Positions 1 to 64,000 of a DNA stretch of 64,000 bases are shown one piece after another. The notes under the pieces are model-generated. The model was not told where the DNA came from, ran no database searches, and saw nothing but the letters and a program-made list of their open reading frames with translations. The stretch is from Sipunculus nudus (taxonomy: Eukaryota > Annelida > Sipuncula > Golfingiida > Sipunculidae). Both the position numbers and the translations under genes were made by a program. Position 1 is the first letter of the stretch, and the number at the start of each line of letters is the position of its first letter. The stretch spans positions 19,562,979 through 19,626,978 of the forward strand of contig CM049321.1 in assembly GCA_026874595.1 (NCBI GenBank), read 5' to 3'.

Positions 1-3000
1 TGGGAAACTAGGAGACGCACACCACGAACTGTAATATTTCGTCTGCCATGGTGTCACTGTAGCTAAGCAATTGGTGGTAATGTAATCATGCAAAGGATAC
101 TTTTCTGTAAATTGTAAGTTTATAACATGTTCTGGTAATGTGGGTAGGATATGGTTTCTCGCATGTGATATAACAGAGAGATTCAGAGGGCTACATCAGT
201 GCAGGCCGGTGACATAGGACAAGGAACCGGCTGACATGAGCTGACAAATCATGTGAGGTAATTTCGATAGAAGCTTACAGCGTTGACCTTGTATTTGCTG
301 CACAGAAGTAGAACTTTTTTACAGAGTTAGCCGCAGTGAATATGATAATGATCAGTGGTCAGTGCATCACCTTTTCTATGAGTGTAGTTAAGTTCTGTGA
401 GTCACTACTTTGCAGCAGATATAACTGAAGGATAGAGAGTAATTATGTAGGATGGTGGAATCGGAGTAGAACGTTTCACTAGGTGATGGTACCTTTTATA
501 TCCGAATGTTATTAAAGAAAGTCAATAATTTAAGAAAATGTATATTTGGAGAGGGAGCTACTGTTGTAATCTGATTATATCCCCACATTTAAAATGGTAT
601 TATTGATATAACATATCTGTTCAGTGACTTCATCAACCCTTTTTCCATCTGATTATACAGATATGCCTATACACAACACCCTATTATTTGCTATCAGGGG
701 CTCAGTCTGTATTTAGTTGCACTTTGAACTTACAGGAAAACGTGTGGTGATCGAAGATTTTTTTGATTGCGCACCCAAACCCTAAAACTTCCGATAAATT
801 TAGACTGTCCACTTTTAAAATAACTTGAAGATTTTTTACTTTTGATGTAACCAAAAATGAGAGGAGCACATATATCTGATCATTTTGAATATCTTGCATC
901 TTACAATTTTTCGTCTTGAACATATTCTCTCCTAGACCAAATTTCTTAACCACTTGCTTCTATATGGAAAGCCCCTTGAAATATGAGAGGTCCTGCGACT
1001 GACTGTGCCTGACAGCCAGATTTAAGCATATCAGCCTGAGAACGTTGTTACTGCTGACATGTATATAATCAATCCTTTTGTGTTGGTTATCTGTGTATGT
1101 TTGTGGATAAGTATGTAATAACTTTATGTCCCCCGGATCCCCTAACGTGTTCGTATTTCAATATTGGCATAGTTCATCGCATAAACATAAACCTGTGTAA
1201 TCATATAGGCTTTTGAGTAACCAGAGGAAGATGTTACTAATTAACAGGTACCAACATAAACACGTTAATTGAGGCTGCCTGTGTATGTGATATTACATCG
1301 CAGAAATACATCGGTGCCTGTCGCCTTGCTAGCTCAGAACTCAGAACTGGAAAGTAAGTTTCAGAGGTAGCATGGCAAAAATTCTGTGGTTAACTTGTGT
1401 TCATCCATATTTATTTCCAAAGCATTTTTTTCTATTGTGACAGGTTTTTGTAACAATAAAAAGGGTTTTCAAATAAGTTGTTGTTTTCATCCACGTATAT
1501 GCTTTAAAAATACTTCAGGTTCATCTCAGGTTACCCAAGTATAAAATGAATTCCTAAAATTCTTGAAGTAACCAAATGTGTTTTATGTGTCCAGTCCATG
1601 GCCTGGTAGTCCGATGACCCAGAAATTTTATTTAGTTATGTATCTTCAAACCTTCACACAGTTGAATGTAAAGAACAATCGTGTGTGACTGTGTACTCTC
1701 ATTCTGAGTCATCAAGGTGTAATTTCTAACAAAGATGAATCTAAACTGGGCTTATAAGTTAAGTTAATATTTAAAAGTAAATGTGGGTTAAGAGTTATAT
1801 CTGCATAATAAATGAAGGTTCAGCAGAGATTGATCTGGTGAGTACCAGTATTTTGAGCACAGACTGACAGTCACAGACTAATGACAGGGCATGCCTGTGT
1901 GTGCACAAAGCCACGTACTATTGTTATACACGTTTGATATCTGATATCTCAAAAAAGATAATAGATCACATGTACTACAGATAATAACAACTAACTTTCT
2001 TTAACAAGCACACACATTTTCCAGTTCCAAGGCCTCTTTTAAAACTAAACTGGTTATCCCATAATTAGAGGAATAATTGAATTCTTTAACACTATACAAC
2101 TTCGCGAAAGCGATATTTTGAATTCCCCCAAACTTTTTAACGTGTGTCGTCCTGTTTTATTTGCTACGTTAATTTTATTTTCCCAAGAGATGATTGATGA
2201 CTGACGGTATAGTCAGTTATTCCATTGTCTAAAGACCTTAGTCGTTCCCGTATATTCAGTTTTTATTACACATTGCCATTCGTACTATAACGGTTGCACA
2301 TATCATGGATATGTAATTGTTAATGAAAGCTAAACATATCAATGTACCACACTATGCTAACGTGTTTGTTATGAAATCCCGACTTTCCTTTTTTACAGTT
2401 ATAGAAAATTGCATATCAAAGTTATTTTGCTGCGAGGATTCTCAAACTCCAGCTTTACCAAAGGGAGCATTGCATGATATGCACTGACAAACGCAATGCC
2501 TGCTGATGTGTACACAACATGCACGGCTAATGTACACATTTTCGTTTGCTCATATTGTCACGAGGTCAGAATACGCGAAAAGATAATAGCCATAGATACC
2601 AGGCAGGTCCATGTTAACTGGTAAACATATAAATCATTTACTCGCTCGCTTATATGTCATTGGGTCATACGAATATGCTAAGAGGTAATCGTCTGCCCAG
2701 GTCCATGTCAAATAGGTGCTATGCAAATCAAGTCAGATGATAAGGGCTGTACAGTCCTAATTTTAAGCACTTAGGAAAGATTGAACACTAGTACATTGTG
2801 TCAAAGGCTAAATAATACCGATTTGTCACAAGATACGTTATCCTGGATCACGACATCAACCAATCACATTTCCATTCAAAATCGTATATATTGTATTATT
2901 ATAATAAGTTAACCTAACTTTTAAGATACGATGGATCAGAATTTGAACGATCCACTCATAAAAAAATGAATGTTTTATAGAAATCTTGCTTTAAACAAGA

Positions 3001-3466
3001 ATGTATACAGAAATGAGTTAAAGCAAAGGGTCCTAAAATTATTGCTCATAATGAAGAAATATAACATAAGACTATTGAAGAATAACATAAAGCAGGTAAC
3101 CTAATACGCCCTTTTATTTATTTTTTTTATTATGATGTGCATATCATACTGAAGGATATGTTAAACTAAGATGTTTTCAGATTTCATAAAGTCTTTTTAG
3201 TGTATGATGTGTTGAGTGATTTTGTTTCTATGTCTGATATGAGAAGTGCTGAATATATTTGCTAATTGTACAGGTATTCAATTTAAATCTCCTTACTTTT
3301 CTTTGGATACATATCAAAATAATTTTGAAAATATATGGGGACATGTTGTGATAGGCCTTACAAAAACTAAACATAGGATGAATATTATTTTATAAAATAT
3401 GCTATTTCGCAGTGACAGTGTATATAGAGAAACCTTTTGTATTATCTTGAAATTAATATCAATACA
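1..3466 (+). repeat. Copy A of a three-copy dispersed repeat
   Basis: This stretch is related to two later ones in the same orientation. Its head (about 1-360) resembles 4241-4510: both share the run around 'ataacagagagat', then 'gcaggccg' and a later 'gccgcagtga'. Its middle (about 2075-2330) matches 7865-8110. Its tail (about 2835-3466) matches 9600-10230 and looks about 95% identical by eye. I recognise no transposase, reverse transcriptase or terminal repeat. It could be a non-autonomous element or part of a segmental duplication. Short open frames inside it have stops at different places in the copies and are not called as genes. Confidence 0.6.
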
Positions 3467-4240
3467 TTGTATGTCTGGTTTGGTCGATACATTAAGAAAA
3501 TGGTGAGAGGGATTCATTTTTTAACGTAAAATGCAGGAAAAAAACTCTACCGTTTAATTTTTACCTACTTAAGCCAACCGATCCTGATTTGTATTCTGAG
3601 CGAACCAGATATTGTTTGCCCACGTTCGGTTTTCTTTGTTTCCCTATGAACTATGTGTTGGCAAAAGCAATAGAATCACAACATTGCAGACAGCTTGTAG
3701 ACCGGAAATTCCCTTGAGATAACACGCTATGGTGAGAATGTACCATACCAGACAGGAGTCCTTGTTGAAGATGATTTAGCATCTAAATAAATATCATCCA
3801 TACAGTAATATATGAGATCAAACGGTGCTGACCTAAATGAAAGGTAAAAGACCCACACGGATACAGGGGAAAGGTCACATTTACAATAAATACTTAGATA
3901 TTGGTCATGCAGGAATAACATTAAAGAGAAACTCTCATTCTGCTATGAAAATCAGATTTTTACCACGATGGTGACAGTTTTAATCACTAGTTAAGTACAA
4001 CAATAGTAAAACCAAGTACCTTTCTAACCACAGTTAGCTTGGCGCAAATTTATTTCCGATAATAAAGATACGATGCACCATTTTTGTTGTAAACATAAAT
4101 TCAATCTATATAGTGTCCTCGATTACGGTTCACTTCTTATCATGACTCACCACTGGTGGCCTATAATGAAAAGTTCACTGTGTGTGTTTTCCAGTAGGTG
4201 ACTCCTGGGGTGTCAATTTAAGCTGTGTACACCATCAGCT
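3467..4240. other. Unannotated AT-rich spacer
   Basis: I see no coding region, structured repeat or RNA gene here. A 64-residue minus-strand frame at 3727-3921 resembles nothing I know and has no splice context. Confidence 0.5.
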
Positions 4241-5440
4241 GGGAAACGCCGTGCTATCACAGCAGCAAGTTGTGGTAATGTGATCTTTCAAATACTACTT
4301 TTCTGTAGGCTGAAAGTTGGAACGTACTCTGTGCAGCATGTAGTCTCTCTCATGTGGTATAACAGAGAGATACAGAGTACACATCATTGCAGGCCGATGA
4401 CATAAGACAAGGGACCGTCGTCAGCGTACAGCGTACAGCTATCTTATGACCATTTTTTTACATAGTTTGCCGCAGTGATTTTATTAATGACCAGCGGTCA
4501 ACGTTATATCTTTATGAATGTGTATCATCTTCCTGGATTTTTAGGACGATCAAAAAACAGTAATTCCATTGTTTAAAAATTCAAAATATAATAGTTACGT
4601 AATCTTTTATAATGAAAGCTGAATTTCTTAATATAAAAAATTGTGCTAACGCGTTTGTTATGAAATTCCTTTATTCTTTTATTTGCATTTATAGAGAATT
4701 GCAAAAAAAATATTTAACTACGAGGACTATCGAAACATACTGCAGCTTTATTCCATGGGGCATAGCATGATACGAACAGAAAATATGATGTACGCTTATG
4801 CATAAGCAACTAGCACGGCTAATACACATAATATCACTTGCTTATATTGTAGCAAGGTCATAGGAATACGCTCAGAGATAATCGCCATGGATACCAGGTC
4901 CAGGTCAATTGGTAACGATATCAATCATTAATTCGATCGTTTATATTCTCACGGGATCATACGAATACGCTATGAGATAATCGTCATCGTTATCACGTCC
5001 AGAGCCAGTGACAACGATATAAATCATTTCAGATGATCGGAGTCATAAAATCCGTATTTCCTGCACCAAGTAAAATTGCACAGAGGCACATTGTATCAAA
5101 GGATAATTAATACCGATTTACCATTAATACTATCGGCTTGAAAACAATTTAAAGGGATACAACAATAAGCTATATAAGGTACACCTAACGAAAAAAATAT
5201 TTAACAGATGTTAATGACTTATAAATAGTAGACAACATGGGCTGTTATGGATTAAGACAGATATGTGTATGACCTAAAATTAACCTTGCATTGTAGAAAA
5301 GACGTATGTCTGACGAGCATTCAAGTTCATACAATTTGTTATTAAAAGAGGCCTTCAAAAGACCGCCAAATCCCAAAATACGCCCTTATAAATTTATGGG
5401 CCAAAGCTTACTTGTTTATGATGTGTATATGATATGCCAC
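4241..5440 (+). repeat. Copy B (shortened) of the dispersed repeat
   Basis: The first part resembles the head of copy A: the 'ataacagagagatacagagt' region, then 'gcaggccgatgacataagac'. The part from about 4560 resembles the middle of copies A and C, including the 'tgctaacgcgtttgttatgaaat' type stretch. From 5306 a 62-residue plus-strand frame runs to 5494; part of its DNA (about 5380-5440) resembles copy A near 3100-3160. The copy is more diverged and shorter than A and C, so I read it as an older or internally deleted member. Confidence 0.5.
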
Positions 5441-5494
5441 CTGCTGTCGTGTGAGTTGCTGCAACCATATGAATATTCTGAAATACACCTATAG

Positions 5495-6458
5495 ACTTGG
5501 TATTTAATTATATAGATTGCCATAACACACATTCAAGAAAAACAATTATAATATTTATCCAGATACAGAGCAGAGCCAAAATGATGAGCTAATGGTGTTT
5601 TCCTTACCCGAATAGTAGTACAGCCTACTGTGCTATAAACTCATACCAGGACTACAAAAACTTCAATAAACGCATACTACGAGAACATGTAATATCTAGT
5701 AAACTTATTTACTTAGTCTGTTACAAATATTCTTTTAACACTTGTCTGGTATTAACAGTACCAATTTCGCAGACCTTCATTCAACATCTTTAATTATGTT
5801 AAATTATATTTTGAAATTTTAATTAACAGTTTTTTCACAATTATTATTCATTTGATTATATAGTACAAAAATATAAATGTATGTCTAATAACATTTTGTT
5901 ATTTTATAACTGATATTTTAATTTAAATTAATCATATCCTGTTATGTACAATATTATTGTACCAGATTGCTAAATAACATTTTTTTTTATGAAAGTAATT
6001 TTAATAATATTTCATCTGTTTTGTAAAATTTATGCAAGTTTGAATATCCACATATCCACATTTGACGATAAGTTTCTTACCCTCTGCTGGTTTTGACACA
6101 GGAAATATGGATATTATAAGAATAAGAACATTTCTCATACCTGACGAATGGAAAATGATAAAAGAGATTATTGCGGTGAAGAAGGGCATGCCTGAGGAAT
6201 ACAGGCCATGCATGCCACAAACATAGTAAAGTTCACAACCTCTTTGTCCACACTCAAGACGTCCAATGCAATGGGATAGAATATGGCATCACATCCAAAT
6301 GAATATATACGCGAAAATGTCATCAAAGCCACTCTTTATGATGAGATTGGATCACAGGTGAAGAGGACACTGCCGATAAGTTTACAAATTTTCAGACGAC
6401 GACGACATCACAAGTTGCAGAAAGATTAAACTAAATCTACCCGAGTGATAGTGACAGT

Positions 6459-6462
<4 letters not shown>
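5495..6462. other. Unannotated AT-rich sequence
   Basis: No gene can be supported here. A 70-residue minus-strand frame (6001-6213) and a slightly more GC-rich patch at 6220-6420 may be remnants of a coding element, but I recognise no motif. Confidence 0.4.

Positions 6463-6508
<46 letters not shown>
6463..6508. repeat. (TA)n microsatellite
   Basis: An uninterrupted alternating TA run of about 46 bases. Confidence 0.95.
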
Positions 6509-6511
<3 letters not shown>

Positions 6512-6689
6512 GATCAAACAAATAGATATAGATATATGTAAATAAAACCTTTATTATATATTCTTCATAGTCTTGTTTCAGCAAATATTTTCTCATGAAG
6601 ATTTTTTTACTTTTCTTGCAGTTATGCTGGAGTTACTAACCCCCTTCTGATATGTAATAATTGGATAAATTGTTTGTGATATCAGGAGG

Positions 6690-7290
6690 TATTCCCTCAA
6701 ATCCGTAATGATTCTTCACGTTCTTTGCACTGAACAGTTTTGCATTGGAGAACAATATTGATAGCTGTATGATCCAATCTTGGCTACACAGTTCAGTGTG
6801 CTGTCCCCTGTCCCTCTTATCTCACATGCTTTGTCATAGTTTGTTAGGACAGTCTCAGTCAGCGTGGCACTGAGACTCACACGTTTCAGTGCTCTGTCAT
6901 TGTAGTCTCCCCTCTCCTGTATGTTCTGACCTCTTCCTTAGAGTACCCATTGTCATGATCAACAGCAAAGTCCACAGGGAAGTTAGTATTTGGTTTGCCA
7001 CGATGATTGACAGTTCTATTCCACATGATCGTTAGGGCCAGCATGGGGGGTAACAGAACCTTAACTTGAGCCTGGGCTTCCAATAGACCATATGTATACT
7101 TTGCACTCTTGGATGCTCTGTAAAGAAGCAAGAGGTGGTTGTTCAGGTGTTACCTCAGGTGGCCCCATATTTGAATATTTAGGATCTTGATGATTGTGCG
7201 CAATATTCTCGTGCTTTCGTCGCGAATTAGGCCTTTTATATTGCCTCAAACAGTAATCAAATACATAAGTATTGCTTTTGGGTCCACACA
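6690..7290 (-). pseudogene. DUF6589-like coding remnant
   Basis: Read on the minus strand, two overlapping frames (7061-7291, then 6886-7131 and onward past its stop) give a protein-like stretch. The second frame contains 'LPPMLALTIMWNRTVNHRG', followed by a PNTNFPVDFAVDH segment. A continuation in another frame contains a 'LKRVSLSATL...NYD' type segment. The order (helical segment, W-x-R-x-V/I-N-x-x-G, an acidic [DE]-H, then a terminal helix) resembles the C-terminal part of DUF6589 proteins of invertebrates, whose function is unknown. At least two frameshifts break it, so it is not a working gene. The family call rests on memory of the motif pattern only. Confidence 0.42.
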
Positions 7291-7291
7291 T

Positions 7292-7864
7292 CTGTGTCTG
7301 GCACGGTTAAGGTGAACACGGATTCAACAAATTTCTTTGCCTGTTGGATCAGAGAGTCAGACAGGGACTGTCAAATAGAGGCTTCAGGTTCAATGTGGGA
7401 TGTATAACACATAGGTTTTGAGTCGAGTTAACTCTGTCCAAAATGACTCATTGCCCGAGTTATTATGTTTGCAGAGGTAAACATGTCTAGAAGAGCGGTC
7501 TAATGGTAATATGTTTTTTGTGGGTCCATTTCTGGTACGTTTGTTGCCCCAAGATAGCCTTTTGCATGGGCCAATGTTCCAATACATGCTCCAGACTGCT
7601 TCAGGTACAGATTATGCCAAAATTATCTAAACAGGAAAACATGCTCTTTAATTAGTGTCACAACTCACACGCAGCGGACATACATTTCCAGGGAACATTT
7701 ACGCAAAATTTAAAAAATTCTCGAGTCTAGGGGTATAATGAAACACAAGTTTGTTCAAAAAACGTCCAACAATCAGTCAACGCCGTAGCACACTGGCTTC
7801 AATTGTACAATAAAATTTTTTAACAATTCTTTTGCTTCTTGATAGTGGTACAGTGTGTGCAGAA
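7292..7864. other. Possible upstream remnant of the DUF6589-like unit, otherwise unannotated
   Basis: A 65-residue minus-strand frame at 7390-7587 lies upstream of the DUF6589-like remnant in the same orientation and may be a damaged earlier part of it. I cannot identify a motif. The rest shows nothing supportable. Confidence 0.3.
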
Positions 7865-8118
7865 CGAATAAAGTCTTTAACATAATACAACTTCGCGAAA
7901 GCGATATTTTGTCTGATTTCCTCCAGACTGTTTAACGTCCTGTTTTAATTACTACGGTAAGCATCATTTAATTTCCAGGTTTTGTTTGATCACTGACGTT
8001 ATAGTTAGTTATTCCATTGTTAATATACCCAATTCGTTCCCGTTTATACATCTATCTTTTTATTACACATTGTTATTCGTACTCTAACGGTTGCACTTAT
8101 CATGAATACGTAATAGTT

Positions 8119-8953
8119 TTTTATTACAGCTGACACGGTATACTACATATTTTTTATTCACATCAAATCGTATATATTTACATACATCATATATGATATG
8201 AAATATATTTCTTTCGTACCGCTCTTTCTTCATTACATTCATCTCTCTCTCTTCCCTGTCTTTTTTTTTGTTATGTATCCACAGTTTATTTCTGAGTTCT
8301 TTCCATTTTTCCTCATGCTTCCCGACTTTGTTTTTCTTATTTGCAATTTTATATTAAATTTCTTCAACCCCTTTTAATTTTCCAATGTAACCGTTTACAC
8401 TCACTTTATTATCTCCTCTTGCTATATACACGTATTGCTTGAACATATTTAAAATTTGATTTATTAACCATTTATGTTCCATTTCCTTAAAAATACCTAA
8501 ACTTAGTGCTTTGTCTGTAACCGGTGGTAACAGTATGCCTACCTTATTTGACCAAGTCATTAACTGTTAATATAGTGTGACTGTCACAAGACATCTACAA
8601 AAGAGATGATGGATCGTTTCCGGTTCGGAAAAACAGTATGTACATATACGTGTTTCACAAAGACCCCGTTTATATAAAATATCATTACCAGGTAAAATTA
8701 TGTACAAATCTAAATTGAAACTGCCTAGAGTAAGAATCAAAGGAAGTTTTCTAGATATTTTAACAAATATGGTTCCACTGAACATCTTCTTACAAGGTTT
8801 CAATTTTAAGATATGCTGTAGAAATTGCTTTCACAGAGTCACCAAAGGTTTCATACACATGTTTTGATTGTATACTGTCCAGCGTTTTCATTCCTCCCAT
8901 TGCACATATGTGCTTAATATAGGAAAGTTCATACGTGTTTTTATCCTCATGTA
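8119..8953 (-). mobile_element. 5'-truncated LINE insertion with candidate target-site duplication
   Basis: The insertion is inferred by comparison with copy A, where the flanks are joined. The flanks carry near-identical 12-mers, tacgtaatagtt (8107-8118) and tacataatagtt (8954-8965), as expected of a target-site duplication. Read on the minus strand, the left end finishes with an AATAAA-like run directly before the duplication, which fits the 3' end of a LINE. The coding content is only the end of ORF2, which fits the usual 5' truncation. Confidence 0.7.
8567..8803 (-). pseudogene. LINE ORF2 C-terminal fragment with Cys-His motif
   Basis: The minus-strand frame reads '...GLCETRICTYCFSEPETI' followed by HHLFCRC. 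This is the C-x2-C...ET-I-x-H-x-F-x-x-C motif found near the C-terminus of non-LTR ORF2 proteins. The frame stops shortly after, and a second minus frame (8354-8560, beginning MTWSNKVGILL) appears to continue the same protein. No reverse transcriptase domain is present. It is a dead fragment. Confidence 0.7.
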
Positions 8954-10309
8954 TACATAATAGTTAATGAAAGCTAAACATCTCAATCTACCCCGTGCTA
9001 ATGTGTTAGTTATGAAATCCGTTTTTCTTTATTCACAGTTATAGAAAATTGCCAATTAAGGTTATTTTCTACGAGGATTCTCAAACTTTAGCTTTACCAC
9101 TGGTAGCATAGCATGATATGCATTGAAAACACATTGCCTGCTGATGTATTCACGACACGCACGGCTAATGTACATATTTTCGTTTATTCATATTGTCACG
9201 AGGTCAGAGGAATACGCGAAAAGATATTCGCCATAGATACCAGGTCGATGTCAACTGGTAAACATATCAATCATCTACTCGCTCGCTTATATTGTCATTG
9301 GGTCATACGAATATGCTAAGAGGTAATCGTCTGCCCAGGTCCATTTCAAATAGGAACTATGCAAATCAAGTCAGATGATAGGGTTGTACAGTTCTTATTT
9401 AAAGCACCTAGGAAAGATTGAACACAGGTAAATTGTATCAAAGGCTAAATAATACCGATTTGTCATTAATTCTATTGGAATTTAGAGAAAACAATTTAAA
9501 CGGTTACAAAAATAAGCAAATAAATTGAGGGAGACAAAGGTATGCTTTATAAATATAAATATATAACATAAACATATATTAGTGGCTTGTACATAGTGGA
9601 CAAGATACGTTATCCTGGATCACGACATCAACCAATCACAGTTCCATTCAAAATCTTATATATTGTATTATCTGAAATAAACCCAATGTGTAAGATATGA
9701 TAGATCAGAATTTGAACGGCCCACTCATAAAAAAATGAATGTTTAATAGAAATCTTGCTTTAAACAAGAATGTATACAAAAATGAGTTAAAGCAAAGGGT
9801 CCTTAAATTATTGCTCATAATGAAGAAATATAACATAAGACTATTGAAGAATAACATAAAGGAGGTAACCTAATATGCTCTTTTATTTATTTTTTTATTA
9901 TGATGTGCATATCATACTGAAGGATACGTTAAACTAAGATGTTTTCAGATTTCATAAAGTCTTTTTAGTGTATGATGTTTTGTGTGATTTTGTTTCTATG
10001 TCTGATATGAGAAGTGCTGAATATATTTGCTAAATCTACAGGTATTGAATTTAAATCTTCTCATTTGTCTTTGGATACATATCATAATAATTTTGAAAAT
10101 ATATGGGGACATGTTGTGATAGGCCTTACAAAAACTAAACATAGGATAAATATAATTTTAAAAAATATGCTATTTTGCAGTGACAGTGTTTATAGAGAAA
10201 CCTTTTGTATTATCTTGAAATTAATATCAATTTTTCATTTATGAGCTCATGTCGGCTCTTTGTCTCTGCACATGAGATTAATACAAAGGTTTCAAAGCGC
10301 TATCGCATA

Positions 10310-10490
10310 TACAGTAAAACCTGTGTAAAAAGACCACCCATGGGATTAGCCAAACGTAGTCTTAATTCACAGGTGGACTTATTAGACTGGTCAGCTGTAA
10401 CCAATGTGTATGCGTTCTATTCAATCAAGGATGATATTAATAGACAGGTGTCCTTATTAAACAGGTGAACTTTCTGACAGGTGGCACTGT
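10310..10490. repeat. Degenerate ACAGGTG/CTTATTA repeat
   Basis: The stretch repeats 'acaggtg' at about 10369, 10444, 10461 and 10478. Two of these (10369 and 10444) are followed by a close match to 'ncttatta'. The spacing is irregular, so this looks like a decayed non-autonomous element rather than a satellite. I cannot name the family. Confidence 0.4.
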
Positions 10491-10869
10491 GTTGTTCATG
10501 TATATGCTGATCTTGCCCTGTACGTTTTAAGTATGAGTTTATAAGTCTTTGTTTATGGCGTACATACTGGCATATCATCCAACGTACATGAATCCAGTAG
10601 TATGACCAATTAGTTAGTAAAATCAAACACACGAGCAAAACCACATCCATAATTTATATTTTATCAATAAAACATTATTAATAAACATATCATTATCAGT
10701 TATTAGTAAAATGTTAAACTTTGTGATATAACGATACCTTTTCTGATTTTTTTATTAAAATAAATAATTTAATTGTTTTAAGATTTTTGGGGTGGAGGAA
10801 ACCGCCTCCATTTTTTAAATGCTTGCTTAACTAAGTATAATGTACATTTGTAGAATTTCATTACTGTTT

Positions 10870-11165
10870 AGGACCACGTGACAGGGGCTTACACGCGATA
10901 ATTCTGGGGACAAACAGGCTCGGTGTAACACTCCTGCGCGTCCTGGGTGCGTGTCATCCCCATGGCTTGGTCATAACACCGAAGAACCCCCAAAAGACGC
11001 ACTTGCTTGTGAATGAAACAAATGGGCACAGTCTCCCCATTAAGCCCGCAGAGCGCACACCCTGGGTTTGGGCCAACCGTAAAAATCTCACCGACTTGGC
11101 TGAGATTAGAACTCACGATCTCCCGGCTTTGAACCCTGTGCTCTACCTCAGAAGAAAGAAGAAAG
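10870..11165 (-). mobile_element. tRNA-derived SINE
   Basis: On the minus strand, 11150-11138 reads as a polymerase III A-box-like 'tgaggtagagcac'. About 34 bases on, 11116-11102 reads as a B-box-like 'gtgagttctaatctc'. The tRNA-like head is followed by about 230 bp of more GC-rich body ending near 10870. Long frames overlap it on both strands (10889-11362 minus, 10967-11233 plus), but they are translations of the SINE. It could belong to one of the conserved-core SINE families known in molluscs; that needs alignment. Confidence 0.6.
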
Positions 11166-12294
11166 TTTTCTTTCCTCACGTATATGTTTATAGGTATGCC
11201 ACGTGTATGTATGATTGGTCCCACCAGTTGTAAACTCTCAGGCAACAACTTGTCAGAAAAGGCCATTGTTTTTTTTATATTCCGGGAAGCTAGCCTTGCA
11301 GATAGAATAAATATTATGAAATACAAGAGTGGAAACATTTGCGTTGGCAGTGGTGGATCCAAGTGGGGGCACAGGGGGCGACCCTCCTAGAATTTTTAGG
11401 GCTCATTTAAATTACTAATTGTATCATTTTTTTTCTGGATAAAGATACCTTTTTTTACCTTGTCCTTATTACTGTACAGTGGAATATTACACCAGGACTG
11501 CATGAACGCCCAAAGAACAAAGAGTACCAGACATATTAATATTGTCACATGAGTAAATGCTAAGGAATAAAGTCTTATGTCTCTGACACGGTGTCCACTT
11601 GAACCTAGTCCTTGGACTGACTGCACTGGGTGATAACCTCCACGTCACTTGGTATTGCACGGTGAAACATGATGTTAAAGGGTCATATAGGGCTAGGAAA
11701 TGTGTGAAATTTTACATACGCAATATACCATGTATAGATGACGAGGTATGCCTCGCGTGGTTGATCCTTCAACGGCCAGCTTTCTTAAACTCTGCGACAC
11801 CCGGAGTATACAGGGAACCACGAGAATAGCTGTGACTCGCTGAAAAGTAAACATATGTCAAGACGCGACCACCTAATCATGAAAAAATAATATCATACTA
11901 GGCCATTATTCAATCTAACATATGTCATGCATTCGCACTAAACCTCACAGAACCAATTGTAACATCTTGAACCATTGGACATGAAGTAATTGTCCTAATA
12001 TTTAGTTTTAATACTGGACTGTCGGCCAGCTTTTACTTGCCGATCCCCGACCGCTCTTGGCTGGAAACATTTTTTTCTGTTCATCGGACACATTTCTGTC
12101 TAAGCCTTTGTGCATTCCTTGGTCATTCACTAAATAGTATTGTCCATATTTTTTTTGGTAATAAAAAAAAGTATTGACTTCCGGTTTGCCTCCAGTGTTG
12201 GTAAGCAGCACTCTTCACTGCTCTTAATGTTACTTTGGATTTTACCGCGAATTAGAACAAGTACGGATACCTAAAACACATTCGGATATTTATC
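11166..12294. other. Unannotated sequence between SINE and LINE
   Basis: No gene is supported. A short GC-rich patch at 11350-11395 ('agtgggggcacagggggcga') looks like part of another interspersed repeat, and 18790-18900 has similar base composition. The last 250 bases may include the damaged 5' part of the LINE that follows. Confidence 0.4.
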
Positions 12295-13140
12295 GTGATC
12301 TTGGATTGTATTATCTACTGCCCAATAGTATATTATCACCTTCTTGTCAATGGTTTGCAGATACGTGGCATTACTGTGTCACTACTTCCAGAGAACCCCT
12401 TTACTGCGAGGTATGAGGGCAAAGAACAAGTAAGTGTTACAAAACTTATTGTAAGTGACATTCCATTGTCATACAGTAATGCGGACATAATGAAAGCCCT
12501 TGAAAAACTAGGTTGTAAGACCCGATCGGAGCTACTGTATGAACGCAATTTGGACACCAACGGAAAGCTCACGCGCTGGAAAACGGGCCGACGTTTTGTG
12601 TATATTGAAACTCCCAGCACGCCAATTGCCAGAACGGTGTCAATTGGTTTGTTCAAAGTAAGTTTATACCATAAAGAACAAAAAGAGGCCGAAAAAAGGA
12701 AGAATGCAGTCTGTGGATACTGCTTTGAAAGCGGCCACTACAAAAGCGAATGCAAAAACAAAATAAAATGCCGAGTTTGCCGTGAGGAGGGGCACCGAGC
12801 CGGCGACCCGGCCTGCATACTACAAGCACTTGATACCCATGAACTGACCCAAAACAGTACTGCTACGCCTGTGTCTCTACACACAGAAATGACACAGGAG
12901 ACAGAGCTGAACAGCCAACAGACGAGGAAACCTGAGCTGGTCGCCCCTCGCGGTAGGCCTAACAAAGCCCTAGGACGAGACGCAAGCGACTACTCGCGGG
13001 GATCGTCAAATGACATGGTGAAATATGAGACCACCACAACAAACAACAAGCGGCGAGCATCACAATCTCCGCCCGCCGCCGCACAAGGACAGAAAAGGTA
13101 CAATAATAACAGCGGCCAGAGCGACGATGGTGACACTTAA
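12295..13140 (+). CDS. LINE ORF1 protein, RRM-like fold plus CCHC zinc knuckles
   Basis: The frame is open for 281 codons. The first ~18 residues look unlike the family, so the true start may be upstream in a damaged region; protein-like sequence starts near 'LQIRGITVSLLPENPF'. Residues ~45-125 (VSVTKLIVSDIPLSYSNADI onward) look like an RNA-recognition-type domain. A perfect C-x2-C-x4-H-x4-C knuckle begins at residue 140 (CGYCFESGHYKSEC). A second knuckle begins at 159 (CRVCREEGHRAGDPAC), with six rather than four residues before the last Cys. The tail is Gln/Asn/Ser-rich and basic. In this family the product binds the element's RNA. The open frame is notable beside a broken ORF2. Confidence 0.75.
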   Translation: MILDCIIYCPIVYYHLLVNGLQIRGITVSLLPENPFTARYEGKEQVSVTKLIVSDIPLSYSNADIMKALEKLGCKTRSELLYERNLDTNGKLTRWKTGRRFVYIETPSTPIARTVSIGLFKVSLYHKEQKEAEKRKNAVCGYCFESGHYKSECKNKIKCRVCREEGHRAGDPACILQALDTHELTQNSTATPVSLHTEMTQETELNSQQTRKPELVAPRGRPNKALGRDASDYSRGSSNDMVKYETTTTNNKRRASQSPPAAAQGQKRYNNNSGQSDDGDT

Positions 13141-13228
13141 CATACGTGTTGACAGTTACCGCTGACTTCTTGGAATCAGATGAGGAACTGGACTTGGACT
13201 ATGAGTAATTAAACTATGATTTTATGAA

Positions 13229-13965
13229 ATGGCGCCCCTGAAAGTACTTACGCTAAACTGCAACGGTTTGCGAGATAGAATGAAAAGACAATGAATATTT
13301 AGAAAACTGAAAATGGAGAAAATTTTTGCATGTAGAAGGTACGAATAACAGCAAAGGAATTGCTATATATCTACCCAAAGCACTCTTAGTCGAACTTTCA
13401 GATATGAAAACGGTAACTGAACAGGAACGTTTACTAGGGATAAGTTTTACTTACAAAAAAATACTTGCTGTCTTTTAATATCTATGCCCCATGCAATGCC
13501 ACAGCGAAAATTGAATTTTTAGACAGGGTTAAATCCGTTATCTACAATACAACCACAAAAGGGGAATATGATCATGTGATTGTGGTAGGGGACTTCAACA
13601 CTGTGTTAAGTAACGATCTAGATATTATTTCTGGTAATCCCCATGCTAAACGAGAAGTAGCTTCTTTCAATAAATTCATAACTGATATTTCCTTAAAGTT
13701 CTTGGAGCAAAACTCATAAACACACTAAGGAATTTTCATGGTCTAGAAACAACCCTTTCGTAGCTCGCAGATAAGATTATGTTCTAATGGATGATGAGCT
13801 TACAAATTGTACAAATCCGTGGAAATTATTAGATACCCCTTTTCGGATCATAAAGCAGTCCTTGTTGAAATAGAATTTGACGGTGCACCTCTAGGCCCGT
13901 TGTATTGGAAATTCAATAAGTCATTCCTATACACAAAGAGTATGTCAACATGATTAACTAATTAT
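13229..13965 (+). pseudogene. LINE ORF2 endonuclease region, broken
   Basis: ATG 13229 opens with 'MAPLKVLTLNCNGLRDRMKR', the usual start of an L1-type endonuclease (LN-x-N-G-L-R, then KR). A stop follows. The next stretch jumps to 'EGTNNSKGIAIYLPKALL', so the part that should hold the first Glu and the first His of the active site is missing. Frame 13465-13719 keeps the 'VVGDFN' motif. A further frame around 13735-13880 keeps the R-x-D-Y-[IV]-L and SDHKAV segments that end this domain. Catalysis is not expected. Confidence 0.75.
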
Positions 13966-13968
13966 TAG

Positions 13969-15407
13969 ATGAATTCCGGGACGGATCTAAAGGTTTTCGG
14001 GATAATCCACAATTGTCATGGGATCTGTGTAAAAACAGAACTTAAATCAATATCGGTAAAGCTGGGTACACACAAAGCCAAGGAAAAAGACAAAAGAAAA
14101 TCAAACCTTGTTAATAAATTACACGATAATGAGCGTCTTTTGGCAAAGAATCCAAGCGATCCCGACCTAATTCGACAGCAAAAAAATGTTCGTAAAGAAC
14201 TGGACTTAATGGCTTCCTATGAAGCCCGCAGTGCTCAAATCCGCTCCAAAGCTGCGTGGAGAGAGAAAGATGAGAAAAATACCAAATATTTTCTCAGATT
14301 AGAAAAATCTCGTGCTTCAAGAAAACTTATTCGAAGTCTAAAGACCACAGATGGCCGTATTATATCCGAGCAGACTGACTTAATAGAGGAACAAAGCAAT
14401 TATTTTAGTACTATATATAAGAAAAGGGAGGCTAGCAATCTTACTAAAACATTTGAAAATTTTGTTATGGATATAAATACGCCTAAATTGGATATCACTG
14501 ATCGTGAGCAATGTGAGGGCAAAATAACCACAGATGAACTAAGCAGAAGTCTTCATAAAATGAAAAATAACAGTAGTCCGGGACTAGCCGGTCTGACTAC
14601 AGAATTTTATACATTCTTCTGGAGCAAAATAAAACACATTTTACATAAGGTTTGTGATTATGCATTTGTAAAAGGTGAACTATCAGCGACTCAGAAACGC
14701 GGTATTATTACTCTCATACATAAAGGTAAGGACCTACCGGAGGGTGAGCTTAATAACTGGCGCCCTGTAACACTAACAAATACCGATTACAAAATATTAG
14801 CGAAATCACTTGCTCTCAGGCTTAAAAGCATTTTAACAAAAATAACAAACTCAGACCTGGTGGGTTTTATGAAGGGCCGAAGTATTGCATCAGCCATAAG
14901 ACTGATTGACGATATTAACTTATACTTAAAGGATGATGATAAACCCGGGGCTCTTGTTGCGGTAGATTTTAGAAAAGCATTTGATCCTATTTCCAAACAA
15001 TTCATGATCAAATCATTTCAGCACTTTGTTTTCGGAACGGACTTATAATTTTAAATGAGGATGCTAACAATTGTATACAACATAATGGCTGGATCTCAAA
15101 AAGTTTCACATTAGAAAGAGGAGTAGGACAAGGATGTCCCCTCTCTCCACTAACCTTTATAGTTGCAGTGGAATTGTTAGCTTGTAAAATACGGCAAAAG
15201 GAAACCATTAAAGGAAGCGACCCCCCACAAAGGCTATATGCGAGAGACAATATCAAAATCTTACAATACGTCGACGACACCACCCTTTTCCTGCAAGACA
15301 AGAAGGACATCACAGAGTCCTTAATTGTACTCAATGTGTTTGAAAGAATTGCAGGATTACAAATAAATTTATCCAAAACTGATGCTTTATGGCTGGGTAG
15401 AAATTAA
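13969..15407 (+). pseudogene. LINE ORF2 reverse transcriptase, frameshifted
   Basis: The first frame (13969-15048, 359 codons) has the basic linker, 'NNSSPGLAGLTTEFYTFFW', then 'LIHKGKDLPEGELNNWRPVT', 'GFMKGRSIASAIRLIDD' and 'VAVDFRKAFD' with the first catalytic Asp. The frame is then lost near 15048. The next one carries 'GVGQGCPLSPLTF' and, at 15267-15278, YVDD with the other two catalytic Asp residues, followed by 'GLQINLSKTD'. All the main reverse transcriptase motifs are present but on two frames, so no whole enzyme can be made. Confidence 0.85.
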
Positions 15408-16850
15408 CAATGTCAAGACACAGTTGCCAGTCTGAAGTGGCTACGTCACCCAGACAACGAAATTAAAATATTTGGAGTCAGATTTAGTAACTGCAAACCA
15501 GCATCTAACATCCAATCAAATTGAACAAGCAAAATGGAGAAAGCAATAACGGAGATTAAAAAAATGGGAGAGACGCAATCTCTCTATCATGGGCAAAATA
15601 GTCATTGTTAAAACATTTGTTATATCGCAGTTTATATATTCAATGCAGTCATTATCAATGCCTGAAGACGTCGCCACTGAACTTTACCGCATTATTTTCC
15701 GGTTCATATGAAAAAAAAAGTTACAACAATAAAAGAGCTTTCAAGAAAGTGAAAAGAAACACAATGACTCTTGATTATGGTTATGGAGGTCTAAAAGTCA
15801 TTGATGTGAAAGTTATGCAGCAAGCGCTATTAATTAAATGGGTCAAATTGTTTACTGATCAATCTGAGGAAACCTGGAAAAATATTCCAGGGTACTACTT
15901 CAATAAATTGGGTAGAAATAGAAGCGTTTTACAGGCAAACATCTTACCGAAAAATATTAAAAATTTACATGTATTTAAAAACGAATTTTACCGTAACGTA
16001 TTAAAAACGTGGCTTTTAATGTAAAAACGAGGGCCTGCTGACCCAACATTAACGGTGCTATGGAACAATACCTCTTTTTCATATAGAGACAACATTCTTT
16101 TCTTTAACGACTGGGTACAGGGAGAGCTTATCTACTTCTCTGATTTAGTACACAATGGTGTTTCATGAGTTTTGAAGACGTGGTCAGAAAACTAGGCTAT
16201 AGTCCAGCAAGAATGCTGGAGTATAATGTAGTCAAGACGGCAGTTAAAAATTGTATACACAAGATTGGTTCCCCAGTTTTCGAACAACAAGATATTTACT
16301 TCCGAGGCGTGCCAATTACAGCGCTTAATGTGAAATCTATTCGTAATTTAATCAAACAGGATAGCATTGTGACTCCCTACTCTGAAAAGTTCTGGCTAAA
16401 TAAATATCCAAGTAGACGCCTAACATCAGCTGACTGGTATACAGCAAAGAAATGTTGTAAAGAGGTCAGGTTACAACTACTCCACTGGAAAATACTTCAT
16501 AATATGTTTCCCACCAATGTGTTGCTACATAAAATGGGCATAAAGGACTCTATTAAATGTAGTTTTGTGATGGAACAGACTACATTGAACACTTTTTCAA
16601 TTCATGTGGAAAACTGAAACATTTTTGGTTGGAAGTAGAAAGCAAAATTTCGGTAATAGCTGGCAAAAGTGTCAAATTATCGGAAGCTGACGTAATACTT
16701 GGATACAAATGTGAAGATAATAGTTGGACCACATCAAAAGTCAATCACATTATTCTCATAGCAAAGATGTGTATCAGTAAATTTAAATATGGAAATACAG
16801 GCAACCAGAAATTTGTCTTCGAAGTAGAAATGGAAAATAGAATTTAAACT
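15408..16850 (+). pseudogene. LINE ORF2 C-terminal region with Cys-His motif, frameshifted
   Basis: Three frames in series (15605-16024, 16165-16617, 16629-16847) continue ORF2. The middle frame has 'LLHWKILHNMFPTNVLLHKM' and then 'DSIKCSF'. One base is missing near 16564, and the C-x2-C-x7-H-x4-C motif is recovered only in the next frame. The last frame ends at 16847, about 100 bases before the polyadenylation signal. Confidence 0.75.
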
Positions 16851-16945
16851 GTTATTGTACATTGTACCATATGTAGTATCCTACGGTCCTAGGTTCTAGC
16901 TGTCGGAACCAGATCGGATCCAATTTGTAAAAGGCAGCTTTGAGC

Positions 16946-16951
16946 AATAAA
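16946..16951 (+). promoter_or_regulatory. Polyadenylation signal of the LINE
   Basis: AATAAA lies about 100 bases after the last ORF2 frame and about 15 bases before a short A-run, the expected 3' end of the element. Confidence 0.6.
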
Positions 16952-16966
16952 CTGTTGGGGGAAAAA

Positions 16967-18270
16967 ACTTAAGTATTATGTTAGAGTTCCAGTGATGAAG
17001 CGAACTGTCAGATGTGATATCGTTTTGAAAATGTCAGTTGCCGTCAAGTGACATGACATTCCGAACGTGAACAAAACAGCACGTGTTTTTATGGGCTTTG
17101 CCAAGTCGTCGTTCCCAGTATTGTTGCATCTTAAGAAAGGAAATGTTTCTTTTTATGAATTTCGTCCAATTGGCCAATATGGTGTTGTTTGTGTGAAGAC
17201 TAGATGCATTAAATATGATAAAATTAAGGGCCCACTTGAAAATTCGAAACTGGTTTCGTTTCGTGAAAACCAGTTCTTTATAGTTTCGCCATGTATTTGT
17301 AAGTGGACAGAGCGGAGAATCGACTTGTGTTTCGTTTTATTTACTTCATTCATTAATTTACAAAGGCTGCTAAATTCACGCCACCCTCTATTACTGAAAG
17401 GACATTTTACTCAATGGAAAGTCATAATTTTTTCTTTTTATTAAAAAGAGGGCAAAGGTTTTAACTTATTGTAGTTTTCTGATGCAACATTATTCGTTAT
17501 CATTTTATGCCCAGATTGCTTCACAGCAACATGATTATATTTTATCATGATATGGTTACATTTTTTTTAAATGTCAGGTAATAAATTTTGGTCGAGGCGT
17601 CAAGCAGAACAAAGAGACTCAGTTTCCATGTTCTGTGTATTCACCTCTCTCTGGATTTGGCGGATATACTTCGACTCTGATGAGAAATAGTTGCAGGATA
17701 TAAATTGTCAACATGGTGCACAGCCTTCCCCCACCCACCCCTCTATGATGTCTCAGATTTGTACTTGTTCTTTATTTTCTAGAAATAGGTTTAATCATTC
17801 ACATCATACACTATTATTAAACTTACAACAGTGAATTACAAACCAAATAACAGTGTAATACAAGTACAATTCCATTTTTTACATGCGAGTACCATATAAA
17901 TCTGTCAAGGTTCACTTAGTTTTAGAATGTTCATGACTTTTAGATATTACGAAAACTCAGATTTCCAGTATACAATTTTGTATCCTGTAGGTACATTATT
18001 ACAAATATAAAAATTTATATTTATAAAAAATGTCTGCTTCCCAGTTCACGTATTTACGTTAATGTGTTTACCACTAAACATTCAATTATTTCAATCATTA
18101 TTATTTTCAAAAATTAAAAAGATTTTTGTCTCACAGAACTTCAAAGATCGAATGGTGAAATCAATACAAACACTGACGTTTCCTATTATGTTTACATTTC
18201 ATACTATATTAACATAAAATTGAAACAAATATCACATATTTTATACACACTCATGAAGCCGAAAGGGTCA
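16967..18270. other. Unannotated, with one 125-residue open frame and a hairpin
   Basis: The plus frame 17067-17444 has no motif I know and no splice sites or neighbours that would support it. It contains a perfect 9-bp inverted repeat (aactggttt at 17248-17256, aaaccagtt at 17267-17275). The rest is AT-rich with nothing supportable. Confidence 0.4.
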
Positions 18271-18379
18271 CCGTCTGGCTGTAGATAGCAAAATGATAGT
18301 CGTTCAATAATATGCATCACTTCTTGTTTAGTATAGTTTGAAGAATTGGTTGATATTTTATGTCATGTATAGTTCTTTT

Positions 18380-18640
18380 GTGCCTTTTTCCGCCACTTTG
18401 CGTTCACGATATTCATATCTTGTCAGTTTAGTCCCATACTGATCCAATGAAAGAAGTGCCAGATTATTCCTATTACTGATAATCCAAAGTTCTGAGCTAA
18501 AGACTTAATTTGCAAGTAAAAGTTTTTGTAAAATGTAACATTCACAGAATAAATGATAAATAGATTCATTTTCATAGAAACAATAAGAACATCTGTTTGT
18601 GTCTGAAATCCTCCATGGTGCACGGTCTTAAGAAATAGAT
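18380..18640 (-). pseudogene. LINE ORF2 C-terminal fragment
   Basis: On the minus strand, in a frame offset from 18423-18623, the sequence reads 'ISDTNRCSYCFYENESIYHY' and then FCECYILQ. This is the same C-x2-C...E-x-I-x-H-x-F-x-x-C motif seen at 8.6 kb and 16.56 kb. A stop follows soon after. It is a different, more decayed family member. Confidence 0.55.
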
Positions 18641-19200
18641 AAAAGCATGAAGGCCTGAGTTATTATTTGCAACTCCTGCTTTGTATCCAACTTATCAGAA
18701 GCAAAAAGTTTGGTTTAAGTTCTTAAAAATGCTAAAATTTAATTTTGTTAATCATCATATCTTCAATAAAAGTCTTCTTATTTTCTTCACCGTGTGAGGG
18801 GAGAACCCCTACCACACACCATCCACCGCGGGCGCTCGATTTTAAGCAAGCTGGACTCTGCAAGCTAGACTCTGAGGCGTCGCCCCCTGACGTTTTGTTC
18901 TGGATACATCAGCTGAACGCGTTATCAAAATAACAGCAGAATATGAGTGATGCTACTTCAATAATTCAATCATTTAATTTATTGCCTTACAGGACCACAT
19001 CATACGTTTAGGAGAAAATTATTAAATGGACACATAAAATATAGAGTGCCCTGAGACTTGCTTGGCAATACAATTAAATACGAGCATGTGTTTCTTGATT
19101 GATTTCCAACATTACATTGAGTGTAAATGTAATAGCACTTGCATTTTGTGCTGACTTCTTTAAAGTGTAGTCTGTTTTACTGTGCCCTAATTTAAGAAAT
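18641..19200. other. Unannotated, including a GC-rich patch
   Basis: Positions 18790-18900 are clearly more GC-rich than the surroundings and are probably an interspersed repeat fragment. No gene is supported. Confidence 0.4.
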
Positions 19201-19885
19201 ATTAATGTACAACTTTGAATGGCACACAAAAAGAAACAGGAAGCACTCCACTCTCAGAGCGCACACTTTGGTCATTAGATGTATCCACATCCAGACGGGA
19301 GATTAAATTAATCAACTGATATTCTCACATTCAACATTAATTTGTTCAAAATTCATTAGCTGATGTCGCCTATAAATATGCATCATATCGAGTGTTTTTA
19401 AAGATTTAAAAGTTCTAATATTAAGTGTAGTTCTTGTAAGCCTGTTTCTCATTGGCCTTGGTGAAATTACAAAGAGTCGGTCTTGTCACTCTTCAACTTA
19501 AATCTATGTCTACTCACTCAGTTTTGCAGTGATGCTACTCAAGTTTTCAGCTCACTGATGGCTTCATCAATGTCTGTAGGTGTGCATGTAATAAAACTGC
19601 GTGTATAGTCTATGCCCATTTTACGAAACAGTCATTCTAATACTGTTGTGTAGATGGTGAAAAGGGTGGGCCCAAATACTAATCCTTCAGGAACACCTTA
19701 ATTGAGCAACATTGTTTCAAATTTCTTTCCCTTGATATGGACACCTTGAGAACGATGCATTTCTTAGTCGGATTTAAACCATTCTAACACACTGCTTCCA
19801 ATACCGACATTTTGTAATGCTGTTAGACGAAACTGGTTGTCCACTCTGTCCAATGCAGCTGAAAGTTCCGGTACTACAAAGAGGC
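19200..19885 (-). pseudogene. CR1/Jockey-like LINE reverse transcriptase remnant
   Basis: Read on the minus strand from 19880 leftwards, the frame gives 'ELSAALDRVDNQFRLTALQN', 'VGIGSSVLEWFKSD', 'GVPEGLVFGPTLFTIYTTVL' and then 'TPTDIDEAISELKT'. These correspond to the LSAAFDTVDH, GVPQGSVLGPLLF and post-YADD segments of CR1/Jockey-type reverse transcriptases. Stops interrupt it at several points. The YADD catalytic box is missing: the sequence passes from MGIDY almost directly to the segment that should follow it. The part below 19500 is weaker. Confidence 0.75.
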
Positions 19886-22171
19886 ACAATTTTGCATTCA
19901 CCAGCTTCACGGACAATCTAGACGCGGACAACAGATGTCTCGGTGCTATATCATTTCCTGTTATAAGGTTTGAAAAGGCTCTTAAAGACCGTTACTATTC
20001 GTATATTCCCTATTATGTTGATGTACCACTTTCTCAAGACCTTTTAAAATATAATAAAAGATTCTTGGATGTTTCTTGATCAAATTCAAATCTAGTGCAG
20101 AGATGCCTGAGGATAAATGTAAAATTATGTTAAATTATGTTCTGTGAAATTGAATATTTTTTTCCTATTTTATGTAATGATTATAACGTATGTAATAAGA
20201 AAAAAATCATCAGTTATCAGCGAACTTTTTCACAACAACTGGTTTATTTGAGGAAGCCGTTAGTGAACACTGAATGCTACAAGAGCTCATGATCCTACAG
20301 AGCGTTCGAGTGGCAGAGACGTTTATCCCCGAGTTACTGAAAGGCCTGTAGGCAAACATGCATTTAATATGTCAGTTATAAACACACTTAACATTGACGA
20401 AGCGAGGGTTTCCCTAATATATCCGAATTTCGTATGCTTGTACCTGATGCATTAATCACAAAACTCGAGCTATTATCACTGAAAAAAAACATTCTGAACT
20501 TTATCAAAGTAGAAGGTAGAATTGCTGATTTGAGAATCATCCTCGAGCACGCTGTCCCACTTCCTGACACATATAACGTGAAGTCGAATTTGTCCTCATG
20601 GACGCCTCCATTAGGTGGGCACCACTTCATACTGGTCAGTTTTGGACAGGCCCGTGTTTATAAACAGGCCCATGCGTTTAATAGAAGTATGTCTTTTCAA
20701 TGTACACGTTGCTCTTGGTATGTGTCATGTTGAACGTAATTTATGTTTTCCATCCCATGATATCAGTGTTAACCGACAGTTGTTTTATATGTTTTAAGCT
20801 CAAAAGTCTTTCTGCTCATTATACACAAATATGTGTCATGCCAGAAAAATGAAAATGTGTCATTAGGCATTTGTTATCCCTAGTATATCCTTTCCCCGAA
20901 CGACAGAAGTACAAACATTTTTCGCATCGGTTTAATGTCATTATCAAGGCGGTATCATGGACAATAGAGCCATTTCTTTCTGCTAAAGTTTTGTTTAGAC
21001 CCTAGGTAGAAAACTTTGGCTCGCGTTTCCACCATATCACCTTGAAGTCCCCGTTTATCCAAAATAGTATGTGCTTTCCGTGGAACGAATTGAACGTGTA
21101 ATACCTCTTACCTTGTAAATCTTCCACAAGTACGTAGCTTGTCATATAAAAAGAAAAAGTGAGATTCTCTGTTAATAAAATATGATCTTATCAGCATTAT
21201 TCAACGAAAATGTGCGTTGTGAACAAATATCAAGCTGACATTATATCCCACAATTTACAATTAAGTTTATTTGGCCGTTTGTTTAGTCTCCTATTTAACG
21301 CTGGTGTTTATTAAAAATACTTTACCAGACTTGGTAGTCATAGCAAAAACGATTACGACTAAAATACCCGCTGGTCACATTTTCCAGAGTCAATAGAAAA
21401 CATCGCCGATAAACGGATTGTGTTTACGAAATATCCTTAAATGCGATAGGGATATGGGGCAGGCACAATCTCCTAAAACGAGCATCATTATAAGAATCAC
21501 TTTAAGGGAATCAAAGTGAGAGATTTTGCAACTGCCCACAAGAATATGTATGCGCGGCTCTCTCAAAACCACGTTCCCCAGTGTTTCACGTGGATATTCT
21601 GTTTATTTTACACCGCTTGTAGGATGTAATATTATGTCTATTAGAACACGGGTGGTTCTTCAATTCATGGTTTACCACGTACAACTGCTATCATTAGTAA
21701 CGTCGGAATACTGGAGTTGGTACGTTTTACGGCACTGCGTAGTTTGCTTTCATAAATCATTCTCCCGACTTCTTTAACTGATTCAGCTTGACACAGCGTA
21801 TTCAAACGTTTCCGACCTTGATGTGCTGGTTGTCATCAAGAGATAATACTACTTATAACTTTTAGGGTTGTCTTGGAAGCTACACTGTCACCCGCCCTTT
21901 TAACAAAAATGGCGTTTATTAAGGCCTAACATAAGCCTGGGTAAAGTTCACTAGGAGTTTAGATTGGAAGAGTTACTATTGCACTACAACACAAAGTTTG
22001 TAAATAAAGTGATAAAATTGTTGCTGAATCTGGTGTTTCATGTGTATTGATAATTAATATGACTCATCTGGTTCGCACACTAATATTAAGAAGACAAAAC
22101 TACACCGCTGGTCGCAGAAGGCATTTATTGAAATAGTGTTCTATTAGTTTAATGTACACCTGCAGCTTTGG
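19886..22171. other. Unannotated, with an orphan 99-residue frame at 20434-20733
   Basis: The plus frame 20434-20733 begins 'MLVPDALITKLELLSLKKN' and has a helical first half. I do not recognise it. It overlaps a minus frame of similar length, and codon use is not informative. No intron or promoter signal supports it. The remainder is AT-rich with no repeat or gene I can identify. Confidence 0.35.
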
Positions 22172-22198
22172 TTTTTTTTTGGGGGGGGGGGGGGAATC

Positions 22199-22269
<71 letters not shown>
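22172..22269. repeat. Poly-T/poly-G junction and (TA)n microsatellite
   Basis: Nine T are followed by 14 G (22172-22194), and a (TA)n run covers about 22202-22269. Frames through it (strings of Ile-Tyr on both strands) are artefacts of the repeat. Confidence 0.95.
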
Positions 22270-22274
<5 letters not shown>

Positions 22275-24184
22275 ACGATATTGAATAACAAAGAGGTAAC
22301 GCCTAAAAATGCAAACACACAAAATAAAGGGAAATATATGCAGATACCTCATGTAACACATATTGTTTACTTTGTAATTTCTTCAAAATATTCGTTTACA
22401 ACATTTGCATTAAAAAACATGCCTCACAAATATAACGGAATTATTCTGTCACTTTATACATAGGAAAAGTAATGTATTTCATCATTTCCCGAATTTCAGG
22501 ATACACAGCCGTCCAGTGCATACACATTTCACCAATATTTATAGAGATAGAAGACTATAAAACAGTAATCCCGTGTTTTATTTACAATATTTATTTCTTT
22601 TTTTTTTCTAGATCTCCATGCTTTTTTAATATTATATCTGAGACATTATCTGAATCCATTTCTGTTCAGAAGAAGTCCTTTTTTACTATTAATTAAAAAT
22701 ATAGATTCTTTGTGACCTTACATTGACAAGATAAGGGAAATGGTTCCTTACAATAATCATTAAACATATCTATCAATTTCTGAAAATTTTCATTTATTTA
22801 GCTTAACATTGTCAGGTAAATAATTATCTAAAATTTGAATAGTTCTTGTGATACATAGCTGAAACGTTCTTTTTTCTATATAGATACATCCAAGAATTAA
22901 TCACATTCAAAATTTCCGATACATTTCTTATAAACTAATTTTAAAACATAACTGTGTAATATCCCTTAACACATACCCGGGAAAAACAGTTATATTGTAG
23001 TTAATATTGTTGACAATATGTTAATAATCAAGTATGTTACAAAACTTCCTTGGCCTACAGCTGATGACTAACTGCAGTTAAAGTGACCGTTTGTAAAGAT
23101 TTTACAGAACGTGTTAATAAATATACAAATATAAATACATCAATACCAGTCTTGTGAAGGCATCACCCCCGTTTACTTTTAATGATTAGTTTTAACTTAC
23201 TCCAATAATTTTCTTGTTAAAAAAAGCCTGTATATCCATAAAACTTTCCGAGCCTTATTTCTTACGTTTTAAGACCTGGTCTATATAGACCATCTTTACT
23301 GTAAGGGCTCATTCTGTCACTTAATGTTAATGATATTGTGATTTTCTGGCTGTGAATAAGGAACACTTTCAAGTACTACCGTTTTTTTTCATGTTAGGCT
23401 AGCTAAAAGTGATGCCCCATAACATACACATTTTCAAGTGATGTTAATATGCTGTGCCTGCTGTGTATCGGGGTAAACAAGATTAAACCGTGCACCTGAC
23501 GCATTATCCCCAGTTTTGGAAATGTTGCCTGCTGTCAAGTTAAAAACGTGTAAAACTGAGTTGATTTATCTTGAGCTGTTATGTGACGTGATTGATCATG
23601 ATCAGAAAGAGAGTTTTGAGTTGTTATACTGCTTACAATAAAGCTTGTTCTTTAGGCTTTATTGATTGCTTATACCTTATTTGCATGAAATGCCGCTAAG
23701 TGCTCTGCAAACATAAAGATAATCATAAACATGAATGTACGTTTTAAAGTGTCTTAGTAAAAATAGGCAGAAGCTGATTTTATATGCCGCACGAATGGCA
23801 GCTACAGAGGTGTAGACACTTCTTCTTGAGATTACTGGGCCCTGATGTTTTTCAAGCATAACTAGGAGAAGGGTCGTCCCTGCAGAACCTGATCTAGCAG
23901 ATGGACCTCCACAGGAAGGGACTGTATGTTAAGTATGTTACAACACGTCTCAGCCTATTTGTCTGTATGTCTGTTTGTCTCTTTTTCACTATATAAACAA
24001 ATGAAATATATCTATGGTATATTTGTATATCATGCGATGAAGACACTTTCAACAAAGCAACACCACCATATAAAGAAGCTTTCAGAATAGGTGGATACAA
24101 ATACTAACTGAATTCACAGACAAAACAGAGAGAAAAGCCAGTCAGAAGAAAATATGACAATGAAATATCAAAAGTTTCAACCCA
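22270..24184. other. Unannotated AT-rich sequence
   Basis: I find only short frames on both strands with no recognisable motif, and no structured repeat. Confidence 0.5.
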
Positions 24185-24790
24185 CCATACAGTAGACATG
24201 TCGCCTCCAACACGGGTCAATTGTTTTTAAAATAAACTTGACGAAGAATTTCCCTTAAACCATATACTACACAAGCTGTTTAACCACAACACAATCAAAA
24301 TAAGCCACAGCTGCATGTTCAACCTAAAACAGAACATCGATTGGCACAACAAAACCATCATCTCCGAGAACATCAAATTGCTAAAACCGCTAAAGAATGA
24401 AACTAGAAATCCCGCAGACTGCCGTATAACTAGCAAATGCCGAACAGAGTCAGTAGTATACCAAGCGACAGTAACAACTTAAGACAGCAAATGAAACCAG
24501 ACTCAACACAAAACACCTTCAAAACTTGATTGAATATCCACAAAACCTCATTAGAAAAGCAGCTAGTAGTCAAAGCACAGGACTCGGCAAATTAATCTGG
24601 AAATTAAAAGAAAGCAACGTGCGCCATAATATCACTTGAAGAAAACTGAAAAGAGCCAAACTCCGCCTCAGGTCCTATGGAACTTATAGCGTTGGACTGA
24701 GGCGTAAACTTAAGTATCATGTTATTACCGAATGCCACATCCAGCTGTACATATCCTGACATGCACAAGCACGCACCAAAGTACAATGTA
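24185..24790 (+). pseudogene. Penelope-like element fragment, pre-GIY-YIG to GIY-YIG region
   Basis: Read on the plus strand across several frames, the order is a 'KLDEEFPLNHILHKLFNHN' segment, 'IKISHSCMFNL', then 'HNKTIISENIKLL', 'CRTESVVYQATV', and later a 'KLIWKLKESN' segment. This matches Penelope-like proteins: the end of the reverse transcriptase (K-x-FP...K-[IL]-FN-x-N...SYSC-x-N), a Cys-containing linker (C...VVYxAxV), and the LSKYIWxLK region of the GIY-YIG endonuclease. Stops break the frame. The same family appears on the opposite strand at 49.4 and 50.3-50.9 kb. Confidence 0.6.
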
Positions 24791-25573
24791 GATGTGTTAC
24801 TTTGTTGATTTTTTAACTACGAAATTTACACTCTAGGCTAATTGAACATTACCATGCGTGTTCTCATGCAATAAGGGAGTAATGAATATTCCAATATTAA
24901 ATATTTGTTTTTGTTTTGAAATTGCAGCATGCACCATGAAAACACGACAAAGTAATATAATATAATTAATAATTATAAATTCTTCTTGCTAGATTTGTGT
25001 AGATATCATGTATCGATTCGCAGGTATACATTTGTGTGAAATAGACCATAATTCACGTCCATACAGTTATACAATATGTTTTATAGAAGAGCAGTTTGAA
25101 TTATGTGGCCTTTAAATCGTGTTCTGGGACTTGTTCCTTCACAGTTTCTTAAGACATTTTGGATCACTGCTTGATGATATTTATTCTTAAGTTTCAGATG
25201 ATATCATGACCTTATGAGAGCATTCATGAACCCATTAAAAATCTGACAAAGAGCGATAGCTGGAACAGCATAATGTATATTTCAATTGAGGTCACGTCTA
25301 ACAAAGTTTACGATACACGGAATATAGTTGCTAGCTGATGCATGTATATTTCCCTTAAGTATGGCTTATTTCTACTTGCTATGTAGAATTAATCTGGAAT
25401 CGATATGGACATCATAAAAAAGTTTTGACCCACGTCAAATGCTGAAATCTGCGACGCTCTTATCACTGAGAAAATACCATACGCTGTCATTCTGTCCACT
25501 AACAGAAGAAAAGTATTTATTGTATTTATAGAGATGCCACATGGTGCAAAAATCATACTTATATACATGTCTT

Positions 25574-25574
25574 A

Positions 25575-25607
<33 letters not shown>

Positions 25608-25620
25608 AATATATATATTA
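25574..25620. repeat. (AT)n microsatellite
   Basis: An alternating AT run with two small interruptions. Confidence 0.9.
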
Positions 25621-25790
25621 CATTTATAGGCTACATCTCAGAGCAGGCTAGAAGTTAACATAAAGATAAAGTTGACATTATTATCTGCTAAAAGTGCTGT
25701 ATTCATCATGAAACCAAGATATTTTTATTGAATGTTTTATAACTTACCATTCCATAACAATTTAGAGCACGAGCTTTACATATATTTAAA

Positions 25791-25794
25791 ATTA

Positions 25795-25881
<87 letters not shown>
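25791..25881. repeat. (TA)n microsatellite
   Basis: A long alternating TA run of about 90 bases with one 'ttt' interruption. Confidence 0.95.
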
Positions 25882-25884
<3 letters not shown>

Positions 25885-27187
25885 GCGTGAGTCGTTGTTT
25901 TATGATATATTCATGCGGTTTCATTTTTTCATACGGCTATGCTTATCTTTATTATGACAATCGTTTGAATAGAGCGTATTGCATAATCCCTGTACGAACA
26001 GGCATCATTACGCTTGTATAGAACTTTACAAATAATATATAAAGAACTTTTCTTAAACCTCTGTTATATAGATATGTACCTCAGATACAATACATGCCAA
26101 AATAGTTTTCTTTCTGGCAGTAGTCAAGCACTGGATAGAAAGACAGAGATTTAGGGAAAGAGAGGCTCATTCTCGACAGGAGATTTCAATAAGGGGGTAT
26201 TGCTTTTACCATAAAACTCTCTCTAAGAAGATTAGAAATTAAACGTCGAACAAGTAATTGAACCTATCTATAAGCTTTTGTAGAGGATCAAATCATAACG
26301 TAGGAACTTTGTCTATAATCGCCCGTGCCTAACCGCCCTGAACGGGCGGAACTAGATCCAGGGAAGTAATGAAGATGGCAACCCCTCCCTTACAAATCTT
26401 AAGACTTCATACATTTTACACGTATATTTTATATTTAGCATTACAATAATATTTTAGTTAATAAGGGAAGCCTCCTTACTGCCTAAATTGCAACAGAGTT
26501 TCCGTTATCCTGACAATTATGATGACATTTTCATTGAAAAAAAAGTGGTTCACATAATACACATTCCTCAGGAATGAAGGTATTATTTCCATATCATTGC
26601 TAAAACGTTTTAAAATCTGGGTGTAAAAAAGTAACCAAATCATAACGATTTGTGTTTCTTTTTGCTTATAATATGTTTAACTGCTCTAAAACTTTCTTAT
26701 TCCCTTACGTACATGCCTGTTTCCACAAGGAACACCAAATAATCCCGATTCGTCCATTATGATAAGAGCCAATCACCGAGCCTAATAAACGCTGCACAAA
26801 TACGTCAGCAGTGAGAAGCCTAACACGATCACTGCTCTCAAGCTGGGTGAATAGCTTACCTCTTGACACAAGCTGTACAACTTGTTACGGTGGGAGTCTA
26901 CCTCACGGATGGTTGAAAAGAACTGTTCAAATACGTTTGGACACGTATTTCTTGTGTAGCATGACTACACCAAATGATGGGGTCAAGCGATACAATTTTT
27001 AGGTACAGTATAGCCAAATTACGCGTCTTGCTGTCATTTTAAGCGCTTTTAAGTGCGTCCGCAATGTTACCAAAACCACGCTTTTGAGATAATCTTAAAA
27101 GTTAGAATATTATTCACACTTGGCGAAAAATTTACATTCATTGGAATATTCCCGGCAGTAAATGTCGCATACCAGTTTGTACTAGAC

Positions 27188-27560
27188 CGGAAACGCTTGA
27201 ATAAGTTGTATCATGCTAAATCAGTTAGAAATTGGAAGGAAAGTATCATGATAACAAGTAACGCAGTGCTGTTACATGTACCAAGCCCAATATTTCGATG
27301 GAACCAATTTTACCAGTTGAACGCGGTGCACAGAAAAGTCACCCTTTGTCCAGTATATAACAGGTAGGAAACGCTTGCACACGCCGTGTCAAGTGAATCA
27401 GTTATAAGGCGGGATAAAAGTGTCATAAAAATGATTTGCGCTGCGTATTTCGATGGAACCAATGTTACCAGTTGTAGGCATATGCAGTGCAATGTTAATA
27501 GAAGAGCTACCCCGTGTTCAGAGGGCATCAATCTTACCAACTGCGCGTGGTGTAAAATAA
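27188..27560 (+). repeat. Imperfect tandem duplication, about 155-180 bp
   Basis: The first copy starts 'ggaaacgcttg' at 27188 and has 'tatttcgatggaacca' at 27291, soon followed by 'ttaccagttg'. The second copy starts 'ggaaacgcttg' near 27368 and has 'tatttcgatggaacca' at 27446, again followed by 'ttaccagttg'. The offset shrinks from about 180 to 155, so the copies differ by deletions. Two frames cover them (27053-27367 and 27386-27643 plus) but I recognise neither. Confidence 0.55.
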
Positions 27561-28214
27561 ATGGAACATTTGTTGACAAATGCAATATCTCGCTGTGGGA
27601 AACACAATCGGTGTATCGGCGATGTTTTCAATTGTGCCCCTAACTGACCAGCGGGTTTATTGTATCAAAATGTTTCTTTTTTTTTAGTTTTGTTTGACGA
27701 ACCTCATTATTTATTTTTTTTTAAATAATCACCGGCCTTAATTTGAAGCCGGCCTTGTTTAGACGCCGGGTCAAGGAAGGGTCTGAAAATAAATAAACGC
27801 CCTGGCGTCTCATCAAGGAAATACGGTAGTTTTAGGCTTAGAAGGTTGAAGTGACTGAGCTTTTCTAACTTGTTTAGACTGTTTTCCATCCAAGGGAGTC
27901 TACTACAAATATCATCCAAAGCAGGGTATTGTGACTGACGGTCAGAAGATATTTGGGAAGAAGAAACAAACTTTCAATCACTTATCTGTGATTTCTGGCT
28001 GGTCTCTAGTTCGAAAGCACGTAATGCGGCAAAAGTTCCTCTTTATTATCATAGCGGTGACGCAATGCTTCCTTGATAAATTTGAAAACTAAAACATTCA
28101 AAATCTGGACCTATATTTTTGCTAATAATCATGTTCAATCATAGGGTTTCTTTGATTTATCAAATATAATAGCTTGTGGAGCTTACAACTCCAGCTTACA
28201 ATATCCTCTTTTGA
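27561..28214. other. Unannotated, includes a GC-rich interspersed-repeat patch
   Basis: Positions 27730-27815 contain two near copies of 'ccggcctt' separated by 'aatttgaag', then 'agacgccgggtc' and later 'ccctggcgtct', which are partly complementary. This looks like a fragment of a non-autonomous element. No gene is supported. Confidence 0.4.
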
Positions 28215-28590
28215 TTCATGGTTTCACATGTGAACTTGTTGGACCAGTACCTGTATAGGTAAAAAAAAAATATCAAAGTACTTTTCTATCACATCTCTAG
28301 GAGTAGACCCCGCTGGCATGGACTGTTGCAAATCACCAGCTGTACCCTGTACTGACTGATGGATTGCACTAGTGACCTGTGCTTTTGAACCTGTAACATT
28401 AAGAGCTTGTACCAGGGGCCGCAATTGTTGATAGTCAATTCCAGTCTTATCAGAATGGCCAGAAAAAGATGGCAATTTGGAAACAGTAACAGTATACGGT
28501 ATCCCAGTTTTAGAAACCTTGTCCTTGGCCCTGTAGTTTGTTGATCAGTTTACTAATCTCTGAACCAGACATGATAGACAGTTAACGTTC
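28215..28590 (-). pseudogene. Retroelement gag-like fragment
   Basis: The minus frame 28224-28475 reads 'MPSFSGHSDKTGIDYQQLRP', then 'AIHQSVQGTAGDLQQSM' and 'STPRDVIEKY'. The layout (LP-x-FSG...Y..., then a helix ending I-x-x-S-[LV]-x-G-x-A, then G-[ST]-x-x-x-[DI]-[IV]) is that of a capsid-type gag domain found in mollusc LTR retroelements. The upstream minus-strand part contains a stop. No nucleocapsid knuckle is seen. Confidence 0.5.
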
Positions 28591-30470
28591 TAAAGTTTCA
28601 ACAAAGTTCTAACAAACTTAGAATACCTGTCTTTTAGAGACGGAAGCTAAGTTCTCTCGCAGTCTAACAACAGACACATAACAGAAACCTGTGATGACGT
28701 CACAAACACCACACAGATTTCAGATACCATGCCTTCTATCTTGCTTTCATTCAGATTTTTATATATATATATATTTTTTTTTTGCAATTTCATGATTTTA
28801 ATAGGAAATATAACTCATCCCTGTGCAAGCAACTTAATGGTTTTCTCGGACCAGCAAAAGACATTTTACCGGACTTATTGTGTTGAAATGACTCAATATG
28901 ACTTCCTCAGAAACCTAAGCTAATAACCTGCTCAAAGCCACTGCACAATTAATATCAACCACATTGTCCTGTGCACTAAATGCACACCATAGATTCGAAT
29001 GAGGATCCTAGTAATATAAACACCAAATGATTGACAACCCGAAAAACAAACGAACAGTGACTTGTTCCAACGAACGGAACACCAACCTCAGTTACGTGCA
29101 GTTAGGGTCAAACGAGTGCATTACTGACCACCGCCCAGGTAGTAAGTTCGCATCTCATTGAAATTTACGCAAGAATATGCAAAATATTTAAGGTATCATC
29201 AGAGCAGGATACAAGTCTCAGAAAGGAAAATACAAAATTACAGAACTTTTGCCTTCAACTAGCAAAGCAGCAATTGGATATACAATTACATATACAGGTA
29301 AATGAATACTACACAAAAATAATAATTTTTTATATAAATACTTATTGTCACTTAACATTAACACAGTATAACGTACCCTCACTAAACCAAGTAAAAAAAC
29401 AGGTCCTTGACTTCCAGAAACGCAGGACCTGTGTAATAACATTCATTTGCGGCTTCCAGAACGACACGTAAGCGAAGAAAACACACAAGCACAGAGTGAG
29501 CCGGTCACACGAAGCAAAACACACAATACGCGCATGCATGCATGTTTACGTGAAGTGACTTAAAAGTCGGGGGCTGTCCTGCACGGAATGTGCATATACG
29601 TAGAAAATTTTCTCTGCGAAATCAAGTCATTAAATCACTAAATCAAGAAGTATCCCGGGATAAATGAGCTATGCAAGACTGCATTGAATCTGCAAATCTC
29701 ACTGGGTGCTCCATTAAAACGGTTTGCCCGACATGCCCAAGTCGTCCGTCTTCAAACGTGGGTGAAGAATCTCCAGCACGTTGTTATAGATATAAGCTTA
29801 ATTCAGATCAAATCATCTCTATACTCGTATCAAATCATCTCAGGTCGTCGTTGAGACAATGACATGAGAAAAGAGATATACCGTTCATTATCACCCCAAC
29901 TGCACATGTAGTCACCTGATACGAGGGCAAATACAAGGATTTCAAACTAACCTGGTATGGCATTCGCTTCCATGCTAGTGTCGAAACTACTTTCCATACC
30001 ACGCTACTATCGGAACTATTTTTTTCTCAACACTTTTCATCATGTAACGTTAGTCTTGGAAGTATCGACGTATCGTCCGCCCCAGTGCCGGTGTCCGCTA
30101 GTTTTTTTTTTTTTTTCGGGATAATTTTTTTTATTCAGGTGAAGCAGTGTAAACCTTTCTGGTCCAAAGATTGCAGGTGCTATAGAATAAAACCTCACCT
30201 TGCTTTGATTTTGTAAGAGATTAATAATCCAAAATATCACAAAACAGGTTACAGCGTGAACGACTTTTTCATTGCCAGAACAAAGATTGTAGGCCTAATA
30301 TGATTGATATACTCGTTGGCTCGAATAATAAGAAAGGCAAACTGATGACGTCAGTCCATTGAAGGTGACGCGCGACCGATCTTGTGACGACACATTGTCT
30401 CACACACCAAGCAGCCATGACATGGAATGTGTTCGAACAGTGTTCCATGGATGATTGTACTTTCAAGGAA
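28591..30470. other. Unannotated sequence
   Basis: Several 60-75 residue frames on both strands show no motif I know. A short AT run lies at about 28760-28785 and a T-run near 30100. Confidence 0.45.
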
Positions 30471-30478
30471 TTAGGTCG

Positions 30479-30655
30479 ATTTCGGCCTCCGCCGATATCG
30501 GCCGCCGGCCTCAAATCGACCATATCGGCTGCAAACGCCCAGCGGGCAACCATTTCGGCCGCAACCCCAATGATGCCACTGCTGTGCCCTCACTCTGGCC
30601 AGACAACCATATCGGCCGCGACTGGGCGGCGGGGCACCATTTCGACCGCCGGGCT
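30479..30655. repeat. GC-rich degenerate 27-30 bp array
   Basis: The core 'at(a/t)tcggccgc' or a close variant recurs at about 30479, 30495, 30522, 30552, 30609 and 30639, spaced mostly 27-30 bp apart, with one double gap of 57. Translated on the plus strand it gives a repeating 'TISAA' pattern inside a 136-codon open frame (30384-30794). The array is very GC-rich inside an AT-rich window and ends next to a truncated gypsy element. Confidence 0.65.
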
Positions 30656-30779
30656 ACCTCATAACCCCAAGCACGGTTACATCAAAACTAGAACTAGCTT
30701 ATTCAACCAGAAATACGGTGGACTTAATAAAAGTGAATATTTATTCAAAATGTGCTCTTTGCCATTTTATCAAGCTGTT

Positions 30780-31619
30780 CTAGCACATATCTAATAGAAT
30801 GTCCACATCAGTAGATAACATGAAGGGTTTGTCAATGTTTGGGAAACTTAGGACTGGTGCACCAGTAAGCGCCTTTTTGAGTTCACGGAACGCGTTTGCA
30901 CATTTATCTGTCGCAAAGCCTTCAATAAAGCGGCGGTAATAGTTACAAAGACCCAGGAAACCACGTACCTCTATCTGCGATTTAGGTCTCGGAAATTCGG
31001 CAACTGCTTTGACTTTGTCTTGGTCAATTTGAATTCCTTTTGCAGATAACGTGTGTCCGAGATAAGTAATATTTATTCTAGCTATATGACACTTATTTGG
31101 TCGTAACCCTAAATTTGCGTCTCTTAACCGTTGAAAGATTTGGCTGAGGTGTTGCATGTGTTCGGTTATGTTTCGACTGTCGTCCACATATACAATCGCG
31201 TTATGCAAGTTAAGTCCACTCAGGACTCTAGCCATTAATAATTGGAATCCGGCGGGCGAATTTACGAGACCAAACGGCATCCTATTGAACCGGTAAACTC
31301 CATCGTGGGTGACAAATGCTGTTTTATCTTTACTTGATTCATCCATAGGTACTTGCCAGAAACCGAACGCTATGTCAAGTGTGCAAAAGATGGCTGCACC
31401 GGCTTCACCTACGGTATCAAAAACGTCCTCCAATCTTGGTAATGGAAAAGATATAGATTTTGCCACACTGTTTAATCGTCTATAATCAACTGCGAATCGA
31501 TAATCATTTGTTTTTGGCTTTTTTGTAAGTGCTACAGGGCTAGTCCATTCACCGATCGCTGGTTCAATAATCCCGGCCTCTAGCATCTCTTTCACCTGCT
31601 TATCAATTTCAGCTTTCAA
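30780..31619 (-). pseudogene. Ty3/gypsy reverse transcriptase
   Basis: The 280-codon minus frame has 'MLEAGIIEPAIGEWTSPVAL', 'YRFAVDYRRLNSVAK', 'CTLDIAFGFWQVPM' (first catalytic Asp), 'RMPFGLVNSPAGFQLLM', then YVDD at 31179-31190, 'THLGHTLS'-like 'TYLGHTLSAKGI', and 'VRGFLGLCNYYRRFIEGFA'. A few residues normally found after YVDD (the ILVFS-type strand) are missing, so even this open frame may not be active. The upstream linker frame overlaps it by four bases, a frameshift relative to a normal polyprotein. Confidence 0.85.
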
Positions 31620-32155
31620 CGCTGGTGACGTTCTATAAAATCTTTGACGTATCGGTGCAGCATTTCCTGTGTCAATTTATGAAAATAACCAAGTGCTTCT
31701 CCTAGTTCAGTCACATTTTTCGCAAACATATCTCGGTTTTCACCCAGGAATGTTAACAATTTTTGTTTATCAGCATCACATATCCCATCATGAATCCCAA
31801 TACCTAAGTCAGTGGCTATCTCGGCTTTACTCTGTTCATTTGCTGCACTTACTGGAACTACAATAATTTCGAGAGGTCTGTCCATATGTATGGGTGTTAT
31901 GTCACTTTGTGTAAGCGGTGAGGCTATAGCGATAACCTTATACGCTTTCAGCTCAATCACAGAATTTGTTGGGCTAATCACTTGACAGAGACCATAATGT
32001 CCGACGGTATGCACTGCAGTTTTTGCTCCGACTAATTTCTCTCTCGTCAGTAATGTCGGATGTGGTTCAATAAGAAAATCATCGTCAAACTGACTGTTTA
32101 CCTGCACTGGAATCTGAGATGCTGGCGGTACGCATATATTGCTGACGGTCGTCAC
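31616..32155 (-). pseudogene. Ty3/gypsy protease-RT linker region
   Basis: The 179-codon minus frame begins 'MTTVSNICVPPASQIPVQVN', includes 'FLIEPHPTLLTREKLVGAKT', and ends with the region before the reverse transcriptase ('FAKNVTELGEALGYFHKL'). This is the standard stretch between protease and RT in gypsy polyproteins. The shift into the RT frame is near 31616. Confidence 0.7.
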
Positions 32156-33641
32156 GGCGATTATCGTGCGACGATGTGATGTTTATAGGGTTTTTCCGTT
32201 AGTCCATCGTACAACAGTAAACTCTCACTATTTAAATCAATGGTTGCTTTATGCGCCCGTCTATTCCTAGGATCAGTGGACAATGGTGTTGTTTAAATAC
32301 ATGGACTTGGTGGATCAACTGCAGTCTGTTAATATTCATTTTTAAGTCTATCATGACTAGTACAGGGTGACTTTCACCACCCACACCGATTATCTGGCGG
32401 TACTGACCTGGCCTTTAGATCACCCGCTAAAATTCATTTGCATCAGGATGTTAAGCTCTAAATATATGTTATTTTTTATAAGGATACTGATACCATTTGT
32501 TTGTAAATTGGTGAATCATCTGATGATATATATGTAAATACCATAATAAAATCCAATTCTACATGGACAAGATTTACTCTAAACAGCTGTTTTCTGTGGT
32601 TTGTGAGCTACAGGATAAGTCCCGGATAACACTTCTGCCAAATGATACGTCTGGCTGTGAACATCCAAATGTTTCTGTGACTTCTTCTTGGCCAAAATTG
32701 ATCGCATCCGCCGTGAACCTGACTCCTGTGTATGTCAACCTCCTAATTTTGATATTTATAATGACCCTTCCTTGTCCTGTTTTACACTAGCGATTAAATC
32801 AGGAGGTACATGTACTCATGATGTCATCGTCAATAAAAAAAACAATATTTGATTCCATGCCCACTGCCCTCTTTAAGCAATGCATGGATAACTTACATTG
32901 AATACCGTCAATACTAGTGTTATGCCTGTCCCGTCTACAGACGGTTTACTGTGGGTCCATAGGCGTTGGTTGCTACACTTTTCCTTTTCAAGCTTTTTCA
33001 ATATAAATATCTCTTTGTTTGATTGATCGGTATCCTGCAATGCAAGATAATGTCAGTAGTATATGTCGTGCGGTTTTTCTCGAGCTCCTCCGTGTAGCTT
33101 CAATCCGGCGCTTCTTCTCTATAAAAGCGTGCTGTCGGCTCATTTCCGCCACAGTATTATCTCGCCTGTAATTCGATTCTCGCTTGGTACCTGCATGGCA
33201 AGTCTCGCGGCAGCAGATGGTGCAGAATAATATTTCGCACCTCATCATTAGGAAGCGTATGACTGACCATGTCATGCCGCTGGTCTAACACCTTCATTAG
33301 CTTCCATTCAAAATACAAAAATTGCTGATTCAGTTAACCGCAATTTCGATGGCTCATATCCATCATACTTAGTCACCTAACGGTCTTTGCTTATGCTGCA
33401 TTCAGCTGGAGGAAATCTTCTTAAGAACTAACAGTTAGTGTAATAGTAAAGTTGGTGAACGATCCTTCCGTTTCTTAGCCCCAAAAGTATGGAATTCGCT
33501 TCTGAATATTTCCGCTTCTTGAATCATTTAAACCAATTTAAAAACGTATCTCTTTCGGTAATCTATTGATCATTTATATTTATAATTTGTTTATCTGAAA
33601 GTGGGCTTAGGGAGAGGCACAGGGAGGGGGGTAGGTTTGCA

Positions 33642-33688
33642 AGTGTGTGTGTGTGAAATTGCAAAGGTGTGTGTGCATGTGTGTGTAA
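33642..33688. repeat. GT-rich microsatellite
   Basis: Three short (gt)n runs separated by non-repeat bases. Confidence 0.7.
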
Positions 33689-33737
33689 GTTGCGCTATAA
33701 GTCCGACTATTGTATATTTTTGCGCTAAATAGATATT

Positions 33738-33766
33738 ATCTATTATTATTATTATTAATATTATTA

Positions 33767-33798
<32 letters not shown>

Positions 33799-33799
33799 T
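33738..33799. repeat. (ATT)n microsatellite
   Basis: Trinucleotide ATT repeats with two interruptions. A Leu-rich plus frame through it (33710-33982) is an artefact. Confidence 0.9.
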
Positions 33800-35427
33800 A
33801 CTAATATCAATAAATTTACCAATCATCTGGAATACAATTATGTATTGAAAATGATCATGTATGCCATGTACGTAACTAAAAAATTTACTTTAACAAATAC
33901 GGGTATTCCTCCAGCATTTCTTCTTTCTCTGCCTTTTTGTGAGTCGTATAAAATCGTGTATGCCATGTCATGTACACCCTAATTTTCACAGAGTAATGAT
34001 ATCATAATTTTTCATCTGATTTTGCATTTCATTGTTTGGTTGTTAAAACTGGGGTCTTGTTGACAGTTCCAAGATTTAATTTTAAGTTTCTTTCCGATTT
34101 AAAATATTTCTAAGATATTTCTACAATATCTAAATTATCTGTTTATTTTGTTGGTGAAATATACTGCCGATTTTCTTGTTGTGTATACCTTTATATATTA
34201 AATTTATTGTTCACATATTTCGCTAGGATAAAACCCTATGTCGCATTTATCCGCGGCCTCAGCTTATTATAATATCTTCAAAGGTAATATGTCTTTACAC
34301 TAGATGTATGTTTTCCCTTTATCAGCAGTGTGTTATATAACAAGTACGTATTATCTCCACCTCTCCTTTATTTTTCTACCTCATTGCAAAGAACATTTCT
34401 AATGTACCGTATTTTATCACTAACATCCTCTGTAAACATTTTGTAAGTGCAAGATCCTTTTAGTTTCTTCCTCAGTGTAATCAAAAACCGCTTGTTTCAA
34501 CTTAAACTTGCTGAATTTGACAAGTATTGCTCTAATTCTGGAACCCCGTTTGGCCCTAATCTGTGCGCTTTTTCATTTTCAATTTTCCCTGCATTTTCAA
34601 ATTTTGATTTGTCCCTCATCCCATTATTCACTTTGTTTAGAGGCATTTCTTAAGTTTCTTCGGTTCTTTAGGTATTTCATGCATATTAAATTCTTCCTTG
34701 GCATTTGATATTCCACCATACTAATTTTATTCGTGAGGTTCTTACTTTTTTGAACAAAGACCTTACCTGCCCTTGAAGCGCTAACATTTTCTCAAGTCTG
34801 GACAAAATACTGTGAGTATCTGTGAGATTTTGTGTCATAGCATTACCAGTGACACTGTTCCTGTTATCGTCTGTATCCGCCATTTGACTGTTAGACCTAT
34901 TATCGTTCACCTGTTCTGTTTCTATGTGATCGAGACCCTGTGGGCTTTCAGTGCTACTACTTCTAAGTAGATGTGTATATTCCAGTCTTGTACCTTGTCC
35001 GCCAGAACCTTTTGCCTAATTGGGGTTTCGGGGTGGGGAGGGGGGATTCAACTCCAGGCAGTGTTGGTAGTATCGTCTTGCAGACAACAAGACGCAGGGT
35101 CAAGGATATACATGCCAGTGTTATGTTCTCTGATCGAAACTTTTCTTTAATTCCCGGTTGAGCGTAACAGCCGATCCTGATTCTCCATACCGAAATGTTA
35201 TCTCCCATCCTACGCTTGGGTACTCTCATATTTTTTAGATAGAATCAATATTAACAATCCCAGCAGGTGCGCAATGTCTGAAACGATACAAGACCTCATG
35301 ATACAAGTATTGTGAAAGTATAAAGGGAATGCTCATGTCATAGCAATATAGAGCGCAAGCGTTACATTATTTAAATAAAAAAAAGATTATATTATATACA
35401 TGAGGAGCAATTTTTTTTTTTTACCAG

Positions 35428-36442
35428 GTGAAGATGGAACAAAAACACAAAGTTGGGAAACCTTCCTTCCTTCTCCTTGATCCAAGAGATTCATCAGAAG
35501 CTATAGGTCCTGGTTATGAACTTGATGTGATACGCGACTGGATCAGAAACGTCGATCCGAAAATTCCAGTTCACGTAAACAGGGTCAAGGAACAAGAGGA
35601 TTATGGAATGATAACTCGAGTTATTGGAATATTTCCTGAAACAACAATTTTGTCATTGAACTATGCTTCTAAATGCCAGGGAATATCTCAGGTTTTAACT
35701 TTACCACCGGCTTCGGAACAAGATGAATCTTGCTTGAATGATCTTCAGACCTCCTCGACTACAATCACATGTTACGTCGTCGGGAAGGCAGGGAGGCAAT
35801 TTTGGGACCAACGCATAAAACGAAAGACAATTTCATTTCTTCCAGTACCCCGTGCACCAGATATCCTGCAAGGAGAAACATATTTGGTATCTAAAGATCT
35901 TATACGCTTCATAGTGGATGTTACAAATCCCTGTGAGAACACTAAAAATGATATCAGTATTCTTTTAGAAGTTATACCAACAGTAGAAACTGCTGGGAAA
36001 AAGAAGGAAATAATATTTTTGCACAAAAACGGTACATCTGACGCTGATATAACATCTGTTCCTGGGTATTCAACATTAGAATGCCTTATGGTGAGAGTAG
36101 GTCAGGCACATGAAGTAGAGCGATTTTTCCCAGATGGAATATGGCTTCTTCTTGGCAGGGGAAAATATATAAGTTGGGTCGGTATGCAGCCTGTACTTCA
36201 TGGCTTGCCCCATGTTGCACATATTGAGAACCAACTTCTAAAATCAATAGAACCTTTGCCGGAAGAAATTCAACGGAGCATCATATGGGATGGGAAAGAC
36301 AGAAATTGTCTGAGGAAAATGTTGCAGGAAATTGTGAATAGTCCTGGCGACGCACTTAAAAAAGCCAATGTAGTGAGTGCACATGTGCAAGATTGTGAGG
36401 CTGTTAAAATGTCTCGGGAAGCATTTTATGAGGATGTCCTAG
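35428..36442 (+). CDS. Ankyrin gene exon 1: N-terminal unknown domain
   Basis: A strong acceptor (13 T then 'accag') ends at 35427, so an upstream non-coding or coding exon probably exists; the first ATG is 35434. The frame then runs 336 codons without a stop to donor 'ctag|gtttgt' at 36442, phase 1. Notable segments are 'KPSFLLLDPRDSSEAIGPGY', 'DVIRDWIRNVDPKIPVHVNR', 'FFPDGIWLLLGRGKYISWVG' and 'SIEPLPEEIQRSIIWDGKDR'. It looks like a mixed alpha/beta globular region. I do not recognise a family. Its length, uninterrupted frame and consistent splicing make it the best coding region of the window. Confidence 0.85.
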
Positions 36443-38111
36443 GTTTGTCACATTTTCAATTAGTCACGAATGTATTTGTTCATTTTAAATATATGTACAA
36501 AAGCCTTGCTAGCATGGTATATAAGGACCATTTTTTTTTAAATTTAAGATATAATACCTGCATGTTCATTTGTTATAGAAAACAACCTTGGTCAACTGTG
36601 TATCAATGTAATGCATAAAGCAGAAGGTGAACAGGAAGATCAAAATGGAACAAAGAAGCTCTCTTCCGCGTTGAAGCGGCTTTTTCGGCTAAATTTAGGT
36701 GAAAGAAGAAACAATAAAAAACAAAAACGTTATCCTAAAAGTTCCCAGGTTGAAGAAGAATGTTCCCGCTTGCCGGCAATGCCAGTAGCGATTAAGGACG
36801 GTTCCGTTTCATTGCTGTTGTATTTACCTGACGATGAAACTTATGGGCGCCTTAGAGAAGGCATCACCGATATGAGTATAAGCCAGGTGTTCGGTAATAT
36901 TTTCATCTGTATATGGGACAACATTTCTTCTGAACACATCCTCACAAGGTATGGCATCAATATTTCGTTAGAGGCTTTCGGCGAGAAAATATCAGGCAAG
37001 GGAATTTTAATTTTGAAATTTTGAAAAGACCTATTCATTTTTGTAGAAACAGCCTAGTAATTTTGCCGAAAAGTAAATTATTCCAATTAATAATTTGTCA
37101 TTAAACATAGGTTTCCACTGTTGTTTATATATACCCATATTATGATCAACAGGATGCACATTCTGGCTGGATTGCACCGACAATGTAAGTGCTACGGATT
37201 TATTGCTTTCCGAAAAAAAAATAAGATCGATATGACGTTATCTATGTCATATGTACGTCATTATAGTAACATACATGAACATATTTGGACATGATATTCT
37301 TCCTTCAATGTTATTCCAAAGAATGGAGACTCCCTGCTACATCGATTGGCCAAGTTTGGATGTGCAGCACATCTGCCCTCGTGCATTGACAAAGAAAATC
37401 TCAATCTTCAGAATAACGTCAGTGTTTTAACATTTTCTTTAAGAAACAAAAAAAAAGTAAAACCATTATAAGGCTCTGCAGCATTGAACTACAGCCTTAA
37501 TTAAACGTTCCCCTTTATTAACAATAAATCATTATTTCACAAACTAAAATTTCACGAATAAAACGTTTCTTGCAAAATGATTACATTCCGCAAGCAAAGG
37601 AATTTCATCATTGTTACATTGTTCTTTATTAAATATATTACTGATGTGACTGCTTGATATCATATCTTTTTAATGTTTATTTACTTGTATCGTTCATTGT
37701 GAAATGCTGCAGCTATGATTTCGGACCTGCAAATGTTGAGATATATACATTAAATATAATATAATTGATAATTGGGATATGAAAGCAGTAAGCTAGTAAG
37801 GCTGTCGGAAATTATACTCAGCAATAAAGGTAGGTGATCCCATCAAAATTTCATAGCTAATCGACATAAATTTGCAAAGAGACAAATGTCTCAGAAAACA
37901 AATCTTTTTTGGACCAGTGCAAAGGATTAAAAATGGAAGGATTATTCCTTCTAATTGATACAGCTATGTCACATTGACTACCCTGATGAAAGATGATAAA
38001 AGTTGCAGAAATACGTTATTGCTTGAAGTATCAGTCTTTTCAAAATGTATGTTTATAATTCAGCGATGCTATGTTTTGGTTAACAATACATTTTATCGAG
38101 TGAAATCAACA

Positions 38112-38175
<64 letters not shown>

Positions 38176-41100
38176 CCATTCTATATTTCCTTAACGCAGA
38201 CACGCCAAACAGCACTTCACCTTGCATCATCCCAAGGATATGTTGAAGTGTGTCAATCTCTCTTGGTGTACGGAGCTTCAGTAAACATAAATGACCAGGT
38301 TAGTTGCACTTTCGGCTTTGTAGAACCCAGTTTTCTCATACATTTAATTCTTTGTGAAATATGAATAATTATGTAAAAATCAGAAGTGTTAATTTCAATA
38401 CCGAATCACAAGGAAGCTGAACATCGTAATATGGTATAATTTTGTGGGTTCATTCATTATATCTTTAATCCGGCCGGCATGAGGAGGACTCGTTGGTAAC
38501 ACCTCTTCGAATAAAAGAAAACTGTCTGCTGATTTGCTATAAATGGCATCCGGTAGCTATTCAGACGATTTTCGTTCAGACGAATCCAGTGTAGTTCTAA
38601 GGAAGTTGGAGACTACATGTGCATGCATATTATGCTTTAGTTTCAATTCCTTTCTGCTGGGTTTGCAATACACGCCTGGCCCTAGAAATAAATGTACTTA
38701 ATTCCAATTGTCAAAGCAATCTAGTTCATCAGCTACGGCTTTGGAAGTTGCAACATTTGGCTGAAGTTTGATTTCTGATTTATGGATAAATTAGCCTGTA
38801 GAGATATTTTTGAATCACAGCAGAAGGATTCCGAGGACAGCAGCTCTGTTCCAAATCATTCAGTGACTCTTAAACTATCCGATTGCAAAATCAAACGCTT
38901 CTTCTTCTCTCATGTATCTTTATTCATAAGCTGTCAACACAACCCCGGTAGGTATTAAGGTATGCCCATGATATGTCTTAGCAGCACAGTTCTATCCCTA
39001 ATGAAGCCAAAGATGCTTTCCCAAAAGGCCTGTATTTACGACCGTTGTCTGAATGCAAACAAAAAAACACCAACATATATAATGGTTAACACCTTAGTCA
39101 TGTTTGTACATGTACTTTCTTTTGTCACTGATCATGGCTACATGTTATAATCATATGCAGTTAAGAACCAAATAGATAATACAACATTGCTGCAACAGTT
39201 TTGAAATAATTGGTGGAAGACTGAAGTTGCCACAACAAGGATGAGGCATAATATATCTTTAGAACTATATATATATATTTATATGTGAACAGAAATTCTA
39301 TAATTAATATGCTTAACACAAACGGATTTCTGTAAAAAAAAACTAATGTTACGGAGCACTCATCAAAATAAGTGAAAAAAATCTGAAATGCAATCTGGCA
39401 TACAACCACCAGTAATAACAAGATAAGATGATAAAGAGAGGTGACATAACCTTTTCTGCTAGCACAACTTTTTAATTTGCAGCGAAACGAAGTTATACAT
39501 TAACAAATATCCTTGGGAAATTGCAGAAGTTTTTGTAATACCTGTAATTATTAAAGATTTATTACATCATTTTATATATTTATATATAATATGATTATAA
39601 ACATGAAAAAGAACAGAAAAAAACATACACAAAACTTTCGTTTCACATTTTGATTCACTAATAAGATATAGACCCTATGTACCCTCAAAAATGTCTGATA
39701 AAGCAGGATAACTCAGTTTCTATTTTATTTGAATCTTTAAATGTCTATGCACTCATTGGAAATTACACTCCTTGACATTATCATTCAAAATGTGGCCATA
39801 AAAAGGGTTACAGATACGCCTGCAAACGTAAGGGACCCGGGGTATAATCATGATAAATTTGCATACTTTGATGATTAAAGATTTAGGTTGTTTGGGCCTA
39901 TAATCACAGAGTTTGTAATCTGTGATTTAGTTTAGTTTAGCGTAAGTATAAACACAGGAAAGCTGTGAAGAGCCTCGGCTTCTCTTTTGTAACGTCAGTA
40001 GACGGTACTATGCAGTGTCTGAAGACCTTGCCACTACATTTTCAGTGTCAGGAGGTTTTAACCCCCTTCTCTGTTTTATCGCCCAGGTTTAGCAGACGTT
40101 CGCACAGCGTGTCGTCATTTAGTGCCGTGTATTTTCCTTGGTTTTCAGTTAGTCCGTGTGGTGTCATGGTAGCTTTAGTGGTAGCGTATAGTGCAGTCGC
40201 GTTAACACACAGGTCGAGCCGGGTGTTGTGTTATAACGTAGGTTCGTGGTTCGTGCGTCCCATGTAGGTTCCTTACGTTATCTTTTATCGCTATGGAACT
40301 GTTGAGAGAGGCCACAGACCGTGGTAATACGATGAGTTATCCGGGGAGGAGTTAAAGACGTTTGCTCAGAGCCAAGTAGCTCAGGCTAGAGACCAGGTCG
40401 CGCAAGAAAGAGAGATCGAGATCAGCTCGATAGGGCTCATAAGCATGAGTAAGGGAAGCATGATAAAGCTCGCGCGCACGAGTTAGAGTCTCTTCAGCCA
40501 GCAGCAGATGAGGTTGCACATGATCAGTTTCCAGCAGTAAAGTTACCGCCGTTTGATGAATCGACCGATCGAATCGATGCGTAACTCGAAAGATTCGAGG
40601 GAGAGGCAGTGAACCAAGAGTATCCGCGAGATAAGTGGGCATTCCACCTAAGTACTCTGTTAAAGGGCAGAGCCCTCAGTGTATTCCCGCTTCTGTCTGC
40701 AATGAATGCATAGTGTTCTGATGGTTTAAAGTTAGCCCTATTAAAGGGTTATAGGATGACAGAGGAAGGGTACCACCGATTATTTAGATCGAGCATGCAT
40801 GAAATAGGCGAAACGCCCAGTCTGTTTGCTGTTAAGCTGAATAGCTGGACAACTGGGTTGAATTGAAAGGAACAGAAAGAGATGTTGATATCCTCTGGGA
40901 CTTACTGCTCAGACAGCAATTTGTTAACTGCTGCAGCAAGGAGTAATGGTCTTCTTACAGGAGAAGTGTAGCCCGATTGGTCAAATGGCCGCTTTAGCAG
41001 AACGTTTTACCCATGCACCCGTGCCGAAACAAGAAAATGGAGATTTTTCCGTCGGAATTTACCCAGGGGCAGACAGACGACATATCTTTGGCTACTTACT

Positions 41101-44100
41101 GAAAGGACGCAACAGACACGAATGCTGAGCGTACCCGGTTTCACGTAAAAAATGGCTGCTTTGTCCGCCACATCTTTTCAAAAGATTCAGGCAAGTCTGG
41201 TACGCAGGTTGAGGTTCCAACTGCTTTCCCCGATAACCTGACGGTCTTTGGCCATGAGACATTGATTATAGGACATGAAGACATAGAACGTACGTATGAG
41301 AGAATACGTAGCCAGTTTTACTGGAAGAGAATGTATCGGGACGTCTGTTAATTTTGTAAGAGGTGTGACGTGTCTCAGCCGAAGATACCAAAGGGTAAAG
41401 CAAATAAAAGAGTCTCTACAAAATATTAATGCAATGGAAGGGGCCATATAAGGTCGTGTGGAAGGTCAGTGACCTTGACTACAGAGTTCAACGTTAAGGT
41501 ACAAATCATCCAAATTGATTCTCTCAAGCAGTGTCATACTAAGCCAGAGCAGCAACACATTCTCACTGCGGTGGATAAATCAACACGTGAAGAGGATAAT
41601 TCCTCTCGGGAGAAAAATGAAGATCACTGGGTTACAGCAAACGATGACGAGACCATAGCTCCCATACCCGGTACCCAGTTTTGTACAACGCGAATATATG
41701 CGTACCATACGCGACAAGGAAACTATTGCCGAGAGAGCAAAACACACGACATTCGAGCGTAAATGTTTGCCAGTTGTTTGGGCGATCCAAAAATTTGACA
41801 GGACATTCGCGGTCAGCGGATCACAAACCCTTAAATTTCATTACAACTTCAAAATTCGATTATGAATGAGTGTTGAGATCGGCGCTGATTCTTCAAGAGT
41901 ACCAGATTGATATCAAACCTGTAAAGGAAAGATTAATTTATGGCCAAGACTTTTTAGGAAGAGTTGTAAGCGAGTAAGACCAATTGATTTAGTGTAGTAT
42001 ACGTCTCAAAGGTATATTAGATATGAGTCGAACCAACGTTATGTAGAAAAGAAATTACTTTGTAATATGTTTATTTAAGGGGGAAGTGTGTTACGAAATA
42101 AATCGTGTCATTGTGTTTTACTTTCATCTCTCGGGTTATCTGTACCGGATTAGCTGTACATTTGTATTTGTTGAGCGAGAGTAGACGTGGCGTTCAGAGG
42201 CGTGGCGTTTTATAAACAATGGCGGCATTCAGTGAGAGGGTGGCCGAGTGCGAAGCAAGTCTAGACGTTGCCGAACAAGGTGCTGACCAGTAAGGTGCTG
42301 CCAAGGAAGTGATGTCCAGCGAGGTTCTCTCCATTAAGGTGCTGTCTGGCGGATGTCCAGCGAGTTGCTGCCAGCGGGTGTCCAGTGAGATGGTGCCAGC
42401 GAGTGTCCAGTGAGGTGCCGCCAGCGAGTTTCCAGTGAGGTGCTGCCAGCGGGTTTCCAGGATCACTAGTCCTATCACTAGAGATCTACAGACAGAGACT
42501 GTGCTTTTACTATAGTTTTTTTATTAATACATGCACCAGTGTTTATATTGAGGCGTAATAGGCTTGGAAACCGATCTGGTGGGAGATTTTGAACTCTGTA
42601 TCTTTTATGGTCTCTTGATATCCTCTTGTTGTTTAAACGCTGACTTGTGGTTTGTTATGTGTCTGAGTGCTGATACGATGAGTGCGCCACCAAAAACCAC
42701 ACAATCTCTACTCTCCAAAGACTGGAACCAAAGGTTGCCCGGACCGTCATTTGGTAGGGGCAACATTTCCCAAATGTATTCCTTTTCCTTCAGACACCCA
42801 GAACTAACCAAACGTGTGTCTTGTATAGCAGATATGTGAAATTGCAGGCGGAGGAGCTTTGATTATAATAATGACCTTTTCAATAAATCGCTGATGGATT
42901 TTGCGATCACAGGATATTCCTGTCGTCATTGTTGGATCATTCCAATCGACAGTCTTAAGTGTTATTGTGTTGGTCGTTCTCTTGACAGGTGGGTCATTGT
43001 ATACTGCCCACTTGTCGGGAAAACACTGCGTCAAACGAACCCAAGGTCACAATTGACCAGTGACGGCGGGATAACACCGCACTGATTTAGGGCTTCAAGC
43101 AGCCGGAAGCTGTCCAGCGAAGTTTAATAATCTCTCCCACCGTTGAGAACTGGCCCTGGCATCGTGTTGTTCCTATATATTAGTGTAGCTGGGGTCCCCT
43201 CTCCAGGCCTGAGCATTTGTATGAAGAAGCTGGGCTGCGCGATCGCGAGATTTCCCTTTTCCGTTCTGCTGATTTAGTCAAAATAAAAGGACCAGTACAG
43301 ACAGCAGGAGGTATCAGAGAAGCATTCGGTAAACACTTGACTACCTATAGGGATCCCCTAAATATTTTCTGTCAAAGTTTCCTGCCTTATCCTTTATAAT
43401 CACCTGGATGGCCACAAGTTAATGGGGTTATTTTACAGGTGTTAGTCATGTTCATGGGCATAACGGTGTGTGCACGCTCCGGTTAGCCTGGGTGTCACAT
43501 TATCTCCTCCAAGCCTATGTTGTCTTGCCTGAGTTCGGCAGATGGTCAGATTCCATGGGCCGCCACAACATAGGGCTTGCTGATGAAGATGCTATGTCAT
43601 GGCAGGTGTGTCTTATGCACTCCGCACGCCTTTTCGCAGCTGCCAGCCAATTTTTATTCTGTTTGCTACTGGGAAAAGAATATACTATATATGTTGCAAA
43701 TACTTTTGTCACATTCTTACTGATGAAAAGGCTTCTATCGATATGACACATCTCATGATGGAGCATAATATTTTGTGAGAGCAAGGGTAATCTATAAAAT
43801 TCTTATAATGAACCTCAATGTAAAATATCCGAAATTGCCCTCTTTTTCATCGATTCACTTAAATATATACTTTACTTATTTAAATTAAGCAAAAAGTGTT
43901 TGACTAAATATTATATTAAAAAACTGATCAAAAAGGTTATTTAGCAAATTTCAAAACATTGTAATTCAGTAATAAATAGCCTCAGAAATTGTCAGAAAGT
44001 GTCGAGAATCCACAAGAACTTCTTTACAAATAGCATGTGTACGATATTTGATAAAAGCGCCATGTTTCGTTTAATCTCGACACTGATATTCTATGTACTT

Positions 44101-44146
44101 GTATTTTTATTGTATTTTGAGATTTGCTCGGTTCAAATCTTAACAA

Positions 44147-44177
<31 letters not shown>

Positions 44178-47100
44178 GCGTATGTTTTAATTGCTTTTGA
44201 AGATTTAGGCAGATTTATGTTTCAGTTGTTCCAAACTCCACTGCACTTGGCATCTCTAAGAGGTCACGTTGCTGTATGCCGGCTGCTCCTTCAAAGTAAT
44301 GTGGACGTTAATGCACGCGAACTGGTAAACCCCACAATTTTTTTGTTTTTATTTCCGAGTGTGTTTTTAACTGCGTTTAAAGGATTTAAAAAATGAGGAA
44401 ATAACCTTCCCACATATTCTATTGAATTTAATGGGATTTGACATTTCGTGTTGAGAATTTGTTTTGATTAGGTACTGTTCAATATTTCATATTTTGTCGC
44501 ATAGAGAGATATAATAACATGTTTATATCAGTAAATGTTAAGCCGTCGATATACTAAATTGAATCATATTATTGTTTTTAGACTTTTCTACCTTTTGGTG
44601 AAGAGAACTTAATCAATTTATTATTTATAGAATTTAAAAGGTATCATAACTGGAAATCAATTAATCTTCATTTGATCCTCAAAGAATACAAAAATATCGA
44701 AAAATAAAAATATTTTAGAAATAGAAATCATGATTATTAGAATTTGAAGCGTAAGAGCTGTGAACACTATGTTTCTATGTTTATGCATACAGCAGGCCTA
44801 CATGCTCTTCATACGGTGTATATTTCACAGAAATGAATATCGTCTGAGTAAGAACTAAATTCAACCTTAAATACTAGTATAAAAATACATTAATTATAAT
44901 TTAAGTCCACCATCACCCTTTAGAATTACGAAGCTTTTGTAAATTCGGGAAGGTTTTTTTTTACCTTTTGTTAATAGTAGAGTTTGTAAAAGTTTCTTGT
45001 GCTTTAAACTTTTTATTTACCTCCAGATTGGACAAACGCCTCTTCTTCTGGCATCAAAGGGCGGCCATGCAAAAGTGTGTCGACTACTTATTGATAAAGG
45101 GGCTCTTATGAAGTTGAAAGACGTAGTAAGAGAGTTTATTGTAATGATGGCTGGAGACGGACTCCTTTAACCATTAGTTCAAAGCATTCCGAAATATTTT
45201 CGGTTTTAGAAATATCTGTATCAAAAAGGGCGGGCAAAGTCTAGCCTGATTCGCAATATATTTTACATTGATTTTAGGATGGGACTAAATTGTACGTACA
45301 CTTTAAACCTGGTTCAATATATTTAATGATAAAATGTATTTTTCTAAGCGAGAAGTTAGGGCTTACATAAATGAAATACCATGACATTTTAATAAAATCA
45401 GAGGAATATCAAAAGGATGAATTTACACACCTAGACTTTACATATGGTATAATATTCATACAATTTTATCAGTTGACGAAAAAGAAAATAATATAATTTT
45501 TTTAGTATGGTATATAATGGGAATGTACATACTTATTTAGAGAGCAAAAAATAGAAACCTGTCTAAGTTTCGTTTACCTGATTATCAATATATCTTCTTA
45601 ATTTTGTTTAAACGTGACAGTTATATTTTAGTTGAGCCAAACTCCACTGCACATTGCATCTTATGAAGGCCATGTTGATGTCTGTAATGTGCTTATGCAA
45701 AATGGTGCGGAACTGGATGCATGTGACCAGGTAATTAACATTCTATGGTAAATAAAACGACCTTACTGTCTCTAGAACCAAACCAGCAAAATCAAGTGCC
45801 GGAATTAGGGCCCTTCCATAATGACTAGAGATGACTACCCCCAGAAAAAAACTGGAAGATAGGGAGACGCTGAAACCCCCGTACTTTGCTTTATTTATTT
45901 ACTCTTCTGAGTCATCGCCAATGGGCTTTCTCTCGACTAAAACATCCTGTCAAGTCAAGATAGAATTCTTCTAGCCACGGCGTCACTGTGACATGTCATT
46001 TCGATCGTTCCTGATTTCAGAATGAAAGTTCTATTGTCTTTCTACTTGCCACGAAAGTGCGGAGCCCTAGCCTTTGCCTCATGTCTATAAAAAAGCCGTA
46101 TCTGTTACTGAGTTCTTCTAGTGGACTTAGTGTGAAAAAAATCAACTGATTGTACTCGTGCACTGCGGGTCGTAACTTCGTTAGGCAAAAACAGCAAATC
46201 AAAAACACATTTGGTGACTGATTCTTAACGATAGGTCCTCTAAAGCAGACTGTATAGAGAGAAAGATGCAGCAAGTGTCGGGCCATTATAGATTAAAATT
46301 TCGCCATATATCAATAACGATAGCTCATATGTTATTTTCTAGTTAAAATAGGAAAAGATGGTCTGTAAATATACGTAATCCTTTTGATATCCACGATGTA
46401 ATTTATATATGAATCTTCAATTTGATGAGTACTAATTTGTTCCATCGGGAAAGGCTTTCACGATATACGTTACGTGCAATGTGTTATTAAACATATATAA
46501 CGCTATATTCCACAAATGTGACATTTTAAATATAAAATAATGCAAATAACAACAAACCCGTCCTCGTGCTTTAATATTTGACCATATTAGCAGTATGAAT
46601 ATTTGAACATGTCAACTGCTACATGCCAACACATAAGTGATAAGAATTCTGAATAACGTGATTCGAATTAAGGTATTGATCTTAAAATTCAAATGAACAA
46701 AAAGAGAGACTAGTTATTCTTTGGATGATTTTACTGTTTTTTTTTTTCTTTCATTGTAAATATATCTCGATAAGTCTAATAAATTCAACATTTTTCAGGA
46801 AAACCTCACCCCTCTCCATTTAGCCTCCCAGCAAGGCCACTCTGATGTATGCCGGATGCTTTTACGTCATGGTGCGATGGTGGATTCATTCGACAATGTA
46901 AGTTCCCTGATTTATTTTTGGAAACACGAAAGCGATTGTCTTTATGTGTATTGATCTTTAATATTTATAATCAAATATTGCAAAAACAGTATATATAAGA
47001 ATAAAATGGAATGCAGTCATTACTTTATGTTACGGAAACCATTATTACATGATATTATCAGTTATATAAATGTAAATTAATCAAGTGCCGGTCAATTAAT

Positions 47101-50100
47101 GACTCATACTTACATGTTCTCAGTTGAGGCGTACACCGTTGCATCTGGCCTCTGAAAGGGGCCACCTTGAGCCTTGTAAGGTGCTTGTGGATCGGGGCGC
47201 GGCAATGAAAGCAAGCTTTCGGGTAAATATGACGAGGAATTGATGATTTACATCTCATTTTATGTGGCTTTGATTGCTTTCCTATATTACTAGACATTCT
47301 ACATGTGGAATATTGGTTACAGGGGTTCCATTTCTGGAAATAGTAATATACAAAGAACTGCTGATTTATAATGTACGAATTATGCAACATCATATATTAC
47401 GTAATATTTTATTACTTTGTAATATATCCTATGAATATCTTATAAGAAGGTGAAAACGCAGTCACATGACGTAGCATGACCTGCATGAAAATGAAAATTG
47501 TATTCAATACTGCAAGTATTATCTAAATAATTGGTTTTCATTTCTGCAGTACAAAATTATCCCCGAGGATTTTGTTCCATATGTTGCTGCCGTGGCTAAC
47601 ACCGTCGATGTTTTTCCTTTTTTGCAAGGGATACCTGGATCAAATATCGATGATAGAGATGAATTTGATAAGGTACATTTCAGAAAATTAGGTTTCAAGT
47701 TTATTTGAGGTTCAGAAATGAAAAATGTTCTTTCGCCGGGTTATATAATGTGGCTTATTCTATAAATGAACGCGCCCCTCTAATATACCTTTATCTCTTT
47801 GTTCTCATATCATGAACATTCGTAATAATCATTCAACTTACTGATCTCTGTGCTAATTGCCCACACAAAAATATAACGTTATTATTATTTTTATCATGAT
47901 TATAATTATTTTTTATAGTCAATCGAAACAATTATTCCTTCCACAGGTTAAATGTGAAGATATATTGGAACTCATGCTAGTTCTAACGAAGCCTAAAGAG
48001 GAGGTAATTATAAACATCAGATTTCGTGAACTATTACTATGATACCAACGGGAATTAGTAATATTATACCGAATGACGAAACAAACAACTACCTGTTCTA
48101 TTACACAAGTCCCTTGAGGATACCGACGTAACGAAAAAAAAAACAACTTCCTTGACAACACTACGCCAAGATTAGTCATTCTATCATTATTCGAAAATTC
48201 AAAGATGATCTTAACATAACTGTAATATACTTGAAATCATAATTTCAATTTGCCACATTTTTTTAAAATTAAACAAACATTCATTTGTTTAATTTTACAG
48301 ATTGCACAGTATATTAAAAGGGTAGAATCAGGTGAGCAGAGTAACCCACTTGTAACAGAAATCCTCTCACGTGCTTGGAAAGGAATGGATACTATTCAGG
48401 TAATATTAATTAATATAATAGCATTAAATTAAGGGAAGTGTTTATTATCATCAGTCAGCCAAACATGTTTTCCTATTGCACATTTTTCTTTCCCTATAAG
48501 AATGAAGGATATTTCATATCTCGGCTACACCATAATCAGACATGGAGTACTAGTTATAGATAATTGTTAAGGGCTGTAATTCAATTACTTTTTTTCAGTA
48601 ATAAGGTAATCAATAAAAGGTAATTAAAAGCAGTCAAAAATGTGAAATAATAGTAAAAGTAATATGCAGGTGAGTTATCGATAATAGCTTTAACTTTAAC
48701 TATTACAAGCCTGTGGGGTAACTAAGAGTGTAAGGGGTCTGTGGGCGTCAGCAGCAACACTGATAAGACCCCGGCTAAAGTACATACATGCATGCTTTTA
48801 TGTTCATTCACTTAAAGACAGGTGGCAGAGACTTATCCTGGGACATAATGTTCTCACTAACAAGAGTAGCACTGGGTGACTGCATTGTTTGTACACCACT
48901 GTAGATCTATACCCTTGATACTCCTTACAATCAAAGCAGGGTACATATATGTCCTTTAATGTTCGAGTATAAGAAACTGATAGTCTGGTCAAAAATTGGG
49001 CAAAACACCAAACTGATTTTCCAGCTAAAAACTGTGGCTAAAGCCGTAAACTTTTTTTCTTTTTTTTTTTTACAGAAATCTGTGATTTTTTTTCTTGTTG
49101 CTTGGCCAAAGTGGGAGGGAGGGAGCTGCGGCACAGGGCAACATGCTGTATCTCCGCAGTCACAGCAACTGATCCCCGTCCTCCCAGAATTTCACTTTGT
49201 CCGATAATGAGTAAATTTTCTAAAACTCAGTCATGGAATCTTGTCAATGGTATCCGCAGATTTTTCACTTTTTTCTACATTTCATTAGGTTTGTTTCTGC
49301 AACTATATATATTTACTTATTTATTCATCTTTATTCATCATCATCGTAACCGATTTTTCTAGCTGATATGAAAACATTAGTATGTTTGTTAGCATTTAAG
49401 ACTTTCATATAATGTTTGATGGTCAGGTTAGACATGTTTGGTAAACAGCTATAGCTAATTTCCAAATTATTCCTGTTGAAAAGCTTGGGGTACCGGTCAT
49501 GTTTTGGGAAGTATTTATCAACCAGTTTCATGAATTGTCTGCAAATGTTGGTTTTTACATGACGGCTGTAGGGGGGGATTGAACCATTATGTAGATGTTT
49601 ACGAGTTCATTTTCTGGACAGGGTGGGTTAACAAAAGTGCTCTACAACGTACCTGTCGCTGTAGCTGCTGCATAGGGCAGAGTTACCCTCAGGTGTAAAG
49701 TGCTCAATGACCTTCAGACAAGGCCAGAGCGATATAACGATGAAGAAAAACAACACAGTAAATTTACTACAGACTGTTTCGCGGATGTGACCCAATCCTC
49801 AGTTAAATTTTGTTAGTATGAAGCTAACGGTATGATTCGAAAAGCCGAGACTTTACGAGATAATGCATTGTGTGTATCAGGGAGAGCCAGTGAATGAATG
49901 ACACTGATCCTATTTTCCTCGAGGGCGCAAAAAGATTAGTCGGGGTACACGTGCGATGCTCGAATATAACAGGGGAAAGAGGTTTTGATGTTGTTTATTA
50001 TTTTATTATAAATGGACATATATAAGACACAACGATAATTTACAAGGATGCCCTTTCATCACAGTATGCTGATTTTTAATAGGGTCCTGGGTACAGTGAA

Positions 50101-53100
50101 CATTTCAGTTATATACACATGATATGAAAATACACATATACTACAAAAATTCACAGTATAAAAGGCAAATATACTCATTCCAATTAGACTCAACTCAACA
50201 AACTCACCAAGGGGTAGTGGTAACGCCATGTACCTCAACACTGCAAAGCTGTGAGAGAGCAACTACCTGATCAAGTTAGCCTGACGAAGTTAGGTGCCCC
50301 GGCCGACATTTCCCAGTATAGCTTGTAATTGATATTCTTGTCTTTTAGGGTCCAGGTGTGTTTAGACAGTCATTGTTTTTGTCGTTGGATCTGTTACGAA
50401 AGGATTGTTTGTGGTTATTGTATCTGGTCTTGAAATCACCTTCAGTACACCGTCATTGTCTGTTCTACCTGTTGCCTTATAGACACTGACCAATTATAGG
50501 ACATTCATCTGTTTTTTACGGCAGTTACTTTGTTTTAGAGGAACATTTGTAGCTTTCTTGGTAGGACTTTCATATTTTGTTTGATGGTCAGGTTAGACAT
50601 GTTGGGTAAACAGCTATATCTAATTTTCAAATTGTTCCTGTTGAATAGTTTGTGGTACCTGTCATGTCTGGAAGTGTTTTACAACTAGTTTCATAAATTG
50701 TGTGCCAATGTTGGTGTTTACATAACGGCTGTAGGGGTAATTGAACCATATTATTTTCCTTTTACAGATCCTTTTGTTTTTCACTGAGGGTTCAGCATAT
50801 TTTAAGCTTTCTGTGAACCCGCTTTCATCAAAGCTTTGTCATACATGGATTTGGCTTTCATAAATAGCTCTTCATTGCAATAGGTGTCAGGTACACACTT
50901 GCTGATTAATTTCTCAAAGTAACGAAGTCCCAGTTACCCGATTTCCGGTTCGATAGGGAAACGTTGGGATATTTAACTGTATGTAAATTTTTTTGATTCG
51001 TAAGTCCAATGGATAACGGCCGGCCGACCGAACGGACGACGGGAAAAAGACCATCACTACAGCTCAGATGACCTATGGTCAGCTGAGCTAAAAAGTGTTG
51101 GCAGTACTAGCTAATTCAGATCCCTGTCGAACAAATTTAGCATTGTGGAGAAAAGCTTCGGGTCAGATCCTTGGCGCCACGGGAATTCAACATTTTAACA
51201 GCTTATGTTAATTAGATGCAATGGACAAATAACAGGCAAACACCAAAAGTATTAGTAATAGGCCTTATTATTGAAACCAGTTATAGGCCGAATGTGTCTT
51301 ACCATAATGCGTTAGCATATATTGATGACGGTTAAGGCGATGAGTGCGAAATCGTGTGTGGTATGTGTGATTGATGAAACAAGGAACAATCATGTTAAAA
51401 ATTTGATTAAGTATATGTGTTTATGTTAAGATTTATGTATAACGTTAAAACAAGAATGTACTTATGGCTAAATCAATACTTAATCATATCCGAGGGAGAC
51501 GCTAAATCTTTTCTTAATCACAGTTTAATATTTATATTAGTGTCAGTGTCATTTATTTATTTTTTTTCAGCTGGAACTGACACCGCTTCACCTTGCATCC
51601 AAAAATAATCACGTTGATGTATGCCGATTTCTTTTGGAAAATGGTGCACCTGCTTCAACATACACTGAGGTTTCTTCCGTAAACAATCAAACTCGTAGTC
51701 ACATGCATTTGTAAACTATAGATATAAAGTTATAATTATGGTCAAGAGGTAGAAACTTATCACAGTGACATCAAGTTATGTGAATCACACTATGGTCAAG
51801 TGAACAAATAATGATGTTTAAGTTGATAAGAGGATTATTTTAACTCAATATGTATATATCATGAACCGATATGATGCGCTCAGGTCATTAGAAAGGGAAT
51901 AACCAACAAGGTACTTTATATATCTGAATTAAACGGCTATGTTCACTTTCCGAAACATTCACAAGGAGGGTCTTGGTGTTTTGTCGATTTCTTTCCTGAG
52001 CGTCACTGAGCCTATTTCTATCACACGTTATCCTAGTGCATATACGATTGCTGATTCAAAGCATAATATTACTCAGGAACTCCCACTTACAACTATTTTT
52101 GTTTTGATTCATATGTTAAGAATAAACTTTATTTCAAGTTAATAATACAGAATAGCCGTCTTGTTTTGTATATTCTGTGAACCTGTATCTACTGGCTAAT
52201 ATTCGTTGCCGGATAATAAAGGATTAAATCAGGATTGTAATTTGTCGATTAAACTCGAAGCCATATTCAGTTTTCAGACCGAAGTTCCGAACCATTAGAA
52301 TTTTCATTTTGAACTTCAACATTCAATCCAATTGGTTATTATATTTAAATCTTTCAGTTGAAAACCGCTCCTCTTCATTTGGCATCATATGAGGGCCACC
52401 ACGCTATATGCCAGCTACTTCTGGAACACAGAGCATTACTTTCGGACAAAAACGAGGTAAGTTGTTACATTGATCTATTGATTTCAATATGGTCGATTTG
52501 TTAAGCTGTAACAGTTAATGCACAACAACTATTTTGATATTCATACCTTAACTTAACGCTTGGTTGAATCTTTAGAATGAATGTTTACAATTTCTATGTA
52601 ACACCAACTGTAAATCGTATAGACGATCAATATGCAAAACACGTATTCCTCTGACAAGATTTTTCCCTAGCATGCATAATCTTACTTTTTTCAAACATTT
52701 AAACAGAATAACGGCGGTCTATTACCTAACATGACGTTCATGATTATATATCTATTCCAGTACTAGTTATTTTTCAAACTACTGCGATCTAAATTTTGAA
52801 TGTTGAGATAAATACTGTGATACCTTCTATTAGTTCCATACGACTTTGACGGATATTCACCGACACACCCATTTTTGAAGCTTTTATTACCATTAATACA
52901 TTTAATGTCAAAACAAGTGAAAGCGAGGTAACAATTTATGTCGCTGATTAACTTTTTTTCGTGCAGAACACACTTCAGCATTATTGTTGGGACAAATTTA
53001 TATTTCAAGTTAAGTTCAGTATTATTAAACGTTTAGCCGAACACAACAGAAACTAATTGTGAACTTGTTTTTATTAACTAGAATAATATGTTTGTTTTGC

Positions 53101-56100
53101 TGGTTTACTGAATTTCGCAATTCCTGCCTCTCCAGTCCAAATAATATGTGTTCACAAAACGCACCGTCATAATCCTTAAGAGATGCATTTTAATTTTTTT
53201 TAGCTTTCACCTTGAAAATAGTAAAACAATCGACACTAAGTCAATATTAACATGAAAAAATGATTTTTTTCTTACACGTTTCTAACTAAAGAACGAAACA
53301 TTCATTTTTATTTCATTTACTCAGTTTTTATACTGTTCACATGTATCATTTTTATCTTTTTGATTTCTTCCCTTGCGTGATTAAAAAAAATGGTATTTGT
53401 TTCATCCTCTGATACAGGGTATTCGAGGCCACTTATGTGAGTCAATGAGGTGTTAGGTAGGAAATCCCATAGAATTACTTTACCTTGAAGCCCTTTACAA
53501 ATTTGTCTTCTCAAATTAAGACTTTTTCAGACGTAAATGTTTAAAGCCTAACCATACAAGAAGTATGTTGTGTATGGAAAGGTTTATTTATTATTATAAA
53601 AAGAGTCCCTTTTCAAGAAAACGACGACCGCAGCTTATAAAATCCAAAGACAGGAAACTGCAGAATCCATAGTTAAGATACTTTCATTGTTGTATGTTAC
53701 TTATACTCTCATATCAATTATATCGGAAGTCCTGAAAAAGTAATTGGACTTTACAATAACGTTACAAATATGTTCGAAGCTCAATTAAATCTATCCATTT
53801 TTTATTTTCCCTTACTTTTTATCACATAGGGTTATTTATGACCTTTATCTTGATTGGAATGAAGTCATTCGAGAAAAAACATCGCTGTGTACATAAAATC
53901 TAAACGCTTAAGTAAATTTACCTTTTTTTATTTTTAAAGACCCAAAAGACGATAATGAGTGTAAGTTTATCTATCAGTTGAAACTGCTAAAAAGACAAAG
54001 TAAAATAAGAAATATTACTTTCGATTTTATTAGCCAAAGAAATTCTTGAAATTACTTTTGAATGATTCATGAAACTAGCTGAAATGAGAAATTTTCAGAA
54101 TAAAACACTTTAATTTAAAATTATGTTTAGATATCATCTGAATGTATGTCGTATCAAATGATTTTTGTCAGCATTTGTCGCCACTTCATTTTGCAGAACG
54201 GTTTGACGGCTCTTCATCTATCCGTCTTCTCCGCTGATCTGTCAATCTGTACACTATTACTGAACAGAGGTGCACCCGTAAATGCAGCAGACAAGGTACA
54301 CGTAGAAAATATAATCTTTTTTTCTCCTGACGCACATAAATGCAGGGAACTGCATTTTTACGTGATCTGCTTGAGATTTAAACCACGGTTATCAGGACAC
54401 GGCAACTCATCGACAAAGACCTTAAAATCATATTTGTAAATAGCATTTGTCTATGTTTTATGTATATCCATGTTGAAGGTGGGTGACACGTCTCTCCACT
54501 TAGCTTCGCGTCATGGTCATACTAAGATAGCCGAACTGTTGATGAATTTTGGGGGAGATGTAAATGCATGTGACAAGGGGAATATTATATTTTAAAAGTG
54601 TTTTTAAACTTGCGGTGAGGTTTTTGTTTGCAAGTTAATTTTTATTTACTTAGGTTATAAAAGGATTACTAAAGGTAAATTAAATGTAAATAAACAAAAA
54701 TTTTTTTTTTTGCTCTTAGCTCGGATTTTCACCACTCTTCTTCGCAGTAGCAAAGAATACGATGGATATGTGCCGGCTTTTCGTCGAACGAGGGGCTGAA
54801 GTAAATCTTGAATCAAAAGTAAGCGGTCTTTTCATTTCCTGTGGGTTTAAAAATGAATTTTTATTAACAGGCTTGCATTGTTCTTCACAACCTCAAATAA
54901 TAATTGTCAATAACTTGGTCTAAAATTACATGCATTACAGCGAGTGGGAAATAAATAATTGAATAAGGCTACCTTATTATTTTAAATAAAAATATCTTTT
55001 TTACATATATTATGTATAACTTAATATAGTTTTTCGCAGAATGAACGTATGCTGTACCGATTAAAATTACGGTGTTCCGTTTCTGCAGTTACGTGTTGTA
55101 AATTGATAGTTATAGATATATATAAGATTGTGGAGCGTTGCCCAATTTTCGAGGCATTTGACTAGCATTTAGGTTTAGTCTCGACAGATCACAACATGAA
55201 ATTTCAACAGGACAATATATTATTACTTATCATTGTTTTTATCCGTTGAATCGAGTGAACCCAAAGTAGGGTTAGAGATGGGTAGAAAAGGCATTTTTTA
55301 TTATTGTTCTTGTTAACAACAACTATTTTATTGTGTTAAGTTTAGTGGAATAGATCAATCCTTCTACATCCAAAACAACATAATGAATTACAAGTAATCT
55401 TGTATATCAGATCATGTGATAATTGTCTTCGGAGCCACTGCGTTATTTGTTTAATTTGCGGACAGGTTAAATTTTAGTAGATGTCAACTATTGAACAGTT
55501 TATTATTATTAACAATATATGCTTATTTATATGGAGAAAATAAGCCAAATCGAAATGTTCTTCCGTTAGAAAAATTACTTTTATCTCTTCAAGTGGTATT
55601 TTATTTAAATGATTCAACAATAAACCTAAAAGAATTTCGAAATCGATTGTAATCTATTTCTAGGAGAAATAGTCCATCAGATAAGTACAAATATGGCCAG
55701 AACACTTTAGTTTGGGATACAAGGACCACATTTTGCATGTTTGATCGTTTAAGACCCCTTTATTAGAGAAAAATGACCGCCACTTTTTTTCAAGATGGGC
55801 ACAATTTACCCTATCAAATAAGCATTTTGATGTATCATTTGGTTAAGTGGTCAGATTTCAATGATCTTTATATCAGTGAGTAGTTTATGACGTATGGAGA
55901 TTTCATTTGTGCCATGCTCAAAGGTTTTCGATGCATATAATAGCACTTATAGTATATTTAATTGCCTCCCCTCCCGTCTTGCTTTACGTATTGAATATAT
56001 TGCACGCTGCTTATGCATAGATATATATCTATGGCTATGTAAATCAGGCTATATATATATTCCTTGTTAGCGTGACCCCTGTGGGATTGTTTACCATAGT

Positions 56101-59100
56101 TTTTTTTATTTATTTTCTTAGAGAATATAATATGTTAAGAGTGTCAAATCTCTTATAGAGCTTAGGTTTCCTCTTTTTTAAGAAAGCAAAAAGCAGACTT
56201 AACAACATACTAGCAAGAACTTCACAAACCTATGACAGTTGTAGTTACCGCGGTGACCACCTCCATGTCCGTCAATTTTGTGGCACACAAATTTTTCTAG
56301 CTATACACCTACAAAACGGCTTTAGCTTTAAGAAAGTGCAGACAATAACTTGATATCTATATGAGCTGCACGCAGGGTTTTCTTTTTATTTCAAAGGTCC
56401 ATTAACAAAAGAAAAAGTGACAAGAATGTGGTATTTATATTATTGTGCATGTTAAAAATGTCATCTCCAATACAAATGTCGGTAAACCCCACACTTTAAA
56501 CTAAAGGATTGTAAGCTAAGACCGTTACTTAAATTACAATTAAATGTGCTCTGTTAGATCTTTATTTTTAACCCCAAAACGATACTTCATAACTAAAAAT
56601 TTGGTGTAGAAAGGCCCTTGTACGCAAAGACGGAACTAAAACACACGTTAAATTGTTTTGTTTTATCAGGGACAGTATTGTTGTATGTCCCTTTATAATT
56701 TACATGGCGCAAATATATTTCATGTAAATTGGGGAAGTCACACCAGATAATTTTTTGATATGATAACCATATAAGATTAAGATTCAACATGTGCTTGTTT
56801 GATAATTTGTTTTATTAAGTCTCAATTAAATTCATAAGAGTAATTTTATACTTTATTCAATTTATTAAATTCTTTAAAATGACCAGCAGAATACCCATCG
56901 TTTCGATTCAATACATCAAAGATTTAGTATGTTTGCCAAATGGCAGTACCATTAGTGTTTTCGAAAAACTGGGATCGAGAAATCAGGGCTAGGTTTCCTT
57001 ATCGGAAATGATGCTTGTTCATCGTACAGTCGAGGATCCTGCGGAGAGATTTGTGGCAAGTTAACTGAATCGGCAAGGTTAAGATAGGAATAATTATTTC
57101 TTTGGACCACGCCCAAAGTATCAATTTTCAGCAGGATGAATTTTTTTACAAATAAATGATATTTAAATTACACACTGAGAGTTTTAGCAAACAACAAAGC
57201 AAAATGTAGAAGGTATAATAGAAATGTGATTAAAAAGAATAAAAAACACATATTTACCTCAATCATAACAAACCTAGTAAAATCAGGAAAGTTCGAGATT
57301 TTATTCGGTTGTAAATGGATTCAGCATCTTAGGAATGGATGTAAAAAAATCTTTAACATTGGATAAATGAGTCATATTTTATTACCAATAGCCTGATCTA
57401 AAAGTGGTTATTGGCAGCCATTTTGAAAAATGGCCGCCATATTGAATGTTTTGTTGCTTAACTGTTTTATGAAAAAGTTAGACCTTAGGGGTTTTGCATA
57501 CCAAATTTAGAATTGAAGTATTTTACACTTATCTGAAATCCATTCCTCGAATGAACGGACAGTTAACTGTTTATTTAGATGTTACAGCGGCAATGGCTAA
57601 TGCGAATCTCAGTAGCACGGTATCAAGTTGTTGTGTTAAAATAAAGGATGCTCTGTATATACAAGTTTACATGGAAGATCCTTTGAATAAAATTAAGTAT
57701 ATAGTCATGTTGTCATTCTATTAATTTACATTCCATTTCTTTATTTCTTAATGTATCATTTCTAGATTAAACTTACACCCATACACATTGCGATATCAAC
57801 AAGAAATGAAGCCATGTGTACATATCTTCTTGGCCATGGGGCAACATTAACAGAATATTCCGAGGTAGGTCTCATAATGTTTACATCGAAATATTAAATG
57901 TTATACAACAGACCCACCATATGAATGAGTATATGCTGGTGAAAGGATACACATATCATGTACATTATTCGTGACACTACATGTATTATTAACCTGTTCA
58001 ACACAAACTGCTAGTGATACAGTTATCCTCAGCCTAAAACAATCTACTGCCTGACGAACATGTAACATAATTCCTTACACTCACATAATGTTCGATAGGG
58101 TTGATTCTGTTCGAGTATCATCAAATATATTGCTTTATGGGAAAGTTTCACTTCGTTCATAGTTGAAGATATATTTAAACTAAACATAAAATTTCATATA
58201 TGCTAGTTAAAATGTTTTTACCACTTGCCTGATAATTTAATTTTGTTTCCTTTCCATACATGTTTTACGTTTCTAAATTGTTTTGCAAAGAAATTCAGTT
58301 AAAAAATGTACATAATAGTAATGCTGAATTTACTGTATATTACCGATGTCATTAATATACATAAAAAGATACGAACATAGACTATAGGAAAACGTGATCA
58401 TGACGTTTACATACCATTTACAGTACACACGAGAAAAAAAGAATAAATTTAATCAATGACAAAATACATAATAATGAAACACTTCTATCAACGGAAGCGT
58501 CAGTTGCTCATTTTTACTTTCCTTTACAGCCTTACCTTTTGCCACTACATTATGCTGCTTTGTGTGGCTTAACTGAAATGTGTGAAGTATTTCTTAGAAT
58601 AGGTGCGGCAACATCTCCCCAAGGGGAAGTAAGTCACTGATTCTGTGTTCGCTTTTATGTTACAATCTGAAATATTGGGTGAAATAACCTGTGAATCAGT
58701 TTTTCCTATAGCATACATATTTATAGGTAGGGATAAGTACAATTCAACAGGGTTTAGGAGCGGGGAGACTAGTCTCTTTATAAAGAAACACTGGTTCTCA
58801 AAGAGTTCTGTCGAGTAACTAAAAATTTTTGTAAAATTCAATTGTCTTAAGACAAATTCAGTATCGTTTATGTAAATACATTTAAGCATAATTGTTAATC
58901 GGTTATATTTACATATATTCCCTTTGTGCATAGGAAAAACTTTCACCTCTTCACTTTGCATCGGCGATTGGGCACACTGAAGTATGTCGATTTCTTCTTG
59001 ACTCTGGCGTTTTGGTTGGAGAGCAAACAAAGGTATTGGCAACATAGTGATTAATACTGTCACAACAGAGTGCTAAAATTGTTCAGGGGGAGTTACACAT

Positions 59101-60668
59101 GAAAAGAGATAACTTTCCCTCCGTTATTTTATAATGTGTACGACCTGATGCTGGTTAGGTTAATAAAAATTTCACATGTTACAGGTGATTTATCTTCCAG
59201 CCAGCGATTCGTTGATAGGGCATAAGCTTCAACTATTAAACCGAGAGTGTTTAAAGTCTTCAGACCGGGCACACGTCAGTCTACCTTAGAACCAAAATTT
59301 AAAAAAAAAGAAGATTTGGGGTTTCCTATAATTTTTGAATAATAATGCAAATGTCGTAGGTGATATCAGACCGACACATAGTTGATGCCATATCACACAA
59401 TTATAAACAATCATGCAAACTGATCATTATGAGTAATGTGCACCATTTACACACTATGTGAAGTACGGAATGTCCGGTCCACTCTTTTGTCCAAAATGTG
59501 TCACTAAACACAAGAAAGCGGATTCATAAGGTATGCCGGAACTGCGTCTCCGATCCTCGGAACTTTTTAACACGTTCGGCTAGGAGGAGGGGAGACAGAT
59601 CTTAAAGTCTTCTGCTATTTATGTGGTGTGGACTGTGTGCAAAGAATTAAAAATTGCAAAATCAAATGAATTACTATATCGCTTTCGTCATAATTTAGAA
59701 CAAAGTCGTGTTATCAGTTGTTCAAAAGTGCCCATACATTTACCAACTATTATTTCCTTTGCATGAATTTCAGAATTATAGGATGATAAATCATGTTATT
59801 GGATGAATTAACTGTAACTTACTCATTAAAGAACTTTAAGTTAAATATTAAGGATAGCTGTTGAACAGAAAAATGCCTTCAGCATCTGCTGCAATACAGT
59901 ACTTGTTAATAAGTCATGTAACACATATTGCGTATAAGATATAAAATGTTCTACCGCAAGTGTATGTAGGTCCATTTTAGAACATGTTGAACATGATTGG
60001 ATTAGAAAATGTAGACTTTAAAAGCAAATCATGCCTTAATATAACCATTCATCAATCGGGATATAATGTTAAATGCAAAGTAGATATAAACCTCCATGGT
60101 GAGGAAATATTTTATGCCAGAAAATTAAAGCTAAAAACTTAAACTTAAATGTTAAACATGAAGTACCAGTAACTTGATTATTACATGAATTTTAGAATGA
60201 TAAATCATGTTATGGTATATCAACCTTTAAAGATTAACTTTTAAATTATGATTATGATCAAGAATTCGGAACTTAAGTACCTAGAGTGTCAAAATGCACA
60301 AGATACGGGTATGTAGGCTTATATTGTGAGATATGAAAGCATTTGAATATTTATTGTCGAAAAGGAAGATGGATAATATATTAGATAATACTTAATCATT
60401 AATGCAAATTATGATATACCCTTAACAAGGTGGGTGACACTTTGGATTACATGTTATTTTAATTAAAAATACACAAATGAATACTAACGCATAACGTTGT
60501 TTCAGTATGGCCAGACTGCTTTACATCTAGCCTCGGCAACTAAACAAACTCAAGTGTGCAAGGCACTTGTGGAGCACGGTGCCGATATAAAGGAGAAGGA
60601 TTTTGTAAGGGAAAATGTCTTCTTCAACTCTTTACTTCTTTTCATATACAACCTTTACAATGTATTTA

Positions 60669-60701
<33 letters not shown>

Positions 60702-62070
60702 AATATATATATTAATACATATATGCGTTCTTATTTTAGCATGGGAATTTCCGGAGCAATTGGTATTTATAATGTAACAATTTAAAATAATACGGGTATA
60801 AATATAGTAGAATTACAAGGAAGAATTCTGCGTGGGGTTTACAAGTGCACTGCTTTTGCAGTTCGGGGATACGCCTCTTCATACTGCAGCAGAGAACAAT
60901 CATCTGGAATTTTGTGAGATGCTCATAGAACGTGGTGCTGAGATAGACACTAAGAACCAGGTAAACATTATAAAGTGTCAGAAAACAAATTATTAACTTT
61001 ATCATAGATAATCCTTATTTCACTCATAAATACCTTTAATGCCGTTTTACATCTTGTTCATTTCAAAATTCAAATACCCTTAAGTTGAGATCTGTTCGAC
61101 TTATCTCTGATTACATTAAAGAAGCAAAAGCAACGTGACTCCTCATCAGCATCTTGACTGCATGTGACTTAATGTTCATTCTTTTACTGTTAGATAAATC
61201 CACCTTGAAACAATAACGATGATCGTCTCACTTTGAGTAAAATGCCTCAAGTACTTTCTTGTGTGTCTTCTGGAACCGTGTTCTCAATCTACCTCAGTAC
61301 CCGTTTATTTATTTTACCATTTGTTATTTATCAAACTAAGAGTCGTACTAAAAGTCTTTGGATAATCTCAAGACCTGTTTTATTTTTTTAACCTGAATAT
61401 TACAGCAAATAAAATAAATGTAATTTCCCGTCTGAAACATGCATAGACTTAGACTTTTAAAACATGAGGTATAAGAGGATTTGGAAAAATCCTATCTTTA
61501 TAAAGTAAAACAAGATAAACAACCATTGTCATTAAGCTAAGAATTTTTATAAACACATGTATCCTTTACTCAGTTCAAGTTTTAAAACAGGAAACGTAAA
61601 AAATACATAACCTCCGTTGTATTTATTAGATGTCACAAATATCAGAATGGGTCTGTACAATAGTTCATTGACAAGCTCAGCTCTCTCGGCTTGCTATGAA
61701 AGAGGGTCGTATGGCCCTTGCGATGTCGATGGTTTTCTACCGATTTCCTACGCGTCTAGAGACTACTATACGCCATCATCTGCCCCGTATATATTGTAAT
61801 CCTTTAGATATTATAATTTGTTACAGAGTTTTAAGTTTCATGTAAACTAAATAGAGTTTTTACCTTAAAACATTTTAAAAAAGAGGATATTAGTGCGACT
61901 ATCTTCCATAGTTCTCCGTTTTCAGACGGATATGAAGGAATATTAAAAAAAACAATCTATTTTGTTTTCAGTATGACCAGACTGCTTTGCATCTTGCAAT
62001 CGGAAAAGGTCACGCTCAGGTGTGTGAAATTCTCCTGAATCACCATGCTGAAAGAGAAGCAAAAGATGTA
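35428..62070 (+). CDS. Multi-exon ankyrin-repeat protein gene (24 exons, 3' end open)
   Basis: Exons were traced by matching frame, phase and GT/AG sites. The model gives 3522 coding bases: about 486 N-terminal residues from ATG 35434, ankyrin block 1 (7 repeats), a 93-residue linker, and ankyrin block 2 (11 repeats). Introns 1 and 2 are phase 1; from the third intron on all are phase 0. One ankyrin repeat per exon is an old, symmetric arrangement. Ankyrin repeats bind proteins; no enzyme, membrane or death-type domain is seen, and there is no signal peptide, so a cytosolic or nuclear scaffold is likely. A basic patch (36704-36730) could be a nuclear localisation signal. No stop codon is reached in the window. 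I cannot give an orthologue. Introns range from 136 to 5927 bp and are full of element debris. Confidence 0.85.
36579..36995 (+). CDS. Ankyrin gene exon 2: basic patch and second unknown segment
   Basis: Acceptor 'gttatag' at 36578; the phase-1 codon joins as Glu. It begins 'NNLGQLCINVMHKAEGEQED', then has a basic cluster (RRNNKKQKR, 36704-36730), then 'GSVSLLLYLPDDETYGRLRE' and 'VFGNIFICIWDNISSEHILT'. The frame stops at 37022-37024, so it must splice earlier. The only donor whose phase fits the next exon is 'atcag|gcaagg' at 36995/36996, a GC donor. The other strong site ('acaag|gtatgg', near 36950) gives the wrong phase. Confidence 0.75.
37153..37184 (+). CDS. Ankyrin gene exon 3: 32-bp microexon
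   Basis: Bounded by 'atcaacag' and 'gtaagt'. With a phase-1 entry it encodes the end of a Gly codon plus CTFWLDCTDN and leaves in phase 0, which is what the first ankyrin exon needs. This phase fit is the main support. It would be lost if exon 2 used another donor. Confidence 0.65.
37322..37417 (+). CDS. Ankyrin repeat 1 (capping repeat, 32 residues)
   Basis: Acceptor 'ttccaaag', donor 'gtcagt'. It encodes 'NGDSLLHRLAKFGCAAHLPS...' and ends LNLQNN. The NGDSLLHRLAKFG helix is clearly ankyrin, but the second helix is unusual and the repeat is one residue short. It lacks the Cys at position 18 seen in the others. This fits an N-terminal capping repeat. Confidence 0.8.
38114..38176. repeat. (TA)n microsatellite in an intron
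   Basis: A TA run ending about 25 bases before the acceptor of ankyrin repeat 2. It takes the place of part of the usual branch and pyrimidine region, so length changes might affect splicing. Confidence 0.9.
38200..38298 (+). CDS. Ankyrin repeat 2
   Basis: Acceptor 'ttaacgcag', donor 'gttagt'. 33 codons, 'TRQTALHLASSQGYVEVCQS' then LLVYGASVNINDQ. Canonical TALHLA, V-x-V-C and the GAxVN turn are present. It follows a (TA)n run and a short intron stretch. Confidence 0.9.
38299..40291. other. First third of the 5.9-kb intron, no gene seen
   Basis: AT-rich intron sequence. It includes a perfect 9-bp inverted repeat (aatcacaga 39902-39910, tctgtgatt 39919-39927). The stretch 39960-40290 is more GC-rich and may be the untranslated leader of the gypsy remnant that follows. 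Confidence 0.5.
42087..42540 (+). repeat. Candidate 3' LTR
   Basis: Starts directly after the polypurine tract with 'tgtgttacg', typical for gypsy LTRs. The right end is not fixed; no matching 5' LTR was found by eye near 40 kb, so the call rests on the tract and start only. Confidence 0.5.
42330..42460. repeat. 25-bp minisatellite within the LTR
   Basis: The 'ccagtgag/ccagcgag' core recurs at 42357, 42382, 42407, 42432 and 42457, exactly 25 bp apart. Looser copies (near 42285 and 42316) extend it to the left. Confidence 0.85.
42541..44149. other. Rest of the 5.9-kb intron, unrecognised
   Basis: Several 60-92 residue frames on both strands. One plus frame (43217-43399, including 'SADLVKIKGPVQTAGGIRE') looks protein-like, but I cannot name it. 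No ankyrin exon is seen. Confidence 0.4.
44150..44177. repeat. (TA)n microsatellite in an intron
   Basis: A short TA run about 50 bases before the acceptor of ankyrin repeat 3. Confidence 0.85.
44226..44324 (+). CDS. Ankyrin repeat 3
   Basis: Acceptor 'atgtttcag', donor 'gtaaac'. 33 codons, 'LFQTPLHLASLRGHVAVCRL' then LLQSNVDVNAREL. It sits 5.9 kb after repeat 2, across an intron holding a gypsy remnant. The bases encoding QTPLHLAS nearly match those of repeat 5. Confidence 0.9.
45027..45125 (+). CDS. Ankyrin repeat 4
   Basis: Acceptor 'acctccag', donor 'gtaaga'. 33 codons, 'IGQTPLLLASKGGHAKVCRL' then LIDKGALMKLKDV. The usual TPLH His is Leu here. Confidence 0.9.
45632..45730 (+). CDS. Ankyrin repeat 5
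   Basis: Acceptor 'atattttag', donor 'gtaatt'. 33 codons, 'LSQTPLHIASYEGHVDVCNV' then LMQNGAELDACDQ. Confidence 0.9.
46799..46897 (+). CDS. Ankyrin repeat 6
   Basis: Acceptor 'atttttcag', donor 'gtaagt' (consensus). 33 codons, 'ENLTPLHLASQQGHSDVCRM' then LLRHGAMVDSFDN. Confidence 0.92.
47124..47222 (+). CDS. Ankyrin repeat 7, last of block 1
   Basis: Acceptor 'gttctcag', donor 'gtaaat'. 33 codons, 'LRRTPLHLASERGHLEPCKV' then LVDRGAAMKASFR. Pro takes the place of the usual Val before Cys 18. Confidence 0.9.
47550..47672 (+). CDS. Ankyrin gene linker exon a (non-ankyrin, 41 residues)
   Basis: Acceptor 'tttctgcag', donor 'gtacat', phase 0 on both sides. It encodes 'YKIIPEDFVPYVAAVANTVD' and ends DDRDEFDK. 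It has no ankyrin motif; the amphipathic first half and acidic end fit a helical linker. Confidence 0.75.
47947..48003 (+). CDS. Ankyrin gene linker exon b (19 residues)
   Basis: Acceptor 'ccttccacag', donor 'gtaatt', phase 0 both sides. It encodes VKCEDILELMLVLTKPKEE, one predicted helix. Confidence 0.7.
48301..48399 (+). CDS. Ankyrin gene linker exon c (33 residues)
   Basis: Acceptor 'aattttacag', donor 'gtaata', phase 0. It encodes 'IAQYIKRVESGEQSNPLVTE' and then ILSRAWKGMDTIQ. It has the same 99-bp length as an ankyrin exon but no ankyrin signature. It could be a highly diverged repeat or an unrelated helical pair. Confidence 0.75.
48400..49399. other. Intron sequence before the Penelope-like fragments
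   Basis: AT-rich, with T-runs near 49050. No exon or element is recognised. Confidence 0.5.
49400..49640 (-). pseudogene. Penelope-like element fragment 1 in intron
   Basis: The minus strand reads 'PYSRHVKTNICRQFMKLVDK', then YFPKHDRYPKLFNRN and 'LEISYSCLPNMSNL'. This is the region between the reverse transcriptase and the GIY-YIG endonuclease of Penelope-like elements. About 189 bp of it (49400-49588) match 50565-50750. Confidence 0.65.
50290..50900 (-). pseudogene. Penelope-like element fragment 2 in intron
   Basis: On the minus strand from 50900 down, across several frames: 'LFMKAKSMYDKALMKAG', then 'KRKIIWFNYPYSRYVNTNIG', 'QFMKLVVKHF', a Cys linker with 'ECPIIGQCL', and lastly a 'WTLKDKNINYKLYWEMSAG' segment, the end of the GIY-YIG endonuclease region. 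Frame changes and stops show it is dead. It is longer than fragment 1 and shares a direct repeat of about 186 bp with it. Confidence 0.7.
50901..51570. other. Intron sequence after the Penelope-like fragments
   Basis: Nothing recognised except a short GC-rich patch at about 51015-51045 ('acggccggccgaccgaacgg'). Confidence 0.5.
51571..51669 (+). CDS. Ankyrin repeat 8, first of block 2
   Basis: A strong T-rich acceptor ends 'tttttcag'; the donor 'gag|gtttct' is weak. 33 codons, 'LELTPLHLASKNNHVDVCRF' then LLENGAPASTYTE. Confidence 0.88.
52358..52456 (+). CDS. Ankyrin repeat 9
   Basis: Acceptor 'atctttcag', donor 'gtaagt' (consensus). 33 codons, 'LKTAPLHLASYEGHHAICQL' then LLEHRALLSDKNE. Confidence 0.9.
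52457..54196. other. 1.7-kb intron, no recognised content
   Basis: AT-rich; only short unsupported frames on the minus strand (52763-53008, 53317-53514). Confidence 0.5.
54197..54295 (+). CDS. Ankyrin repeat 10
   Basis: Acceptor 'attttgcag', donor 'gtacac'. 33 codons, 'NGLTALHLSVFSADLSICTL' then LLNRGAPVNAADK. Confidence 0.9.
54479..54577 (+). CDS. Ankyrin repeat 11, lacks a splice donor
   Basis: Weak acceptor 'atgttgaag', just 183 bp after repeat 10. 33 codons, 'VGDTSLHLASRHGHTKIAEL' then LMNFGGDVNACDK, the most textbook-like repeat of the set but with Ala instead of Cys 18. After codon 33 the bases are 'ggggaa', not GT; read through, the frame adds GNIIF and stops at TAA 54593-54595. Options are a broken exon that is skipped (frame is kept), use of a cryptic phase-0 donor 'gat|gtaaat' at 54559, or an alternative last exon (AATAAA at 54689). 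A base-calling error at the donor is also possible. Confidence 0.6.
54720..54818 (+). CDS. Ankyrin repeat 12
   Basis: T-rich acceptor ending 'gctcttag', donor 'gtaagc'. 33 codons, 'LGFSPLFFAVAKNTMDMCRL' then FVERGAEVNLESK. The TPLH core is diverged (SPLF). Confidence 0.88.
54819..57765. other. 2.9-kb intron, no recognised content
   Basis: AT-rich throughout. A 76-residue plus frame at 57494-57724 has no ankyrin signature and no splice sites. Confidence 0.5.
57766..57864 (+). CDS. Ankyrin repeat 13
   Basis: Acceptor 'catttctag', donor 'gtaggt'. 33 codons, 'IKLTPIHIAISTRNEAMCTY' then LLGHGATLTEYSE. Confidence 0.9.
58530..58628 (+). CDS. Ankyrin repeat 14
   Basis: Acceptor 'cctttacag', donor 'gtaagt'. 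33 codons, 'PYLLPLHYAALCGLTEMCEV' then FLRIGAATSPQGE. Confidence 0.9.
58934..59032 (+). CDS. Ankyrin repeat 15
   Basis: Acceptor 'ttgtgcatag', donor 'gtattg'. 33 codons, 'EKLSPLHFASAIGHTEVCRF' then LLDSGVLVGEQTK. Confidence 0.9.
59033..60505. other. 1.5-kb intron with internal self-similarity
   Basis: No exon. Two stretches with a shared theme ('atgaatttcagaat(t)at' then 'aaatcatgttat') at about 59763-59800 and 60185-60215 suggest a small local duplication. Confidence 0.4.
60506..60604 (+). CDS. Ankyrin repeat 16
   Basis: Acceptor 'ttgtttcag', donor 'ttt|gtaagg'. 33 codons, 'YGQTALHLASATKQTQVCKA' then LVEHGADIKEKDF. Its first codons resemble those of repeat 18 at the DNA level. Confidence 0.9.
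60669..60722. repeat. (TA)n microsatellite in an intron
   Basis: An interrupted TA run between ankyrin exons 16 and 17. Confidence 0.85.
60862..60960 (+). CDS. Ankyrin repeat 17
   Basis: Acceptor 'gcttttgcag', donor 'gtaaac'. 33 codons, 'FGDTPLHTAAENNHLEFCEM' then LIERGAEIDTKNQ. Confidence 0.92.
61617..61799 (+). other. Orphan 60-residue frame inside the last traced intron
   Basis: More GC-rich than its surroundings and slightly protein-like ('CDVDGFLPISYASRDYY'). The DxDGxLPxxYAS pattern faintly recalls the first helix of an ankyrin repeat, but there is no phase-0 acceptor in front and no second helix. Probably an element fragment. Confidence 0.25.
61972..62070 (+). CDS. Ankyrin repeat 18, last recognised exon
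   Basis: Acceptor 'tgttttcag', donor 'gtaagc'. 33 codons, 'YDQTALHLAIGKGHAQVCEI' then LLNHHAEREAKDV. Because it ends at a good donor, the gene continues beyond 62070 and, as far as I can see, beyond the window. Confidence 0.9.
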
Positions 62071-63708
62071 GTAAGCATTAAGTTTTCTGTCATTTCTGGA
62101 GAATTAACTAAAGAACAGCCACACCTCCATATTATCTATATGTAAATATATATATAAATATATAATTTACATTTCTAAATAGTGATTTTATCTTCAAATA
62201 ATGCCAGCTATTTGCGCTGTTGTTTTGTTTAATGAGTACATTCTTGAGTATATTTATTGTTTTTACATTTACATGTAATATAAGATAAAATCTTTCAATA
62301 ATGCAGACGATTGAGCTGTAGTAATGGTTGATAGGTTCATTCTTGAGTATATTCACTGTTTTTACGTTTACAGCCATCATTTTACACATATAAATATATG
62401 TATTAAGTAGTACCAGAGTGAAATATATTAATAGATTGACAATGATGGATAATTTATAATATAAATATAATGCCTGTCTTGAGGCAACACAACAGTTTGT
62501 CGTAAAGTATAAAGATAAAACTTAAGAACATGCTCACAGTGCACCTGTCTACTTTGGTGAGAATGGTTATATATTTCATAATTTGGTGTTCTGTATTATA
62601 TCTGTATAATAGTTACTGCTTGTAATTGGCATGGTTCAGTACGTTTCCTATTTAGTAAATGTCAAATTTTCATATATCTTTAAGAGATGTGTTAGTTTAT
62701 AGGTTTCTACATCCATTGTTGTTACGACAGAAGTAGTTGGTTCATTTAGGAAGCCAGTAATGCGGTAAATTTAACTTTTAGATAATTCAATTACGACTAG
62801 TTTCAATTATGACCCAACATGGCGGGATATGTAACGGACCTGTGATATGAACATTACAGTTACAAACCTGTTGAGTTGAGCAACTTGTATAGTTATATGT
62901 AGGCCATATTGCAAAGATTGAAATATAATAATTTGAAAGGTTTATTGGAATTTTGTATTCACAAATAAAAGTTAATATCAAGTGAGCGTGAAATCAAAAC
63001 AAGATTTCAAGATTTAATTAAACGGCGTTTGGATTTTAAAATATACACAGACAAAAATTAATCATTTTCACTTCAGAGCAAGATATAATATAATTTGTAA
63101 TGATTTTAATAAAATAAACGGAACAGGTCTCTTTTGATTACCACCTACAATTCAAGAAGAACTCGCCTAGATCATATTATATAACCGCGTAAAGAATTAA
63201 AAAAAAAGAAGTTTATAAAACTAAATTAAACGATTTCGACTAAAGAGATCTAATAAACAAAAACTATTTAAACCTATTTTTATACTCCCGCAACATTTAC
63301 AGTCTCATACACTGCGTACTGCAAAACTGTCACACATTGTGTATCTGCATTTGTTCAATATTTGGGTGGTATTATGGCCTTTTGCCTGCGATTAGCTAAT
63401 TGCAAAAAACAGCAAATTTGATTTTGTACCAAGCCGTTAATCTGGTAAAGTATAATATTATAATAAGTTTAAATTACTAAACTGTCTTACATTTTTATTT
63501 AAATTATATATATTTATATTTTTTTAAGAATATTAAAAAATGCATATTCCATCGGCGACGCTAAGCCAGACTAATAACTCTTTTTGTAATGAGCATTGTA
63601 TCACAATAAAACTCAAACCGTGAATTTTGGTATTCATCCATAATGTTGCATAAGTTGATGTTTGTAGAGACAGCTTGCTTTCTATCTTCGCTTTATCCTT
63701 AATAACAG

Positions 63709-63711
<3 letters not shown>
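62071..63711. other. Downstream intron or intergenic sequence, no gene seen
   Basis: I scanned for further 99-bp ankyrin exons and found none. Positions 62170-62240 and 62285-62360 share a theme ('cattcttgagtatatt(t/c)a(t/c)tg', then 'ttt ttac'), a small local repeat. Confidence 0.5.

Positions 63712-63755
<44 letters not shown>
63712..63755. repeat. (CT)n microsatellite
   Basis: An uninterrupted CT run of about 44 bases. A minus-strand frame of alternating Arg-Glu is an artefact of it. Confidence 0.95.
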
Positions 63756-63758
<3 letters not shown>

Positions 63759-64000
63759 CACACACATTCTAATTCACAGTTGTACAAAATTGTACGAATA
63801 TAGAAGCAAATAATAGCATTTACTTTCAGTTCGACGAGAGTTTACTTCAACTGATGAACTGAAAGGAAAATATAAGACAAAATTCAAAGAGGCATTATCA
63901 CTCATTTTGTTTTTCTCATTGGTGTAATATCTGAGCTAATATTAGCCTCGATATTACACCATAGATAGGATTGTTTGAATAAAACTACACAACCTTACAT

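Follow-up and report, generated by a model that had tools for sequence, protein, structure and literature searches.

One ankyrin repeat per 99-bp phase-0 exon in a Sipunculus nudus gene array, compared with related arrays in the same genome

In the vertebrate ankyrin genes ANK1-3, a repeat exon commonly measures 99 or 198 bp, and ankyrins carry ZU5, UPA and death domains. One class of repeat gene, as outlined in the available text of a review (PMC4585158, reporting Street et al. 2006), has exons that are all repeat multiples and is likely to have come from local duplication of intron/exon modules. Exon shuffling may account for some repeat families but not all, according to the accessible part of Bjorklund et al. 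2006 (PMC1553488), and the portion of Schaper et al. 2014 (PMC3995336) at hand reports that, where human repeats had clearly changed in unit configuration, 26% had at most one unit per exon. From marine invertebrates, GT4-TRADD-N-repeat proteins have been described (Kaur et al. 2021, PMC8195603), and in the available text of that paper they consist of a large domain at the N-terminus, one in the middle and superstructure-forming repeats, encoded at many genomic loci. A literature search that was thin on subscription journals returned no published description of the gene or arrangement considered here.

The window, that is, the whole stretch of 64,000 nucleotides that was analysed, carries on its + strand a gene whose exon chain is predicted from genomic sequence. 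Two upstream coding exons precede an array of 99-bp exons, each of which we call a cassette. All positions are given in window coordinates, continued beyond the window where necessary. Cassettes 1 to 16 were each identified by two consensus scans (with the array's own consensus and with a general ankyrin consensus), a profile and a splice-site check, except cassette 11, which was identified by the own-consensus scan, the profile and the splice-site check. The features are as follows.

35434 to 36442, + strand: first coding exon, N-terminal domain of ~336 aa (open frame; phase 1 donor inferred by eye via homology)
36579 to 36995, + strand: second coding exon, ~140 aa, with an EGS..L..YV motif (paralogue tblastn matches and a 13-row alignment)
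37322 to 37417, + strand: possible first ankyrin exon, divergent, 96 bp, phase 0 (by eye; absent from the cassette-profile list)
38200 to 38298, + strand: cassette 1 (99 bp, AG/GT, phase 0)
44226 to 44324, + strand: cassette 2
45027 to 45125, + strand: cassette 3
45632 to 45730, + strand: cassette 4
46799 to 46897, + strand: cassette 5
47124 to 47222, + strand: cassette 6
51571 to 51669, + strand: cassette 7
52358 to 52456, + strand: cassette 8
54197 to 54295, + strand: cassette 9
54479 to 54577, + strand: open repeat resembling a cassette but with no GT donor at its end (profile, reading by eye, own-consensus scan, splice-site check)
54720 to 54818, + strand: cassette 10
57766 to 57864, + strand: cassette 11
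58530 to 58628, + strand: cassette 12
58934 to 59032, + strand: cassette 13
60506 to 60604, + strand: cassette 14
60862 to 60960, + strand: cassette 15
61972 to 62070, + strand: cassette 16 (the array continues past the window)

An earlier note on this DNA had claimed 17 exons of exactly 99 bp across 24 kb, each with phase-0 introns on both sides and each holding one 33-residue repeat cut just after an Asp/Asn turn. The extent holds, as the 17 repeats occupy 38200-62070 (23.9 kb). The exon structure holds for 16/17, in which AG, exactly 99 bp and GT follow one another, the frame is open and in phase 0 on both sides, and one whole ankyrin repeat is encoded with the exon boundary just past the D/N turn; it fails for 54479-54577, an open repeat that has no donor. 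The note had also placed the start at 35428, a position that belongs to the first coding exon (ATG 35434) and not to a cassette. Beyond the window end come two more intact cassettes, at 64319 and 69307 (L009:319 and L009:5307), making 17 exons a lower bound for the gene, and in the array extended by this pair 18/19 cassettes are intact whole repeat multiples of equal phase.

The repeats carry the ankyrin signature TPLHLA..GH..V..LL..GA..N, their alignment consensus is xxxTPLHLASxxGHxxVCxxLLxxGA, and the cysteine at position 18 is invariant in 16/16 intact window cassettes. Most cassette acceptors carry a pyrimidine tract when read by eye. With a consensus derived from the array itself, 16 of the 49 open + strand intervals made up of AG, 99 bp and GT scored 38-117 and the remaining 33 scored at most 1, and in 20 triplet shuffles of the window the score never exceeded 2. 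The general ankyrin consensus provides the independent test; it gave 15/16 intact cassettes a score above 20, with 57766 falling under 20, and it scored the 42 open intervals of this kind on the - strand (donor GT or GC) at 7 or less. All 17 repeats were recovered at 20-66 bits by a profile built from 15 of those same repeats. A chance origin of the layout was rejected because the 20 shuffles came nowhere near it and the general-consensus scan agreed. A genome-wide rule of one-repeat exons for ankyrin sequence was likewise rejected, as ankyrin frames elsewhere stay open over hundreds of codons.

The exceptional repeat at 54479-54577 has an AAG acceptor, but the cassette is followed by GGGAAT, with no GT at its end, and an in-frame stop comes four codons further on. 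Unlike the other 16, it does not have the cysteine at position 18. A GT that lies 18 bases inside its end would allow an 81-bp phase-0 exon, and the repeat is probably a dead or shortened cassette.

Compared with the class reported by Street et al., this locus shows no difference in kind. It shares one repeat per exon and equal phase on both sides (16/17 in the window, 18/19 in the extended array); the possible first exon is 96 bp long. Direct traces of joint intron and exon duplication occur in the sister arrays, and in the window 0/36 pairs of nine short introns exceed control. What the locus adds is that an old diverged array and younger ones can be compared within one genome. With ANK1-3 the gene shares 99-bp exons of one 33-residue repeat each, but other parts precede the repeats here, and none of ten open frames given to Pfam contained a ZU5, UPA or death domain. 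The best reading is that the layout belongs to a known class of repeat gene and that the ankyrin family itself is uncharacterised.

The N-terminal domain is encoded by a frame that runs for 404 codons between stops, beginning at 35404 and with its ATG at 35434. The domain has 31 matches in its own 1.43-Gb genome at E<=0.001; manual merging of these match rows reduces them to about 28 places, and C16, the same contig as the window, has 14 of these. P137, W237, W248 and P253 are invariant in an alignment of 17 rows. The closest paralogue, at C11:74267946, is 45% identical. Near the window, at C16:19498117-19501771 (L030-L033), two damaged copies of the exon lie 2806 bp apart; they agree in score and in their stops and look like a pseudogene that was duplicated. 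In Pfam the window domain had no match and 17 members scanned gave nothing useful (best E 0.048), and a profile search of PDB with the domain returned nothing convincing. A ribosome maturation protein, the best PDB match (E-value 0.016) in the searches with the N-terminal domain and exon 2, was not believed.

Exon 2 is shared with paralogues, in that tblastn matches came from 6/8 rows and represent 5 distinct places, L029 and L047 overlapping; the other two paralogue rows, L035 and L040, had no tblastn match to the window. Its 3' end is ambiguous between a GC donor at 36996, suggested by homology, and a CAG/GT junction after 36886. The joint to the array shows an apparent phase clash, because exon 2 of the paralogues seemingly ends in phase 1 (by eye) whereas the first repeat exons start in phase 0. 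The gene's 3' end was not found, and the array continues past the window end.

In overall plan the gene resembles the GT4-TRADD-N-repeat proteins as portrayed in the available text of Kaur et al., sharing a large domain at the N-terminus, one in the middle, superstructure-forming repeats and many genomic loci. It differs in that TRADD-like_N is missing at the loci of the window family. The TRADD-like_N profile PF20694 has a single genome match at E<=0.001, at C4:18223090, which is not a family locus. Pfam gave no useful match and no TRADD for 13 exon-2 sequences, and we rejected a TRADD-N identity for exon 2 on these two grounds. No glycosyltransferase was matched by Pfam among the 17 N-terminal members or by the PDB search.

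Related arrays are present in the same genome. In the 100 kb downstream of the window, on the same strand, five cassettes (5/5 intact) lie at 84099-85454, an array of 15 cassettes (11/15 intact, spaced at ~500 bp) lies at 122808-129673, and two cassettes (1/2 intact) lie at 136305 and 136753. The second of these, referred to below as the 122.8-kb array, begins ~60 kb past the last window cassette. Downstream of the closest N-terminal paralogue, C11 has 23 cassettes (21/23 intact), mostly ~310 bp apart, a count that covers the 14 kb read, so that the array may extend further, and whose membership in the paralogue's gene is putative. One C11 cassette, L054:3765-3863, has an in-frame TAG with its AG and GT intact, and a full-length product would need this cassette to be skipped; another has lost its donor. 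Decay cassette by cassette is present in the related arrays.

On the basis of exon identity, the arrays differ in divergence: averages are 0.47 for the extended window array (n=19), 0.71 for the 122.8-kb array (n=15) and 0.72 for C11 (n=23). Exon and intron were duplicated jointly in the C11 and 122.8-kb arrays. Self-comparison matches cross exons and introns there, the longest being 4.4 kb for the 122.8-kb array and 1.1 kb for C11. A shift of 994 bp, equal to two cassettes, aligns the 122.8-kb array with itself over 3.7 kb at 76%, and its introns are up to 84% alike at two-unit distance compared with 64% in the shuffled control. Among seven introns of this array, 21/21 pairs exceed every shuffled control. 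The corresponding figure in C11 is 126/190 (66%), one third of the pairs not rising above control, and the excess there is small, with a mean intron identity of 0.70 against 0.66 and neighbouring exons (0.71) hardly more alike than the introns (0.70). In the window, 0/36 pairs formed by nine short introns of the 18, the long ones being left out, exceed control. The controls are broad for both C11 and the window, owing to unequal intron lengths. Self-comparison of the 35-70 kb stretch of the window found two matches only, neither with a cassette. The window array appears to be old, with no trace of module duplication in the introns tested.

Intact cassettes were also compared by tree and by substitution pattern, damaged ones being left out of both. 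In the tree, which includes 56 intact cassettes, these group by array: it has 10 label changes, where shuffled labels average 28.4 and 0/200 shuffles are as low. The tree rests on 33 columns and is poorly resolved, its bootstrap not settled. Nonsynonymous change is lower than synonymous change, with ratios, taken from mean values, of about 0.46 in the 122.8-kb array (11 intact) and 0.41 in C11 (21 intact), and the cassettes of both young arrays therefore look constrained as protein. The window array, at 0.73, is near saturation in synonymous change, and its ratio of 0.26 was hence not used.

We favour, with a probability of roughly 0.66, a gene in which an uncharacterised N-terminal domain is followed by an ankyrin solenoid of at least 18 intact repeats, whose cassettes derive from old module duplication and are probably constitutive, presenting a fixed surface. 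The array would have arisen through tandem duplication of intron plus exon modules, and each 99-bp phase-0 exon would hold one repeat because the array grew in this way. Given the equal phase, gain, loss or splice-site death of a single module would leave the frame intact, and a lost splice site would presumably cost one repeat and not the frame. In the window gene this growth would be old, as its cassettes have diverged while 16/17 retain an open frame and both splice sites. Since frames and sites were kept despite the divergence, the window cassettes are probably all spliced constitutively. The related arrays reflect later duplication, traces of which are still visible. The solenoid most likely forms a fixed binding or scaffold surface and perhaps, more weakly, has a role in intracellular sensing; that the proteins act in sensing or immunity is guesswork, suggested by the recurrence of the N-terminal family and by the similar layout of the GT4-TRADD-N-repeat proteins.

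A rival reading is that one giant gene spans 38200-69307, 84099-85454, 122808-129673 and 136305, all served by a single N-terminal exon. The four arrays share strand and phase 0, tblastn with 18 N-terminal rows found no further N-terminal exon anywhere in the 214 kb, and the cassettes at 44226 and 122808 pair across arrays on the tree with support 95/93. However, the arrays are separated by gaps of 15 and 37 kb, the second gap holding reverse-transcriptase-like frames (by eye), and an N-terminus of a different type would escape the tblastn search. We regard this larger gene as doubtful.

It is unlikely that the locus changes length rapidly, with cassette number differing by individual and supplying a standing repertoire of binding surfaces. 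The earlier note had raised a change in array length between individuals; a difference in length is borne out among the related arrays of this genome, as they consist of exon plus intron tandem units that were duplicated jointly, differ in number (15 against at least 23) and have lost single cassettes; this evidence comes from one assembly. It does not carry over to the window array, which is without such units, its exons being 47% identical on average and its tested introns unrelated. Rapid unit change is moreover rare in human protein repeats, in the accessible text of Schaper et al. 2014 (PMC3995336).

The same note had suggested splice diversity at one locus. As a device of this kind, the gene would yield many solenoids through a choice of cassettes that varies by cell or tissue. 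The premise is sound, because phase 0 on both sides of the 16 intact cassettes makes skipping, adding or moving a cassette frame-neutral and places any subset in frame. An ankyrin solenoid would also survive the removal of one whole repeat, and the C11 cassette at L054:3765, with a stop inside and both splice sites intact, would have to be skipped for a full-length product. Nevertheless, equal phase is expected from array growth with no splicing function required, constitutive splicing needs intact splice pairs just as much, and the window cassettes have kept frames and sites through their divergence as constitutive exons do. The idea is unsupported by the present sequences, and we consider it very unlikely.

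A combined scheme appears highly improbable, namely a multigene family in which a novel N-terminal domain is coupled to change of array length by modules, with dead cassettes skipped, to give a population-wide repertoire of binding surfaces for recognition. Least credible is a decaying gene in which the missing donor of 54479-54577 marks the onset of a series of hits, for although one window cassette has no donor and damaged N-terminal exon copies lie nearby (at C16:19498117-19501771, where part of the match contains stops), 18/19 cassettes of the extended array are deeply diverged yet retain frame and both splice sites, and the N-terminal exon is open.

Under the favoured reading of a fixed solenoid built by old module duplication, what is less usual is that one genome contains, side by side, an old array and younger ones that are similarly built. 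These arrays directly display the steps by which whole repeats are gained and lost, among them module duplication, two-cassette units and splice-site death. Should individuals differ in array length, the family would be suited to testing solenoids as a heritable binding repertoire.

Several other sequences were observed in the surroundings. Long ankyrin frames with equal scores occur, among the matches listed, on C61, C62, C66, C72, C74, C77, C83, C89 and C90; these small-contig frames appear to be multicopy ankyrin sequence and, unlike the cassette genes, are intronless within the frames. Open frames of 150-224 aa lie on the - strand at 76351-79418 (L010). Five open frames of the flanks gave nothing useful in Pfam; two of those at 76351-79418 were among the frames scanned and had no match. 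Retrotransposon pieces, with reverse transcriptase and a CCHC-like frame (weak, under the Pfam cut-off), lie at 12256-15407 on the + strand, and a retrotransposon reverse transcriptase with an RNase H part lies at 30780-32182 on the - strand. Inside the array, the intron stretches 49397-49574 and 50562-50737 are 84-90% alike and 1.16 kb apart. Just upstream of the window, from -9258 to about -2600 (L019), five near-identical open frames of 124 aa follow one another at an exact spacing of 1572 bp and form a tandem macro-repeat, a degenerate relative of which was seen by eye at 20398-20733.
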